From assembly GCF_000003815.2 (NCBI RefSeq), contig NC_049997.1, positions 2,763,589 through 2,827,588 of the forward strand: a DNA stretch of 64,000 nt. Direction: 5' to 3'. Of the stretch, positions 1 to 64,000 are shown one piece after another; the stretch's first letter is position 1, and every line of letters begins with the position of its first letter. The DNA comes from Branchiostoma floridae. Lineage: Eukaryota > Chordata > Leptocardii > Amphioxiformes > Branchiostomatidae. Made by a program: the position numbers and the translations under genes. Under the pieces are notes generated by a model. The model made no database searches. It saw only the letters and a program-made list of their open reading frames with translations, and had not been told where the DNA came from.

Positions 1-148
1 AGAAGAAAACAATTCTTGTTTTTTTTTCTTCTGAAATCAGGCGAAAATTAATGAGCGCGCGGATGTCATCCATAAAATTTACTTGTTGTGGCCTAAGAAA
101 TGGAAACGGACTAAATTGTCATCAGCCAAAATGATGATCAACACCTAC

Positions 149-265
149 CACAATCTTTTTCATCAGTTAAGTCCAAACAGTTAGGTATTCCATCACAAGT
201 ACCGGCGGAGAATGGACCGCACTTGTGGGTTTCCTCACACTTTAAACCAAGGCACTGGACTGCCT
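149..265 (-). CDS. Exon: LDLa module K (last visible)
   Basis: 39 codons, phase 1-1, acceptor TGTTTTCAG and donor [38 protein letters not shown]: complete LDLa. It ends in phase 1, so the gene continues left of the window. Confidence 0.9.
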
Positions 266-3200
266 CTGAAAACAGGTAAGAAGAAGCTTGATTGAATCCA
301 TTCCATGTAGATGTAGATTCAAGGCGTTTCTTTTACACGGATGTGATTATGGTTAGGAAAACACAAGCAGTCTTTTATTATCTTTGAAGGAATGAAATGA
401 CATCAGTCTGTGTGCTTTTTCTCAGCTGATTGACCGAAACGCGTATGTCGTAGCTAATGTCGATCTACTTTAAGATTCTTTGCAAACAAATACTTGAAGG
501 GAATAGGCCTTATCCATCTGCTAAGATCTATAGCCATACTAGATTTAGTTCTTTGTAGTCTGGTTGGCAGGAAACATAAACACCGAACTTCGGGTAGAAC
601 ACTCCAGTACATGGGACCCAGCTTTGGTTTACAGACGACAGTAACTGTTCCTATGGTACTGTCTTACAATAGGAACATATCTAAACATGATTTACATATG
701 AGTGACACTTGAAGACGATTCTTACCGGTTTAACTAGTTGAATGTACTTAATTGAATTGTTTTGGCCAGTTCATTCTAGTGACGCTGAAAAAGAGTGATA
801 TATGTCCGAAAGCAAACCTCGTTTATTGTCCAGGTGTACGGGTTAAATTATATTTGAATATTATTGAGCTAGATAAACTGTAATTTCCAACACAAAAATT
901 GGACTCACCCAAAATTGCGACTGAACACCACCAGTGTTTGTCAAGGAGTGAACAATACTGTAAATGCATTTAAGTTTGCGGGGATTTAATTTCGCGGTAG
1001 CCGGAAAAAGGACTTTTCGCGGTGGTTTTAATTTCGCGGTAACACCATAGACTGCAGTCTGATACTATGATAATAAAATGTTCGCGGTGTTTTTTTTAAG
1101 TTCGCGGTAAAGTGGTCACCGCGAAAACCGCGAACATCAATTCACCGCGAACATTTCTACATTTACAGTACCTGGATGTCTAACCTTCATAAACGTATAG
1201 GATTCATTGTTATCTCGATACCTTGCTTTTGCAAAATCATCAGAAGAAAAGTTACCACAGTCTTGCTCGTCTTCCCAGTTACCACATTCAAACTGATTTC
1301 CATCATCACAGAAGAAGAAACTTGACGTGCACGCCCCGGTGCTGCACACATGGTCGTAAACATCCTCTTCGGTGTTCTGAGCCCCCATGATAGGCAGCAC
1401 TGCTGCAATGTATGTTCTCATGGATTCCCACTGCCCAGTACAGGTACCTGTCAGAAAACAATCAATATTAAGTATAGAAATTAGTAGTATCGGTAGGTAG
1501 GACTTAAACCTTCTCCGTAAGGAGGCGGGGGGAGGGGGTAGCCTGGATACCCTACCCCAACCTCAAAAATTTCTTTCGTGTTGTGGTCTGGCAGGATGGC
1601 TGTAGAAAGGTTCTCCCTTGATCAGAGAGATGAGAACCTAGGATTGATGACCACTCAAACCACAGGTAGCCAGCTACAACACACCACAGTTGGTCAGCAA
1701 GCTATCACAGTAGCGAATCAGATACTTAGTGGTTACTGTTATGGATTAAAAACATACAGGATCTTTAACCAATCATGGTAGGGTGTATTACCTCCTGCTG
1801 ATCCTGCTGCTGTTCTATTGGTGGAGTTTTTTGCCCACTATCTGAGGCAAAATTGAGAAGCCGGCCTATCCCATCCGGCCAGACCCCTGCACGATAGATA
1901 CTTGAGATCGGGCTGGGGTTTGGTAACCAGGCTAGGGGAGGGGGCAGATGATCTATGCAAGCCTGGCAAAGTCTCGTGTTCTCTCGCGAGATCGAGACTA
2001 GGACATTCTCCGTGACCAAGATGTGCTGTCAGACATCGAAAATCTGTTGGTAAGTACTCGTATACCTTTAAAACAGTCACTGTACATGTTGGAAGAAAAT
2101 TGATAGTAACCGGATACTGATGAATCTCTTCAACAAAGAATGATAATGATTGTAAATAAAAAAAAAATTAAAAAAAGATAAAAAATTCACGGGTCTTAGT
2201 GGCAAGTGTGCAGATGTTGACACACTGGCAGCACCAAATCCGTAGGTGTTTTTTGACACATTTAGACACATTAGCCGTGAGGCTCGGTGGGCGTCACTCC
2301 ACCGTCATGGGGGCAGGGGCATGGCGAGTATCGAACTCAGGACCTACTGATTCTGATTCCAACGCTAAAACCGTTGCGCCACACAGACACATGATTGTAA
2401 ATACTTATAGAGATCTAACATGAAGTCTCGTAACAGTGCATTATCAGCCATCAGTGCGGTTCTAATATCTCTTTGATAAATGAATTTGCATTAACCAGGG
2501 CTCGAAATTCTTTTTTTTGGAATTAGGTGCACTGGCGCACCCAGATTAAAAGATTGGGTGCACCAAAAAAAAATTTGGGTGCACCACTTACATTTAAGTA
2601 ATAACCTAATAGCAAAACCTTGTTACAAGCTATCAAATTCTTAAACAAGTACCATGACAGACATTTTTGTTATCTTTCTAACATTAGTGAGAATATGATG
2701 TATACTAGTATACTTTGATATCTTTACATACATAAACCTACGAAAATATTTGGGTGCACCCTGTGCACCCACAGAAAATATTTGGGTGCACAGCCAATTT
2801 TGGGTGCACCTGGGTGTACATGCACCCAGTATTTCGAGCCCTGTTAAGTAATGAAGCTCTTTACCACAATCCATTTCATCCTGCGGGCGTGAGTAGTCGA
2901 CGTGAAACATAAAAGTGCAGTCAGGAATACCATCGCAAACGCGATCCAGCCCAATGCATTCACTGTTAAATGTACCACAATAAAAGCCACCAGTAGACTT
3001 GCAATGCTCCTCTGTAATGTTGAAGAATACCGCAATGATTATGATGCGCATTACACCAGAAATGCTACTTTTACAACGGAATGTAAATGATACGTACTGA
3101 ACATGTAATAACTCGCAAGCAAGTACTTTAATACCGGCATGTATGGGCGGTAACCTGTCTTGTTGATTTATGAGTTTTCCTTTCTAAATTTGCTAATGAT

Positions 3201-3536
3201 GAGATCTTCAAAATTTGCTCTTTATTTGGATTGTACAGTATGGTACACCAAGCAGCCGAATGATCATCGTTATTAGGAACAGTAAGAAAGCATGTATTCT
3301 TTGAAGGCCAAACTTTGTTTTGCATCCTATTCTTTCAAAATAGTATGGCATCTGTGGCATTTATCTTGTACAAATTTTTCCCATCAAAAAGTAACCTCCG
3401 CAAGGCCTTAAAGGGGTTATGGAGGGTAGATTTCGGCAAAAATAGGGTGAAGAATTATATGACAACACTATAGCCATTGTAGAAGACTACTGGAAACACA
3501 TGCACATGTACCTCTCCTTCATAACCTTAGATTGAT

Positions 3537-3595
<59 letters not shown>

Positions 3596-3628
3596 TCGGA
3601 GAGAGAGTGAGAGATAGAGAGCCAGTCG

Positions 3629-3659
<31 letters not shown>

Positions 3660-6600
3660 GGGAGAAAGAGAGAGAGAGGTGATCATGACTTGGATTATTG
3701 GATGACGTTGTCATCTTTACAATCAATGGAAAACGTACCACAGTTTGCTTCGTCGTCAACACACGCCGATGCCTCTGTTGAGTCGTGAGTTATTGCCGTG
3801 TACATGTGACAGGAATTCAAGCCGTCGCAGATATCCTCGGGTAGGTAGCACTGTGTCAGCTGATTGCACTGGCACCTCCATCCTCCAATGGATTCGCAGT
3901 GTGCATCTTTTTTGGAGTCAATTGACGAGACAAAACCATTGCACGAGAATGAGACTTTAAATCTTGTCTATAGTCTAAGTCTGACCGACAGCAAAATGAA
4001 ATCATATCACAAAGTATTGCTGCAGCGGAATTTTCTTTCTTTTTTTATTTATTTTTATTATTTTGCTTTTGGACAGACGAGGATAATGTGGCACTGCACT
4101 CAAGATTTTGTAACTTACGAGGGTGAGTCAGAAAGGAATGCAAGTGGTTTCATAACAGAGTCTTTCTTTGATCGAATGAGTTGAAATTTGGCACAAAGGT
4201 TAAGACATCTCCCCTCTTGAGATTGAAACATCTAAATTTGTTGCTCATTGTTTTATAAGTGACTGAGCTGCTTTCAAGGTGACCACACCCTTGGTATCTC
4301 GCCAAATGAAAAGTGGGGTCCAATTAACGTACAATTAAGAATTTCCCTAAACCAATTTTTTTTACTGTAGGAGACTAAGCCAGCACATGCAATAAGCTGC
4401 ATTTCTCTATAAGCCACACGCTTATTTTCAACACTGAAATCCGAGCAGTATTTCTTTTTTCGTTGCTGGTGTAGATTGAGGTATACGCGGTCTTCAGGGT
4501 CATGAGATCTGCAGTGTTATGATTAAAACTGTCTGTAGCCTACTTTTTCATTAACAAAGAGAAATGAAACTTAGCACACTTTCTAGTCTTTAAACAGTTA
4601 ATAACTGTGTAAAGTTTCGTTTCTTTTGGTAGATGGAAAAGTAGTCTTTTAACCAACAACTCACGAATTCGTGTATAAATCCAACCGCTCTATAACGCAA
4701 CTTACTGCATCCTAGCAGCTGTAAATAAAGAACCATTACGAGTTTAGAAATGAAAATTGGTACACACCCTATAGAGACATTTGTTATCATACATATATAA
4801 TTTCAACCTCCTACAGTGATTTTTAGTGGGTCAGATTTAGAGGAATCGATAGTCTGACAAGCTACCAAGGGTGTGTTCATCTTGAAATCAACTCAGTTGC
4901 TCATAAAATGATAAAGACCAAATCTTCAAAACGTTCAATCTCAAGAGGACATATATCTCTACCTTTGTGCCAAATTTAAAATCAATTGATTAAAAAACGA
5001 GTCTGTTATGAAACCACTTGCATGACTTTCTGACTTACCCTCGTATATTAACAGTGCCACGTACACGGTAGGAAAAGGTAGTCTTTTATCTCCCTGACCG
5101 AAGTCAGGTACCCATTTTTACACCTGGGTGAAGTGAGGAAGGTCGTGTAAAGTGCTTTTCCCAAGGGCACAACAGCGGAATTTTCGGTTTCGATATCTGG
5201 TGTTCTAGATATGCTATGGTCGTGATTTTTGAGATAGCTCTTGGGGCAGATAGGAAGTAATGTAGGTTTGGCCGCCTAGCAACTTTTTTGGAATTGTATT
5301 CAAACAATGCCCCTATCACTCAAGACCTTTGTATAAGTAAGCTTCATGTTTTATGTAATTGTAGAGATTAATTCGTCTAAAACACGACTTCGTTCAACAA
5401 AACAGAGGATGTACACATATCGTCTTTATACCCCCTTTCCACTAGGACGGCGCTCTCGCGGCGCTCTCTCTGCGACCTCAAATTGGGAAGAGCGCGGTGA
5501 GAGCGCGGTGGGATCGCCAAGGTCGCGTGAGAGCGCCGTCAAGTGGAAAGGGGGCCTAAGCAATATGCAGCACATAGTATATAGTATAGTGGTTCCTAAA
5601 TGCTGAAAAACGATACTAACCACAGTGTTTTTCGTCCTCTCCATTTGCGCAATCAGGAATTGTATCACAAACGTAGTATTCGGGCAAACAGGTATTTTCT
5701 CCAGGGCATTTCCACCCGTACAATCCTTGGCATGGGTTCGCCAATCCTGCAAGATCAACATCATATAAACTTCGTTGTTAATGAGTTGACATTTTTTTCA
5801 GTTCATTTTATAGTCACCCATATGGTCTTTTGCAAAAAGAAAACAGTTCTCCTTTTAACATCACAAAACCCACACATAATAGAAAAGGTGGGATCTTTCG
5901 TCTTCCACTGTCTTCAACAAAGGAGTCGAACCCAATAACCCAGGATCTAGAGTTAGCTTTTACTAGTTTTAGACTAGAGTAGACACTTGTGATATTGTAT
6001 TTTACACTGTTTGAATCTTGTATGTTACCTGCAATTAGCCCACGTGCGAGAATTTGCAACAAACCTTGACTTTATTAGAGTAGACACTTGTGTTATTGTA
6101 TTTTACATTGTCTGAATCTATGTTACCTGCAATTAGTCCACGGGCAAGGATTTGCAATAAACTTGATTATTATTAATCATTTCGATCTGATAGAGGAAGT
6201 AAGTCACTGAAGACCTAAACAGTTGACCAATGCCAGTTGACCAAAGTTAATTCACTATACGACTCAAACAGTACGTGCTTGTTACGTATATGTATATGTC
6301 TATCTCTTTCTCTCTCTCTCTTTCTCTCACTCTGTCACTCTCTCTATATCTATCTACCTACCCATCTATCCATATATCTATCCATCCATCTATCTATCTA
6401 TCCATATCTATATATCTATATATCTATATATCTATATATCTATATATCTATATCTATATATCTATATATCTATATATCTATATATCTATATATCTATATA
6501 TACATCTATATCTATATATCTATATATCTATATCTATACATCTATATATCTATACATCTATACATCTATATATCTATATATCTATATATCTATATATCTA

Positions 6601-7449
6601 TATATCTATATATCTATATATCTAATATCATNNNNNNNNNNNNNNNNNNNNNNNNNNNNNNNNNNNNNNNNNNNNNNNNNNNNNNNNNNNNNNNNNNNNN
6701 NNNNNNNNNNNNNNNNNNNNNNNNNNNNNNNCCTGGTAGTCCTGGGTAGTCTATTACTCCATCACACACAAGATCCATTGGGATGCATCCCGCACGGCCC
6801 AGTAACATCTTGTCAGTGTTATCATTATAGACAGAATTCGCCATTTGACCGATCAGAACTATTGCATAATATCCACAGTAACCTTCATAAAACAAGATAG
6901 AAAAAACGGGTAAAATACTTTAGTAATAGAAAAGCTAAAAATGTGAAATTTATTCTCAAGCGAAAGCAGCATGTTTCAACAAAGGAGGTGCTTTCCCTAT
7001 GCAAAAATAAATAAAACATTTTCTTTACATGGAACATACTTTACTGCTTTCAACAACAAAAAGCATCTACACATATTTAACTGTCAGTCTATCTTGATCT
7101 ATATATCTATATATATATATACCATTAGATAGTTATCTAGATATAAATTTAGATACATATAAAGATATAGATTATAGGTAGGTAGATAGATAGATAGATA
7201 AATAGATAGACAGGTAGATAGATGGATAGATAGATATAGATAGTATACACCAACAACTAAAGCGTTAACACAGTTAACGTTGGTAATAGATATAGATATA
7301 CATGTAGATAATAGGTAGGTAGATACATAGATATATAGGTAGGTCGGTAGATGGATTATTAGATAGATAGATAGATAGATAGATCGGTGGATAGATAGAT
7401 AGATCGGTGGATAGATAGATATATAGGTAAATAGATAGCTAGATAGATG

Positions 7450-7484
<35 letters not shown>

Positions 7485-7529
7485 GGATAGATCGGTGGAT
7501 AGATAGATAGATAGATGGGTATATAGGTG

Positions 7530-7563
<34 letters not shown>

Positions 7564-10500
7564 TACAGTCAAACCTGCCCAAGACGACCACCCGGGAAAA
7601 AAGGACCGGAAAAAAGCGGTCGATTTGGACAGGTGGTCGCTGAGAAGAGTATCGACTCAAAACATGCCCGATGCAAAGTATAAATGGTTGCCGTTGTGTT
7701 TAATGGCAAATATCAAGCACACTGCACGCACGCAAAGAAGCGAGGTCTTTAATGTCAAATACAACACGCACACTGTAAACTGTAAATTTAACCCCAAAAT
7801 CCGACGCAAACTGGCCGATTTCGGCACAAAACCGCGCTAATTATCATCAAAAATCGATGAAAACCTCAATCTTGAAAATGATGCGGTCGTTATAGGTCCC
7901 AATTTGGGCCGGTCGCGGTCGCGTTGGCCAGGTGGTCGTTGAGAAAAGGGTCGCTTAATGCTTACGTCAATGGGAAAATANNNNNNNNNNNNNNNNNNNN
8001 NNNNNNNNNNNNNNNNNNNNNNNNNNNNNNNNNNNNNNNNNNNNNNNNNNNNNNNNNNNNNNNNNNNNNNNNNNNNNNNNTAGATAGAGAGATAGATAGG
8101 TAGATGGATAGATAGGTAGATAGATGGATAGATAGGTAGATAGATGGATGGATAGATAGATAGAGAGATAGATAGATAGAGCGATAGATAGGTAGATGGA
8201 TAGATAGGTAGATAGATGGATAGATAGGTAGATAGATGGATAGATAGGTAGATAGATGGATGGATAGATAGATAGAGAGATAGATAGAGCGATAGATAGG
8301 TAGATGGATAGATAGGTAGATAGATGGATGGATAGATAGATAGAGAGATAGATAGATAGAGCGATAGATAGGTAGATGGATAGATAGGTAGATAGATGGA
8401 TAGATAGGTAGATAGATGGATGGATAGATAGATAGAGAGATAGATAGAGCGATAGATAGGTAGATGGATAGATAGGTAGATAGATGGATGGATAGATAGA
8501 TAGAGAGATAGATAGATAGAGCGATAGATAGGTAGATGGATAGATAGGTAGATAGATGGATAGATAGGTAGATAGATGGATGGATAGATAGATAGAGAGA
8601 TAGATAGAGCGATAGATAGGTAGATGGATAGATACGTAGATAGATGGATGGATAGATAGATAGATAGACAAACTTAGCATACACCAACAACTGAAGCGTT
8701 ACCACAGTTGGTCTCATCCGAAAAGTCCCTGCAGTCCACATGGCTATCACATAACTCCTGCCGACTGATGCACTTCGGAAAAGGAGGAAGCGTGGATCTA
8801 CAAGCCCAGTATCCAATAGACTCACACACATCATCTGGAGTTTGTACAAAGAAATCGGGATAAGATATTGTGTATAGAGACGTATTGTCAAATATGTATT
8901 TCATATCCATACCCTGAGAACTACTATTATCTGTTCCCACTATCTCTGACGTATCTGCAGAAATCCACGATTATGAACTGTTGTATGCAGTAAAGCAGTT
9001 AAGTTAAGTTAAAGTTGCCCATGCATCTGTGTAGATGCGTAGGGGCGGCGCCCATCTCCATTTCTATAGCCCTTGGACCACACATTTGTGCAAATCACTG
9101 CAACAGGGTGGTGGTTCGCTGGTAGTGATGTGTGTTTAACTCCCATACTCTTTCCCAAATGCTGAGTGCTAAGCAGAGAAAGCAGCATGTACAAGTCTTT
9201 GGTATGACAAGGCCGGGGGTCAAACTCACGACCTACCGAATGCAATGCTACCCACTCGGCCATTGCACCGGTTGTTAAGTTGTCAAGGTGAAAAAAGAAA
9301 TCTTACCACTGTGACATTTCTCTTCGTCCGAGCCGTCCTCACAGTCAGGAATGCCGTTGCACAGAGATTCTCCTTTGACGCAACCAGGAGCATCACGGCA
9401 CTTCCAGAAGGCAGTGTCACCGAATGCACCATGAAGGGAACAGAATTCGTCTTTCCAGAGTTAAAAGAAATCGAATGGGAAATAGATTTTCAACGAATCA
9501 ATATCCTCTTCTTCAACTTAGCTTTCAAAAGGGTAACTACGATGATTTTGTTCACAATGGACTGTACGAAAAGTTGCTGTCACCCAGGTATGTTTACTTC
9601 ATAGAGGAACATATTTGCTTGTCTACAAAGGACATTTCGGCAACCTAAATACATTCATCACCATGCATATGGCCACACTGACTTAATTTTATGGATGACA
9701 TTCACGTGGGTATGGATTTTCGCCTGTTCTCAAAAAAACTGTGGCAACATGTGACCCAAGATCATCCCTGGTAAATCTGAATTGTATGCTTGCCAGAGGA
9801 TCTGCTCTCCAGGGTAAGAAGGCACATGGTCAGGGTATCTGGCCACTGCGCCCTTGTTCCCTCTTTAAATAAGAATGACAATAAAACATTTTTGAAATGG
9901 CGACGATTGCCTCTTACAGTCTTAATGGAGGTGACCTAGAGGTGGGCAAGAATATACTGGGTATGGTTTAGCACATTGTTTTGCTGGATTTTTTTTTCGC
10001 CCTCGCGTATTAGTTTTGGGGTATCCTGAGGATGAAATCCATAAAACCAAGCCTAATGTGAATGAATGAATGAATGAATGAATGAATGAATGAATGAATG
10101 AATGAATGAATGAATGAATGAATGAATGAATGGTTTATTAAGAAAAACGTGATACTTTGCAGCCAGGCGATGAAGCTCTTACAAGCTCTTACAAGAAGCC
10201 AAACAGAATGAAGAGCTGGCAGTCCTAGCAGCATCTAACGACAAAGAGTTCTGGAAAAAGATCCGACAGAGAAAGGGCAGAACCAACAGGCCGCAAGCAG
10301 TAAAAGTGGGGGAACAAGTCATCAACAATCCCAGTCAAGTGAGAGAAACTTGGGCAAGACACTTTGAGACATTGGGCAACGAACAGGAAGAGGAAGCCGT
10401 GCGCTTTGATGAAATACACAAGAACCAAATCACAGAAGAGGTAGCCAAGATGGAAGAAGAAAGCTACAACAACCTGGAAGGGATACTGGAAGAACCCTTC

Positions 10501-13500
10501 TCCCCACAAGAGGTAGCCTCTATTTGCAAGGGTTTGAAGAATGGAAAGAGTGGAGGCAGAGATGGCCTGGTATACGAACACATCAAGTATGGAGGTGAGG
10601 CATTGTGGGCCCGTTTGACATTGCTGTTCAATGCAATAAGAGAAAAAGAACACATCCCAGAAGGCTTTAAGAAAGGACTGAAGATACCCCTCCTTAAGCA
10701 AGGCAAAACAAACAAAACAGACATGGACTCGCACCGGGGTGTGACGCTGCTACCTGTCATTTCTAAAGTATGGGAGAGGACATTGTTTAATAGATGGAGT
10801 CCTTGGCTACATGATAGAAGTATACCTCACCAACTCCAGAATGGAGGACAAGTTGGATGCAGCAACATCACTACCGCCTTCATTGTGAGAGAAGTGATCA
10901 ACCACTACATTGAAAGAGGCAGCCTAGTATACGGCTGCTTCCTTGATACAAAGAAAGCGTACGACACAGTCTGGCTGGAGGGAATGTTGTTTAAAATGTA
11001 CAAGAAAGGAGTAAATGGCAGACTATGGAGACTCCTCAAGCTCATGCACACCGGTTGTACATATTCTGTCATGCTGAATGGAGGTTTTTCCAGAGAATTC
11101 AGCACTACAAGAGGTGTGAACCAAGGAGGTGTATTGTCCCTTACCTGCTATCTACTAGCAACAGATGATGTACACGACGAACTACAGCTACAGTCGGGAG
11201 GAGTGAGCATAGGAGGGATCAGTTGTGCTTCGCCTGCCTTAGCGGATGACATATGTCTGCTGGCGAGCACACAAGCAGGTCTGCAGAGAATGATCGACAC
11301 GATGGAACATTATGGGAAAAAATGGAGATTTGAATTTGCACCAGGAAAAAGTAAATGCATCATCTTTGGGCAGACAACTAGCAGCCATAACGTGGCCAGT
11401 GAAACAACCTTGTGGAAAATGGGAACAAGTTCTATACCGGAGACAGCTACAGTAACGCATGTTGGGGTACAACACTCTGCCAACATGTTATCAAAAGAAC
11501 CCATTGAGGGGGCATGCAGAAAAGGGAAGGGAAAGATTAGTGCGATTCTGACAACAGGTTCTGAAGGACAACACCCCAACCCGCTAATCTACAAGACCTT
11601 GTACAACACATTGGTCATTCCCAGCATGCTACATGGGTGCGAGTTTTGGGACCCTTCAAGCAGCGATCTACTTAAACTAGAGAGAGTGCACAGAAGGGGA
11701 GCAAAAAACATGCAAGGCATGCACTTTCAGACAGAGACGACGGCGTGTCTTAGTGCAATAGGACTGACAAGTCTGAAGTCAATCCTGGACAAATGTAAAC
11801 TCTGCCTTTTCGGAAAGCTCGTCAGTCTGCAAAACACTGTACTTGCAAAGAGAGTGTTCCTCATCAGGCTGTACTCATACATCCTAGCAAAGCCAGGCAG
11901 TAAGACAAGAGGATTTGTGGACGAGTGTTTTGAAGTTGCTAAGGAATATGGCCTGGTGGAGTGGCTGGAAGGATACTGGTTGACAACAGACTTCCCTACA
12001 GTAGATGCATGGAAACATCTAGTAAAGACGACAATACAGACACAAGAGAGTGAGAGGTGGAGGGAAAGCACTGCATCCGAAACCAACTGCCACAGGTTCT
12101 ACAGAGTCCACCAGACAAACAACAAACCCCACAAGCTATGGACACTAGCAAGACAACAGCCAGAGTATCAGAGAGACCTTAAGAACCTCATACTCCTCAG
12201 TACCATCCCAACCAGACACACCGTAAAAGCATGTCCAACCTGCCACAACGCTACAGAAGACTTGGTCGGTCATCTATTCACCAGATGTTTCACTTTTAAC
12301 CACTTACGACAAACCCTGGCAGAAGAAATAGCAAACACCCTGGGAGTAAGAGTCATGGCAAAAGTGCACGAGCAACCAGATGAGAGATTCACAGAGGTCA
12401 TGCTGGGTGCTGAGATAGTGGAAGAAGCCGTAGAACCAGCTGTGTGGAGCGCCTTCATCACAACAACGGCCAGATTGCTCCGCCCTCTGGCAGCCATGGC
12501 ATTAAAGCACGCCACCTGGAAAGAGAGGCAAAACTGCAGCACGGGGATGGAGAATAGAACACACGAGAGCTGAGGACGTACAGACGAGAGAAGAAGAAAG
12601 AGCTGAAAAGAGCTAGACTTAAACTACCCCCAACAAAGGCTACAACACAGCCTCGTCAGAAGCTAGACTGTGAGTTAAACATACGAGCTGTGGAGAACTG
12701 AACTGTGTAGAGTCACAAGGAGTTGTAGAGAATGATACAGAAAGGGTCACTGAACCTTGAAAGTGAAACTCTAAAGAACTTTAGAGAACTCTTGAGAGTT
12801 ATGTGTACAATGCACAGAAATAGAGACGAGAAGAGACAGTTATTATGGTATGATAGATCTGATCGAGTGATTTTTTAATGTCCCAATGGTCATCAGTAGA
12901 CTAGACGTTTAGGGCATGGGATACCCCTGGCAGGTTCGTTCACCTGCCCTCAGAGAGATTGTAAATATGAGTACGAAATTAAAACAATATAAGGATATAA
13001 TTTATTTTATTTTAACAGGATTGCTATGTACCACATGTTTAATGTCACGGCTTCCCCTTTGTAAATACTTCAGCTATGCAATGCTCTCCCAAGGGAGGAA
13101 TAAAGTACAAGAAAGAAAGAAATGAATGAATGAATGAATGAATGAATGAATGAATGAATTATTAAGAAAAACGTGATACTTTGCAGCCAGGCGATGAATT
13201 ACGTATACGGTACAATACAAGCCAGGGAAAACAACATATTACAAATGAGGCTCAGCATAAACTTTAAAACATCGATATGGAAGCATGCTTTAACCCTATC
13301 TAGATCAGTGTCATCGTCATTGGCAACAAAAGTCTTGGCAGACTTAGACACTAATAAGATAAGCATTATAGTCATCATTTTGTTCAATACATTTATGTAT
13401 AGCGGAAATTTCATATTTTGAAGAGGATGAACTGAACTGAACTGAACTCATATTTTGACGATTTTAGCCCAAAATATGACATTATGACGTCATAATTACG

Positions 13501-16500
13501 TCATATTACGTCATAACGATACCAAAAATACAAGAAATATAAAACTTTACTAGTACATCATTCCCTCTAAATTTGGTGATCGTAACCCAAGCCGTTTTGA
13601 AATTACGAAGGGGGGGTCAAAAGAGCCCCCCCCCCCTTGGTCCCAGGAATCCCCAAAAAGCCTGGTGTAGATAGGGTTAAATGTGGCCTAATCCTAGCCT
13701 TACAGACGTCCAATAAGGAAAGGGAGAGCATCAAGTAAAGTTCCCACCACATCGTATCTCGTCCGAGCCGTCCGAACAGTCCCTCTTGCCATCACAAACT
13801 TTTGTGATCTTCACACAGCCCTTCAGATCGCGACACTGGATAAGGTCTCGCCGAAGAAAGTTTTGTCGTTCATTGATGTAGATACAGCTGTCTGCAAAGT
13901 GAACGTACGCAAGTCATAAGTTATTGAGTGGGCCGTAAAGGTGGGGTCACACATGCGTATATATTCAAGTCCGTTTGAGGTGCGTATAACGCTCTTAGTC
14001 TCTACCAGGCTCCACAGGTCGCGGGAAAAATAGTACAAATTGGACAAATGTAGATACATATCATGCCAGATGAGTTAGCTGACCGAGAAGTATGGTTAGC
14101 GACCCACCTAACTCGTCTGACATGTTACCTGTTTACGTTTGTCCAATTTCTATTATTTTTTACAACGACCTGTGGAGCCTGTTGAAGGCAAATACTCACA
14201 TGCGCGCCTCATACGGACTTAAATATATACGCAGGTGTGACCCCACCTTAAGGGTCTAAAGCGGCTACCATTCGACGATAACTTAGGTCACCTCAATACG
14301 ACAGTAATTGCACCAGGTGTGGCCATAAAGCCCCTATCTCACTGAGCGGAGGCACTGTTGAGGTATGTTGGAGTTTGACGACGCAAAGTTATACCATGCA
14401 AGAGTACCTCAGGCTAGTGAGATTGGGACTTGACATTGTTGAATCTATCTTTGACATGGCGGTTTCTGTGAAGATCGTGTCGACAAAGTCAAGTCAAAGT
14501 TTATTGCCCAGCATTTGTAAAACGGGTACAATGTAAGTCAAACTTAGGTATGTTGTATAAGACAACTGGCTATATAGTACTGTATAATTAAATTAATAAC
14601 GTGATATTAGATGTAGACTGAAGGCTATGCAATACTCGAAGAAACACAATGTACAGTACAACAGACAACTTGCTAATAACATAAATCTAGTACTTACTAC
14701 ACTCAGGTTCTATTATATATATATACAAACAATATTGAGAGGAGACACATTGTGGCACGGCTTACCGTAGTTTGTGCAGGCTCTCTACGGGGCCAGTGTA
14801 GGTCTCCGCCGCCAGGATAATCATTCACACCCGGTAGGATTTTCACGCGGTTAGACTTTGCCCACTTGGCTTAAGTCTAACCGCATGAAAATTCTACCGG
14901 GTGTGGCCGATTACCCCGGCAAGGTGGTATCTCACTCCACTTGGGGCAACAGTGCGGTACTGCAGGGTTAGTTCACTGCGTAGCCTGTGTTTACACAAGC
15001 TCTCGCCGGCTGGGCTTAATGACCCCCTCCCCCCTAGGGAGGCGGCAATCTTAGGGCCGGCCGCTAGGGGCGCGATTTTAGTCAGGCTAGTTCACTGCGG
15101 TACTGTTGTATTATTTTCGCCGATTTTTTATGATTTAGATATTGCGCAATGCGTAAAAGTATGACTTAGAAGACAACAAAATACACAAAACGAAGAAAAT
15201 CCGTTCTTCCCTCTGAAATTCCTTGAGGTATCTTATTCGAACCCCGCAGTGCCGCACCGGTGGGCCACGTGCAGTGAGATACCACCTTGACATATTTATC
15301 CTCTCAACCTTTTGCCAGTCTTGTTTATGTTGTTTTCTTCACACAGCAAAGTACGACTGGGAGTCAATTGAAGGCCGATTACCCCGGCGGCTGGGAGCTA
15401 CACTGGCCCCGTACAAAGCTTGACTACCTACGGTAGGCCGAGCCAGTAGAAGACTGGATTCCAGGTTAAGTGAGGGTCGACGTGAAGCATACCTGGACAG
15501 TCCCGTTCGTCCTCCTTGTCTTCCCCACAGTTCCAATCCCCGTCACACACACGGCTCGGGCTGTAGCAGCCTGCGTCTCCCGTACACATCCGCCTGTTCT
15601 TCTCTGGGCAAGCAGCATACCCTGGAAACCCAAAAAGAAGAAGAAATAAGGCCATGTTGATTTGATTATATGGATGACATCCTCTGCGAAACGCATAGCT
15701 GTTGCGACCACATTGAATAAAAAAGATATACAAGACGATGTAAAGACATTTATCAGTTCCCGTTTTTTTTTTGGAAACAGGTGAAAACTATAGCGCGCGC
15801 GTTTATTACCTGCATGTATGCAGGTATGGTTTTGATGCTGGTGGGAACTTTTCGGTAGCCGGGGATGTAGGGCGCTGTATCTCGTGAACGGATGGTGCGA
15901 GCACGACGATTTTTCGTACGTGGGTTGGGGGTGGTAGCCTAACACTCAGGTTTGATTTTGGGCCTCCTGGCGTTTGAACTTGACATTGCAGGTGGCATTT
16001 TTGGTGTTTTTGGGGCACTTTTGGCGCTGTGTGTCCGGAACGATACGCGCGATTGCGACGATTTTTGGTGCATGGGTGGGGGGTTGTTGCCTGTTGCCTA
16101 GGATTGACTTTGGGCCTTGTCGCGTTTGAACTTGACCCGGCAGGTCGAATTTTGTGTCCGAGAGGGGTGTTTCCGGAGTTATATCTTCTGAACGGCTGGT
16201 GCTGGCGCGATGATATTTGGCACATGTGTCGGCGGTGGCTGAATAATGCTCAATTTTGATTTTGGCGCCCTTGGTGCTTGAACTTGACATTTTAGGTTAC
16301 CTTTTGTGCGGGCACGGGGCGTGCGCTGTATCTCCGGAACGCAAGGTACCATTGTGTTGCTATTTGGTACGTGAGTTGTTTGTGGTGTCCTGGTGGTCAG
16401 GTTTGATTTTGGGCCTCCTAGTGCTTGAACTTGATACTGTATAGGTTGACCCTGTTTTTGTGTGGTTGGGGCATCCTCCCAATATCTGCTTGGTTTTAAA

Positions 16501-19500
16501 AACAGATTATGGTTGGGTGTAGAACCATCATCTGGCCTGGGCCACCTTCAATGTATCAGGTTACTTAGTGGCACTGACAGTTTGCCAGATGACGGGAGTG
16601 TACAAGATTATATATCTGTTGGTCAGGTATAATTGGAGTTTGCTTATTACTCTTTGTGGTGTTTCTAGAGCTGTATAGTACTGAGTTTTAAGTTTCGGTA
16701 CAAGTTCCTTTACCCTGTTGGCAATCATGGTTGAACTTGAACTTAAACAGAAGAAGATGCAATTTTCTAATGTGGAGGAGAACTGTATAGAGTGTGGGCA
16801 TAAGAGAAAGGTAATTGTGTATGATTTGTCCTGTGTTTCTTTTTGTTTCTTTGGTAATGCCATTTCCATACTGTATACAGGTAATTTGTTGTTTTGGGCT
16901 AGTCATATTCGCTTGGTTTTTGGGCCTGCTTAATCTATGGTACAGGCAGGGTTAAGTGGTGGAGGCTTAGCTTTGTTCTGTTTTAAATTCAGTATCGTTG
17001 GTTGCATTTTGTCGCGGCAAATATATGATGAAATTCCCCTTCTAAGCAACTGCTCATTGGTTTGCGGGGATGTTTGCTGGGTGTTTGCTCTGACTACAAC
17101 AGCTTCTGAACTTTTCAAAGCTTCCATTGCCAGTAGTCTGTGTAACACAAACTCCGCTGTCCAGGGCTGTAACTGGCCCCTCCCCGCGGGCCGGCGGATG
17201 TTTGGCGGGCTGCTATAAGCGAGATTTAATCAGGCTACATTGCCAGCAGCTTGCCATCTATAAATGGGATTGACAAGGACATTTTTCATAGTAAATTATG
17301 CTGTTAAATTTGGCTTAGATACTACAGGAGATTTAGGTTTGGGTTGGATGGATTGAATGAAAATATCATACCACCCTGGGGACTAACTGTTGCTGCTGCA
17401 TGGGGGCTACCACTATTCATATTGTCTAATGTCTATGGAACTACAGATAAAAGTATCATTGGTCAAATTATGCAAGTAACATTCCGATGTCAAGTGAATA
17501 ACACCCCAGAAATAAATCTTTAATGAATATCATTGGAAGAACACAAACCAAGGAGACTTAGCAGCTGCATTAGGTCAGTACATTGAAATAGGAAGATATT
17601 AGTATATCATGTGACCGAGTAACTTATTACATGTGCATGGGCCATCTGAGACAAAAAAAGGTAGCGTCTCAACAACTTCAAAGTACTGTGGTTGGTTACA
17701 TACTTAAGAAATCCAAAATAAGTAATGTTCATCCATGTCCAAACTTACAAATTCAGAAAATGGAATTTCAGAGTCAGACTTTTGCATGGTGCACAACCAA
17801 CACGGTAAAAAGCTCATTTTTCCAACCACGTACCACAGACAAAAAGGCAAAAATACCCAATAGGTCTACAGAAACCCAATACATTTCATGCAGGCCTGAG
17901 GTCTACGAACTCTTGTTATCCATGAAATTAAAGCTAAGGGCACAACCCACCGTACGTGCACTTTGTCCGTACGTTTTTTTGGGACGCCACGCCCGCCACG
18001 TATTTCTGACAGCGTAGCACAGTGGTAGTGTATTCGGCCCGTGACCGAGAGGTCGCCTGTTCGAATCCGCCTGCCGTGTTGCCGGTCTTGTGCCCTTGGG
18101 AAAGGCACTTTACACGACTTTCCTCACTTTACTCAAGTGAAAAATGAGTCGTCCCTCGGATAGGACGTTAAATGGAGGTCCCGTGTATGGGGAGAGCCAT
18201 ACCCTATGCACGTTAAAGAACCCGCCACATGTGCGAACATCCACCCGAGTGGATCAAACCATTCCGGCCAAAATAGGGGTAGTGAATCTCCCGAGCAGCC
18301 CTCGTAACCCCTGCTTCGCCTATTGGGTCAGTTAGTCCTCACTCATAGTGAGCAATTGGGCTGGTCTCGATCATGATGTTTCTGACCTAGGGCGAAGAGT
18401 TGCTGTTACAGTTCCAATCATGTAACCCGTAACATTGAGTGGCCTTCAGGCCTTGTTACGTGGTGACCATTGAGTAAAAAAAAAAAACGTATTAAACCGC
18501 GTGTCTACGGCGCGTCTGCGTGCTCCAAAATCCGTCGGATTCCCTACGAGTTCGTACGGAAGCGGTACTTACCACATACGGATCCCAAAAGATTGCCCAC
18601 GTTTTGGCACGTAGACAGCACGTATTGCGGGTTGTGCCCTTTAGATTTAGTCAGAGTGGCTTAATGTTAATCCGCAATTACAAGAAAGAAGCAAAATTAT
18701 AGTGCGTACAGCAGTTTCGTTCGTCGGTGTCGTCATCATCCCCACAGTCCACAATGCCGTCACACACACTGCATTCTGGGATGCAATGTCCGCTGTGAGG
18801 ACAGACGATCTCGTCCTCTGCACATAAACGTTTTTCTGATACAAAAAAAACAACAACACTTTTATTAGTAGTTATGTTTTTTTTTAATCACATCTGCACA
18901 ATAAGCACAAACGTATGACACCACATTGAATGATGAAAAGATATCCCAAAATTTCAAAGAAGTGACTACGTTGAGTGTTTTAATCACACGACAAGGGAGG
19001 CTAAAGCTAAGGGCACAGCCCGTCGTACGTGCAAATACGTGCTGTCTACGTGCCAAAACGCGGGATCCGTAAGTGGTAAGTACCGCTTCCGTACGAACTC
19101 GTAGGGAATCCGACGGATTTTGGAGCACACCGTAGAACTTTACGTGCAGGCAAAACTTTTGTGCGAAATCGCCCCCGTATGTACCAGTACGGGCGACGCG
19201 CCCGCCCAGCACAGCCTGAACGCTTCAGAAATACACAATGATGTATCAAGGTTAAATAAAGGTTGAAAAAATACGTGGCGGACGTGGCCTCCCAAACAAA
19301 CGTACGGACAAATTGCACGTACGGCGGGTTGTGCCCTTAGCTTTACCCTTTTGTGTGGCATAGCACATCGAACGTCCTGTCAACCCCACTTGGCACACTT
19401 TCCCGTCTTTGTTATTCGGCGTTGGCAGCACGTTTGCAAGCACACGGTTGTTGACGTCTACACCCCAGACGATACCATCTCCCACTGCCAACTGTTGTAG

Positions 19501-22500
19501 AGTTACTCCTGGCACATGTACCCATTCTTCACCAGGGGAGGTTTCATTCAACAATGTCCCCGCTCTGTGATACACATCGCCGGAATAGCCCACCGCCCAA
19601 ACCCCTGCTGGTCCCACCGATACAGACGTGAAGCAGCCTTCAATTGACTCCCAGTCGTACTTTGCTGTGTGAAGAAAACAAGATATACAAGAAATAAACA
19701 AGACTGGCAAAAGGTTGAGAGGATATATCTGTCAAGGTGGTATCTCACTGCACTTGGCCCACCGGTGCGGCACTGCGGGGTTCGAATAAGATACCTCAAG
19801 GAATTTCAGAGAAAAGAACGAAATTTTCTTCGTTTTGTGTATTTTGCTGTCTTCTAAGTCATACTTTTACGCATTGCGCAATATCTAAATCATAAAAAAT
19901 CGGCGAAAATAACACAACAGTACCGCAGTGAACGAACCCCGCAGTACCGCACTGGTGCCACAAGTGGAGTGAGATACCACGTTTTGCACTGTTGACAGGA
20001 TGTTCCTACCATGAAAACTTTTTTCTTGTCGGTTCCACAGCCTAGTCACGCAGTATAGGGCCTTCACATTGAAACCGAATCAGCAGAAATCAAGCAAAAC
20101 CAGCCAGAATTAAGTATTTGCAAAATTCGTGCCACATTCGGGGCCATTCCGAGTGGGAATTCCAAATGGACCTTAAATCCCCTTCACACGAGAAGGAGTG
20201 AGTCAAAATGCCGTCAGAATGAAAATTCTTTTCTATTCTTGGGAATTCGTACTGTATTCGAGAAATTCTTACTGCATTCCAGATATTCTTTTGGCCACAT
20301 TCTGACAGGATTCGAAGTGGCTTGCCGTTTCTGTTTTCATTTTCATTCTGACGACATTCCGGCTCATTCTTGCTCTTGTGTGAACGGGCCTGTAATGAGT
20401 CATCTGAATGACGACTACAGTACCGCAGTCTCTTTAAATTTCTCTGTCTGACAGTGTTCAGAATTAATAAGAACTATGACCAGCCAACAACCAGTGTCCA
20501 GTGTCTGTGACAATCCGAAAGCTGCGCCTGAGCTGGTTAGGCCATGTCATGAGACTTGCAGACAGACTGGCAAACCAGGTCATGAACTGGTCTCTTAGGG
20601 GTAAAAGACGCAGAGGTCGCCCTAAGATGAACTACAGACAGACCATCGAGAGGGACCTCCAAGCAGTAAATATCAGCTGGAAGGATGTGGGGAGGATAGC
20701 TGCCGGGAGAGCCTGCTGGGCCCACCTGACTGCCTCATGTGAGGGACGACACGGAAGCCCCTAAGTCTATACGTAAGACAGTGTTCTCTGGACTTTTCGC
20801 GCGTAGACATGAACAAGCATACAAAAGAGCTGCCAGTGTAACAACTACTGGTAGCAGATTATACCACAGTACAATGCAGTCTAGCAAGTTCAGCTTGCAT
20901 TTAACGTCAGTGTAACATGTCATATATGATTAACGAACATATGAACAGCAGCGTAGCAGTACATTTCGTAGAAGGACTCTTATCCGCTCGGCATCTGTAT
21001 GGTGTATACCCGGGCCCGACATACTAAAGAACATTCCTATGCAATATTAATATTTTGAACTCTTGAGGATAGCATGCTATGGGCTAGCTCCTTGACTGCG
21101 TCGCCAAAAATCTAAATGTCTCAACACTGAACAGATGAGTGGTTAGCTGGGGTTACATAAGATGCGCTAATATATATGCAGAATGTACGTTTATGAACGT
21201 ATCGTATTTAAGCTTAACCTGGAATCCAGTCTAGTTGTGGCACGGCCTACCGTAGTTAGTATAGACTCTCTACGGGGTCAGTGCAGCTCTAAGCCGCCGG
21301 TGTAATCATTCACACCCGGTAGGATTTTGCCCAGTGGGAGTTAATTAATAGGCCACAATAACTGCTGCTGGGCCAAGTCTAACCGCGTGAAAATCCTACC
21401 GGGTGTGAATGATTACCCCGGCGGCTGAGAGCTACACTGGCCCCGTAGAGAGCCTAAACTAACTACGGTAACGTTAGGCCGAGCCAGTAGTAGACTGGAT
21501 TCCAGGTTAATTCAAACTAGGCTTACAATATTTTTTAATGCATATTGGATGACACCGTTGTATTAATTAAGTATTAATGAATGAATTCATTGTACATTTT
21601 TGCCCAACCGAGCTAAGTACAGGTCACAACAAGTCAAAACATATATACATATAAAAGTATCGCGGATCTAGTCTAACACAGAAGTTCCGCTTCTTCTCGC
21701 TTCTTGGTAATGGTGAAAATGTAGGACTGCATGGGTTTAGCTATGGTCGGTTTGTTAAAACGCATGAGGAATATAAACTTGTCAGTGCTACTCATGTGTT
21801 TAGATAAGGGAATCTACTTTCTATGTAACTAAAGATAGTCTTTCTATCATTGACATACATAGCACAATCAACAATGAAGCGCACATCATCTTCTACCATG
21901 TTTGAGGTACAAAATTGACAAATTCTTCGTTCTAGAGGAGTGCGTTTGTGCCTTCGAAGCTTCCTGATTCAATTCGCAGTTTGTGATAACTGATTCTTAA
22001 TTGAGCAATGGCAGTTCTGTGCCTCATGTTTGTAATTTTCAAACACAGTTAATAACTGTTCTTCACTATACGTGGATGTATGTGTCCGCGTTTAGTGGGA
22101 CGGCGTGGCGCAATCGTCAGCACGTTTGACTCAGGCCCAGAAGGTCCTGAGTTCAAACCCCGACGTGTCACCGGTCTTGTGCCCTTGGGAAAGGCACTTA
22201 ACACGATTTTCCTATATAGGCTACAAAAGTCTTCAGCAAATTGAAGTAGGTAGCCTCAAAAAATCGAAAGAAACGAAAGTATGAATGTATGTTATGCTAC
22301 CTGAGATTTCACAGTAGAAAGGTGAGCGCCATATTTTGCCGTCAAATTCAACCGCCCATAGCTGCCCGGTTCTAGAGTTGACGCTCACTTCCTTCATATT
22401 TGCTGCCCCTACGGTTGTCCATATTCCTTTGTCAGGCGTCTCTGGGCTAAAGCCTATGAAGACAAAGCAACACTCTACCAATTCACATTACATCCTCAAA

Positions 22501-25500
22501 TCAACGTGCATTCAAAGTAAAAATCTGGTCCTGGACAAAAACTCAAAGACATAAAAACTCGCCTATCAGCTCATGGTGGTAAACTTGACTATAAGCCATC
22601 TGTATATTTCATGACCACTGACCTCCACATAATCCAATATATGATAATACTATGTACATGTATGATAGAATATGATAATAATGTTTTTGTTTATGTTAAT
22701 TGAATGAGGATGATGATGAATTGATTCATTGACGTTATGAGTAATCTAATGTATTGTATAATATGATATGGTTAAGAAAATGATGATTGATTTATGCTAG
22801 TTGTCTGATCAACATTATCTGTATAATTTGTTGTTATGTATTTTATTCGAGAGGACTCCAGGAAGAATAGTTCAATGTAACTAATGGAGATTCCTAATAA
22901 ACAAACAAAACAAAACAAAGCAAGTAAAACAATTACGCCCCGTGTGTTCGTTTACCGTCCTTCATTCGCAAATATAACCCTTGACCTACGAAATAAGAGT
23001 TGTTAGTGGACAACGCCATTATCTGTCATATTTCCTAGATCCATATTATAATGTATTAATTTATATATGATTGAGATTCTCAGAATGAAATCTGAGAGGT
23101 GTGGGTAATAGTAACAGGATTAGTATATCCTTTACAAGGCCGACAAATCCAGAGTACAGATAAAAACAAAATTATAAGAAATAAGCGCAAATCACTAATA
23201 GTTTGATACCTTCTGATAAATGACAAACCATTCTAATAAATGAGAAAAATAAACCAAAATTATAATGGTAATAATATAGTTCAGTACAGTACCTTTCAGA
23301 GCTATGGTCTCTCCATACATAAAATCCGGGTAGCTACCAATGACCCAAACTGAAGTCTTTCCTGAATGTATCCAGTCTATTTCGTGGTACCAGTCGGAGG
23401 AAATTGGTAGCTTCTCCAAGTTGAAGAGAGCATTATGGACAACATCGATGTGTACTGCTTGCCAGCGAAGCCCCGCTGTTTCGTCGTTCCTGTAAACAGA
23501 AATCTTCGTTATATACCCCCTTTCCACTAGGACGGCGCTCTCACCGCGCTCTCCCTACGACCTAAAATTTGACATATCGCGAATTTTATAGAAAAGAAAC
23601 GAATCTTTTTACACTTTGTGTGTTTTGTTGTCTTCTCCGTCACAATTTTACATTTTGTATGATATACCCAGTGTGTCAGCGAAGGATACACATATCCTAT
23701 TTAGGTCACAGTGAGAGCGCAGCGCGATCGCCGTCTAGTGGAAAGGGGGCCGGCCTGTCACATTATGCACGATCTTCGGGCGTATCGATGGAAGATCGGC
23801 CATATTTAAGATCGACAGAGGATTGCGTGTATTTTTCACCTGAAAACCGTCCCTGCCACATATAAGCTATGCTTTGCACCTTGTACAATTGTTGTGCAAT
23901 AACGTTATTATTATAAGCGAGACCCATTACCATATACAAAATCATCCACAACAACATTTCTGTCCCACAGGCATCCAAACTGGTCCTGGCGACTCGATGC
24001 TCCCGCCGCACAGACCACGCTTTCAACCTGCAGACCATCGCGAGTAAATCTAACTTCTACAGGCTCTCGTTGTTCCCTCGTACCATCCAGGAGTGGAATG
24101 AACTTGAGCCTGGTGTGGCGGAGGCGGGGTCTCTCCCCCAGTTCAAAACTGAACTGGGGAGGGCCCTGCTGCATTGAGTCGTGCCTACACGTCCTTGTAT
24201 ACATGTATATGTAAATAACACTAACCCACTACATCCACGTGTCTCGTCATTTGCACCCACATATCAGTTGTTTTTGTTCCTTTAGTGTTTACCTTTTTTT
24301 TCCCGTTGTTAATTTGTAATCATCACTTGTGACTAGCAACATGCGCACTGCTGATAATCCCTTTACAGGGGCTTAGAAGTAATGAATGAATGAATGAACT
24401 TTATTGCACAACATTTGTACATGGTAAATTGTAAGGCAACAGTAACAAGTCAATTAATACAATGAAAGAAGAAAGATGACACATATGACGACTCACCCAT
24501 GCGTTCCTACGCGGTACATCACAGTAGAGTGGTTATAGACCGCCCAGACGCCAACACGTCCAACTGAGATCCACAGAAACCGTTCCGTACCGACTACTTC
24601 CCATCCTGTTCCTGGACAAAATGATAGAAGAACTTTATTGCGTGACAATTGTACATGGTACAATGTATGGCAACGAATATCACATTAAGTACCAAATAGA
24701 TGTATAGAATAAGACTTATCCTGATTTACATAACAATAAGGGCTAATACAAGTCTTTGATATAGTGTTACAATCGAGTTTGGCTAATGAAGCTTGCGTCA
24801 CTGCGGGGTTCGAAATATACTCAACGAATTTCAGAGATAAGTAACGAATTTCCTTAAGCTTACTTATTGTGTATTTTGTCGTCTTCTAAGTCATACTTTA
24901 ACGTATTATGCAATATCTAAATTATAAGAAAACTCGGAGAAAATAACACAACAGTACCGCATTGAACGACCCCCGCAGTGACGCAAGCTTGACGCAAGTG
25001 CAGTGAGAGTGCAACTTTACCTTGAGGAGCTGTTTTGGTGATCCCCGTGCGTCGCAGCGGTCTTCCGCCATTATCCAGAGCCCACACCTGATTGGTTGAG
25101 CTACTGACGCTGATTTGTTTGATTCTGTCGCTCAGCAACAACCAATCAGATCCAGCAGACAGAACATTCGAAGTAGATGGCCCTAAATATTGTGCGGAAA
25201 GTAGGAAAGTAACATATTCAAATTCATTCTGCATTTTCTTTTTAACGCCAGCCCCTGCTGGCTCGAATGTTCGATCAAACTTAGTAATAATATTTTTTAT
25301 TAATAGTTCTAAGAATAAAAATTCGAAGATTTTACACCTCCATGGATATTGTTTGCAACTTATACATTTGCTCATTTTGCAACTTCATTGCACTATTTAC
25401 AATATGCTCACAACTCATGCTCACAAACTTTTTTTAATGGAGAAAACTGATGCAAGCGTGAATGACATCAATATAATCACAAGTTTCTTTTTTTTCACAA

Positions 25501-28500
25501 CGTATGCCATGCTACTGCAACACGGCTTATAGTCCAGGAGGAGATTCTCAGAAGAGGCCTAGAAATAGCGTTTTGTAGCCCACCCCGTACTTATTTAGTT
25601 CACTATCATAGAATGATGGCATGATGCATCCCGATTATTATAAGGTACGAGGGGCGTTCAATAAGTAATAACTCTGACTCATTTCCCATAGCAGGAGATT
25701 AATGAATCTTGGCACAGTTATTAGTCTTTCTCTTCATAGGAACCACCCAGAGTTATGCATTTCTCCCATCGTTTGATGCAGCTCTGGACACCGTTTTTGT
25801 AGGACACCCCAGGTTGTTCCTCCAACAGATGCCTCATTAATGGCAGAAGAGGAACGACCAGGTCTGGGAGCTGTTTTTACAGACTTCCGGCCATGTTTGA
25901 ATTCAAGATGCCAGCGTTTTACAAGGTCATATGATGGGGCATCATCACCATAAGTTTCTTTCATTTCATCAAAAGTCTCCTTTGGTGTGCGTCCTTTCAA
26001 ATACAAAAACCGGATCACTGCGCGACACTCAACTGGCTCCATTTCACACCTGGTCCATTTCACACCTAACTCAGTTCAAACACCAGTAAATCAGAAACCA
26101 CAATTAGTTCAGAGCTCTTTTTTGCAACATAAACTATAGAGATATGAATCATTACACATGCAAAATTTCATCTAGATCAGACAACTGGAAGTGGGTCAGA
26201 GTTATTACTTGTTGAACGCCCCTCGTATGTTGTTCTATGGTCCAGGTGGGACATCATGGTTCTAGGGCTCTTTTTCGAAACCACATTTTTTCAGATATCT
26301 CCTCCTGGACTATTAGCCTAGTTTGCAAAAAAAGTTCGTAGGAAGAAATGTCATACCCGAGCTTCTGTCCACCGCTTCGTAACGTGCTAAAAATCCAACC
26401 TTGCGCATCACAAAGTCCGTGACGAAAAAGACGTACCAGAATGTGTTTAGTGGAGGTTACAGTGTTATTATGTGCGCAGCTGCCACACCAGTAGAAGGAT
26501 CCTTCAACATAGGGGTCTTTCGCCTGTACATAATCACTATGGCAGCCCTGGTCGTAATTCAAATCGAAGTCCACAAACTTTAACTTGACAGTCTGGTGTG
26601 TATCCACGGTGATGTTCCACTGTTGATACACGTGGTTACGGTAAGGGTAGTGCGGGTAGTTCATGGAAGAAAACGTGCCAGTATCGCCGAACAGTTGGTG
26701 TATTCGTTGGTATCCTTGAAGATCTTGTAATGGAAACGCCTTGTGTTAACAGCTATCCGCATAGGGCCGAGTACAATACAACAATGAATACTTTCAGGAG
26801 CGGTCTTGAAAAATTGCTTTGTCATAACACTGTTTGAATATCATATCTACATGAGATGTTCTGATCATGCCTACATCTGCACAATCAAAGCCTGGTCATG
26901 CCTCTTAAAAAATTTAATCTACACAGGTAAAAATGTTGACAGTCCAAAACATTAACCTCCACCTGTTACAAACTACACGTATTATAGTCTTATGATGAAA
27001 AACTGTAAATGTAGACTTTCCATATTGAATGTGATCTCCCATCCCTGCCTGAGCTACCTGCATACAAAATATCATGGAATCCGTCATTCCTTTGTCCCGT
27101 TATTCTCCTTGGAAGATGTTAAGGCATGCTCCTAGTGGGGCTGAGGACCTCAGAGGTTGTCTTAAAATTTATAAAAATGATACTTAGAGTTATCCATGGC
27201 TCTTGATTTTTTTTCTCCGAGTACCTTGTTACAAGACAATAATGCACGCATAATCTCATGACGTCATGATGACGTCATCAAACACTAGGGTGCCACGCCC
27301 ATGCCATGCCCATTTTCACATAAGTGGCCCACACTCCCCAGTGACTTAATGTACATTGCTCATGCTTCAAATTTGCCCTGCATTTCCGAAGCAATTTCAA
27401 GCTATCTGCCACAAAGCAAGATCATGTTACGTCAAGGTCAAAACATGCAAAAAACCGCAGTTCTGTTGCAGTATCAAGGTCAAATACCAGGGGGCCCAAA
27501 ATCGACTTTGACCTTCGTCTTTACAACACCTACCCACAATATTTCTCCACGCGGTCGTTTTTTCTTCATACCCTCACTTTGAAATGGAGAAACTTGGAAA
27601 GCCAATATGGGACTTAAAATAACATAGTGGCAGGCAGAGGCGTGTCCAGTTTGCAGGTCACTGTCATCGCGCAAGTGAAGAAGTGATCTCTTCACTCCTC
27701 TTATGGAGACCTAGAGGAAAGTCCTATTCGAGGAAGCTCACCTACCCAGCAACCATTTCTAGAGACACAGGGATTGACACCGAGGACTTTGGAACAGCCG
27801 TGAAAAACCGTGTGTATTGGAGAAATGTTGTGCAACGCCTCACCCACCCGCCAGGGACGACAGATGATGATGATGAACATAGTGGTATTCTTATAATTCA
27901 TTTACCATTATCAGAACACACAATGACCACGCTAAGAAATTAAAGGAATAAAGTATAACCATGTTTTTAAACCCACCATCTTCAGACTGGTCCTGTAGAT
28001 GGTAATGAATTTTAAAACCGGTTCCGGAGATGTCTGCATCACTGTGAAAACGAATCACCAAGACTGGTGCCATCGAGACGTACACGGGAGGCAGGGACCT
28101 ACCGCAGAACGTTTGGTAGAAGTCTGGAGTATATCATAAAAGTTCAAAGATAAAATTAAATATGAACATAAGGTATCGTCAGGTATACGTACCGCGTTTC
28201 CCGTGCGTACGTTAAATCAGTTTCATAATAAAATGTTAACCCTTGTCATGCTGAGGATTTTTTTGGCATATTTAACACCCCCCCCCCAGCTGGTTAACGT
28301 TAATTAATCAGATCTGTGAAACCTGAACTATTCTGTAATGCTGCTGCAGATTCACTTTCCCATCGATGCGCTTTGCTGCGGTATGCCACATTTATAGTCT
28401 CTACCAGACTCCGGATCGCTGGAAAAATCGTAGAAATGGAACAAATAGAGGAGTAAGCCGGCCAGAGGAATATAGCTGGGTAGGGAACAGCACGCGATCG

Positions 28501-31500
28501 CGATCCGGAGTCTGGTAGAGACTATAAAGATACTGGACCAACATAAAGGCATCATTTATGTCCATCTACATGTATATATACGGGATAATCAGGACAAATT
28601 AACATGAAATTCTGTCCAAGGATAGGGCTTCCGTACATGCAATGTAAAATTATGTAACTTGGGAAAAACTATCGATTAGAATAGATAATGCTAATTACAA
28701 CCTTATTTGATCAATGTGGGCGTGGTTTGCATAATTAATATGGAAATGCCATAATTATTTTGTGACAAATGATTGGAATTTTATACTTGTGGCATTTTTA
28801 ATTAGCCAGAGTAAGTTGTCATGAATAGAGTATGTAAACATGAGTTGAATAAAATGTTGTAGCAATTCTATTCCTAAACCCAAAAACATGCAATGTATTT
28901 GGTTAGGCCATTAGGAATGCTAGCTAATTGTAGTGTGTTCAGTAAAATTGCTCAGAGAAAATAATTGTTTAAATGAGCATAATCAACATCAAAATGATAA
29001 TGACCATATTTGGCTAACTTACTCAGATATGACATGTCCTGTAGCTGAAGAAAGTCAAAGCGGCACCTTGACTCATAGTCTATGTCGAATTCCAGAAACT
29101 CCACGACCACCACCTTTCCTGGAACTGCCTCGACTACCCAGCTAGAACAACAAAAATAGATGTCACGGAAGTTCATCTGTGTCGGTAGTAATCATAGCAC
29201 AATGCTAAACTTTCTTCCAACACACCTTCTTGGCCCTTTTGTATCCTTCGTTTCTTGATAGTTTTGAAACCCACAATGAAATTAGTTATTTTTGTTGTGC
29301 AATGCTAAACTGGTCTTCCAACACAAAGGTATACGCGGATCATATTTTCAGTGACCACTGTCGCCTTCTTCAGGACCAATACTGCAATGATCATGAATCA
29401 GTATTTATCCCGAAGAAGGCGTCAGTAGTCATTGAAAATTTGAAACGTGTACTCCACCTTTGTGTTGTTTAGCATTGCACAACAAAATTTCATTGTGGAT
29501 TTCGAAACTATCAAGAAAAAAATGATACAAAAGGGACAAGATCGTTATCAGCGAATGCGGGGGTCGATGCCAGCTTCCGACGATCTTTGCAACAATGCTT
29601 ACGTCATACATGTGGAATATTCACTTGTCTACAACACTAGGATCAGTAGCCGAAGAAGACCGAGAGATTCGGCGGGAAATTCCAATGAGCCAAATTTCAT
29701 ACAGATAGAGGGGGTTGACATCATCTTTATTCACATATAAACGCAACACATTTAAAAGCAACATACAAGATGAGTTTAAGAGACGAAGAAACCTAGGCCG
29801 ACCCCTTAATCAGAATAATAACAATTCCGGAGGGCGCAAGGTAAAACATCAGGTGTGCATCCGACGTTTTGATACATATAGTATTGCACAACGTTACATA
29901 GCAATCTTAGAGTGTATTGCACTGTAGCTTTTACAATAATATTGCACTTAAACAAGATATATTGCACTTGAACAAGATATATTGCACTTAAACAAGTTAA
30001 AAGTTATCTGCTAGAGAATAACCCAGATGGGGTAGCTAATGTATGGATATCGATGAATGTAGAAATAAATATTATATTACCTGCAATCGACGTTGGTCGG
30101 GTACTTCCCGGTCTCCGCATCGCGAGGGGAAAGAATCTCTCCCTCCTCCTCATATAGAAAACGGCCCTCAGTGGCTACACACTCATGCGCAGAGTCTATT
30201 GTACGGGGCATATAGAACGACAATGGTTTGTTTGTTTATCTATTGTTTATCTTATTTTGCAAAAATTGTAACAATTGCAAATTAATAGTAACAGCAATAC
30301 AAGGTTGGTCTGAAGCTAGAAAGCCTATATAAATTTTATATATTATGTTGACCACCAAAATTAGATAACTATACCTATACAATACATCATAAAAATACTA
30401 TGCCAATTTTGGTAGTGAGCGTAAATTGATCAAAGATGGGCATAATAAACTTAACTCGAATTATGTATTTTCTACAGGGACAAATTTAGATTAATTCTGG
30501 ACATCATTGTCATTCAGATAAAGATACGTTAAATATACGTTAAATACCTGAACATACGTTAAATATAAAACATTTAAGAAAAAGAAAACAAAATTATTTA
30601 TCCTACCTTCACAACTTGGAGGATCGAAGTTCCAGTCTATGACATCACCAGACATACACGTAAGTGTTTCCTGGCCCATCAAACTGTAGCCTTCGTTACA
30701 GCCGAACGAAACAGCCGACCCTACAGCGAAACTGTCTCCTGTTCTGGACCCGTTGATAGGAACGCCGGGGTCCGGGCAAGAATCTCTCATCAAAACAAAT
30801 GCTAATCTCCGAAAGGAAAATAGTATTCTCTTCAGATGATTTGGTACATAAATTTGTAAATAGTTTACATAAAGCTGCCTGTACATATGTAAATACTTGA
30901 CGTTTTGTGGCCACACCTGAACTGTGAGCAGCGACACCTGTCCTGCAGTACAATGTGAACCAGTCAGAATTGCCCTGAAGAAGGTGACAGACGGTCACCG
31001 AAACATCACCGAAGCATTGGNNNNNNNNNNNNNNNNNNNNNNNNNNNNNNNNNNNNNNNNNNNNNNNNNNNNNNNNNNNNNNNNNNNNNNNNNNNNNNNN
31101 NNNNNNNNNNNNNNNNNNNNNNNNNNNNNNNNNNNNNNNNNNNNNNNNNNNNNNNNNNNNNNNNNNNNNNNNNNNNNNNNNNNNNNNNNNNNNNNNNNNN
31201 NNNNNNNNNNNNNNNNNNNNNNNNNNNNNNNNNNNNNNNNNNNNNNNNNNNNNNNNNNNNNNNNNNNNNNNNNNNNNNNNNNNNNNNNNNNNNNNNNNNN
31301 NNNNNNNNNNNNNNNNNNNNNNNNNNNNNNNNNNNNNNNNNNNNNNNNNNNNNNNNNNNNNNNNNNNNNNNNNNNNNNNNNNNNNNNNNNNNNNNNNNNN
31401 NNNNNNNNNNNNNNNNNNNNNNNNNNNNNNNNNNNNNNNNNNNNNNNNNNNNNNNNNNNNNNNNNNNNNNNNNNNNNNNNNNNNNNNNNNNNNNNNNNNN

Positions 31501-33178
31501 NNNNNNNNNNNNNNNNNNNNNNNNNNNNNNNNNNNNNNNNNNNNNNNNNNNNNNNNNNNNNNNNNNNNNNNNNNNNNNNNNNNNNNNNNNNNNNNNNNNN
31601 NNNNNNNNNNNNNNNNNNNNNNNNNNNNNNNNNNNNNNNNNNNNNNNNNNNNNNNNNNNNNNNNNNNNNNNNNNNNNNNNNNNNNNNNNNNNNNNNNNNN
31701 NNNNNNNNNNNNNNNNNNNNNNNNNNNNNNNNNNNNNNNNNNNNNNNNNNNNNNNNNNNNNNTAGTTCAAATTGGACAAATATAGATACATAACATGCCA
31801 GATGAGTTAGCTGACCGAGAAGTATGGTTAGCGACCCAACTAACTCGTCCGACATGTTACCTGCATATTTACGTTTGTCCAATTTCTATTATTTTTACAA
31901 CGACATGTGGGGCCTGATGGAGGCAAATACTCCCATGCGCACCTCATACGGACTTAAATATATACGCAGGTGTGACCCCACCTTAACTTCTGGAGTGTCA
32001 CCCCGTATGTATATTTTATCAGTACGTTTTATTACATACCCTCAAAGTAGATCCTGAAACCATCATCAGTGTAAGAGTAGTCTGTATTGAAGACTAGATG
32101 GGCCAGGTTGGAAGTAGCAATGACTTCTTCTGGCATATTTGCTCCTGTTAAGAGTTTGGAATTAGCTGGTTAGGAAATATGATAATACAAACTAGTGTGA
32201 AATGGTTTGGTCGCAGCGCGGCTCTGTCATCCTCCTAACGCCCGGTCCCCAACGGCATTAGCCTATGGGGCCCTGCTATCTCATGCGCTATCAGTGGTTA
32301 TTATGATTGTCGCCACACACAAGCTCTCAACCAATCAGAGAATAAGCCTTTCTTGGGCTTGTTGTTGTCGCAAGCTGTCTCGCAAAGGCCGCTGGGAAAC
32401 TATCAGCCAATCATGTTACGTACTACATGGCTCCATCCTCCTACGCCCGATCCCCAACGGCTGACTGCCCATATAAGGGCAAGCTCATTAATATTTATAA
32501 TTAGGGCGGTCCCTAACTGGTCTGAGTGCACAAGGTAGCAGAGGTAAACACAGGGAGTTTTGACACGACTGTGGTTCCTCTGCGTAGGAGAATGGGCTCT
32601 GTGAGGTCGTCGCCCTTGTGGAATGGGCGAGTCACCAAAACATCCGAGCCCAACACTGCAGGGCTCGAGTGTTGGGCTAAGAACTAGACGTCCCGAGTTC
32701 GATACTCGTCGTGCCCCCGACGTTGTGCCGTAGTTAAAGGCACTTTACACGACCTTCCTCACTTCACCCAGGTTTGAAAATGGGTGCCGGATGGTTGGCG
32801 AGGTAAAAGACTACCTTCTGTCTGTTCTTATGTCACACTTTTAACATAATTTACTAACTTGAGGGAAGTGCCACATTGTCCCCGTATAGTCCTATTTTAG
32901 TCAAATAAAAAAACAACATCAGAGCTTGCAAGCTAAAACTGAGACAAGTCTACCTGTGTATGATCCCAATAAGATAGCACTGTCTAGTTCTCCCATGTAG
33001 ATATCCAGCCAGTCATAATTTTCCTCCAAAGAAAACGATTCTGGTGTGATTTTCACCCCTTCTCCTATGTTGACCTGGATGGTCCACATACAGTACAAGC
33101 TGTTGGCGTACTGCCCAGGATAGTTGGGAGAAGAGACGTAGCCAGAATACTGGCCGGTAATGTAACCACCGCAGTCAC
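149..33178 (-). CDS. Multi-exon mosaic gene: CUB-Sushi-CUB-CUB-tectonin repeats-LDLa(x11+), both ends open
   Basis: At least 23 exons, read from high to low coordinate, give about 1,290 codons: CUB (33178-32040), Sushi (30783-30607), CUB (30195-27977), CUB (26714-26373), tectonin/beta-propeller repeats (25182-19347) and eleven LDLa modules (18835-149). Each exon has AG/GT borders and the phases match from one exon to the next. Almost all exons are phase 1-1. CUB, Sushi and LDLa are disulphide-bonded extracellular modules, and tectonin repeats form sugar- or lipid A-binding propellers in lectins such as tachylectin-1 and fish egg lectins. A secreted or ectodomain recognition protein is therefore likely (inference). 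No signal peptide, start codon, stop codon or membrane segment is visible; the start should lie above 33178 and the C-terminus left of base 1. The N-run at 31021-31762 may hide another exon. Introns are loaded with transposons. Confidence 0.8.
266..1255. other. Intron between LDLa modules J and K
   Basis: No coding signal recognised. It contains one MITE copy (956-1170). The 72-codon plus-strand open frame at 494 has no recognisable motif. Confidence 0.6.
956..1170. mobile_element. MITE copy, TIR tactgtaaatgca, 'ttcgcggt'-rich
   Basis: Begins tactgtaaatgca and ends in its inverse ...atttacagta, with repeated 'ttcgcggt' and 'accgcgaa' blocks inside. Two further copies sit at 46386-46591 and 52391-52560. 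No coding capacity. Confidence 0.8.
1256..1447 (-). CDS. Exon: LDLa-like module J with N-terminal extension
   Basis: 64 codons, phase 1-1, acceptor TTCTGACAG and donor GTAACT. Starts [17 protein letters not shown], then [29 protein letters not shown]. The last half is LDLa-like, but the usual CDG..DC box is altered to [11 protein letters not shown]. The extension resembles that of module F (hydrophobic AIV/AVL stretch). Confidence 0.8.
1448..2495. other. Intron sequence with SINE-like and GC-rich repeat pieces
   Basis: No exon recognised. 1500-1560 holds a short GC-rich segment containing tagcctgg, reminiscent of the small element at 14981-15089. 2280-2390 holds a tRNA-like SINE head. The open frames at 1578-2271 have no family features. 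Confidence 0.5.
2280..2390 (-). mobile_element. tRNA-derived SINE head
   Basis: On the minus strand a pol III box A-like TGGCGCAACGG is followed about 30 bp later by box B-like GAGTTCGATACTC, the arrangement of a tRNA-derived SINE. Truncated; no poly(A) seen. Confidence 0.55.
2496..2843. mobile_element. TIR element with cagggctcgaaat ends, TTAA flanks
   Basis: Perfect 13-bp terminal inverted repeats cagggctcgaaat (2496-2508) and atttcgagccctg (2831-2843). TTAA occurs at 2491-2494 and 2844-2847. The inside is made of repeated, alternately oriented 'gggtgcacc' blocks. Right TIR is 18 bp from LDLa module I's donor. Confidence 0.8.
2865..3011 (-). CDS. Exon: LDLa module I
   Basis: 49 codons, phase 1-1, acceptor AACATTACAG and donor [32 protein letters not shown], then a longer loop and PQDEMDC. 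The insert between Cys 5 and 6 parallels module H. Confidence 0.88.
3541..3690. repeat. (GA)n microsatellite
   Basis: About 150 bp of nearly pure GA dinucleotide with a few interruptions, in the intron just before LDLa module H. Confidence 0.95.
3739..3906 (-). CDS. Exon: LDLa-like module H, expanded C-terminal loop
   Basis: 56 codons, phase 1-1, acceptor CCAAAAAAG (weak tract) and donor GTACGT. Begins [18 protein letters not shown], then [10 protein letters not shown], and after an approximately 18-residue insert ends CVDDEANC. Eight Cys, two more than standard LDLa. The HC.S.GG..C opening is shared with module I. Confidence 0.8.
4118..5043. mobile_element. Long-TIR element (Tc1/mariner-type TA duplication), non-autonomous
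   Basis: cgagggtgagtcagaaag at the left and its inverse at the right, flanked by TA (4116-4117 and 5044-5045). Inverted similarity extends roughly 200 bp into each arm (for example the ggcacaaaggt / acctttgtgcc pair). No transposase is recognised inside. Confidence 0.8.
5050..5170 (-). mobile_element. SINE tail fragment
   Basis: The segment containing cacctgggtgaagtgagg and cgtgtaaagtgcttttccc is the inverse of the shared body of the SINEs at 18005-18486 and 32640-32870 (fast-repeated 'aaaggcactttacacgac'). The head is missing. Confidence 0.6.
5431..5554. mobile_element. Short MITE, TIR ccccctttccactaggacgg
   Basis: Ends with ccccctttccactaggacgg and the inverse (ccgtcaagtggaaaggggg). Another copy at 23516-23749. 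Confidence 0.8.
5621..5746 (-). CDS. Exon: LDLa module G
   Basis: 42 codons, phase 1-1, acceptor TCTTGCAG and donor [39 protein letters not shown]: complete six-Cys LDLa. Confidence 0.9.
5830..5945 (+). pseudogene. LINE C-terminal coding remnant
   Basis: The plus-strand reading [27 protein letters not shown] closely parallels the minus-strand fragment at 41688-42146 (LLTSHNPRIIEKVGHFVFHC). Only the last residues and the 3' tail (aataaactt near 6160) survive. Confidence 0.6.
6296..6631. repeat. (CT)n then (TATC)n microsatellite up to an assembly gap
   Basis: Pyrimidine-rich ctctct, grading into tatctata tracts, broken by the N-run. Long tyrosine/serine/isoleucine open frames here are artefacts of the repeat. 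Confidence 0.95.
6632..6731. other. Assembly gap (100 N)
   Basis: Exactly 100 N, a conventional unknown-length gap. It removes the end of LDLa module F. Confidence 0.99.
6732..6882 (-). CDS. Exon: LDLa-like module F, cut by an assembly gap
   Basis: The acceptor ATGAAG gives phase 1. The reading [11 protein letters not shown] ... [16 protein letters not shown] is LDLa-like but runs into the N-run at 6731 before its last two Cys and the donor. About 50 codons are visible. Confidence 0.72.
7097..7565. repeat. (TAGA)n microsatellite
   Basis: Imperfect tetranucleotide gata/gatg/ggta repeats interrupted by a short unique segment near 7240-7290. That segment (caccaacaactaaagcgtt) is nearly repeated at 8681-8700, beside the LDLa module E donor. 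Confidence 0.95.
7563..7970. mobile_element. Putative MITE, acagtcaaacctg ends
   Basis: Begins acagtcaaacctgcccaaga followed by paired gaccacc / ggtggtcg blocks facing each other; the right end is lost in the microsatellite/gap. Similar sequence at 48975-49160. Confidence 0.55.
7981..8080. other. Assembly gap (100 N)
   Basis: 100 N at the start of the tagata array. Confidence 0.99.
8081..8668. repeat. (TAGA)n array with higher-order structure
   Basis: The rare variant gcgatag recurs at 8181, 8289, 8361, 8449, 8521 and 8609, with spacings 108, 72, 88, 72 and 88. From 8289 on the tetranucleotides are therefore organised in a period of 160 bp. Confidence 0.9.
8703..8954 (-). CDS. Exon: LDLa module E with long N-terminal extension
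   Basis: 84 codons, phase 1-1, acceptor TTTCTGCAG and donor GTAACG. An approximately 40-residue non-Cys lead with N-glycosylation sequons (DNSS, DNTS) precedes the LDLa: [33 protein letters not shown]. The longest exon of the LDLa series. Confidence 0.88.
9003..9275 (-). mobile_element. tRNA-derived SINE
   Basis: On the minus strand the head reads TGGCCGAGTGGG (box A) and about 30 bp later GAGTTTGACCCC (box B). A body of about 200 bp follows. Confidence 0.65.
9307..9450 (-). CDS. Exon: LDLa module D
   Basis: 48 codons, phase 1-1, acceptor GGAAAG and donor GTAAGA. Contains [32 protein letters not shown] and EDGSDEEKC. Canonical LDLa with an extended first loop and an aromatic residue before the second Cys. 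Confidence 0.9.
9451..10174. other. Intron, no gene; (GAAT)n array and left repeat of a LINE insertion
   Basis: Nothing coding recognised. 10059-10133 is (gaat)n. 10135-10174 is the left copy of the 40-bp direct repeat that flanks the LINE. Confidence 0.7.
10174..12573 (+). CDS. LINE reverse transcriptase open frame (partial, intact to stop)
   Basis: An uninterrupted frame of about 800 codons. RT landmarks in order from the GTG codon at 10306: the [17 protein letters not shown] segment (about residue 82), [15 protein letters not shown] (finger/palm), [12 protein letters not shown] (motif A with catalytic Asp), [12 protein letters not shown] (motif B), and [10 protein letters not shown] (motif C, DD pair intact, Tyr replaced by Leu). 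Near the end is a CCHC-like zinc knuckle [17 protein letters not shown] typical of LINE ORF2 C-termini. No endonuclease domain remains. The frame has no stop codons, so the insertion is young. Clade not assigned. Confidence 0.88.
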   Translation, partial: SSYKLLQEAKQNEELAVLAASNDKEFWKKIRQRKGRTNRPQAVKVGEQVINNPSQVRETWARHFETLGNEQEEEAVRFDEIHKNQITEEVAKMEEESYNNLEGILEEPFSPQEVASICKGLKNGKSGGRDGLVYEHIKYGGEALWARLTLLFNAIREKEHIPEGFKKGLKIPLLKQGKTNKTDMDSHRGVTLLPVISKVWERTLFNRWSPWLHDRSIPHQLQNGGQVGCSNITTAFIVREVINHYIERGSLVYGCFLDTKKAYDTVWLEGMLFKMYKKGVNGRLWRLLKLMHTGCTYSVMLNGGFSREFSTTRGVNQGGVLSLTCYLLATDDVHDELQLQSGGVSIGGISCASPALADDICLLASTQAGLQRMIDTMEHYGKKWRFEFAPGKSKCIIFGQTTSSHNVASETTLWKMGTSSIPETATVTHVGVQHSANMLSKEPIEGACRKGKGKISAILTTGSEGQHPNPLIYKTLYNTLVIPSMLHGCEFWDPSSSDLLKLERVHRRGAKNMQGMHFQTETTACLSAIGLTSLKSILDKCKLCLFGKLVSLQNTVLAKRVFLIRLYSYILAKPGSKTRGFVDECFEVAKEYGLVEWLEGYWLTTDFPTVDAWKHLVKTTIQTQESERWRESTASETNCHRFYRVHQTNNKPHKLWTLARQQPEYQRDLKNLILLSTIPTRHTVKACPTCHNATEDLVGHLFTRCFTFNHLRQTLAEEIANTLGVRVMAKVHEQPDERFTEVMLGAEIVEEAVEPAVWSAFITTTARLLRPLAAMALKHATWKERQNCSTGMENRTHES
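10175..13158 (+). mobile_element. 5'-truncated non-LTR retrotransposon with (GAAT)n tail
   Basis: Coding strand opposite to the host gene, in its intron. Direct repeats 10135-10174 and 13159-13198 are identical over 40 bp and flank the insertion as a target-site duplication. The 3' region (12574-13120) is non-coding and ends in a (gaat)n tail at 13120-13158, like the tetranucleotide array to the left of the insertion. The N-terminal endonuclease part is missing, so the copy is 5' truncated. Confidence 0.88.
13748..13891 (-). CDS. Exon: LDLa module C
   Basis: 48 codons, phase 1-1, acceptor TTTGCAG and donor GTGGGA. Cys contexts are [28 protein letters not shown] and DGSDEIRC, an archetypal LDLa ending. 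The spacer between the first two Cys is longer than average. Confidence 0.9.
13937..14250. mobile_element. MITE, TIR taaggtggggtcacac
   Basis: aaggtggggtcacacatgcg at the left is mirrored by cgcaggtgtgaccccacctt at the right, with extended inverted similarity (gtatatatt, aagtccg). A second copy is at 31763-31985. Confidence 0.8.
14251..14750. other. Intron, LINE/SINE 3'-tail fragment
   Basis: 14490-14530 contains caaagtttattgcccagca, a reversed 3'-end of the LINE type seen at 24640 and 44230. Otherwise nothing recognised. Confidence 0.45.
14981..15089. mobile_element. Small element tagcctg...caggcta with 10-bp target duplication
   Basis: 109 bp bounded by tagcctg and caggcta, flanked by the direct repeat gttcactgcg (14971-14980 and 15090-15099). 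The homologous MITE at 19733-19981 has the uninterrupted gttcactgcg, which shows this is an insertion. Confidence 0.88.
15328..15375 (+). pseudogene. Copied tectonin-exon fragment (intron end plus 29 exonic bases)
   Basis: Plus-strand ttttcttcacacag followed by 29 bases identical to the start of the exon at 19664 (minus strand), preceded by about 45 bp of the matching intron (ctctcaaccttttgccagtc) with an 11-bp deletion. It lies inside the nested transposon. The copy is inverted relative to the source, so it is not usable by the host gene in this orientation. Confidence 0.88.
15493..15621 (-). CDS. Exon: LDLa module B
   Basis: 43 codons, phase 1-1, acceptor GGTTTCCAG and donor GTATGC. Six Cys: [32 protein letters not shown]. 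The calcium-site acidic set is intact. Confidence 0.9.
15850..16450. repeat. Tandem repeat of about 152 bp, four diverged units
   Basis: The landmark cgacgattttt/cgatgatattt recurs at 15904, 16056, 16208 and about 16356. Each unit also contains a ctgtatctc..gaacgg block and a cttgaacttgaca block. The open frames inside have no protein motif. Confidence 0.85.
16451..17928. other. Intron without recognisable gene
   Basis: No exon of the host gene was found. The small open frames at 16561-17218 lack motifs. 17160-17230 is a GC-rich repeat with tcaggctaca, possibly the same family as 14981-15089. Confidence 0.5.
17929..18648. mobile_element. TIR element aaagctaagggcaca, interrupted by a SINE
   Basis: Left taaagctaagggcacaaccc, right gcgggttgtgccctttaga. 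Homologous to 19004-19343, but with a 482-bp SINE (18005-18486) inserted. Confidence 0.82.
18005..18486 (+). mobile_element. tRNA-derived SINE, full length with poly(A) and target duplication
   Basis: Head contains pol III box A TAGCACAGTGG (18015-18025) and box B TGTTCGAATCC (about 18058). The body includes gggaaaggcactttacacga, and the end is a 12-base A tract. Flanked by acgtatt (17998-18004 and 18487-18493). The homologous element at 19004-19343 lacks it, proving insertion. Confidence 0.9.
18710..18835 (-). CDS. Exon: LDLa module A (most N-terminal)
   Basis: 42 codons, phase 1-1, acceptor GTATCAG and donor GTACGC. Six Cys in the pattern [34 protein letters not shown]. The C-terminal acidic residues (D..DC.....DE..C) that hold calcium in LDLa modules are present. 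Confidence 0.9.
19004..19343. mobile_element. TIR element aagctaagggcaca with TA target duplication
   Basis: Inverted ends aagctaagggcacagccc and gggttgtgcccttagctt, flanked by TA (19002-19003, 19344-19345). Its right edge abuts the tectonin exon and forms part of that exon's donor site. Confidence 0.85.
19347..19664 (-). CDS. Exon: tectonin-type repeats 5 and 6
   Basis: 106 codons, phase 1-1, acceptor TTCACACAG. It holds two repeats: [23 protein letters not shown], and [23 protein letters not shown]. Five tectonin exons carry about six repeats, the number of blades in known tectonin propellers. The donor GTAAAG overlaps the TA target duplication and inverted-repeat end of an inserted transposon (19004-19343). 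The acceptor and first 29 exonic bases also exist as a copy at about 15328-15375. Confidence 0.87.
19733..19981. mobile_element. MITE, TIR aaggtggtatctcact
   Basis: Left caaggtggtatctcactgca; right tggagtgagataccac. Inside has repeated ccgcagt blocks. Relatives occur at 14921-15287, 24791-25010 and 34587-34845. It lies 69 bp upstream of the exon 19664 acceptor. Confidence 0.82.
20045..20400. mobile_element. Possible MITE, imperfect TIR (gggccttcacattg / tgtgaacgggcct)
   Basis: AT-rich body with many gaattc/attcg words between partial inverted ends. Weakly supported. Confidence 0.4.
20440..20770 (+). pseudogene. LINE ORF2 C-terminal fragment
   Basis: The frame from 20501 reads [18 protein letters not shown], then [21 protein letters not shown] and a terminal AHLTAS, the well-known C-terminal signature of many LINE ORF2 proteins (R.LRWLGHV.RM...RGRP...W). 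Everything upstream is missing. Confidence 0.85.
21218..21506. mobile_element. TIR element cctggaatccagtct with TTAA target duplication
   Basis: Perfect ends cctggaatccagtct / agactggattccagg with TTAA at 21214-21217 and 21507-21510, a piggyBac-type target. An internal second inverted pair is cacccggtaggatttt / aaatcctaccgggtg. Confidence 0.85.
21540..22075 (-). pseudogene. LINE 3'-end fragment
   Basis: Starts with a reversed 3' tail (gaatgaattcattgtacatt) and parallels the better preserved copy at 44225-44811, including the region for a Cys/His knuckle near 21900-21960. No intact frame. Confidence 0.6.
22095..22215 (+). mobile_element. tRNA-derived SINE head
   Basis: Box A-like TGGCGCAATCG (22106) and box B-like GAGTTCAAACCCC (22149), then the body cttgtgcccttgggaaaggc shared with 18005-18486. 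Truncated before its tail. Confidence 0.7.
22301..22453 (-). CDS. Exon: tectonin-type repeat 4
   Basis: 51 codons, phase 1-1, acceptor CTTCATAG and donor GTAGCA. Reads [18 protein letters not shown] then [14 protein letters not shown], a canonical tectonin repeat with both Trp positions. Confidence 0.85.
22500..23200. other. Intron, AT-rich, no gene recognised
   Basis: Simple AT-rich sequence ending one segment with aataaacaaacaaaac near 22900, probably another retroelement tail. No exon. Confidence 0.45.
23293..23489 (-). CDS. Exon: tectonin-type repeat 3
   Basis: Phase 2 to phase 1, acceptor TGTTTACAG and donor GTACTG. Contains [13 protein letters not shown] and a diverged repeat ending [18 protein letters not shown]. 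Longer and less regular than its neighbours; the repeat boundary is uncertain. A MITE (23516-23749) lies 26 bp upstream of the acceptor. Confidence 0.72.
23516..23749. mobile_element. MITE copy, same family as 5431-5554
   Basis: Same ccccctttccactagg ends. It is inserted only 26 bp upstream of the acceptor of the tectonin exon 23489-23293, so it probably contributes to the branch-point region. Confidence 0.8.
23968..24180 (+). pseudogene. LINE ORF2 C-terminal fragment
   Basis: One plus-strand frame reads [20 protein letters not shown], then [18 protein letters not shown] and [15 protein letters not shown] before a stop: the FPRTI..WN.L end typical of CR1/L2-like LINEs. Confidence 0.78.
24497..24611 (-). 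CDS. Exon: tectonin-type repeat 2
   Basis: Phase 1 to phase 2, acceptor TTGTCCAG and strong donor GTGAGT. Reads [23 protein letters not shown] then YRVGTHG: one clear tectonin repeat (W..v.G....isvG..gVWav......yrv). The phase-2 end fits the unusual phase-2 start of the next exon. Confidence 0.85.
24791..25010. mobile_element. MITE, relative of 19733-19981
   Basis: Shares the ttcactgcggggttcga, acgaatttcagag and gcaatatctaaat blocks with the other copies. The right end stops about 10 bp from the donor of exon 25182-25021. Confidence 0.75.
25021..25182 (-). CDS. Exon: tectonin-type repeat 1
   Basis: 54 codons, phase 1-1, acceptor ATATTTAG and donor GTAAAG. Contains [28 protein letters not shown], with the spaced pattern I..iSvs.....vWAld..G typical of tectonin repeats. 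A MITE ends about 10 bp beyond the donor. Confidence 0.75.
25648..26225 (-). mobile_element. Internally deleted mariner-type transposon
   Basis: About 30-bp inverted ends cgaggggcgttcaataag / cttgttgaacgcccctcg, flanked by TA (25646-25647, 26226-26227). 578 bp against about 1.3 kb for a full mariner. It retains the N-terminal helix-turn-helix coding part and a few C-terminal codons. Confidence 0.9.
25734..26063 (-). pseudogene. Mariner transposase remnant: N-terminal HTH only, frameshifted end
   Basis: 109 codons. [19 protein letters not shown] and [17 protein letters not shown] are the first and second helix-turn-helix segments of mariner transposases. The PRPGR linker follows, and then the reading changes abruptly. 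The DDD/E catalytic core is deleted. The final segment encodes the usual mariner C-terminus ([10 protein letters not shown]) in the neighbouring frame, so the junction is out of frame. DNA-binding capacity could remain; transposition cannot. Confidence 0.85.
26373..26714 (-). CDS. Exon: CUB domain 3 (single exon)
   Basis: 114 codons if the GTGGAC donor after 26373 is used, giving phase 1-1 and joining the next tectonin exon in frame. A better-looking donor (GTATGA, after 26357) would end in phase 2 and demand another exon. The reading shows [50 protein letters not shown], a WCGSC segment and a GWIFST end: a CUB-like fold with four Cys. The acceptor is CTTCAAG. The 3' border is uncertain. Confidence 0.75.
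26715..27680. other. Intron, no gene recognised
   Basis: No CUB, tectonin or LDLa exon seen. Several short repeats; the open frames at 27301-27695 show no family features. Confidence 0.5.
27683..27880 (+). pseudogene. LINE ORF2 C-terminal fragment (second family)
   Basis: Reads [20 protein letters not shown], then [19 protein letters not shown], resembling the GRP..TY...l..DTG....l..am.dR..WR ending of other LINE families. Confidence 0.65.
27977..28123 (-). CDS. Exon: CUB domain 2, C-terminal part
   Basis: 49 codons, phase 1-1, acceptor ATACTCCAG and donor GTGGGT. Contains FCGRSLPP, then [20 protein letters not shown], an unmistakable CUB ending (FCG..pP, l.i.F.sD....GtGF...Y). CUB domain 2 is therefore encoded by three exons, unlike the single-exon CUB at 26373-26714. 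Confidence 0.88.
28389..28531. mobile_element. Palindromic MITE, TIR tagtctctaccagactccgg
   Basis: tagtctctaccagactccgg at 28394 and its exact inverse ending near 28524, about 130 bp in total. Confidence 0.8.
29023..29141 (-). CDS. Exon: CUB domain 2, middle part
   Basis: Phase 2 to phase 1, acceptor TGTTCTAG and a strong donor GTAAGT. It reads [19 protein letters not shown] followed by a Cys-flanked acidic strand [10 protein letters not shown], matching the CUB core strand and the C..D.l.i.d motif. Its D/E spacing is compatible with a calcium-binding CUB. Confidence 0.82.
29210..29545. mobile_element. Long imperfect palindrome (foldback MITE)
   Basis: The arms tagttttgaaacccacaatg and cattgtggatttcgaaacta, and the inner pair gtcgccttcttc / gaagaaggcg, mirror each other over about 330 bp. 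Intronic, between CUB exons. Confidence 0.7.
30081..30195 (-). CDS. Exon: CUB domain 2, first part
   Basis: 38 codons, phase 1 to phase 2, acceptor CAATAG and donor GTAATA. It begins [12 protein letters not shown] and continues [21 protein letters not shown], the first Cys and beta strand of a CUB with the SP.....YP....C pattern. The phase-2 end joins exactly to the next exon and restores a Ser codon before Trp. Confidence 0.75.
30607..30783 (-). CDS. Exon: Sushi/CCP domain
   Basis: 59 codons, phase 1-1. It holds one complete complement-control-protein module: four Cys in the contexts [20 protein letters not shown] and PSCEG, plus the conserved Trp before the last Cys ([11 protein letters not shown]). 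One module of about 57 residues is the family norm. The donor is GTAGGA. The acceptor AGAG|AT gives phase 1, which fits the end of the previous visible exon (32040) without needing an exon inside the N-gap, although one cannot be excluded. Confidence 0.88.
30930..31020. repeat. Dispersed repeat fragment next to gap
   Basis: Contains cctgaagaaggtgacag and ggtcaccgaaacatca, similar to the gaagaaggcg/gtcactgaaa blocks inside 29210-29545. Cut by the N-run. Confidence 0.5.
31021..31762. other. Assembly gap (742 N)
   Basis: 742 N between the Sushi exon and the CUB 1 exons. Phases are compatible across it, but a phase 1-1 exon could be hidden. Confidence 0.99.
31763..31985. mobile_element. MITE copy, same family as 13937-14250, cut by an assembly gap
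   Basis: Right two thirds of the element; the left end lies in the N-run ending at 31762. Contains the same catgccagatgagttagctg segment. Confidence 0.8.
32040..32144 (-). CDS. Exon: CUB domain 1, C-terminal third
   Basis: 35 codons, phase 1-1, acceptor TTAACAG and donor GTATGT. It ends in the CUB signature TDDGFRIYF (usually D..GF.a.Y) after a hydrophobic strand HLVFNTD. It completes the CUB begun at 33178-32954. No Cys pair is visible in this half, so one disulphide usual in CUB domains may be absent. Confidence 0.8.
32205..32530 (+). promoter_or_regulatory. Possible promoter-like or LTR-like segment (CCAAT and TATA motifs)
   Basis: Two ccaatca motifs (32331, 32407) and catataaggg (32470) in promoter order on the plus strand, plus a repeated pair cctcctaacgcccggtcccc / cctcctacgcccgatcccca. 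It lies in an intron of the minus-strand gene. No gene follows; it may be part of a retroelement. Confidence 0.3.
32640..32870 (+). mobile_element. tRNA-derived SINE
   Basis: Box B-like GAGTTCGATACTC (32695) followed by the shared body aaaggcactttacacgacct and cttcacccaggtttgaaaat. The head before box B is diverged. Confidence 0.65.
32954..33178 (-). CDS. Exon: CUB domain 1, N-terminal two thirds
   Basis: 75 codons, phase 1-1, with acceptor TTTAG and donor GTAGAC. The translation opens with DCGGYITG and contains [12 protein letters not shown], the classic start of a CUB domain, followed by an aromatic/acidic strand around YDWLDIYMG. With the next exon (35 codons) the domain is about 110 residues, the normal CUB length. 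This is the most N-terminal exon found; an upstream exon ending in phase 1 is required. Confidence 0.85.
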
Positions 33179-33639
33179 CTAAATTTAAATATTGTGGAAA
33201 AAATTAGAATTTTATGTGATTGGTACGTTTATGAAGGTTAGACATCCAGGTTAACAATATTCAAAGATCTTCAAATTCAATTCAATCTAAACAACAACAA
33301 TAACAACAAAAAAAACGGAGCATTTTACTGGATAAAACGGATATTGTGAAGAATGCTATCTCAATTTTGTTTTACGAACTTTTTTTGGTGGGCTGATTAC
33401 ACTCTCTTGCGTTAACTGTGACCTGAGTTAGAAAGCACTACACGTACATACCCTACCAATAGCTTGGTAAGACATTAAAGCAAGCATATTTCTTACAAAT
33501 GCATGATAGATATGTATGCTATCTTCGCCCAATAAAACGAATTTTACAAATTCCTAGCTAGCACTAGCACACTATTGCACAGTTGGAACAACGAATGTTT
33601 TCCTGACCAACCGGATATCATAGCCCAATGTCTGTTAGT

Positions 33640-33960
33640 GACTGTAAACTGTACCGCCCGGCGTATGAAAATCATCGGGGCTGTCAGGTCCATGCGGCCC
33701 CATGGCCCATGTGGGTTGTCTTTCGGTAGGATTTTTACGCCGTAGGTGTATAATTATGTTAGGAGTACGATTTCTAATGCTATTAGGCTATCAAGATTGA
33801 TAACATCCAAATGTTGCGAAAGGACTTGTACTATGTTGCGAAAAGACCTATACCTTGTTGCGAAAAGACTTGCCTTGTTGCGAACTGGCTGTTGCGAACT
33901 GACATTGTTGTGAAACATCCTGTTACCTTAGTGACAAGTTCGGTGGTAAACAACTGCTCT
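33640..33960 (+). repeat. Interspersed repeat copy A ('ttgcgaaa' family)
   Basis: Contains accgcccggcgtatgaaaat, gtacgatttctaatgctat and a run of 'gttgcgaaaagact' words. The inverted copy is at 41150-41440 and a split forward copy at 41440-41515 plus 42056-42165. Confidence 0.8.
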
Positions 33961-34143
33961 CCAAGCAAAGGTTTGGCTCCGACTGGTTTGGGCGTGTTTG
34001 TTAGGCTTTAATTTCTATTTTGTACCATTTTTTTCATCATAACAAAAAAACGGTATAAAACAGTATAAAATGGAAACCCCGACAAAAACGCCTAAACTCG
34101 TCAAAAACAGCCGGATCTGAGAGCCGAACCTCTGCTCGGAGTA
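33957..34143. mobile_element. Short TIR element (ctctccaagcaaagg / cctctgctcggag)
   Basis: Inverted ends separated by a tattttgtaccattttttt block. Related sequence recurs at 62225-62455. Confidence 0.55.
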
Positions 34144-34586
34144 GTTAACAACAACATCTGGACAAAAAACAACCGCCTAGAATTTGTTTGGCTGAAAATT
34201 CGTATTTTCTTTACCGTGCTCTTGCGCGTGGCTTGACGGGAGGCATAACATCCATGACGTCGTGACAAGAATTCGAAGAACTTTCAAACACCAGAGCATG
34301 GCTAGACCGTAGGCCTCGAGATGGTTAAAAATACGCCTTCGTCTCCTCACAGTGTCCCGATGTAGCAATTACACAACGCACTAGTGTTCTCCTGCAGGCC
34401 AATTGTATAACTGGTTTGTTCCATTAGTCCCCAGATTACATAAAATCAATCTATTGCACATTCCAAACAGCACATGACTACCCGCATATATGGTAAGCCG
34501 TATCATATTTCAATTGATTAAAGTTGGAATTTTTATGTGTCGAAGGATTTTCTCGAAAGCAGTGCGGACAACCCTTGGCTCTTCAC

Positions 34587-34845
34587 GTGATATCTCACTG
34601 AACTCGAGTCATGCTTGCGTCACTGCGGGGTTTAATAGATACTCAACGAATTTCAGAGATTAAGAACGAATTTTCTTACATCTTGTGTATTTTGCTGTCT
34701 TCTAAGTCATACTTTTACGTATTACGCAATATCTAAATTATAAAAATCGGCGAAAATAACACAACATGTATGTAGTGACGCTGTGAACGAACCCCGCAGT
34801 GACGCAAGCGTGACCCAAATGCAGTGAGATGTCACTTTTAGGAGA
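34587..34845. mobile_element. MITE, relative of 19733-19981
   Basis: gatatctcactgaactcg left and gcagtgagatgtcac right, with the same internal ttctaagtcatacttttacg block. Confidence 0.75.
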
Positions 34846-35122
34846 CCATCTAGAATGACAGAGACCTCAGGAAGGTTGTAAAGCTTGGCACTCCACGTTA
34901 AGACACTCAGAAGATTAAAGCCTTCGAGATGAAGTGCTATAGTGCGTACCAACGGTATAACAGTAATCATACATACCAATACAATTAAGCTCGGGCGATC
35001 GCTTTATCCATATACGTGCGTCCTTTTAATTACAGCACAGTTTCCACAATATCAAACGTTATGTGAGTTGTCCATATGGTTAGTGCACGCGATGCAGATT
35101 GAGACAACGAGTTGCTGGAACA

Positions 35123-35542
35123 TAGCCTGGAATCCAGCCGTATTGTGCTTTGGGCGCTCCTCTGAGGTACGCTTCCTGCCAATACGACTGGCATTCGTTA
35201 GCATTCGAACGATCGGCATTTAAATATTCGCAGATTTTATCTGCGAGATTTCTGATTGGCTGTTAGCTCCAAGTTTACAGTTTGCAATCGAACGGAACAC
35301 TACTTTTTATCTTTCCCGCGAACTTTTCAGTATCACAACAACAGATCACGCGAGAAATAGCGCCTCGCGATTGGTGTTCTTCTCTCAGGGGTCATCCAAT
35401 CAGCAAAGAGAAACAAATATGAATATTCATGAGTCTCCTCATTAGTGACGTAAGGGCAAATCGTTCCAATCGTAACGAATGCCAGACGTGTTCGCACAGG
35501 AAGCAGAGCGACCAAAGCACAACACGGCTGGATTCCAGGCTA
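35123..35542. mobile_element. TIR element tagcctggaatccagccgt with 9-bp target duplication
   Basis: Ends tagcctggaatccagccgt and acggctggattccaggcta, flanked by gctggaaca (35114-35122, 35543-35551). The interior carries attggctg, ccaatcag and tgacgtaa motifs and no coding frame. Confidence 0.88.
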
Positions 35543-35787
35543 GCTGGAACAGGGAACATCACCGGAATGGACCGATCCCGAAGCCCCGCCCCCTGTTCGA
35601 TCATGTTCTATTTCGAACACCTCCGTCAAAAATGTACATACAGCGCTTGTTGGACAGAACTGGCCGCCGCCGCTATTTAGCTGATAATGACGACTCGATC
35701 GAGTTCGGTTTAGCCTTTTTTTGGCTCAGAAGATCTCAGAAGGGGCAAAAAAATTTCGTAATGCTATGCAGTGGCTCCAAAACAACT

Positions 35788-35874
35788 AAATTATCGGACA
35801 AACTCAAACAAAGACACGGTTTGGCAGAAAAAGGAAAAAGTTTAATCAGGGAAAAACTTTTTCGGGGAAAACAC
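35788..35874. repeat. Split direct repeat B2
   Basis: aaattatcggacaaactc... to gaaaacac; 87 bp, one mismatch to B1 (36119-36205). Confidence 0.9.
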
Positions 35875-35960
35875 AGCACTAATAGTAATACTACTTCAAC
35901 AACTATAATAACATTCTTAACCTTAAATAACATTTGGCGGAGAAAAGGGGTGGTGGAGGG

Positions 35961-36119
35961 TGAAAAAGGAGAGCAGAAAGAAACGTACGACCCGCCTGCC
36001 CAGCAAACTTCGAGTGACGTCACTCTCACGTGTACGGTGTCAAAGGGCAAACGGGCCGCACCAAGACAAATATCGTTTGCGATCAATTAATAAAAATTAC
36101 CCAAAAGAAATTTTTCTCA
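35961..36119. repeat. Split direct repeat A2
   Basis: Copy of 40348-40506 (159 bp) carrying gtgacgtcactctcacgtgt, a CRE-like palindrome possibly acting as the element's promoter. Confidence 0.9.
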
Positions 36120-36205
36120 AATTATCGGACAAACTCAAACAAAGACACGGTTTAGCAGAAAAAGGAAAAAGTTTAATCAGGGAAAAACTTTTTCGGGGAA
36201 AACAC
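36119..36205. repeat. Split direct repeat B1
   Basis: Abuts A2 directly, forming the B1-A2 junction expected for circular-intermediate integration. Confidence 0.9.
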
Positions 36206-36369
36206 CAAAAACAAAAGGCCAAACCGCTAAAAGAAAAACAAACAAAAAAATCAGAAATACACTTAAACATGAAGGTGACGAGAGACACCACCACCCCATT
36301 ACCCATGAACAAATTAACAAACTGTAATCTCTAAATTGCTACTCTACGAACACTGCAATGCCTTCAACG

Positions 36370-36714
36370 CTACCGAGGCGTCTTCCACTGGATATGCTTA
36401 ACCATTCTATAACACAAACGTAATCTTGTAGCCAAGGGAACCTTCAAATACAGTAGGTAAGCATCAGAACGCCAATCACCCTGGAGGCGGATTAGATCTA
36501 TGGGAACTCCTGCACGGAATGCAAATGTGGCGCCTCCTCTACGCCCACTATGGAGAGAGTACCTAGCAGGACTTAGGCCCGCTCTACCTAGTATCTGCTT
36601 GAAGGCCTTGTCAAAGATATTCTGATTCAATGGTACAAATCTACCCCTATGTGGTCTAACAAAGGCCGCACTCGTATTCTTGTTGCGGTTTAACCTAACC
36701 ATGTCTAAAAACAC
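36370..36714 (-). pseudogene. Tyrosine recombinase C-terminal part of the DIRS/Ngaro element
   Basis: 114 codons containing the C-terminal catalytic motifs of tyrosine recombinases: LHSGRRGGATFAFRAGVP (H-x-x-R) and LQGDWRSDAYLLYL (Trp in the H/K position and the nucleophilic Tyr). The first catalytic Arg is not visible in this frame, so the enzyme is truncated. The 3' part is duplicated (36355-36450 resembles 36716-36815). Confidence 0.85.
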
Positions 36715-37171
36715 TGCAATGCCTTCAACGACGCTACTGAGACATCTTCTTCCTCTGGATATACGTTACCATTCTATAACACAAACGTAACCTAGTAACT
36801 CAGGGAACTCGCAAATACAGACTAATGCCGTCAACTTATGAATATACTTTAACTGTTAACATTCTAAATTAGAGCAAACCCTAACGTAGTACTCAATAGA
36901 ACTTGTTAATACAGTAGGTGATCCTCGGAACGCCGTTCGCCATGTTGCACCATAATAATAAAGGACAAAAGGGAGAAATCTTAATCTCCATTACTGGAAC
37001 ATACAACACTCTCTCTGCACATTGTAAAGTCTTAGACCACCTGGCTCTGATCAGCAAAATTCTTGTTTACTACAAAACCATGTAAAGTGAACTGCTTAGT
37101 AAGGTCAAAACCGTATTTAGACAAAGTAATATTTTCGCTGAAACATATGGAAACTTAATATCACTGGCACA

Positions 37172-38195
37172 GTGTTGCAGATTCAAATCAAATCCGAGTT
37201 CCACAAGTTTACAAACGCAAGTCAGGCCAGATAATCACGGTATAACTAGCATATAGTGCTGTAGATCTCGATCACGCCCGAATTCAACACATAAACACAC
37301 GTCAGGCCATGTTATCACGGTACAATAAGCTCAGCGTTGCAGATTCAAATCACATCCGAGTTCCACAAGTTTACAAACACACGTCAGGCCATGTTAAAAG
37401 ATACATGTGTATGTTACATCTGGGCCCCTCAACAGTCTCTGAACAATCTCTGAACAATCTCTGAACAGTCTCTGAACAGTCTCTGAACAGCCTCTGAACA
37501 GTCTCTGAACAGTCTCTGAACAGTCTCTGAACAGAGACATGGGTCATCTGGCACATTTCATCTAACCTCCAAGCAGACGTTAGCCCACGATCTCTGAACA
37601 GTCTCTGAACAGGCCATGTTATCACAGTACAGCTCCCTAGCAGTGTTGAAGATCCCGTTCACGCCCGAGGTCAACACATAAACACACGCCAGACCATGTT
37701 ATCACGGTACAGCTCCCTAGCACAGTGTTGAAGATCCCGTTCACGCCCGAGGTCAAAACATAAACACACGCCAGACCATGTTATCACGGTACAGCTCCCT
37801 AGCAGTGTTGAAGATCCCGTTCACGCCCGAGGTCAACACCTAAACACACGCCAGGCCATGTTATCACGGTATAACTAGCACAGTGCTGTAGATCCCGATC
37901 ACGTCCGAGTTCAACACGTAAACACACATCAGGCCATGTTATCAAAATATAATTTGAGCACAGTCTTGTAGATCCCGATCACGTCCGAGTTCAACACGTA
38001 AACACACATCAGGCCATGTTATCACAATATAATTAGCACCGTGTTGCAGATACCGATCACTTCCGAGTTCAACACGTAAACACACGTCAGGCCATGTTAT
38101 CACAATACGTATAATTAGCACAGTCTTGTAGATCCCGATCACGTCCGAGTTCAACACGTAAACACACGTCAGGCCATGTTATCACAGTATAAAGA
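37172..38195. repeat. Minisatellite of about 78 bp, roughly ten units, inside the retrotransposon
   Basis: Units share gatcccgatcacgtccgagt, acacgtcaggccatgttatc and a tagcacagt word. They replace most of the RT region. The units at 37600-38190 are the most alike. Confidence 0.88.
37430..37540. repeat. 12-bp tandem repeat (ctgaacagtctc)
   Basis: About nine copies of tctctgaacagt within the 78-bp array, with two further copies at 37591-37613. Confidence 0.92.
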
Positions 38196-38229
38196 AATAC
38201 GACGTGTCCGAAACAACGGGCTCTCATTT

Positions 38230-38630
38230 CCTGGCTTCGAGGACGATTATCAACATCTCAAGCGAGCGTATCTTTGATCCGAACTTCTCCAACACGTGGT
38301 CTGGGAACACACTGTGAAGAACTGTCCCGAGTCGCGAAATCTGCCGCACCCCGTGGCACCAGCATCAGTCATAACCAACTCGTCCGGATAGCTACAAATG
38401 TCGGGAACCATCATAGATACACCGTTGTATGTGTCCATGACTCTTGACCACCACAGAAAGTCCGATCGGAAGTCCCGTGACAACCGCAGACTGTGGTGAT
38501 TCCGCAGTAATGAACGCAATAGCTTCAACATTCGAGATATAAACAACCGCCCAGGTGGACAATGTCGAGCTTACCAATGAGAGACTGAATGTCACGTAGT
38601 GATTCCTATGATGCAAAACTGACGTTGGAT
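38230..38630 (-). pseudogene. RT/RNase H remnant of the DIRS-type element, frameshifted
   Basis: One frame reads LFISRMLKLLRSLLRN-like sequence from VFISRML to LSRDFRSDFLWWSRVMDTYNGVSM and then ELVMTDAGATGCGR, the RT-RNase H junction typical of DIRS elements. The preceding QSLIGKLDIVHLGG is in a shifted frame. The RT catalytic region is absent. Confidence 0.7.
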
Positions 38631-38681
38631 TAAACAGCTCTGACGGAATATTGATATATTATAAAATACGAATTCCAAATA

Positions 38682-38921
38682 TCAACTATCAGTATGTCTG
38701 TGTTCATAATTCTCGAGTAACGTTCTCCAAGTATATATTTTCAGCTTTGATTTCACTAGTACTGGCCTAAGTGCGCCGATAAAATTGTGAAGATTACCGT
38801 GTGTCGCGAACTCTTCATGTAACTTGATCATCTTGTGAAAGTTCGCGTGAAGGACCGAGTCCCTGGGAGAGGTGGGCGGGGTCTCCGGAGTTGTGGTTTG
38901 TTCTGTCTGTGGAGCCGCCAA
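38682..38921 (-). CDS. Short ORF overlapping the gag end (possible ORF2 start)
   Basis: 79 codons (MAAPQTEQTTTPETPPTSPR...), overlapping the last 107 bases of the gag frame in another phase. Overlapping ORFs are common in DIRS-like elements. No domain recognised; the frame then stops before the RNase H remnant. Confidence 0.4.
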   Translation of the reverse strand: MAAPQTEQTTTPETPPTSPRDSVLHANFHKMIKLHEEFATHGNLHNFIGALRPVLVKSKLKIYTWRTLLENYEHRHTDS

Positions 38922-40473
38922 ATGGCCGGGGTTTGTACTGGCAATCCTGAGTCGGATGTGGTGCTCGGATGTCCCGCACTATCAAGCACGCACTACAGAC
39001 GTGGTGTAGCCTTGGGGCATTCCATCGTGTACTCCAATGGCCGGATTGCCAGGAACAGGTACCGGAGTGAAACTCGCCACAATACCGCGGCCTGTTTCCC
39101 GCCACACAAGCTACACTGACTGGCTCCGCCCTCGATGACTTCACGTTGCCACGAGCGGCGCCAGCTTGTGTCCGGTAGTGGCTCTCTCTGATGGCATCAA
39201 AGGTACCGCGGCTACCCCACGTGAGTGATCCATACTCTACCCCGTATAGTAAAGATGCGTGGACTTCCCGAACTAACTTCCAGTCATAGTTCACAACATC
39301 GAACGTGAGGCCTGCCAGATGAACTAACTGATGCTCTGCGTCAACCGAAACCCGGTCCGAATAAAGAACATTCTTCAGAAAGCCGTGTACTAACATTAGC
39401 AAGGATAACTGATCACTAGCCACGCCCCCTTTATTTCCATATCCTGGGAAGTGCACCTTATGTTGTGGCCAATCAAGTTTGACATGACGGGTGCCCGAAT
39501 CATCAATAGTACGAATTCGACCGCTCTTCCCTGCCCGACGTCGGCGGCGCTTGGTAGAACGTGAGCGGGAATCATCAGACATACCAGAAGTGCCCGAATC
39601 ATAGCTATCACAGCGCCGGCGTGATATGAAAAGTTTCGAAGAGACACGTACCCCTTTCATCTTGCAACTCTTCCCGCGCGACCCCCTGCGTCGCTGGCGC
39701 CTCCTGAGTTTTCTCATGAAATCTGACTCCGTGCTGTCTGACTGCGACAAACTTGAAACGGAGCCGCGATCCTCGTAACGCTTGCTCCTGGGTTGTTTCC
39801 CACGGCTGGTATCTGGATCCAACAAGTCGTCCAGCGCTTTGTCGACTTCCCTGACTAAGGCCCTAGACTTTCTGAGATCGCGAATGTCAGGCTTTTCTGG
39901 TCTCGCCGGCTCAGCCTCTCTGCTGGGACTAACGTTACGTGCGCGATGGCGGGAAAACTGGACTGCTGGTGATTCGCTTCTAGCCCGAGTGCTGGCGTTC
40001 TCCCTGCTGTAACCCGACGATTTCTTCAAGTTGAGTGATCTCGACTGTCTCACCTGCGTCTCGTCCGTGTCCACAGAGATGCTGTCTGACCAGACCGCCC
40101 GCACCAGGTCGGAAACTTTGCTGTCGCGCCGGAGACTCCGCAACTTCTCCTCCACGTGAGCGCTGCCCCGCTGCTGCTTGAAGTATTCTTCATCCGATGA
40201 ACCTCCTCGTCGCTCAAACTTGCACTTCCCGCGGCCATATGGACCCGGATGGCCTCTCACCGACAGTCGACACACTTTACATCGATGTCCCGTCTTCTCT
40301 TGCACAAAATCAGACTCCATATCAGCAAATCCGAGAAGAAACAATCTTGAAAAAGGAGAGCAGAAAGAAACGTCCGACCCGCCTGCCCAGCAAACTTCGA
40401 GTGACGTCACTCTCACGTGTACGGTGTCAAAGGGCAAACGGGCCGCACCAAGACAAATATCGTTTGCGATCAA
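38815..40473 (-). CDS. Gag-like ORF1 of the DIRS/Ngaro element
   Basis: A 552-codon open frame whose first part lies in the A repeat. The internal ATG near 40322 (MESDFVQEKTG) is the likelier start. Next comes a Cys/His cluster CKVCRLSVRGHPGPYGRGKC, then a long Arg/Ser-rich basic middle (RRRQRRRGSRGK, RSTKRRRRRAG), then a conserved-looking domain around VSVDAEHQLVHLAG and NYDWKLVREVHASLLYGVEYG. A zinc-finger-like YCGEFHSGTC...HHVCSAC follows. This matches gag proteins of DIRS-like elements: basic, with a late CCCH/CCHC finger. Intact, so possibly still translated. Confidence 0.8.
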   Translation of the reverse strand: MIANDICLGAARLPFDTVHVRVTSLEVCWAGGSDVSFCSPFSRLFLLGFADMESDFVQEKTGHRCKVCRLSVRGHPGPYGRGKCKFERRGGSSDEEYFKQQRGSAHVEEKLRSLRRDSKVSDLVRAVWSDSISVDTDETQVRQSRSLNLKKSSGYSRENASTRARSESPAVQFSRHRARNVSPSREAEPARPEKPDIRDLRKSRALVREVDKALDDLLDPDTSRGKQPRSKRYEDRGSVSSLSQSDSTESDFMRKLRRRQRRRGSRGKSCKMKGVRVSSKLFISRRRCDSYDSGTSGMSDDSRSRSTKRRRRRAGKSGRIRTIDDSGTRHVKLDWPQHKVHFPGYGNKGGVASDQLSLLMLVHGFLKNVLYSDRVSVDAEHQLVHLAGLTFDVVNYDWKLVREVHASLLYGVEYGSLTWGSRGTFDAIRESHYRTQAGAARGNVKSSRAEPVSVACVAGNRPRYCGEFHSGTCSWQSGHWSTRWNAPRLHHVCSACLIVRDIRAPHPTQDCQYKPRPFGGSTDRTNHNSGDPAHLSQGLGPSRELSQDDQVT

Positions 40474-40506
40474 TTAATAAAAATTACCCAAAAGAAATTT
40501 TTCTCA
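40348..40506. repeat. Split direct repeat A1
   Basis: 5' terminus of the element on the minus strand; encodes the open start of the gag frame. Confidence 0.9.
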
Positions 40507-41149
40507 CAGTACTATACTCCTCGGTGGGCGTAGTCTTCAACAAAGAAGGCATAGCCTTTTTCTTTGGGCATTTCTGTCCCACCGAGACTGTTTCTGACTT
40601 AGTTGTTCGAAATAGAATAGCGGGTTCTACCTGGTTCTATTTGTTCCATATGACGTTCGATCAGGATCGGTCTGTTCCAGTCCTGACGTAACTTCAGCAC
40701 TGGAAACCTAGTGTTTCTTCAGCACATGGCGCCCATGACCAGTGTTGATGCCGTTTTGAACAAAGAATCAGCACTTTGACACCAGCGAGGAAGGCGAAGC
40801 ATGTTTGTTCTGATTAGTAAGAACCCCCCACCCCCGGACTTTCTGCCCTATCAAAAGAATGGAAAAATCAGACATATCACTGCATAAGTGTAACTATACT
40901 GATGTAAGTTATATCATTCTATCTAACGTAATCATGCATACCAACGATATAACTGTAATTATGCATACCAACACATTTATTGTTTACCTAGGAGTATTTT
41001 AATCAGTGTTCGTGTGCCAACTTAATTAAAGCACCCGGCCAATATTCTCCATACCAAACTTTATATTAGCATCAAGCAGTTTAGTACATACAAGTGATGC
41101 AACCCGCATTCTGAAAGCTGGTATGTGAATTTTTCCTGCTGCTCAGGCT

Positions 41150-41440
41150 TCGGTCCCCATTGCACAGGTGGATAACAGGTTGTTTCGCAACAATGTCAGT
41201 TCGCAACAAGGCAAGTCTTTCCGCAACAAAGTACAAGTCGTTTCGCAACATTTTAATGTTAGTTATCTTGATAGCCCTATAGTAATAGAAATCGTATTCC
41301 TAACACAATTTACTCCTACCGCGTAAAAGTCTTACCTAGTTCGACAGACAACCCCGTCGGCAGAGGAACATGGGGCCGCACGCGCATGGACCTGACGGCC
41401 CAATAATTTTTATACGCCGGGCGGTACAATTTCAAACACG
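41150..41440 (-). repeat. Interspersed repeat copy B, inverted relative to A
   Basis: gtttcgcaacaatgtcagtt through gcctagttcgac and ttatacgccgggcggt, the reverse complement of 33640-33960. Confidence 0.8.
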
Positions 41441-41515
41441 ACATGCACAGGTAGTGCATGTAGTATAATCATGCTAGGAATACGATTTCTAATACTATAG
41501 GGCTATCAAGATTAT

Positions 41516-42055
41516 AATTAGAAGAAGTTTATTTGCAAGTTCTTGCCCGAGGGCTAATTGCAACATGAAACATACAGAGAATATAATAAACATGTATAAA
41601 ATGAAATACTTTGGTATAGATAACAATGGTGATAAGTGTAAACGAGTGACTATTCTATCAATGGTATGGACTGCTGAGAGCTACAATCTACGTATTTAGG
41701 GTTTGACTTCTTTTCTGGAAGCAGTGGAAGACGAAGTGTCCCACTTTTTCTATGATGCGTGGGTTATGTGACGTTAACAGCGTTATAGTTTTGTTTTCGT
41801 CGGTAAGCGTTTGAAAATTTTTGTGGAATTTGCATGCCTCTTCAAATAACTCCTTTCTTTCCTGATCGTTAGAGAGGCAGTTAGAAATAAAATGTATTTC
41901 GTCTTCCACCGGTTTTGCCATACAATGGTTACAGGTTCTTTCGCCCACAGGTAGCTTTTTGTACCGCCCTCTCTCAATTTCAAGGGGGTGGGCGCTAATT
42001 CTAAGTTTGCACATTGCCGATCTGACCTCGAATTTATCTAGTAACGTTAAATAAG
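41516..42055 (-). mobile_element. LINE 3'-end insertion splitting the ttgcgaaa repeat
   Basis: A forward copy of the repeat (41440-41515, resumed at 42056-42165) is interrupted at ataat by this fragment. The minus-strand frame 41688-42146 includes LRISAHPLEIERGRYKKLP, then a knuckle CNHCMAKPVEDEIHFISNC and FHCFQKRSQ: the C-terminus of a LINE. Only the end is present. Confidence 0.8.
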
Positions 42056-42169
42056 TTTCATAATAACATTCAAATGTTGCGAAACGACTTGTACTTTGTT
42101 GCGAAAAGACTTGCCTTGTTGCGAACTGACGGTTGCGAACTGACATTGTTGCGAAACAACCTGTAACCC

Positions 42170-42480
42170 ACCGGTGCCCGTCAGGGATGTAGCCCCGGCC
42201 GGTGGACCGACGGATACCGTGCGGTACCCCTCGGTGTTTCCCAGGGAGGAGCTAGGTTCCGGTAAGCGATTTGCAGAGAATCGAACGGGGTGAGACTGTT
42301 CACGCAGTGAAGGAAATCGCGCGGGTTCGATTCTCTTCACTTGAATGCGGAGCGCGCACGGCGATGGTGAGCCTACACTACCGTGCGAGACTATTCCCCT
42401 GGTGATGAAACGCGCACGAGCGCGATTCTCATCACTTTAAGGCGGAGCGCGCACGGCGATCGTGAGCCAATACTACCGGC
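42170..42480. repeat. Imperfect repeat with GC-rich gcgcgcacggcgat units
   Basis: Two imperfect units of about 110 bp, each ending ggagcgcgcacggcgat.gtgagcc. The inverse complement of the same sequence is at 46090-46295. Confidence 0.82.
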
Positions 42481-42489
42481 CTACTAGAC

Positions 42490-44220
42490 AACTTAAACGT
42501 TCGAATATCTTCACTTCAAGGCGTCGCGCGAACGCCCGTCATTTTGAAAGACGTTGGGTACGGGTGCTGACACATTTTTGACAGCGATACTTGTCGATAA
42601 CGTATAGTAAGACTCACTCTGAAATACTTCTCATTTCTGAGTTGGAATTTAACCCTTCGCCGAGAATGTAGTAACGTTACTAATCAAGTAAGTCGGCAAC
42701 AAAACAGAGACAAATAGTTCACGTAACACCAACATTGTTTTGTTTTTTTCCTACTAAAACCTTCTACATAACCTCCTTACATACCACTGCAAATTCATAA
42801 CGTTACATGAAATATATACAAAATACATCATACCTATCCTGTGTATTCAGTTTCTAACTACATAGTAGAACTAGAAGTTATGTTAGTTAAGCCAACAGAA
42901 CTTGAACAGATACGCAGAGATTAAAATCTCAGAGTATGGCTGCGTCGGTCGACTGCCCGACGACCAGGATGGCGACGCTCCGACCCAAGAGCTCCGCCAG
43001 GAACAGGAACTTCATGCCGAGTTGCACCCTTGAAATCCCTTGACGACCAGCCAGCGGATAAAACCCAAATTCCTATCTACCGATATACTACTACCGATGT
43101 AGCTATACAGCTAGTGATGATTAGCTAAGGGATATCAACTTGTCTAGAAATAGTAACTGAAAGTAGTCGGTAAAAATTGGAAAGGTCTATTATTATAGCG
43201 GATAAACGTCTCACATGGGTGATCGTTCTGGTTAAGTTTATTGAAGGAAACAAAGTGACAATTTAAATATTTCATACGGTTGTTAAATGTTGCTACATAT
43301 TCAAGGAATCTGGTCGAATTACTTATATTTTGTAAAAAGTTTATTTGATATATCTTGATACGCTTCTCCCCTGCTATTATGATTAGAACGTCCCCTAAAT
43401 TGTGGGAATCCCCAGTACAGAAGTTCGCTACATCGAAGTTGTACTGGGTGGCGGTCCTTTGATCGAGTATCATATGTGCCGCGCCGACGTCAATCAATTT
43501 TGAAAGCACAACTGCGTGTCATACAATGCATGACGGTATAGCATCAGTTGTCGGTAGAAAGAAATATTTGTGTGCCTAGTACTAAATGCACCAAACATTA
43601 GTGTCTCTCCCTTTAAACTGGTGCATGGGTAATGTTTTGTAAGAAAAGTGGTGAGAATGGGTATCAGTCTAAAATATACACTTTGAAGAGATAGTCGATA
43701 TCGAAAATTTGTCGGCGTGGGACGGACAGGATGCCCACGAAAGTGCGTGCGTCGCCCGTCTCAAAAAAGGGCATTAATGAATCACATGTACCGATATCAT
43801 TTCTATATGTTCTTTACTGCGCTGTATATAAACGAGACTGATATAATTATGTGTAATCACTTGGAAAAGTAAATAATACACACATGCGGTTTCATACATG
43901 TACATCGTCTGAAGGAAAATGTAACAGAAAATCGCATGTGGGAGAAACGTCCACAAAGACGGGAAAAGACATGATAGATGATAGGAAATATATGTCAGGA
44001 AACTTCTAGAAAATGTTTCCAGGGTACTTATTATTAGCATTGGGTACTTAGACTTTGAGATTTTAAATGTACTTAGCTTTAATATGCACTACCACTAAGG
44101 AAGACATTTATACAAAGACGATTAAAGTTTCCGTAACAAAATGACCGGACCCGTTCACAAATCGGCTCACGTGACGTATGAAATTTCAAACGTAACAGCA
44201 GTCGTTGGGATTGTCATGCT
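42490..44220. other. Intergenic, no gene recognised
   Basis: A minus-strand 121-codon frame (43144-43509) and an 88-codon frame (43774-44040) have no recognisable motif and no splice context. Probably degraded transposons. Confidence 0.45.
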
Positions 44221-44224
44221 TTAT

Positions 44225-44811
44225 AAATGAATGCATGAATGACCTTTATTGTACATTTGTGCTCAAACAAGCTAAGTACAGGTCGTAGCGCTAGTGATAA
44301 GGTACAATTTTGACAAAAAAGGTATCTTATCATCTCTGCATATGCTAATACATTCAAGTATGTACAAGTTCAACTTCTTCTCGCTTCTTAAAACAGTTAT
44401 AAACATAAGGACAAATGGAATCAATAATATATGGCTTATCTAATAGCATGAGAAATATAAATTTTCCGTGGTATTCAAGTATCGGAAATTTGGGAACATA
44501 AGTTGTATATTTTCAAAAAGGACGTTTCTTTCGTTGTTGTATAAAGTACATTCAACAATAAAGTGGCACTCATCCTCTATCTTATTCAAGTTACAGTATT
44601 GGCAGATTCTTTCTTCCAGAGGAATGTGGTTATGTCGGCCTTTTTCAATGTGGAGTCTATGTGAACTAATGCGGAGCTTTGTGATGGCTGTTCTGTGCCG
44701 AATGTTTGCAATCTTTAAGTATTTCTCGTCGTTGTAAGTAGTTTTAAGTAATCTGTATGTTCGTAATTTGTTGTTGCTGCGCATTGCTGTTACGAAAGAT
44801 TGGAGGTACAT
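44225..44811 (-). pseudogene. LINE 3'-end with ORF2 C-terminal zinc knuckle
   Basis: The frame 44440-44811 reads TAITKLRISSHRLHIEKGRH, then ICQYCNLNKIEDECHFIVEC, the same CxxC...HxxxxC C-terminus as 41688-42146. The reversed tail gaatgacctttattgtacat follows at 44230. Confidence 0.82.
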
Positions 44812-44819
44812 ATCTTTTA

Positions 44820-44988
44820 AACGTTGGTTTATAGGACCACACAGCTAGCCGACTCGGCGGTGCGATAAGGTCAAGGCCACCGTGCCCCCGCTCAGAGCGC
44901 ACCGAGACGCCGGCGCTATAAAATACCTGCAAAGAAAAAAAGTTAAAGTTTTAAGTCATGAATCGACTAGAGCTTCCAGATCAATAAA
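44820..44988. repeat. Dispersed repeat copy 1, upstream of the 5S-like sequence
   Basis: Shares gccgac..ggtgcgataaggtca, cgctcagagcgcacc, gctataaaat and gtcatgaatcgactagagct with 45795-45975. Its repeated position hints at part of a LINE 5' or 3' flank. Confidence 0.65.
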
Positions 44989-45106
44989 GCTACGGCCGCG
45001 TGGCGCGTTGGTACACCCGATCCCTCGATCTCGGAAGTTAAGCAACGCGCGGTCCGGATAGTGCTTGGATGGGGGACCAACCAAGGACGTCCGGATTGCT
45101 GTAGCC
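44989..45106 (+). rRNA. 5S rRNA-derived sequence (pseudogene or SINE3 head)
   Basis: 118 bp resembling 5S rRNA from end to end: start gctacggcc, box A-like gaagttaagcaacg, box C-like gtgcttggatgggggacc, end gctgtagcc pairing with the start. The middle is diverged (ctcgatctcggaagtt still aligns). A non-5S tail follows to about 45258, ending in tataataaaattg, so a 5S-derived SINE is likelier than a true gene. Confidence 0.75.
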
Positions 45107-45258
45107 TCACGAAGTTTTCCACGAAATCGTCTTCCGGGAGGGACGTAAAACGGGGGTCCCGTGCTCGAGGAGGTGCCTCGACCACGTTAAACAGCCTCAT
45201 TACTCATACTTTGGGTACCTACTGGCTGGCAAAATACACCAGATGATTATAATAAAAT
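45107..45258 (+). mobile_element. Tail of a probable 5S-derived SINE
   Basis: About 150 bp with ggaggtgcctcgaccacgtt and gggtacctactggctggc directly after the 5S-like head, ending in a short A-rich run. Only one copy is seen in the window. Confidence 0.5.
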
Positions 45259-45794
45259 TGCGACTTAGTAAATTTCATACGTCGGTTGGTATGGCCAAGA
45301 AGGTTATATAAGCATAACCTACTTGGTATGGCATTTTCGCCTGAGCGACAGCCAGGCAACTTTTAACAGGGAATATCCATATCCACAGCTGAAGATTTCA
45401 CATTAAAAACACGATTTCCTGCGAAGTTTCCTGCCACGCCTGGTGCATGATGGTATAGCTTGGGTGGGAAAATCCGCCATTTTTCTTGTTTTGTAAACGC
45501 TACGTCGCAGCGTAAGTGAGCAAACCCGCTGTTGTGTTACTGGAATATGGGCAATGTTTGGCGAGGTTTAGGCGTATCTATAGATAACACCCATGAAAGA
45601 ACATCGGACACTTTCATTTTATTTTTCAATTCGAGTTTTATGTCCACGAACCAGACCGGAAGGGTCACTCAAATCTCAGAGTCAAAATACGTATAGGTAA
45701 ACTTCGTGTATTTGAAATATACAGAAACAGAGCATATTCATGAAGACCAAGAAGGTTAGTAACGTAATATGGTTCATAATGTCTTTTAGTTTTT

Positions 45795-45975
45795 AGGATT
45801 GTCATGCTCTGACTACAGCGAAACGACTCGGGTGGACTGACGACCGGGGCCGACAAGGTCACAGCGGCTCCGCTCAGTGAACGCACCCAAGTTCGCCGAC
45901 GCTATGAAAATATATGCCTAGCAAAGTGAAAATTATAGTCATGAGATCGACTAGAGCTCCTAGGTCGTTAAAAGT
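45795..45975. repeat. Dispersed repeat copy 2
   Basis: Diverged copy of 44820-44988; here no 5S-like sequence follows. Confidence 0.6.
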
Positions 45976-46089
45976 GTTCTACGAGCCCAATCTTCACAAA
46001 TGATGTACTGAGTATATGTGGTGCCTAAACTAGGGGATGAGTTGTCCTGATTGACTGGGGACGAACTGTATCAGGTGCCGAGTTGTCCT

Positions 46090-46295
46090 GATACCGCCGT
46101 GCGCGCTCCGCCTTAAAGTGATGAGAATCGCGCTCGTGCGCGTTTCATCACCAGGGGAATAGTCTCGCACGATAGTACAGGCTCACCATCGCCGTGCGCG
46201 CTCCGCATCCAAGTGAAGAGAATCGAACCCGTGCGATTTCCTTCACTGCGTGAATAGTCTCACCCCGTTCGATTCTCTGCAAATCGCTTACCTGT
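46090..46295. repeat. Inverted copy of the 42170-42480 repeat
   Basis: cgccgtgcgcgctccgcctt and later gaatagtctcaccccgttcg are the reverse complement of the segment near 42260-42470. Confidence 0.82.
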
Positions 46296-46385
46296 ACAGG
46301 GATAGGTCACGGCGTCTATTTATTACCGGGTCCCGGGTTCATTTCAAGACTTGAATTCAACCCGGTGCCCGGCCGGTCCCAAAAA

Positions 46386-46591
46386 TACTGTAAATGCATT
46401 TAAGTTCGCGGGGATTTAATTTCGCGGTAACGGGAAAAAGGACTTTTCGCGGTGGTTTTAAATTCGCGGAAGCACCATGCACGCGCACTGCAGTCTCTAC
46501 ATGCCAGGGAAAAATGTTCGCGGTGGTTTTAAGTTCGCGGTGAAGCGGCCGCGAATATTAATCCACCGCGAAAGTCTCTGCATTTACAGTA
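46386..46591. mobile_element. MITE copy, same family as 956-1170
   Basis: Same terminal tactgtaaatgca and 'ttcgcggt' internal blocks; ends ..catttacagta. Confidence 0.8.
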
Positions 46592-47300
46592 CTCCAGAAG
46601 CCACAGGGTGGCGAAAAGCCCGGGTTCCGAGCCTGTGCATAGTGACCCAAGGGGCCACGTAGGGGTCACGTAGGGGTCACATAGGGGTCACGCCTGAAAG
46701 AGCAAAAAAAAAAAAAAGAGCCCGTGAAGTACCCGCCAGGGCCTCTTTTCCCAATTGGAACCTAAAGGCTTAGCATGCTGAATGTTGATCACGTTGGCCG
46801 CTTTGCACGAAATTTTCACCCACTACGTGAGGGAATCCAGGCGTCTTGCTCGACTAACCCTTAATAGCAGGAAACTATTACCACTAGCTGTACCCAGCCA
46901 CGCTAGGCCAGACACTATTTACACGGTGATATTCGGAGCACGGTCTACAGGACGTGTGTTGCGCCATGCAAGCCGGGACTATGACGTAAGGCCCAGTACC
47001 ACACGCACCACTACCCCTCCCTTAAATCGCCGTAAGTCACCTGTATCCTTACTTAAAGCACAGGTAGAACAAACACACCTGTGTGGCAGCCCTGTGTGAC
47101 GACGGCCTTTCAGTCTCTTGTATTTCTTTCTTTTCTTACTAAATGTTTTTCCAAGAACACTCCTAGTTTTCTGTCAGTGTACTGGAGAAAGAGGAGGAGT
47201 CGTTTTATATAGCCTGGAGAATTTGTGACACAGGACTGTAGCTTGGTACAACTGTAAATATTAGGTGCCCAGGAAGGAAGTACAAGTTGTTGGGACCAAG

Positions 47301-47387
47301 ATGGCGCCTCCGTTTCTGGATACGCAGACGAAAGCTGCTATCGTGTGCTTCAAATGTGGGCTAGCCTGCTTCCTGGTCGTGTTTCTG
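47301..47387 (+). CDS. Tetraspanin exon 1
   Basis: ATG in context accaagATGG; 29 codons, MAPPFLDTQTKAAIVCFKCG then a hydrophobic stretch. Donor GTGAGT, phase 0. The short N-terminal tail followed directly by TM1 fits the family. Confidence 0.9.
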
Positions 47388-50300
47388 GTGAGTAGACTTG
47401 TTTCTGCGTCGTTGTGGTAGAGTGTAGAAACGTTGAACGTACGTATGACCACGAAGACCAAAGGGTCTGGATACATTTTTATAGAATGCTTCAGTGAGAA
47501 AGGTATCCCTCAGACATTATGTTCTTTTACACTTGCCAAGAAAGCTATGGATACTTATCATGGTATTTGCTAATTGTTCACAAGCTTTCTATATATCATT
47601 ATCGTTTTCGTACGCATAAAAACATGAGAATTTACAGCAGAAAGTTCGTGAATTGGCTCTTCTCCAAGTGCAAAGTGACGAAGACAAATACCGAGAATTG
47701 GGCACCACAGTTCCGATGGTTCTGCGAACTATTTTTTCAACGTCTTTGTTCAAACCGCTTGCCCCCTAGAGAAATGGACATAGGGATAGCCAAATAACGG
47801 TAAACTTGCTTATGGCTGAAGTACTACAACTTTGTTTGTGCAGTTTTCTTCCCTTTTCTATTTTTTTCTTACAATTTTGTTGTTAAAAACTTTGTATGCA
47901 TTCATATCACTCGATTTTTCACCCTTTGACAAGACTGAAATTTGCCACTTAAGTTTTTGATAAGCAGCAATGTCATTAATGTCTTTCTATAAGTAATATG
48001 TTATATCTCCATGTAAGCCTAGGTTGTTTCTGAAAAGTTAGATAATATGTAATGTCATTCTGTCACCGTAGAGATACAGTCATACATTTGATTTCAGATT
48101 GATGGATTTCATTACGCCTTCATTTTCGCTTTTCGATAAAATTAAAGACTTGATTAAAGAAAAAATCCTAACTTGTGAAACGATCCCTTAAACTGTTGTC
48201 AGCGTATACAAACATGAGACATTCTTCAGTATTCATATCGGCACTCGAGCATACTAAAGCAGGTCAGTGCCCCGTAACCTGGGGTACTTGACCTGAACTT
48301 TGTTTACCTTCCTTTGTTCTTCCTATGACGTATTCTGTGAAACATGGTATTTATAGTCAAGGTCCAAATATGCCACACTCATTGCATTGTTGAGGCGATG
48401 CATGTGCTTTATTAATGTAAACCGATGACTTTATATCTAACATTTAGATCTAATCATAAGATATTTGTTGGTAGTTAGCGTTCGCTGGCAACATTATGCC
48501 CGCTCCTAAAAAAACAATGAACAAAGCCTGAAAAATAACATTCGTACGTTTTGGTCCTTAATTGCGATTGACTAGAGGTGACAATTTGTTTAGTCCTAAC
48601 ACATATATAAGTACTGTATTTCCTTGCATGAAGCAATTAGGCGTTTAACCATTTTGTCGTTTAGGATATTTCTCCCTTTCCGACCCTTAACAGTATTCCT
48701 TTACAACCTTAACAACCTTATTCGTGTTCTTTAATCTTATAGGCCGCTGGTATCACTATGTTGGTCGTCGCCGCTGTCGCCAATAAGTACATGGGTCAGT
48801 TCGAGGAACTCAACCATGACCTGATCTCTGGCCGGAACCTCTGCATAGTGATCGGGCTATTCGTCACCCTAACGGGAATTCTCGGTATTGCAGGCGTGGT
48901 GAGGGAGAACTGCTGCTTGCTGCTATCGGTGAGTTGCATATCATATTACTTTGCTAGATACCGTCCAACCTGCTCAAGAAGGCCACTCAGGGAACTGATA
49001 ATATCTGGTTTATGTGGACAGGTACTAGGTGGTCACGGAGACAGATTGTGAAGAGACCAGGAAAAAGTGGTCCTATTGGCCAGTTCGTCGTTATGTAGAT
49101 ACGGGTTTGGCTGAGTTGGTCCTCAGATAAAGGTGGTCACTTGTACAGTTTTGGCCGTATTTGATACAGTTTCCACCATTACAAGTACTTCCTTTCAAAA
49201 CCAAAATGTTTTGTCTTTGCGCCAAGAAGCTATTAACCCTCATCCGAACGTTACATTTTTACGACGAATCTGACCGTATGGGGTCATTTTTGACCCCATT
49301 TTGTTTTGCTCATAGACATATTTCTGCTGGCTTATTTTGTCATTTCTATGTATTTACTGTTTCACTTACCTATGAAAAATATTTTGACAAGTTTTGGTGT
49401 CAGTAGCTATTACTCATTATCATAATTTATGCAGAAAATGAGGAAAACCCACATTTGCTCTGAAAATCTACCATACTAAACTTACTTAAACAATGTTTTG
49501 TTTTATCAATTTCTAAACAATAATTGTGGTGATGCAATAATGCTGATAGTATAATAATGTTATTTAACAAGAAAAAATACAATATTTGTGAAAAGTAACG
49601 AATTTATTACTTAATTATGCACCGTATTCCGCCATCTAAACACATACATACAATAACTCTTGTCTATTTTCCCGCAAAGATCTTTCTTGTAGGTTCCTTC
49701 TGCACATTCTGTCCATATATTGTTTTTTAATTAATTAGAAACATTTTCACTTTCATTAGCATAGGTAATTAGTGCGTATTATCATAATTTATGCAGAATG
49801 GCGAAAAACTGTGTTTTACGCTAAAATACTAAATTTCTTTCAAAATATTCGGTGTTTACTCATCTAAGCAACTATAACCTGTTGCTGCAATAGCAATAAT
49901 GAGGAATGCCTTTTATTTTATTGAAATATCTTGATATTTATGTAATTAATGATTCATAATTGGCTGGGGTCATTTTTGACCCCACCGAACAAGACACAAA
50001 CTTTCAAGTATAGCTTATACAATAATGGGCAAAACTCGGCGAAAAATTGGTAGATGTTGTAAGACATGTATACAAACAAATTCATGGAAGAAATTTTTCT
50101 CTGATGAAAAATGTTGCTGTGGCAGATTAAAATATACGCCTGGGGTCAAAAATGACCCCATACGGTCGGATGAGGGTTAAAAGAAACCCACCTCCCCCTT
50201 TAGTCCTAACTTTGAAATTGAGGTCAATAAGTTTGCAAACCAGTGCATTACTTGTTTTCTGTTCTGCCCAGTTTGCCGGGATCCTGGGTTGCCTGTTTGT

Positions 50301-52279
50301 GCTGTCTGTAGCGGCTGGGGTTAGTCTGGCTGTGTTAACGTCTATTGGGACGGTAAGTGTGGGCGTGAGCCCTCCCACATTTCTTTGGTCGAAAGTAGTT
50401 CGAAAAGTCTTTATCAGAAGTGCGTGCAAGTGTATCAACAAAACAGTAAACGTATGCGGCGGTTATTTAGTTATAAATAAGAAAAGAACTTACGCCATAT
50501 CATATCCAGGTGCCCATCAAGAACGTAATTGCTGTTTGACGTATCTTATTACGAGTACTTCTATGTCTAACCTTCATCGGCATAAGAATAAAACTTAATT
50601 GGTGATCTTATTTGTTTTCCCTTTAATACAGCTTCGAGAGAAACTGACAGATTTTCTGGGCGAAATGATCCTCAAAGTCGAGAAAACTGCTGTGAGGTCA
50701 AAGGTCATGGACGAGGTGCAAATGCAGGTACGGAGAGGGGGGGGGGGGTACGTCATAGAGAGGAGCTAACATCTTTGATACAGAAGCAATACTTAACTCC
50801 CGTAAGATTAATAAAAAAAAAACAATAAAGACTGGTTCGGAGTGCTGTTTGGGGTAACCCTAACGCCACCCACTCATACAGAACACAAGCTGTGGCTATT
50901 TAGATGTCAAAAAGTTGGGAAAACTATCTTGTACAAAATTGTGGACGATATTTTTCGCACTGTTGCCACCCATCTAAATTTTAGATTAAGTGCTGCGGCG
51001 ACGTGAGCTACAGAGACTGGTTCAATTCGGCGTGCGTTTGATAGGAACCCTAATTTTTTTTTATCAGTTGAAAATTAAAAAAGTCTTCTCAACTATCTTT
51101 TTTATCTCCATGAAGATTAAGTGCTGCGGCGACGTGAGTTACAGGGACTGGTTCGACGTGCCGTTCGACGGGACTAACGTCACCCATTCAGGGGACGTGC
51201 CGGGGTCCTGCTGTGTGGGCGCTAAGGAGAACTTCGACATCAACAAACCGGACGACTCATGCGGCAAGAGGGCCAAGTCACAGAACAGCACCATCTATAC
51301 AACGGTAAGTTGGAGATTACTGATGATAGGAATTTGAAAGAAAGAGAGAGAGAGAGAGGAAGAGAGAATGAAAAAATACAGAGAGACAAAAAAGGAAAAG
51401 AGAGAAATAGAAAATAAAGAAGAAAAGGAAGAACTTCTAAACAAACATACGTTGTTTGAAATGATACTAGAGACTTACAGAACTTCAAACGAGAACTAAA
51501 TGCCCAACCTCACCGCTACTCGCCAGCGTGCTGTATTGTAATAATGTTATTAAGTTCAGCATAGCTGCTAATGATGGGATGTGGTTACAGCATAGATTTA
51601 AAAAATCCAGTTTGGTAACGGGTGTGATTGTGGCAAGCTTTAACTGCTTATAGTTGTTGCGTATGATTTTAGTTTTATAATTCTATTCACTTTCCAGGGA
51701 TGCACCAAGAGGGTAGCTGACATATTGAACGGTCATCTACTGCAGATAATTGGCGCGGGAGCTGTGGTGATTTTTCTTGAGGTTTGTATAATTTAGTATG
51801 CTTTATTTTGTACATCATTTAACATTTTAAAGTGTGTCACGACCAGCCTGTTCGTTGTATTTTGCTCTTGATACTAGTAAGCTGTCTGAAATGTCTGAAA
51901 TTTTGAAAAGTAATCAAATTGTTTATTCATGTTTACCCAATCTCGAATAGCACGCAGCCCACTGGAGAGTCTTGTTAAGTTCTTTGAACAATCTTAACGC
52001 GGGTGTCAGAAACAGCACTGGAAATAAAGCTTTAGTTGGGTATGTTTTAGAATGAACAGTATCCGTTTTTAATGTAACATGAAAAAAATGTCCGTTTACC
52101 CATAGGCCGTTGGGTTCACTCTGAGCTGCTGCCTATTACGTCACATCCGGCGGAGGGACAGTGCAGACGAAGAGGACAGGGTCAAACTGCATTTGATTAA
52201 AAAAAGAGAGAAGAAGGAGGCGAAGCTCAGGAAGCGGGGTCAAGAGAGCAGTGACGACTTACTGAGTGAGGATAACTAA
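47301..52279 (+). CDS. Tetraspanin, complete, 7 exons, 298 aa
   Basis: Exons 47301-47387, 48743-48928, 50272-50352, 50632-50727, 51116-51304, 51698-51781 and 52106-52279 join in phase 0 to 298 codons. Tetraspanins are four-pass membrane proteins that organise membrane microdomains with integrins and receptors. TM1 runs across exons 1-2 (Cys-rich CFKCGLACFLVVFL start), TM2 is in exon 2, TM3 in exon 3, TM4 in exons 6-7. The large extracellular loop (about residues 115-220) has CCG at 153-155, SCC at 181-183, Cys199 and GC at 214-215, six Cys as in the main family. N-glycosylation sequons are at Asn171 (NVT) and Asn207 (NST). The cytoplasmic tail is long, basic then acidic (KKREKKEAKLRKR...SSDDLLSEDN). 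Subfamily not assigned. Confidence 0.93.
47388..48742. other. Tetraspanin intron 1
   Basis: AT-rich; the 92-codon frame at 47519 shows no motif. No repeat element recognised. Confidence 0.5.
48743..48928 (+). CDS. Tetraspanin exon 2 (end of TM1, small loop, TM2)
   Basis: 62 codons, acceptor AATCTTATAG, donor GTGAGT. Small loop VANKYMGQFEELNHDLISG; TM2 ends before the ENCCLLLS cytoplasmic Cys pair, a palmitoylation-like site common in tetraspanins. Confidence 0.93.
48975..49160. mobile_element. MITE-like piece with gtggtca words
   Basis: accgtccaacctgctcaaga, and later ggtggtcacttgtacag, resemble the element at 7563-7970. In tetraspanin intron 2. Confidence 0.5.
49237..50176. mobile_element. 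piggyBac-type TIR element with TTAA duplication (non-autonomous)
   Basis: Ends ccctcatccga / tcggatgaggg inside TTAA (49233-49236, 50177-50180). Next to both ends and inside near 49967 is the palindrome ggggtcatttttgacccc. AT-rich interior, no transposase frame. It occupies most of tetraspanin intron 2. Confidence 0.88.
50272..50352 (+). CDS. Tetraspanin exon 3 (TM3)
   Basis: 27 codons FAGILGCLFVLSVAAGVSLA..., acceptor TTCTGCCCAG, donor GTAAGT. Almost entirely TM3. Confidence 0.92.
50632..50727 (+). CDS. Tetraspanin exon 4 (start of large loop)
   Basis: 32 codons, LREKLTDFLGEMILKVEK... amphipathic helix of the large extracellular loop. Acceptor TTTAATACAG, donor GTACGG. Confidence 0.9.
50985..51035 (+). 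pseudogene. Partial duplicate of tetraspanin exon 5
   Basis: The first roughly 42 bases (ATTAAGTGCTGCGGCGACGT...) nearly match the start of exon 5 and are preceded by their own acceptor-like tctaaattttag. The frame then leaves the homology and stops (TGA) after 18 codons, IKCCGDVSYRDWFNSACV. If spliced in, it would truncate the protein inside the large loop. No donor site is seen. Confidence 0.88.
51116..51304 (+). CDS. Tetraspanin exon 5 (CCG motif of large loop)
   Basis: 63 codons starting IKCCGDVSYRDWF; includes GSCCVG and DSCG. Acceptor CCATGAAG after a strong pyrimidine tract, donor GTAAGT. Confidence 0.92.
51698..51781 (+). CDS. Tetraspanin exon 6 (end of loop, start of TM4)
   Basis: 28 codons, GCTKRVADILNGH then hydrophobic LLQIIGAGAVVIFLE. 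Acceptor CTTTCCAG, donor GTTTGT. Confidence 0.9.
52106..52279 (+). CDS. Tetraspanin exon 7 (TM4 end and cytoplasmic tail)
   Basis: 57 codons and a TAA stop. AVGFTLSCCLLRHIRRR then a charged tail ending SSDDLLSEDN. Acceptor TACCCATAG. Confidence 0.9.
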   Translation, partial: AVGFTLSCCLLRHIRRRDSADEEDRVKLHLIKKREKKEAKLRKRGQESSDDLLSEDN

Positions 52280-52390
52280 GAACGTCGCCATACTGAATGG
52301 CTATGCTTTTGTTTGTTTGTTTGTTTGTTTGTTGAAAAGGAGGGTGCATATTTCTACGATGAAATCTGGTGCTGCGTATTAAACGACAGT

Positions 52391-52560
52391 TACTGTAAAT
52401 GCAGAAATGTTCGCGGTGGACTAATGTTCGCGGTTTTCGCGGTGACCACTTCACCGCGAACTTAAATCCACCGCGAACATTTTTCTATTATGGTATTAGG
52501 CTGCAGTCTAAGGTGTTACCGCGAAATTAAATCCCCGCGAACTTAAATGCATTTACAGTA
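52391..52560. mobile_element. MITE copy, same family as 956-1170, reverse orientation
   Basis: Starts tactgtaaatgcagaaatg and ends atgcatttacagta, so it lies opposite to the other two copies. It sits about 110 bp after the tetraspanin stop codon and may be within its 3' UTR. Confidence 0.8.
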
Positions 52561-54105
52561 GTACAAATGGTCTACACGTAATACTAGAGCGTAGGATAAG
52601 TACGATTGTTAAAAAATGTTTGTTATTTTGATAGAGATTTTGACATTGGTAAAACCACATGGAAATAAAGGTTCACAGCAGTCACACTGGACTTTACAAT
52701 TGACGTATAAATATATTTAAACAGGAATGATTCTACACCGCTACTAATAGTATAATTCATTGTAAAATTAACATTTGCATTATATGTATAGCTACTGTAA
52801 ATATCAAATAGATAGCTACAGTGTAAGATAATGAATTCATTATACGGACGTCAATGAATAAGGTAAAAAAAAGTATCCATCATTTTCATTAGTAAGTGAA
52901 AATATCTGATAAAGGAGTTCAAAATTATTATATAATTGTTTACTTACATGTTTCAAAGATTAAGAATATTATGCTGTCCAAAAGTGCAATGCTAGTCTTT
53001 GTACAGGAAGACACTATTTGACCAAAGTTTTCGATAATTTAAGTTCACCAACCTAAATCATCAGTAAGATCCAACGAAGAAGATATGATTTATAGCATAC
53101 TGAGTCGTTAACCTACAAGACAACTAAAAAAGAACGTATTAGACAACATGTATAACATATAGAAACAAAAAGGATGATTTTGATAATAATATATTCACAT
53201 TTTTAAGACTAGCACGTTGTAGGTAAAATGGCACTGTGATCTAGTCGTAGTAGCGATTGATTTACTGCATTGTAAAAGTGTCAAATGAAAATAAAAAATC
53301 GGTAACTTTACGAATACTTTTCTAGTGCATACATTTGTGTGAATTTCAAAAGGATCAATTCGAGATGAACATCACAACAACTTATTTTCTTTATACATTT
53401 TTCTTCCCAATTTCATTAGTTAAGTTTCTTCTTTGCTGTTTTGAAAATGTGTAGAAAGTAGAAAACATTAGTTACTACTACTCAAAGCTATACAGTACAG
53501 TTTTTGTGAAAATAGCCGTTTTACTCTGATGTTGTGACCAAGACAATAGATTGCATTATTCCATTACAGCGTATCTGGGTTACAAAATTGGAGTGATTGG
53601 CCATTTGGTCCTTTGCAGATTACACTGTACAATGGCCAAGATGTATATATGAATATGTATAGATAAAATGTTTGATAGTACTAGTTAACCCATGGCATCC
53701 CTGTACACCACTGACTTAACATACTAGTATTACATTCCAGCCCATCCTTAATATAATACTGTAAAATACTAGTACTGTTTCATTGACTTCAGGATCATAT
53801 ATTTACACACTTTGTTTCATTTCTTACGTTCTAGAGCGGACAAGTAATCAATATTTTAACCTCAGAAGACAGAAAATCATAACAAAATGTCCTCAAGTAA
53901 TTAAGTCATTGAGGTTCTGGTCTATACCACTACAGTCGTAAAGAAAATTATGTACCTGACAACAAAGATTCTAACCAATAGCTACTCAAACAAAAAACTC
54001 TGTACATGCTTCACGTTCTACACTTCTACTAGCACAGATGCGCTTTCATGAATGTAGGATGGGTAGATGAGGGCAAGACCAGGTCCTATGTGTCTGGTCA
54101 CAAAC

Positions 54106-54380
54106 ATGCAAATTACAAGTATGCTTATTTGCATTTCAGTGTCTTGACAAATGAGCTTGTTCATACTTCCGAGTACGTATGCGCGTCAACAACAATCGTG
54201 AGTTGTATGTCAAAGGTGAAGGCCCCTAAGACATAAACAAAACACGTCTTAACATAATGCAAATCGACACGATGGTCGAGTCAAATTGACCTTTGACATA
54301 TTACCCAGAATTTCTCCAAACCATGAATATCCTAATTTACATATCACAAATATGCAAATTAATGCGATGCTTATTTGCAT
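54106..54380. promoter_or_regulatory. Cluster of five ATGCAAAT octamers, two as inverted dyads
   Basis: atgcaaat at 54106 and its inverse atttgcat at 54127 form a 29-bp dyad. An almost identical 29-bp dyad is at 54352-54380, and a single octamer lies at 54257. The octamer is the classic POU-factor site. It lies just downstream of the EPS8-like stop (possible 3' UTR). Confidence 0.5.
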
Positions 54381-54408
54381 ACTTGTGACTAGAGACAACT
54401 GTGGTCTG

Positions 54409-54671
54409 TCAACGTCTGCTCTTGCTGCCCATTATTTTCGTCTTGGCCTCATAAACCTTCCCGCCTTCCTCCCCGCACACCAGCTGCAGCTCCGCTTTGG
54501 TGAGGCTGAAGAGTTGGTTCCCCGTCAGCACCCCGAGGTAGTCCATGGCGTTACGACTGAAGCCGTTCTTCTTCAGCCAGAGGCGCACGTCTTCAGGGCT
54601 GGAGTCGTCGGTAAGGTCACCAGGGTCATAGTTCATGTCCCTGGGGTCGTCGACCTCCTGGGTCACAGGTC
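54409..54671 (-). CDS. EPS8: EPS8 last exon: SAM-like C-terminal domain
   Basis: 87 codons plus stop, acceptor CTTCCTGCAG. SSPEDVRLWLKKNGFS, LGVLTGNQLFSLTKAELQLV and CGEEGGKVYEA are the EPS8 C-terminal SAM-like, actin-binding helical domain. Much shorter after the domain than vertebrate EPS8. Confidence 0.94.
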
Positions 54672-57600
54672 CTGCAGGAAGACATGACGTAAGAGATGAC
54701 TTTATGTGTGAAACTATCAGTTTTCATGTGTTATGTTCATTTACTTGTTTCAAAGGCTACTAACTGCATAATTGCCTTAGTTGTATATACCTCAAAAACC
54801 ATTGTACCATATGCATTGCATCATAATTATATTTATATTTATAAAGTTGTAGGTATATATGTATATATGTATATATTATATACCTACAAGTTTGCAAATA
54901 TAATTAAGATGGTGGAAAAGTCAACATATAGGGAAACTGAAACTATTACACAGTGTTCGAAACAACCTCTAGGCGAAGCCATAAAGCATTTGCAAATCTT
55001 GATGCAACATTCTACCAGGTACATTGCAAATTAGTAGTTAGTTCTTTGGTGGCATCATTGCGTTTTTTTCCCTCGACGTCAATGAATCCCTGGCCTTTGT
55101 ACATGATTTTTTCAGTGTGATGCCACCAAACAACCACTATCTCTACTCTATTGCCGCTAGGTCAACAGCTGGCGCAAATCCGGTAGCAAAGCCATTGTTA
55201 GTTTGCAAAACAAAATGCTGTTAGTACAATGGTGACGAGACGTCAAAATCTACACCGAGTGTCTCTCGGTAGGGTCTTGTGATACCTGGCTCTCCAACCT
55301 GAGTCCCCCTGCTTCTCGATCTACGTCCCGACGACCCCGCCCGCGATTTCGACGACCTTGACCGTCGCCTCGATGATCCCTCCCGTGATCTCGACCGTTC
55401 GTTTCTGCTTTTGGATCGTCGGCGGGATCGTACACTGACGGCTTCTTGTGGCACCCGGGGACAAGAAATGCATTACGGTGAGGACAGGAAACAAAGATGG
55501 CGACCCCTAAGGCTGTAACGTCACATTTCCTACCGGGGCCAACCCGGGCTCTTTGTGGAGACCAAAAATTAAACTTTATGGTAATGAATGTACACAAGCC
55601 AACCTGANNNNNNNNNNNNNNNNNNNNNNNNNNNNNNNNNNNNNNNNNNNNNNNNNNNNNNNNNNNNNNNNNNNNNNNNNNNNNNNNNNNNNNNNNNNNN
55701 NNNNNNNCTGGTGGCTCTACTCGTCTTTTCATGGAAGGAGGGAAAAGTGTCCAACGCAAATAGTATACATGTATGTAGGTGATTGGTGTTGTCTATTTCG
55801 TTCTTGCCACGTGTTCATGTAAGAAAAGTAATGTCTATTGTTGCCCCTAAGATATATATACAATAGATAGATATTGAAAGATACGAAACTTCTACAGATG
55901 TGCACTCTATTTTTGCAAGCACAAGCTTGAACATGAGAAGTACGAACCACTGAAAACTTCCGTCATCGAATTTCCAAACATGATATCATATCGACGCGTG
56001 ATCTTATGTCAGCCAAAAATTCATTACAAAAAATTACTTTATCATATTGACATAGAGAAATACATTGTAGTCGGGAAGAATCTGTCATATTTCTTATTAT
56101 AAGCAAGAAAATTGTCAAGTATCAGTTGCTCAAGCAACTGGATATGATTTTATGATTTTTTAAACGTTTGGGACGTTTCAGATAGCACCAATGTCTATCG
56201 TCATTGACTCTAACGAAAGGTAACAGTTTCTGTTTTAAACATCTGGCTGTTTCCAAAACCATATCCAGTTATTTGAAGGGGTAACTACTACTTGGCGTAT
56301 CTTATAATTTGATGTCTAAGAAATTTCATCGAAGAAACAATTAAAGTGTTTACCCCATCTCCCAGATCGATGAAACTTGACGGCACGAAGCCCTCGTCTC
56401 CGGCCCTGTTGCGCACGCGCCACCAGCGCTGTCGTGACGCGTCTCTGATCTCCAGCTTCTCCCCCTTGGTGATGCTGAGCTCGTGCGAGTTGCGCGCGTC
56501 GAACGACACCCGCGCCTTGCAGTGGGGTCCGCGTGTGCCGTGCCGGGACCCGTGGCGGGAGCCGTGTCTGGAGGCGGAGACGGAACGGTACCTGGGGACG
56601 GAAAGAGAGTCGTCAGTATCGTAATCATCATTAATGCAATTATTTAACATCATAACCATCATCATCATGATAGACTATGTATATTTTGCGATAAGAACCA
56701 CATGCATGTAGAAAATGAAATACATTTTGTCCTAGAGTGTTCACTGTACAATGATCTGCGCAATACATTTGTTAATTCTACACATGTAGATCAGAAATAT
56801 TTACACATAACGAAGGAAGATATTTTCAAATATCTCATGTCATCATCTGACCACGATATACTGGAAAATCTCTGTAAGTTCATCTACAAATGTTTTAGGA
56901 AGAGAGAAGATGCATGTTAACTATAGTATATGTATAACTTTGCGTTTACTACCTTTTGTACCAAACTGACAGCATTTAGCCCCAAATGGGGCATGAATAT
57001 GCAATAAACTTCATTGTCATTGTCATTGTCATTATTAGTGCAATCATTAATATCATCATTACCATCATCATCATCACCATTAGTTTGTTTAATAATTACA
57101 CTTTCTGCCGATTAACGAGTGACCAAAAAGGGTTATAATCGTTATTTCTTACATCTTTACATCAGTTAACTGGCTACCTTCCCATTTCCTGTGCGTTAAT
57201 AAATCGACAATTCTGTCTGAAACGTCGGAAGGTGTCTCATACTACTAAAACCAGGTGTTATTTTTACTTTTTTCTGTAAAAGGCTGCTGATATTATTTTC
57301 CCCGTCATTATATTTTGAATCATAACATCTCATTCCTTCATCAGAATATGAAACAGTTTTTTTTTCTGTGCACATGCATGGAGTAGGTGAGCAATCGGAA
57401 TCGGTACAAACCTGTTTGTGGTGGTCGTGGCCATGGATGTCTGGTCATCCTCCAGCCGATAGCCGTTCTGTTCAAACTGAAACACATGTTCCTCTGTAGA
57501 CTGTATACACACAAAACGACACAACACACATTTAGCAACTATGTAGTTCTTTACAAATATAACATCTACGGGGGGAAACATGCCAGTTTTCCTTAAACCG

Positions 57601-60600
57601 AGCTCCATGAAAGGGAAATGCCATTGGATATGGCTAACACTACAGTAACTGCGTTCAAGCTGAAAGCAACAGCAGGACTTTTCCATTGCGAGTAGCTTGG
57701 TGTTATGGTACTGAAGACAGTCAATACAATAGGCCCTTGTGTTAGTTTTATCCCTAGGTTCTATCTATGGACAAGTACGAAAGGGACATTTTGGTTTGTG
57801 GCATGATTTGGGGAAGGGGTTACTACTTAGATAACGATTAAATCATATGTGTTCAGACTCTAGAATAAAATGGCCACTGTCATTACGATGTAAAAAGCCG
57901 ATCCTGCATTAGACCGATAGAATGACAATACTATTAAAGCTGGTATATGAATAACCATTCGGACTTCTTCAATCAGTGCAATTGTCAACAAGTTACCCTA
58001 GGCCTACGATATAAAGGTTTATCACGTATTCCCAGTCTAAAACCTGAGAAAGTTTATCCAACTTCGGGTTGTCTAGTCCAACCCATCTCTAATTTTCACC
58101 TTTAATTATGTGTGAAGCCGCAAGCAAGGGAATGGCACAAGTCTTAAATGACCAACACATTGTAAAAACCCAAAGCAAATGGAGCCCCTTTCAAAGCAAG
58201 GAGGTGATCGGGTAACGAAAATTGACCATGGCAACAGCGAAAACTATAAGTCGTTCAAATGCAAACAAAACCTATGTATCGCCATGGACGTCCATGCAAG
58301 GCTTATGCCGATTTAACAATAAACGAAATCCATTCTATTTACCGCAAATAAAAGCATTGAGTAGGTTACTCAACAACGTGCATCGGCAGCGTTAGTCAGC
58401 AGGGCAAAAAGTGCGTGAAGTTCAGCTACTCAACATGGAGGGTGTGCTCCACAACAAAAACCAGGGCAGCGAAGCAGCAGGCAAGCGAAGAAAGCAACTG
58501 AAGCGGGTGTATTGGGCAACTGGATCTACGTGGGGTTCCACCACCGAGAGCACCTTTTCCGTAACTCTACTCGCCGGGACGGTGGGCGCCTGTGACGGCG
58601 GTGGTAGCGGGGGTGGGCTGACGGGCGGCGGGGGTACCTGCGGTGCGGTGTACGTCAATTTTTCGGTCTTTCCGGAACGCTCTGTGGCTTCTGACGCTCG
58701 GCGCCGTCGCATCCTCTCGACTGGGGGGAGGGGCAAGTGCTCGGCCCGACTGAGTCGCTTTTCCATCCGCTGGTAGACGATCTGAAATCACCCCTTCCTG
58801 GTCATTCTCTCTCCTCTTTGTCCTCACTTCTTTCCAAATGGAGATGTGTCTTTACTAAAATAATGTGTGCGTCTTCCAAGCGTAACAAGACACAGATATT
58901 TTAATAAAACCACCCGATAGATTTATTTGTTACTTCGATGAATCGAAGGTTAGACATTCAGGTAATAAAATAAGCCAAAAACAACTCATTCCCTGACAAG
59001 CAACTGGATATGATTTTTCATATGACGTTTCATATAGCATCCACCGTCTTTCGTCAGTGACGGCAAAGTGTTTTTCTTTAAGCTTTTGGCTCATCAAAGG
59101 CTATTGCATAAACAGCATCAGACTGCTAAGTAATGAATTTTTCTGGAACAAATCTATCGGGTCGTTCTTTTGAGGACAACGTCTGGACACAGACGTAACT
59201 CCACAAGTAACACAGACTGTACTTACCGGTTCAGCGACAGGCAACTGTTCCGGCTGGGCGTCAAGCTGGTCCAGTCTGTCCAGGGAGGGTGGTCGCTGCT
59301 GGTGTTATGAAACACACACAAAAAATAACATTTTAAATTTGGGCAACGGTCAGACGTTTCAGGTAGTATCCACTACTATCATCAGTGACACAGCAGATCT
59401 GTTGAAGGGCAGATTCTATACCCCAGGCCCAACCAATTGGTATGCAAAGCCGCCCAACAATGTTGGGAATATCCGATCCGGCAGGCCTCTTAGCGGGAAG
59501 AGGCCAGTTACAGCTCTGGACTGCTAGAGTTTGTGTTACACAGACTACTAGAAAGTAATGTAAAAGACATCTAAAGAGGCTAATATTAATATAAGATATC
59601 TTTATAACATGTACTTGCTGCTTTCAGTTGCTTTATCTCTACTTCCAGGTCTCATGATCAATACCCTGGCCTCATGATCCACACCAACCAGAAAATGTAT
59701 ATGTAAACGACAGATAAATACGCCAATGTTAAGATTTTCTTTAACACTTACCATGCTGCTTTCGGCTGCCTTCGGGACGACCCTGGCGGTGTGCGTGGCT
59801 CCCACGGACGGCAGGTCCGGGTGGATCGGCAGGTTGATCTCATCAGCGACCTGCGCGGGAGCCCAGCCGTCCCGGAACCTCGGCAGGTACGGAGGAACGT
59901 ACTCATCGTATGGCCATTCTTCCCTGGGAGGGCAAATAGAATAATAGAATATGTTATAAATATAGAATACAACACGGTGTATTCCGTATCGCCCAAGGTA
60001 TTAGCCCGACCGCGGGTTGGATCGCCCGAAGGCCGGAGGATGATCCGACCCGCGGGAGGGCTGAGACCGAGGGTGATGCGGAATACACCGTGTTGTATTT
60101 TATTTATGTCATACCTGAGAAAACCCATGTTTTGATGCGAAATGCGCCAGAAGTTGAGCAAATTTGGTGCCCTCGAACAATAAGTGTTGCAACAGCAATG
60201 TTCCAACGTCCGATTCAGGTATTCGAATTGCCAACCGTGCCGTATTCGGCCCGCTCGAAGCAGTTCAGTTTATTCCAATGGAGCCTGTGTGATACGCCTT
60301 TCGAACCTGTGCGATATACGGCCCGGTCCGGAGCACCAGTATCGAACGTTTTCGCGTCACAGGTATGACATAAAGAAGAATAAAGTACTCAGGAAATTTG
60401 CTTAGAATGCCTGTGGATATGATTCGTAGACACGCTAAAACAGCACTGCACTGGCGACCCGACAAAGAAAAGAGAAAACGGGGAATACCAAAATTAACTT
60501 TGACGCACATGCTACAGAGGATCTTGGCCAATTGGGGATTAACCTGAAGGAAGCGGAGACCCTTGCCCAATGGCAATACCGCCATGAATGGAGCGTCTGA

Positions 60601-63600
60601 TTGCATAACGTTTCAAAAGACCCGACAGGATCTGAGTCTAAGTAAGTGTATGCCGGTTGAACGGGTATGCTATACAAACAAACTAGAATCTTGATGGGGA
60701 ATGGCTTAACACGGTCAAGGTTTTGTGCCCTATTAAGGTAAAGCACAAAACTTTTCTATGACTTGAAGTACCCTATCCAGAGTAGATTGATAAAAACCCC
60801 TATTCTTCATGTCTACTTTGCCGACCCCAAGCCCCACGCCTACCCCCACTCCCCATTACGATCTGGGGCAGAATAGACCAGGAAGGTAGGTAGGTTTCTT
60901 AAAATCATACCTGGGCGTTGTCCAGGCAGGTCCGAGTGATCTCCAGAAGGTGACGTCCTCGGTGACGGTGGCGGTTGGGATGAGTCTGACGGCGTCTAAC
61001 GTCAGCAGGGGAGAGACCACCTGCCGGGGGAGGTCCGGGTCGGGACACGTCTGCACCACGCGCCGTAACATCCCGAACAGCATGTGGATCAGCTCAGCGG
61101 CGTTTGGGTTCCTGAAAAGGCAGTGAAAATATTCCTGTATCCGTATCCATATAGCCGGTTTAACCGTCCTTCGGCGTTGTTATTGGGTTGGCTGACTACT
61201 TTCGCTTTACAGCTAAAGGCTGAACTGTGAGGAGTTTTACATTAGATGGGGCTAAATGGTAACGGTCTGGATATTGAGTGGCTGCCATTTGGCGCTCAGT
61301 TGACATTAATACGACCGTCGGAATCGCTACACTCCAGCTTCGCTGGCACGCGTCCCGACAGCAGCTGGTTACATTACACTGAACGACCTGTCACACCTAA
61401 TCTCTTTGCACATCTGACTGCAAATATTGTTTAGCTATGTAAGCTACCTAGTGAAGGTGCTATTGCTGTACTCGATGGCAACGAATTCCCGTCTATGATA
61501 GTTCTAGGCTAGTGCGAATGTAGTGTACGAATCTTCAAAATTTGGTTACATTGGTTTACTTGACAATGAAACCATTGCATTTGCTACACTAAAACGCACG
61601 ATAATGCGAAGACATATCATGAAAATTCTAAACCTTAATGATAACAACATTTGCCTAGTTTTTGCTGGTATGTTTCGAGAAGACCGACGGCCGCTGCGGT
61701 GTGACCGCCTGTTTTTGCTGGTATGTTTCGAGAATGTGTGTTGGAGGCCTGTACGTACCTGATATAGGCTCTGACTCGAGTGGCCAGGTTGAAGGCGTAC
61801 TTGAACTTTCCCAGGACGTCAGCGTAATCACTACTGTTGTGGTTCGATGTGATGGCCTGAAAAGAGAGACTTTTTGAGTCACCCATTCATGATTGATGTC
61901 CTTCCATACCAATACACATATGCATACCACTAGAAAAAGAAAAAAAAATAAGACCTTATGCTCTTACAAGCTTTGTACTGACCAGCATGATAAAATAATA
62001 ATGATAAAATGTCGTATCTTACTATGTGTAAAAAGTCTAGTTTAACCTACGTGCAGGTCCAACTTCTTGTCGCCTTTTCAGACAATTACATATGTATGGA
62101 GCCTAAAATACACTGTTTATCTAAGAAATGATCTTGGTAAAACCAATGACTTCCAGTGACCATCTTGGTGGCCATGGCTGCTACATAGCGTCTATAAATA
62201 ATGACGTCGAGTACATATCTAGACACGCTACTCTCCAAGCAGAAGTTCGGCTCCTTACTTGACGTTTGTTTTTGGCGTTTTTATTGGGCTTTCTGTTTTG
62301 TACCGTTTTTTTTAATATCTCCCGGCCAGCACTCTCTAAGCAGAGGTTCAGCTTGGGCCTCCGTCTTTTTTTTGACGTTTTAAGCGTTTTTATAGGGCTG
62401 TCTATTTTGTACAGTTTTTTTTATGTCTCGCGAGAACCTCTGCTTGGAGAGTACGTACAGACACGCTATGAATGTTACTCACGGGTGGCGGTGTGAAGTA
62501 CTGGACCTGTCCCTTCCCCTTTCTCCTCTTCTTACTCCTCCCGCGGCCGTACGGAGCCGCCACCTCCGGCCGCTGCATGTACACCATCTGGGAATCCAGA
62601 TCTAAGGAGAACTCCTCGATCTCATCGATGACGTGATTCAAAATGTCGACGTAACGGTCCGTCAGGAACTCGTCCTTGTTTTTCGCCTTCGGCGCGGAGT
62701 CCAAGTGCACAACGTTCACAATCTCCTTGTTGGCGTCGTCATAGTAACGGTACTGATGGGACACGTCCTGCACGGGGATTGGTGGATCCGCCGCGGGTTG
62801 GGTGACGTAGGGTTGCGACACGGCAGAAACCGGATGTCCGAAGCTTTTAGAAACGTAGCTTGTCTCCGTGGGCCGGGGCGGAGGGTAGTAAGGGATGATG
62901 GCGGCGGGCGGACCCGAGAGGGAGAGCGGGGAGAGGTCGTCGTCCCGTACGGAGGGTGCACGAGCTGGCATGACTGGCAGGGAGTTCCGTAGGGGTGCCA
63001 TGTCGTAGCCGTTCAAGTCCTGTCTCTCCATCGCTTTGGAGAGCTCGTTGTTGAGCGCGTCTGAAGGATACTCGTCGCACTGGAAGACGAACAGCTCTTC
63101 CCTCCTGGTGTCCGGGTTCTGGTACACCAGCATGAGCAGGTCGGACAGGCTACCGGGACCACGTGCCGAACGGTTCATCTGGATGTACCTGGGATCGAGA
63201 TTCTCCAGCAGTTCTCCCGTTCCCATGTCGACGAGCCTGACGTCATCGCCTACGTCAAGAACGGCGTCCTGGATCCAGAGTTCACCGCGCGCCTCCATGC
63301 GGTCAAGTCGAAGCAATGCATCTTGGACAGAATCGTCCTCTTTACCTCGCTCGACTGGTATGGTCATCAAATGCTGAGGAGACAGGGAAGAAAATATGTA
63401 AATGAAGTACAGGTGTTATTGCTTCAATGAAAATGGCAGTATTTTCTTCTATTTGTCTGTACATGTCTGTGTTGGTGTGTGTCTGTGGTAATCATACAGA
63501 AGCTTTATTGACACGTTATTTGAGTGGCAGGATGTGAGGGTATCAGTTATTTAAGTTGAAGAATGTGAGTGGGGTTAGATAGCATAATCGAAGACTGGAA

Positions 63601-64000
63601 GGATGGGAAGGTTACGGCAGACGTCAGACTTTTTCTCGATAGAATTACTTGTACAGTCAACAAAGCTTTAAGCTAGAACTTATTGATATCTTCAGACGCC
63701 TGGGTGGCCGATTCAGTTTTGATAAACTGATTTTCAATAGGGCCCAGATACACTTACTTACAAGGATATAAAAACATCTCACAGAGAACTTTTTTGTGGT
63801 CGATTTTTTTCTCTTTATTGTTTTATCCGTAGAGCAAGGTCAGACTCTTCATGATAAATTATTCCTAGTCACCAAAGCTCGAACTTAGATACTCGTCCCA
63901 GAATTGTGGTCACTCGCAGTAGAGAAACAGAGATGTGTACACCATACCTTGACAGGATACTGGGCAGTCCGATTAGCCTGGCTTCTCCGTAAGACGCCAT
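54409..64000 (-). CDS. EPS8: EPS8-family actin/Rac signalling adaptor (5' end outside window)
   Basis: Eleven exons, phases all compatible, about 810 codons visible. Order: PTB domain (63373-62483), EPS8 middle region (61856-59752), proline-rich segment (58781-58571), SH3 (56591-56354), RS-rich linker (55444-55286) and C-terminal SAM-like actin-regulatory domain (54671-54409). EPS8 proteins link receptor tyrosine kinases to Rac through ABI1/SOS1 and cap or bundle actin in microvilli, stereocilia and filopodia. The PTB has FQCDE, the middle region has DRYVDILNHVIDEIEEF and YIRNPNAAELIHMLF, and the SH3 has WWRVRNRAG. An exon between SH3 and the RS linker is needed to reconcile phases and probably lies at the N-gap 55608-55707. 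More N-terminal exons lie beyond 64000. Confidence 0.93.
54700..55285. other. EPS8 last intron, AT-rich
   Basis: Includes a gtatatat microsatellite (54850-54880). No gene. Confidence 0.55.
55286..55444 (-). CDS. EPS8: EPS8 exon: Arg/Ser-rich linker
   Basis: Phase 1-1, donor GTATCA. The frame that joins the SAM exon reads SVRSRRRSKSRNERSRSREG and continues with RS/SR dipeptides to SGRRSRSRGTQVGEPG. The acceptor (CACAAG) has a moderate pyrimidine tract; a start 3 bases later is possible. The alternative frame would run into a stop in the next exon, so the RS frame is preferred. Confidence 0.75.
55608..55707. other. Assembly gap (100 N), probably spanning an EPS8 exon
   Basis: The SH3 exon ends in phase 0 and the RS exon begins in phase 1, so one exon is missing between them. 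Right of the gap an acceptor-like tract cttttccctccttccatgaaaag (minus strand) precedes ACGAGTAGAGCCACCAG running into the N-run; 55708-55724 may be the exon start. Confidence 0.6.
56100..56280. repeat. Dispersed repeat copy (caactggatatga family)
   Basis: caactggatatgattttatg, then gacgtttcagatagcacc and gtctatcgtcattgac; related to 58995-59060 and 59345-59390. Confidence 0.55.
56354..56591 (-). CDS. EPS8: EPS8 exon: SH3 domain
   Basis: Phase 2 to 0, acceptor CGTCCCCAG, donor GTAAAC. A Ser/Arg/His repeat (SRHGSRHGSRHGTRG) precedes the SH3: CKARVSFDARNSHELSITKG, KLEIRD, RQRWWRVRNRAGDEGFVPSS. The ALYDY motif is changed to VSFDA, as in EPS8 proteins. Confidence 0.93.
56640..57035 (+). pseudogene. 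LINE C-terminal fragment with 3' tail
   Basis: Frame ENEIHFVLECSLYNDLRN through KFIYKCFRKRED, then a non-coding tail gcaataaacttcattgtcat with (attgtc)n. Same family as 44225-44811 and 41516-42055, here in plus orientation inside an EPS8 intron. Confidence 0.8.
57412..57493 (-). CDS. EPS8: EPS8 exon: linker before SH3
   Basis: Phase 1 to 2, donor GTTTGT. EEHVFQFEQNGYRLEDDQTS. If the alternative upstream donor is used the acceptor shifts to 57500 (phase 0). Confidence 0.75.
57501..58570. other. EPS8 intron, nothing recognised
   Basis: About 1 kb with no coding signal or clear repeat. Confidence 0.5.
58571..58781 (-). CDS. EPS8: EPS8 exon: basic and proline-rich segment
   Basis: Phase 0 to 1, acceptor GATTTCAG. 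IVYQRMEKRLSRAEHLPLPP, then PQVPPPPVSPPPLPPPSQAP: probable SH3/EVH1 ligand. The donor GTAGAG is favoured because it keeps the polyproline and fits the next exon. A donor 67 bp earlier (GTACCC, after 58638) would give phase 0. Confidence 0.7.
58990..59395. repeat. Dispersed repeat copies flanking an EPS8 linker exon
   Basis: gcaactggatatgatttttc ... tcgtcagtgacg (58995-59060) and gacgtttcaggtagtatcc ... catcagtgaca (59350-59390) match 56100-56280. Confidence 0.5.
59227..59298 (-). CDS. EPS8: EPS8 exon: linker
   Basis: 24 codons, phase 0-0, QRPPSLDRLDQLDAQPEQLP. Donor GTAAGT. The acceptor could be 3 bases further in (CAGCAG). Low complexity, no domain. Confidence 0.75.
59752..59923 (-). CDS. 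EPS8: EPS8 exon: middle region, third part
   Basis: Phase 2 to 0, acceptor CCTCCCAG, donor GTAAGT. EEWPYDEYVPPYLPRFRDGW is nearly the vertebrate EPS8 signature W....y.PpY.PrFr.GW. Confidence 0.93.
59966..60102. mobile_element. Palindromic MITE, gaatacaacacggtgtattc ends
   Basis: gaatacaacacggtgtattc and its inverse aatacaccgtgttgtatt about 100 bp apart, with paired ggccgg/gcgggtt blocks. Confidence 0.75.
60375..60600 (+). pseudogene. LINE ORF2 C-terminal fragment
   Basis: One frame reads LRMPVDMIRRHAKTALHWRP, then KRKRGIPKLTLTHMLQ and WGLTLKEAETLAQWQYRHEW before a stop: the RMP..RI.k.AL.W.P.G.RkRGRPk..W end of a LINE ORF2. Confidence 0.75.
60911..61111 (-). CDS. EPS8: EPS8 exon: middle region, second part
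   Basis: Phase 2 to 2, acceptor CTTTTCAG, donor GTATGA. NPNAAELIHMLFGML, QVVSPLLTLDAVRLI, FWRSLGPAWTTPR: the helical EPS8-specific region. Confidence 0.92.
61112..61758. other. EPS8 intron
   Basis: A short duplicated phrase, gtttttgctggtatgtttcg (about 61660 and 61710). No exon. Confidence 0.5.
61759..61856 (-). CDS. EPS8: EPS8 exon: middle region, first part
   Basis: Phase 0 to 2, acceptor CTTTTCAG, donor GTACGT. DYADVLGKFKYAFNLATRVR, equivalent to the FQKFKHGFNLLAKL segment of EPS8. Confidence 0.9.
62025..62200 (-). mobile_element. LINE 3'-end fragment
   Basis: gcaggtccaacttcttgtcg and tatggagcctaaaatacact parallel 44365-44440 (tacaagttcaacttcttctc..). No coding remnant. Confidence 0.5.
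62225..62455. repeat. Imperfect tandem, about 110 bp, two units plus inverted end
   Basis: ctctccaagcagaagttcgg, ctctctaagcagaggttcag and, inverted, gaacctctgcttggagag, each with a ttttgta(c)cgtttttttt block. Related to 33957-34143. Confidence 0.65.
62483..63373 (-). CDS. EPS8: EPS8 exon: PTB domain and following linker
   Basis: 297 codons, phase 0-0, acceptor TCTCCTCAG, donor GTGAGT. Residues 1-130 are PTB: VQDALLRLDRMEARGELWIQ, LVDMGTGELLENLDP and ELFVFQCDE. A Pro/Tyr-rich linker (IIPYYPPPRPTETSYVSKSF) follows, then DRYVDILNHVIDEIEEFSLDL and a basic cluster GRGRSKKRRKGKGQ, as in EPS8. Confidence 0.93.
63374..63947. other. EPS8 intron upstream of the PTB exon
   Basis: No repeat or coding signal recognised. 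Confidence 0.5.
63948..64000 (-). CDS. EPS8: EPS8 exon (partial, start of PTB)
   Basis: Frame SQANRTAQYPVK ends in phase 0 at donor GTATGG and leads into the PTB exon, matching the QYRV..L start of EPS8 PTB domains. An ATG in another frame at the window edge is not the start. Confidence 0.8.

Follow-up and report, generated by a model that had tools for sequence, protein, structure and literature searches.

A CUB-Sushi-tectonin-LDLa mosaic of Branchiostoma floridae: most likely one large gene, with a possible lectin-like recognition role

Introduction

Exons for CUB, Sushi, tectonin and LDLa modules follow one another on the minus strand of a stretch of Branchiostoma floridae DNA, and the locus raises the question of whether they belong to a single gene and what the protein of such a gene might do. 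The original prediction, made from the letters alone, had joined three CUBs, one Sushi, about six tectonin repeats and at least eleven LDLa modules between positions 33178 and 149 into one secreted, lectin-like polypeptide, with two adjacent genes as the alternative. The stretch analysed (the window) comprises 64,000 nucleotides, C19:2763589-2827588 of a genome of 513,431,437 bases in 431 contigs; all positions are those of the window, and negative values lie past its left end.

The modules themselves are known ones. Their combination may be new as far as the open-access literature shows, no description of an architecture with tectonin, LDLa and CUB modules having been found in titles and abstract openings, and a database annotation of the gene may well exist. 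New domain pairs have been gained by lancelets at 10-100 times the usual metazoan rate, according to the excerpted text of one study (PMC4284660).

Structure of the Gene

Modules were located in the six-frame translation with Pfam, single-sequence HMM searches, motif patterns and a local LDLa HMM, and exon edges were set from splice sites and phase. Five of the 18 paralog loci described below were read over 40 kb each (C2, C14a, C14b, C14c and C7), the other 13 being represented by match positions only. In the window, 22 complete minus-strand exons of the CUB, Sushi, tectonin and LDLa modules splice in frame at the coordinates originally given, with edges recovered at 33178, 26373, 25182, 19347, 18835 and 149, and this part of the chain amounts to 1,200 residues with 0 stops; a 23rd exon (LDLa6) is interrupted by an assembly gap. 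The predicted modules were all found, but their extent had been underestimated: the start lies upstream of 33178, at 34299, and the gene continues about 9.9 kb past the window's left end. The full model comprises 34 exons and 1,787 residues with 0 internal stops, in the order signal peptide, CUB-A, Sushi, CUB-B, CUB-C, tectonin (about six repeats), 13 LDLa, F5/8-C-like, CTLD1, linker, CUB-like start and CTLD2. It contains 110 cysteines and nine N-glycosylation motifs, and no transmembrane segment was found in its 1,787 residues, the top 19-residue hydropathy beyond the first 40 residues being 1.33.

Two joints of the model skip an exon, namely LDLa5-LDLa7 (the gap-cut exon) and that between the CUB-like exon and CTLD2 (an unfound exon); since the model leaves out LDLa6 as well as the first, unfound exon of CTLD2, the true protein is longer than 1,787 residues. 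Five of the 33 joints are phase 2/2 or 0/0 and the rest are 1/1. Splice sites were picked with phase in mind, so that the open frame counts only in part as independent evidence, and, since extracellular modules commonly share phase 1-1, phase alone cannot settle between one gene and two. By the splice-site score of this analysis, weak donors occur at CUB-C (1.5) and LDLa1 (1.4), and weak acceptors include those of Sushi (-6.5) and LDLa8 (-7.9).

The N-terminal head is made up of the following exons.

34215..34299, minus strand: predicted signal-peptide exon (ATG 34299, 28 aa, donor phase 1, GCACG|GTAAAG); homologous exon at C2 and C7
32954..33178, minus strand: CUB-A, first exon, phase 1-1 (Pfam CUB 2.1e-15)
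32040..32144, minus strand: CUB-A, second exon (spliced CUB-A, Pfam 8e-24)
30607..30783, minus strand: Sushi exon (Pfam Sushi 1.2e-07)
30081..30195, minus strand: CUB-B exon 1, phase 1 in, 2 out (spliced CUB-B, Pfam 2.9e-19)
29023..29141, minus strand: CUB-B exon 2, phase 2 in, 1 out
27977..28123, minus strand: CUB-B exon 3, from splice sites and phase
26373..26714, minus strand: CUB-C, a single exon (Pfam CUB 5.1e-14); 19 family-level genome matches

The signal-peptide exon lies 1.1 kb upstream of CUB-A. Its homologue stands before the first CUB-A at C2 and before CUB-B at C7 (65% shared over 26 residues between C2 and C7, and 46% over 28 between the window gene and C2), and was not found in the 2.4-3.2 kb read upstream at C14a, C14b and C14c. 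Secretion, as predicted, agrees with this exon, common to two of the five paralogs read, and with a model that contains no other strongly hydrophobic segment.

The tectonin block follows.

25021..25182, minus strand: tectonin repeat 1 (Hyd_WA 9.9e-05)
24497..24611, minus strand: tectonin repeat 2, phase 1 in, 2 out, from splice sites and phase
23293..23489, minus strand: tectonin repeat 3, divergent, phase 2 in, 1 out; homologous exon at all five paralogs read
22301..22453, minus strand: tectonin repeat 4, from splice sites and phase
19347..19664, minus strand: tectonin repeats 5 and 6 (Pfam Tectonin 3.1e-12); 19 near full-length genome matches

Spliced together, the block matches PF19193 at 5.6e-21 (75.4 bits against a cut-off of 30) and Hyd_WA at 5.7e-12. 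About six repeats are counted by reading, the divergent repeat 3 giving no Pfam match when searched alone. Tectonin 2 (5fsb, 5.3e-09) and fish-egg lectin (4ruq, 7.9e-04) are sequence relatives whose structures have been solved. Many more tectonin exons lie outside the 19 loci, on C5, C13, C4, C61, C3, C14, C11, C137 and others (at least 150 scored matches in total), which suggests that the genome carries a large number of further tectonin genes. A mariner-transposase-like fragment (25737-26075, minus strand, by reading) sits in the intron that separates CUB-C from tectonin 1.

The LDLa modules in the window are these.

18710..18835, minus strand: LDLa1 (Pfam 4.1e-05, barely above cut-off); 19 genome matches at E<=0.001
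15493..15621, minus strand: LDLa2 (local LDLa HMM)
13748..13891, minus strand: LDLa3 (local LDLa HMM)
9307..9450, minus strand: LDLa4 (local LDLa HMM)
8703..8834, minus strand: LDLa5 (local LDLa HMM)
6732..6882, minus strand: LDLa6, degenerate, cut by a 100-N gap (6632-6731) and absent from the spliced model; degenerate homologue at C2, C14a and C14c
5621..5746, minus strand: LDLa7 (local LDLa HMM)
3739..3906, minus strand: LDLa8 (local LDLa HMM)
2865..3011, minus strand: LDLa9 (Pfam 0.002, under cut-off; local LDLa HMM)
1256..1447, minus strand: LDLa10 (Pfam 0.021, under cut-off; local LDLa HMM)
149..265, minus strand: LDLa11 (local LDLa HMM), after which the gene runs on below the window to -9876

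The spliced LDLa block is matched by Pfam at 3.6e-34, and eight stretches pass the cut-off individually. The local HMM was built from ten modules of the window, which it recovers by construction; its one extra match, weak at E 0.05, is the half module at the gap, and the next matches have E of at least 0.56. With LDLa12 and LDLa13 below the window (five and four cysteines, respectively) added to the eleven within it, the array numbers 13 modules, one of them gap-cut. Among the 12 examined (all but LDLa6), all four acidic calcium positions are kept in eight, and an aromatic residue stands two before Cys4, which we take to be the place of the LDL-receptor tryptophan, in two. The LDLa3/LDLa4 intron contains a long open reading frame resembling a LINE reverse transcriptase (10174-12570, plus strand, by reading), and the LDLa1-LDLa2 intron a tRNA-Thr-like gene found by ARAGORN (18008-18079, plus strand), which could be a tRNA-derived repeat.

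Past the window's left end follow LDLa12, LDLa13, the F5/8-C-like domain, CTLD1, a linker exon, the CUB-like start, a partial CTLD2 and the stop. The F5/8-C-like domain is so named because its match to Pfam F5/8 type C (8.2e-05, 23.2 bits) falls under the cut-off of 28.2; the corresponding score at C2 is 18.8 bits. CTLD1 and the partial CTLD2 match Pfam Lectin_C at 6.8e-12 and 1.9e-06, respectively. EPN or QPD is the canonical sugar motif of C-type lectin domains in the abstract of PMC5379193; by reading, QPD is present in CTLD2, and CTLD1 has neither. For CTLD2, a first exon could not be located in the DNA past the window's left end, and the CUB-like start, whose exon is degenerate in this gene, gave no Pfam match. 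The last exon ends ...RSGDNA-stop, with the stop codon at -9874..-9876, and that of C2 ends ...RPGDTA-stop; the terminal residues align and the stop stands at the identical place. An AATAAA overlaps the stop in the window gene and is absent at C2.

One Gene or Several

Exons from successive blocks were searched for across the genome; the searches score the best candidates only, and match counts are therefore lower bounds. The tectonin 5-6 exon matches at least 82 places, 19 of them near full-length at 124-239 bits and the next at 73.6, and CUB-C matches at least 39, 19 of them at 68.5-269 bits, mostly with about 85% query coverage, and the next at 38.7. For LDLa1 there were 19 matches and no others at E<=0.001 (best 150 of 201 candidates scored), and for the first exon of CTLD1 at least 102 places, of which 18 score at least 97.8 bits and the next 45.2 (best 150 of 525 candidates scored). 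At all 19 loci tectonin 5-6 is preceded on its own strand by CUB-C, at a distance of 3.5-13.5 kb, and followed by LDLa1 after 0.5-6.1 kb, and CTLD1 follows 10.5-49.7 kb downstream of tectonin 5-6 at 18 of the 19, the match missing at C14:1076k among the best 150 of 525 candidates scored. Linkage of the F5/8-C-like exons is seen at the window locus, at C2 and, for the first exon, at C7. Two neighbouring genes would hardly stay together at every copy, and the locus is therefore most likely one large gene, as the joint occurrence of CUB-C, tectonin 5-6 and LDLa1 in the same order and strand at 19 of 19 loci and a frame open over 34 exons indicate. A chance neighbourhood of the blocks was ruled out by the repetition of their order at 18 other loci.

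The alternative of two or more adjacent genes would have a downstream gene begin either before tectonin 1, at ATG 25510, or before LDLa2, at ATG 15655. The first of these candidates, between CUB-C and tectonin 1, has a hydrophobic reading (hydropathy 3.09) and a phase-1 donor scoring 1.9, but the peptide has no match at any of the five paralogs read. From the second, a hydrophobic stretch reads straight into LDLa2, a pattern of a type that stands in front of 2 of the 20 exons tested, compared with 18 of 684 control acceptors; the same stretch, however, serves a strong acceptor (5.5) as its pyrimidine tract, and an in-frame Met before LDLa2 occurs at one of the five paralogs read (C2, in a different place) and at none of the other four. 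Read-through of the weak LDLa1 donor reaches a stop ten codons later, yet this donor lies one base past the last Cys codon, as it does in eight of the ten complete LDLa exons of the window. AATAAA hexamers stand between blocks at 25301, 18866 and 15807, but the window has 40 on the minus strand and 48 on the plus, and hexamers of the poly(A) type are uninformative. A signal peptide common to C2 and C7 upstream of the first CUB in each, together with CTLD1 at 18 of 19 loci, also speaks against an internal start. A second gene beginning at 25510 or 15655 was rejected on the 19-locus linkage and on the conservation of neither start in the paralogs read, and two adjacent genes are considered very unlikely. 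These two observations outweigh the 25510 candidate, the LDLa modules missing from some paralogs (see below) and the hexamers between blocks, and the one-gene reading is kept for that reason.

Start exons were also scanned for directly. A stricter scan (hydropathy of at least 2.3, donor of at least 2) returned 16 minus-strand and eight plus-strand candidates, none of them in 26372-25183 or 19346-18836; it missed the accepted exon at 34299 (hydropathy 1.99 in the looser scan), and its silence is for this reason weak evidence. The looser scan gave ten candidates between 48000 and 33179; in 26373-25183 it gave a single one (25510), and in 19347-18836 it gave none.

The Paralog Family

The family comprises at least 19 loci, the window gene included, each with CUB-C, tectonin 5-6 and LDLa1, and these 19 occurrences of the core design suggest an expanded family of recognition proteins. 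Distinct working genes may number fewer than 19, given a near-identical pair on C14, a possible allele on C251 and a copy with four stops. The C14 pair consists of inverted gene copies at C14:2701k (minus strand) and C14:2825k (plus strand), with tectonin exons about 124 kb apart; the C251 locus lies on a small contig; and the CUB-C exon match with four stops, at C19:2186712-2187050, possibly marks a decaying family member.

Exon order is the same at all five paralogs read, as far as each stretch reaches. C2 has all 13 LDLa modules, the F5/8-C-like exons, CTLD1, the CUB start and pieces of CTLD2, and C7 has 12 LDLa modules and the first F5/8-C-like exon; inside the parts read, LDLa4 was not detected at C14c (the plus copy of the inverted pair), nor LDLa6 at C7. 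The N-terminal modules vary. CUB-A is present once in the window gene, three times at C2 and one and a half times at C14b and C14c. At C14a, where 3.2 kb was read on the upstream side of Sushi, no CUB-A was seen, and at C7 the 5.9 kb read ahead of CUB-B showed no CUB-A and no Sushi.

Selection was estimated over module groups other than the signal peptide, linker and CUB-like exon, leaving out exons that were missing or matched less than 75% of the query, and the LDLa7-13 rows of C14c/window gene, C14b/C14c and C14a/C14c, in which LDLa modules were wrongly paired. The ratio dN/dS is below 0.5 in every module group tested (0.12-0.49 in usable comparisons), the values being rough because many dS are high. 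It is lowest in CTLD1 (0.12, one pair) and LDLa1-5 (0.15-0.21), and highest in tectonin (0.29-0.48) and the F5/8-C-like domain (0.37-0.49, three pairs), with CUB-A (0.31-0.40) and Sushi (0.16-0.37) overlapping these last two; a reading of the propeller as diversified is weak, since the values of CUB-A and Sushi (to 0.40 and 0.37) nearly match those of tectonin and F5/8-C-like. Between C14b and C14c, the CUB-A and Sushi exons are identical and yield no ratio, and tectonin dS is 0.11.

Relation to Known Systems

CUB and Sushi modules are combined in MASP/C1r-type complement proteases and in CSMD proteins. The window gene likewise has CUB and Sushi modules at its N-terminus; it differs from this group in arranging them as CUB-Sushi-CUB-CUB, in continuing with tectonin and LDLa, and in having no membrane anchor. 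No serine protease domain was matched by Pfam in the stretches scanned, and the frame ends after CTLD2. With the LDL-receptor family the gene shares a long LDLa array; it differs from that family in having no membrane anchor and in mostly not keeping the tryptophan position. Neither EGF nor YWTD gave a Pfam match in the stretches scanned, which lie outside the signal-peptide, LDLa6 and linker exons.

Its tectonin repeats, about six, are as in the tectonin-propeller lectins (tachylectin-1/horseshoe-crab GBP, fish-egg lectin, tectonin 2 and hTectonin). GBP, however, consists of six tectonin domains only, as the excerpted text of PMC2707011 has it, whereas the repeats here are one part of a mosaic whose length is at least 1,787 residues. 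The same excerpt reports that tectonin domains of horseshoe-crab GBP and human hTectonin bind LPS, and that hTectonin binds M-ficolin (PMC2707011). Lancelet APEC proteins have the order fucolectin, C-type lectin, C-type lectin, CUB and APEC, and resemble the window gene in combining several lectin modules with CUB; the window gene has tectonin and LDLa, which go unmentioned in the excerpted text of that source (PMC12373286), and no APEC match was obtained in the stretches of the gene scanned with Pfam.

Possible Functions

A lectin-like recognition role, strengthened by the C-type lectin and F5/8-C-like modules, would be reasonable from what is known of these families. It is judged somewhat probable that the window gene, as one of the 19-locus family, encodes a secreted multi-lectin recognition protein that works like the tectonin lectins. 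In such a protein the tectonin propeller and the F5/8-C-like and C-type lectin modules would bind microbial or egg-coat glycans, and the LDLa array would form a calcium-stabilised, disulphide-rich rod. The CUB-Sushi-CUB head might dock onto host proteins, for example lectin-complement components. The mode of action would be pattern recognition of the tachylectin-1/GBP type, with several lectin types in a single chain, and specificity may have been diversified among paralogs by the number of N-terminal CUBs and by the tectonin and F5/8-C-like parts, in which dN/dS is highest. A more speculative extension, put forward tentatively, holds that the 19-locus cephalochordate family as a whole consists of giant soluble multi-lectins with three or four lectin-type modules and a CUB/Sushi head, which would act as diversified non-self recognisers feeding the lectin-complement pathway without a protease.

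Long LDLa and CUB mosaics are common in the extracellular matrix, and the product could instead be a secreted mosaic with a structural or reproductive job, in the egg envelope, mucus or extracellular matrix. The tectonin block is related in sequence to fish-egg lectin, and a dN/dS below 0.5 in every module group tested would also suit such a role; the 19 loci and the highest dN/dS in tectonin and F5/8-C-like fit recognition somewhat better, and the structural or reproductive reading is regarded as a less likely, though quite possible, one. A receptor or carrier for lipoprotein or vitellogenin, similar in kind to the LDL receptor, as the thirteen LDLa modules might suggest, is highly improbable, given a model with no transmembrane segment, an aromatic residue two before Cys4 in just 2 of 12 modules, and stretches that, when scanned with Pfam, matched neither EGF nor YWTD; membership of the LDL-receptor family was rejected for the missing membrane anchor and the mostly lost tryptophan position. 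There is equally little to expect from a decaying or mis-assembled copy in place of an active gene, which the gap in LDLa6, the degenerate CUB-like exon and the family member with four stops in an exon match would fit, but which 0 stops in 1,787 codons and a dN/dS of 0.12-0.40 against three paralogs contradict.

If the recognition reading is true, a multi-gene family of candidate recognition proteins, not described in the literature searched, would be added to a basal chordate. The family would then allow a test of exon shuffling through symmetrical phase-1 modules, with later amplification of the entire mosaic (34 exons at least), and its paralogs would form a defined set for asking which part, the propeller or the CUB head, accounts for the diversity.

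Neighbouring Features

Several other features were noted by reading around the mosaic gene.

54253-63415, minus strand: exons resembling an EPS8-type gene, with stretches similar to PTB, SH3 and SAM
about 48743-51334, plus strand: tetraspanin-like exons
about 36373-40473, minus strand: DIRS-like mobile element whose open reading frame resembles a tyrosine recombinase, located on the upstream side of the signal-peptide exon
about -20.3 to -18 kb, plus strand: TSG101-like exons with a UEV-like stretch, likely the next gene, tail to tail with the mosaic gene
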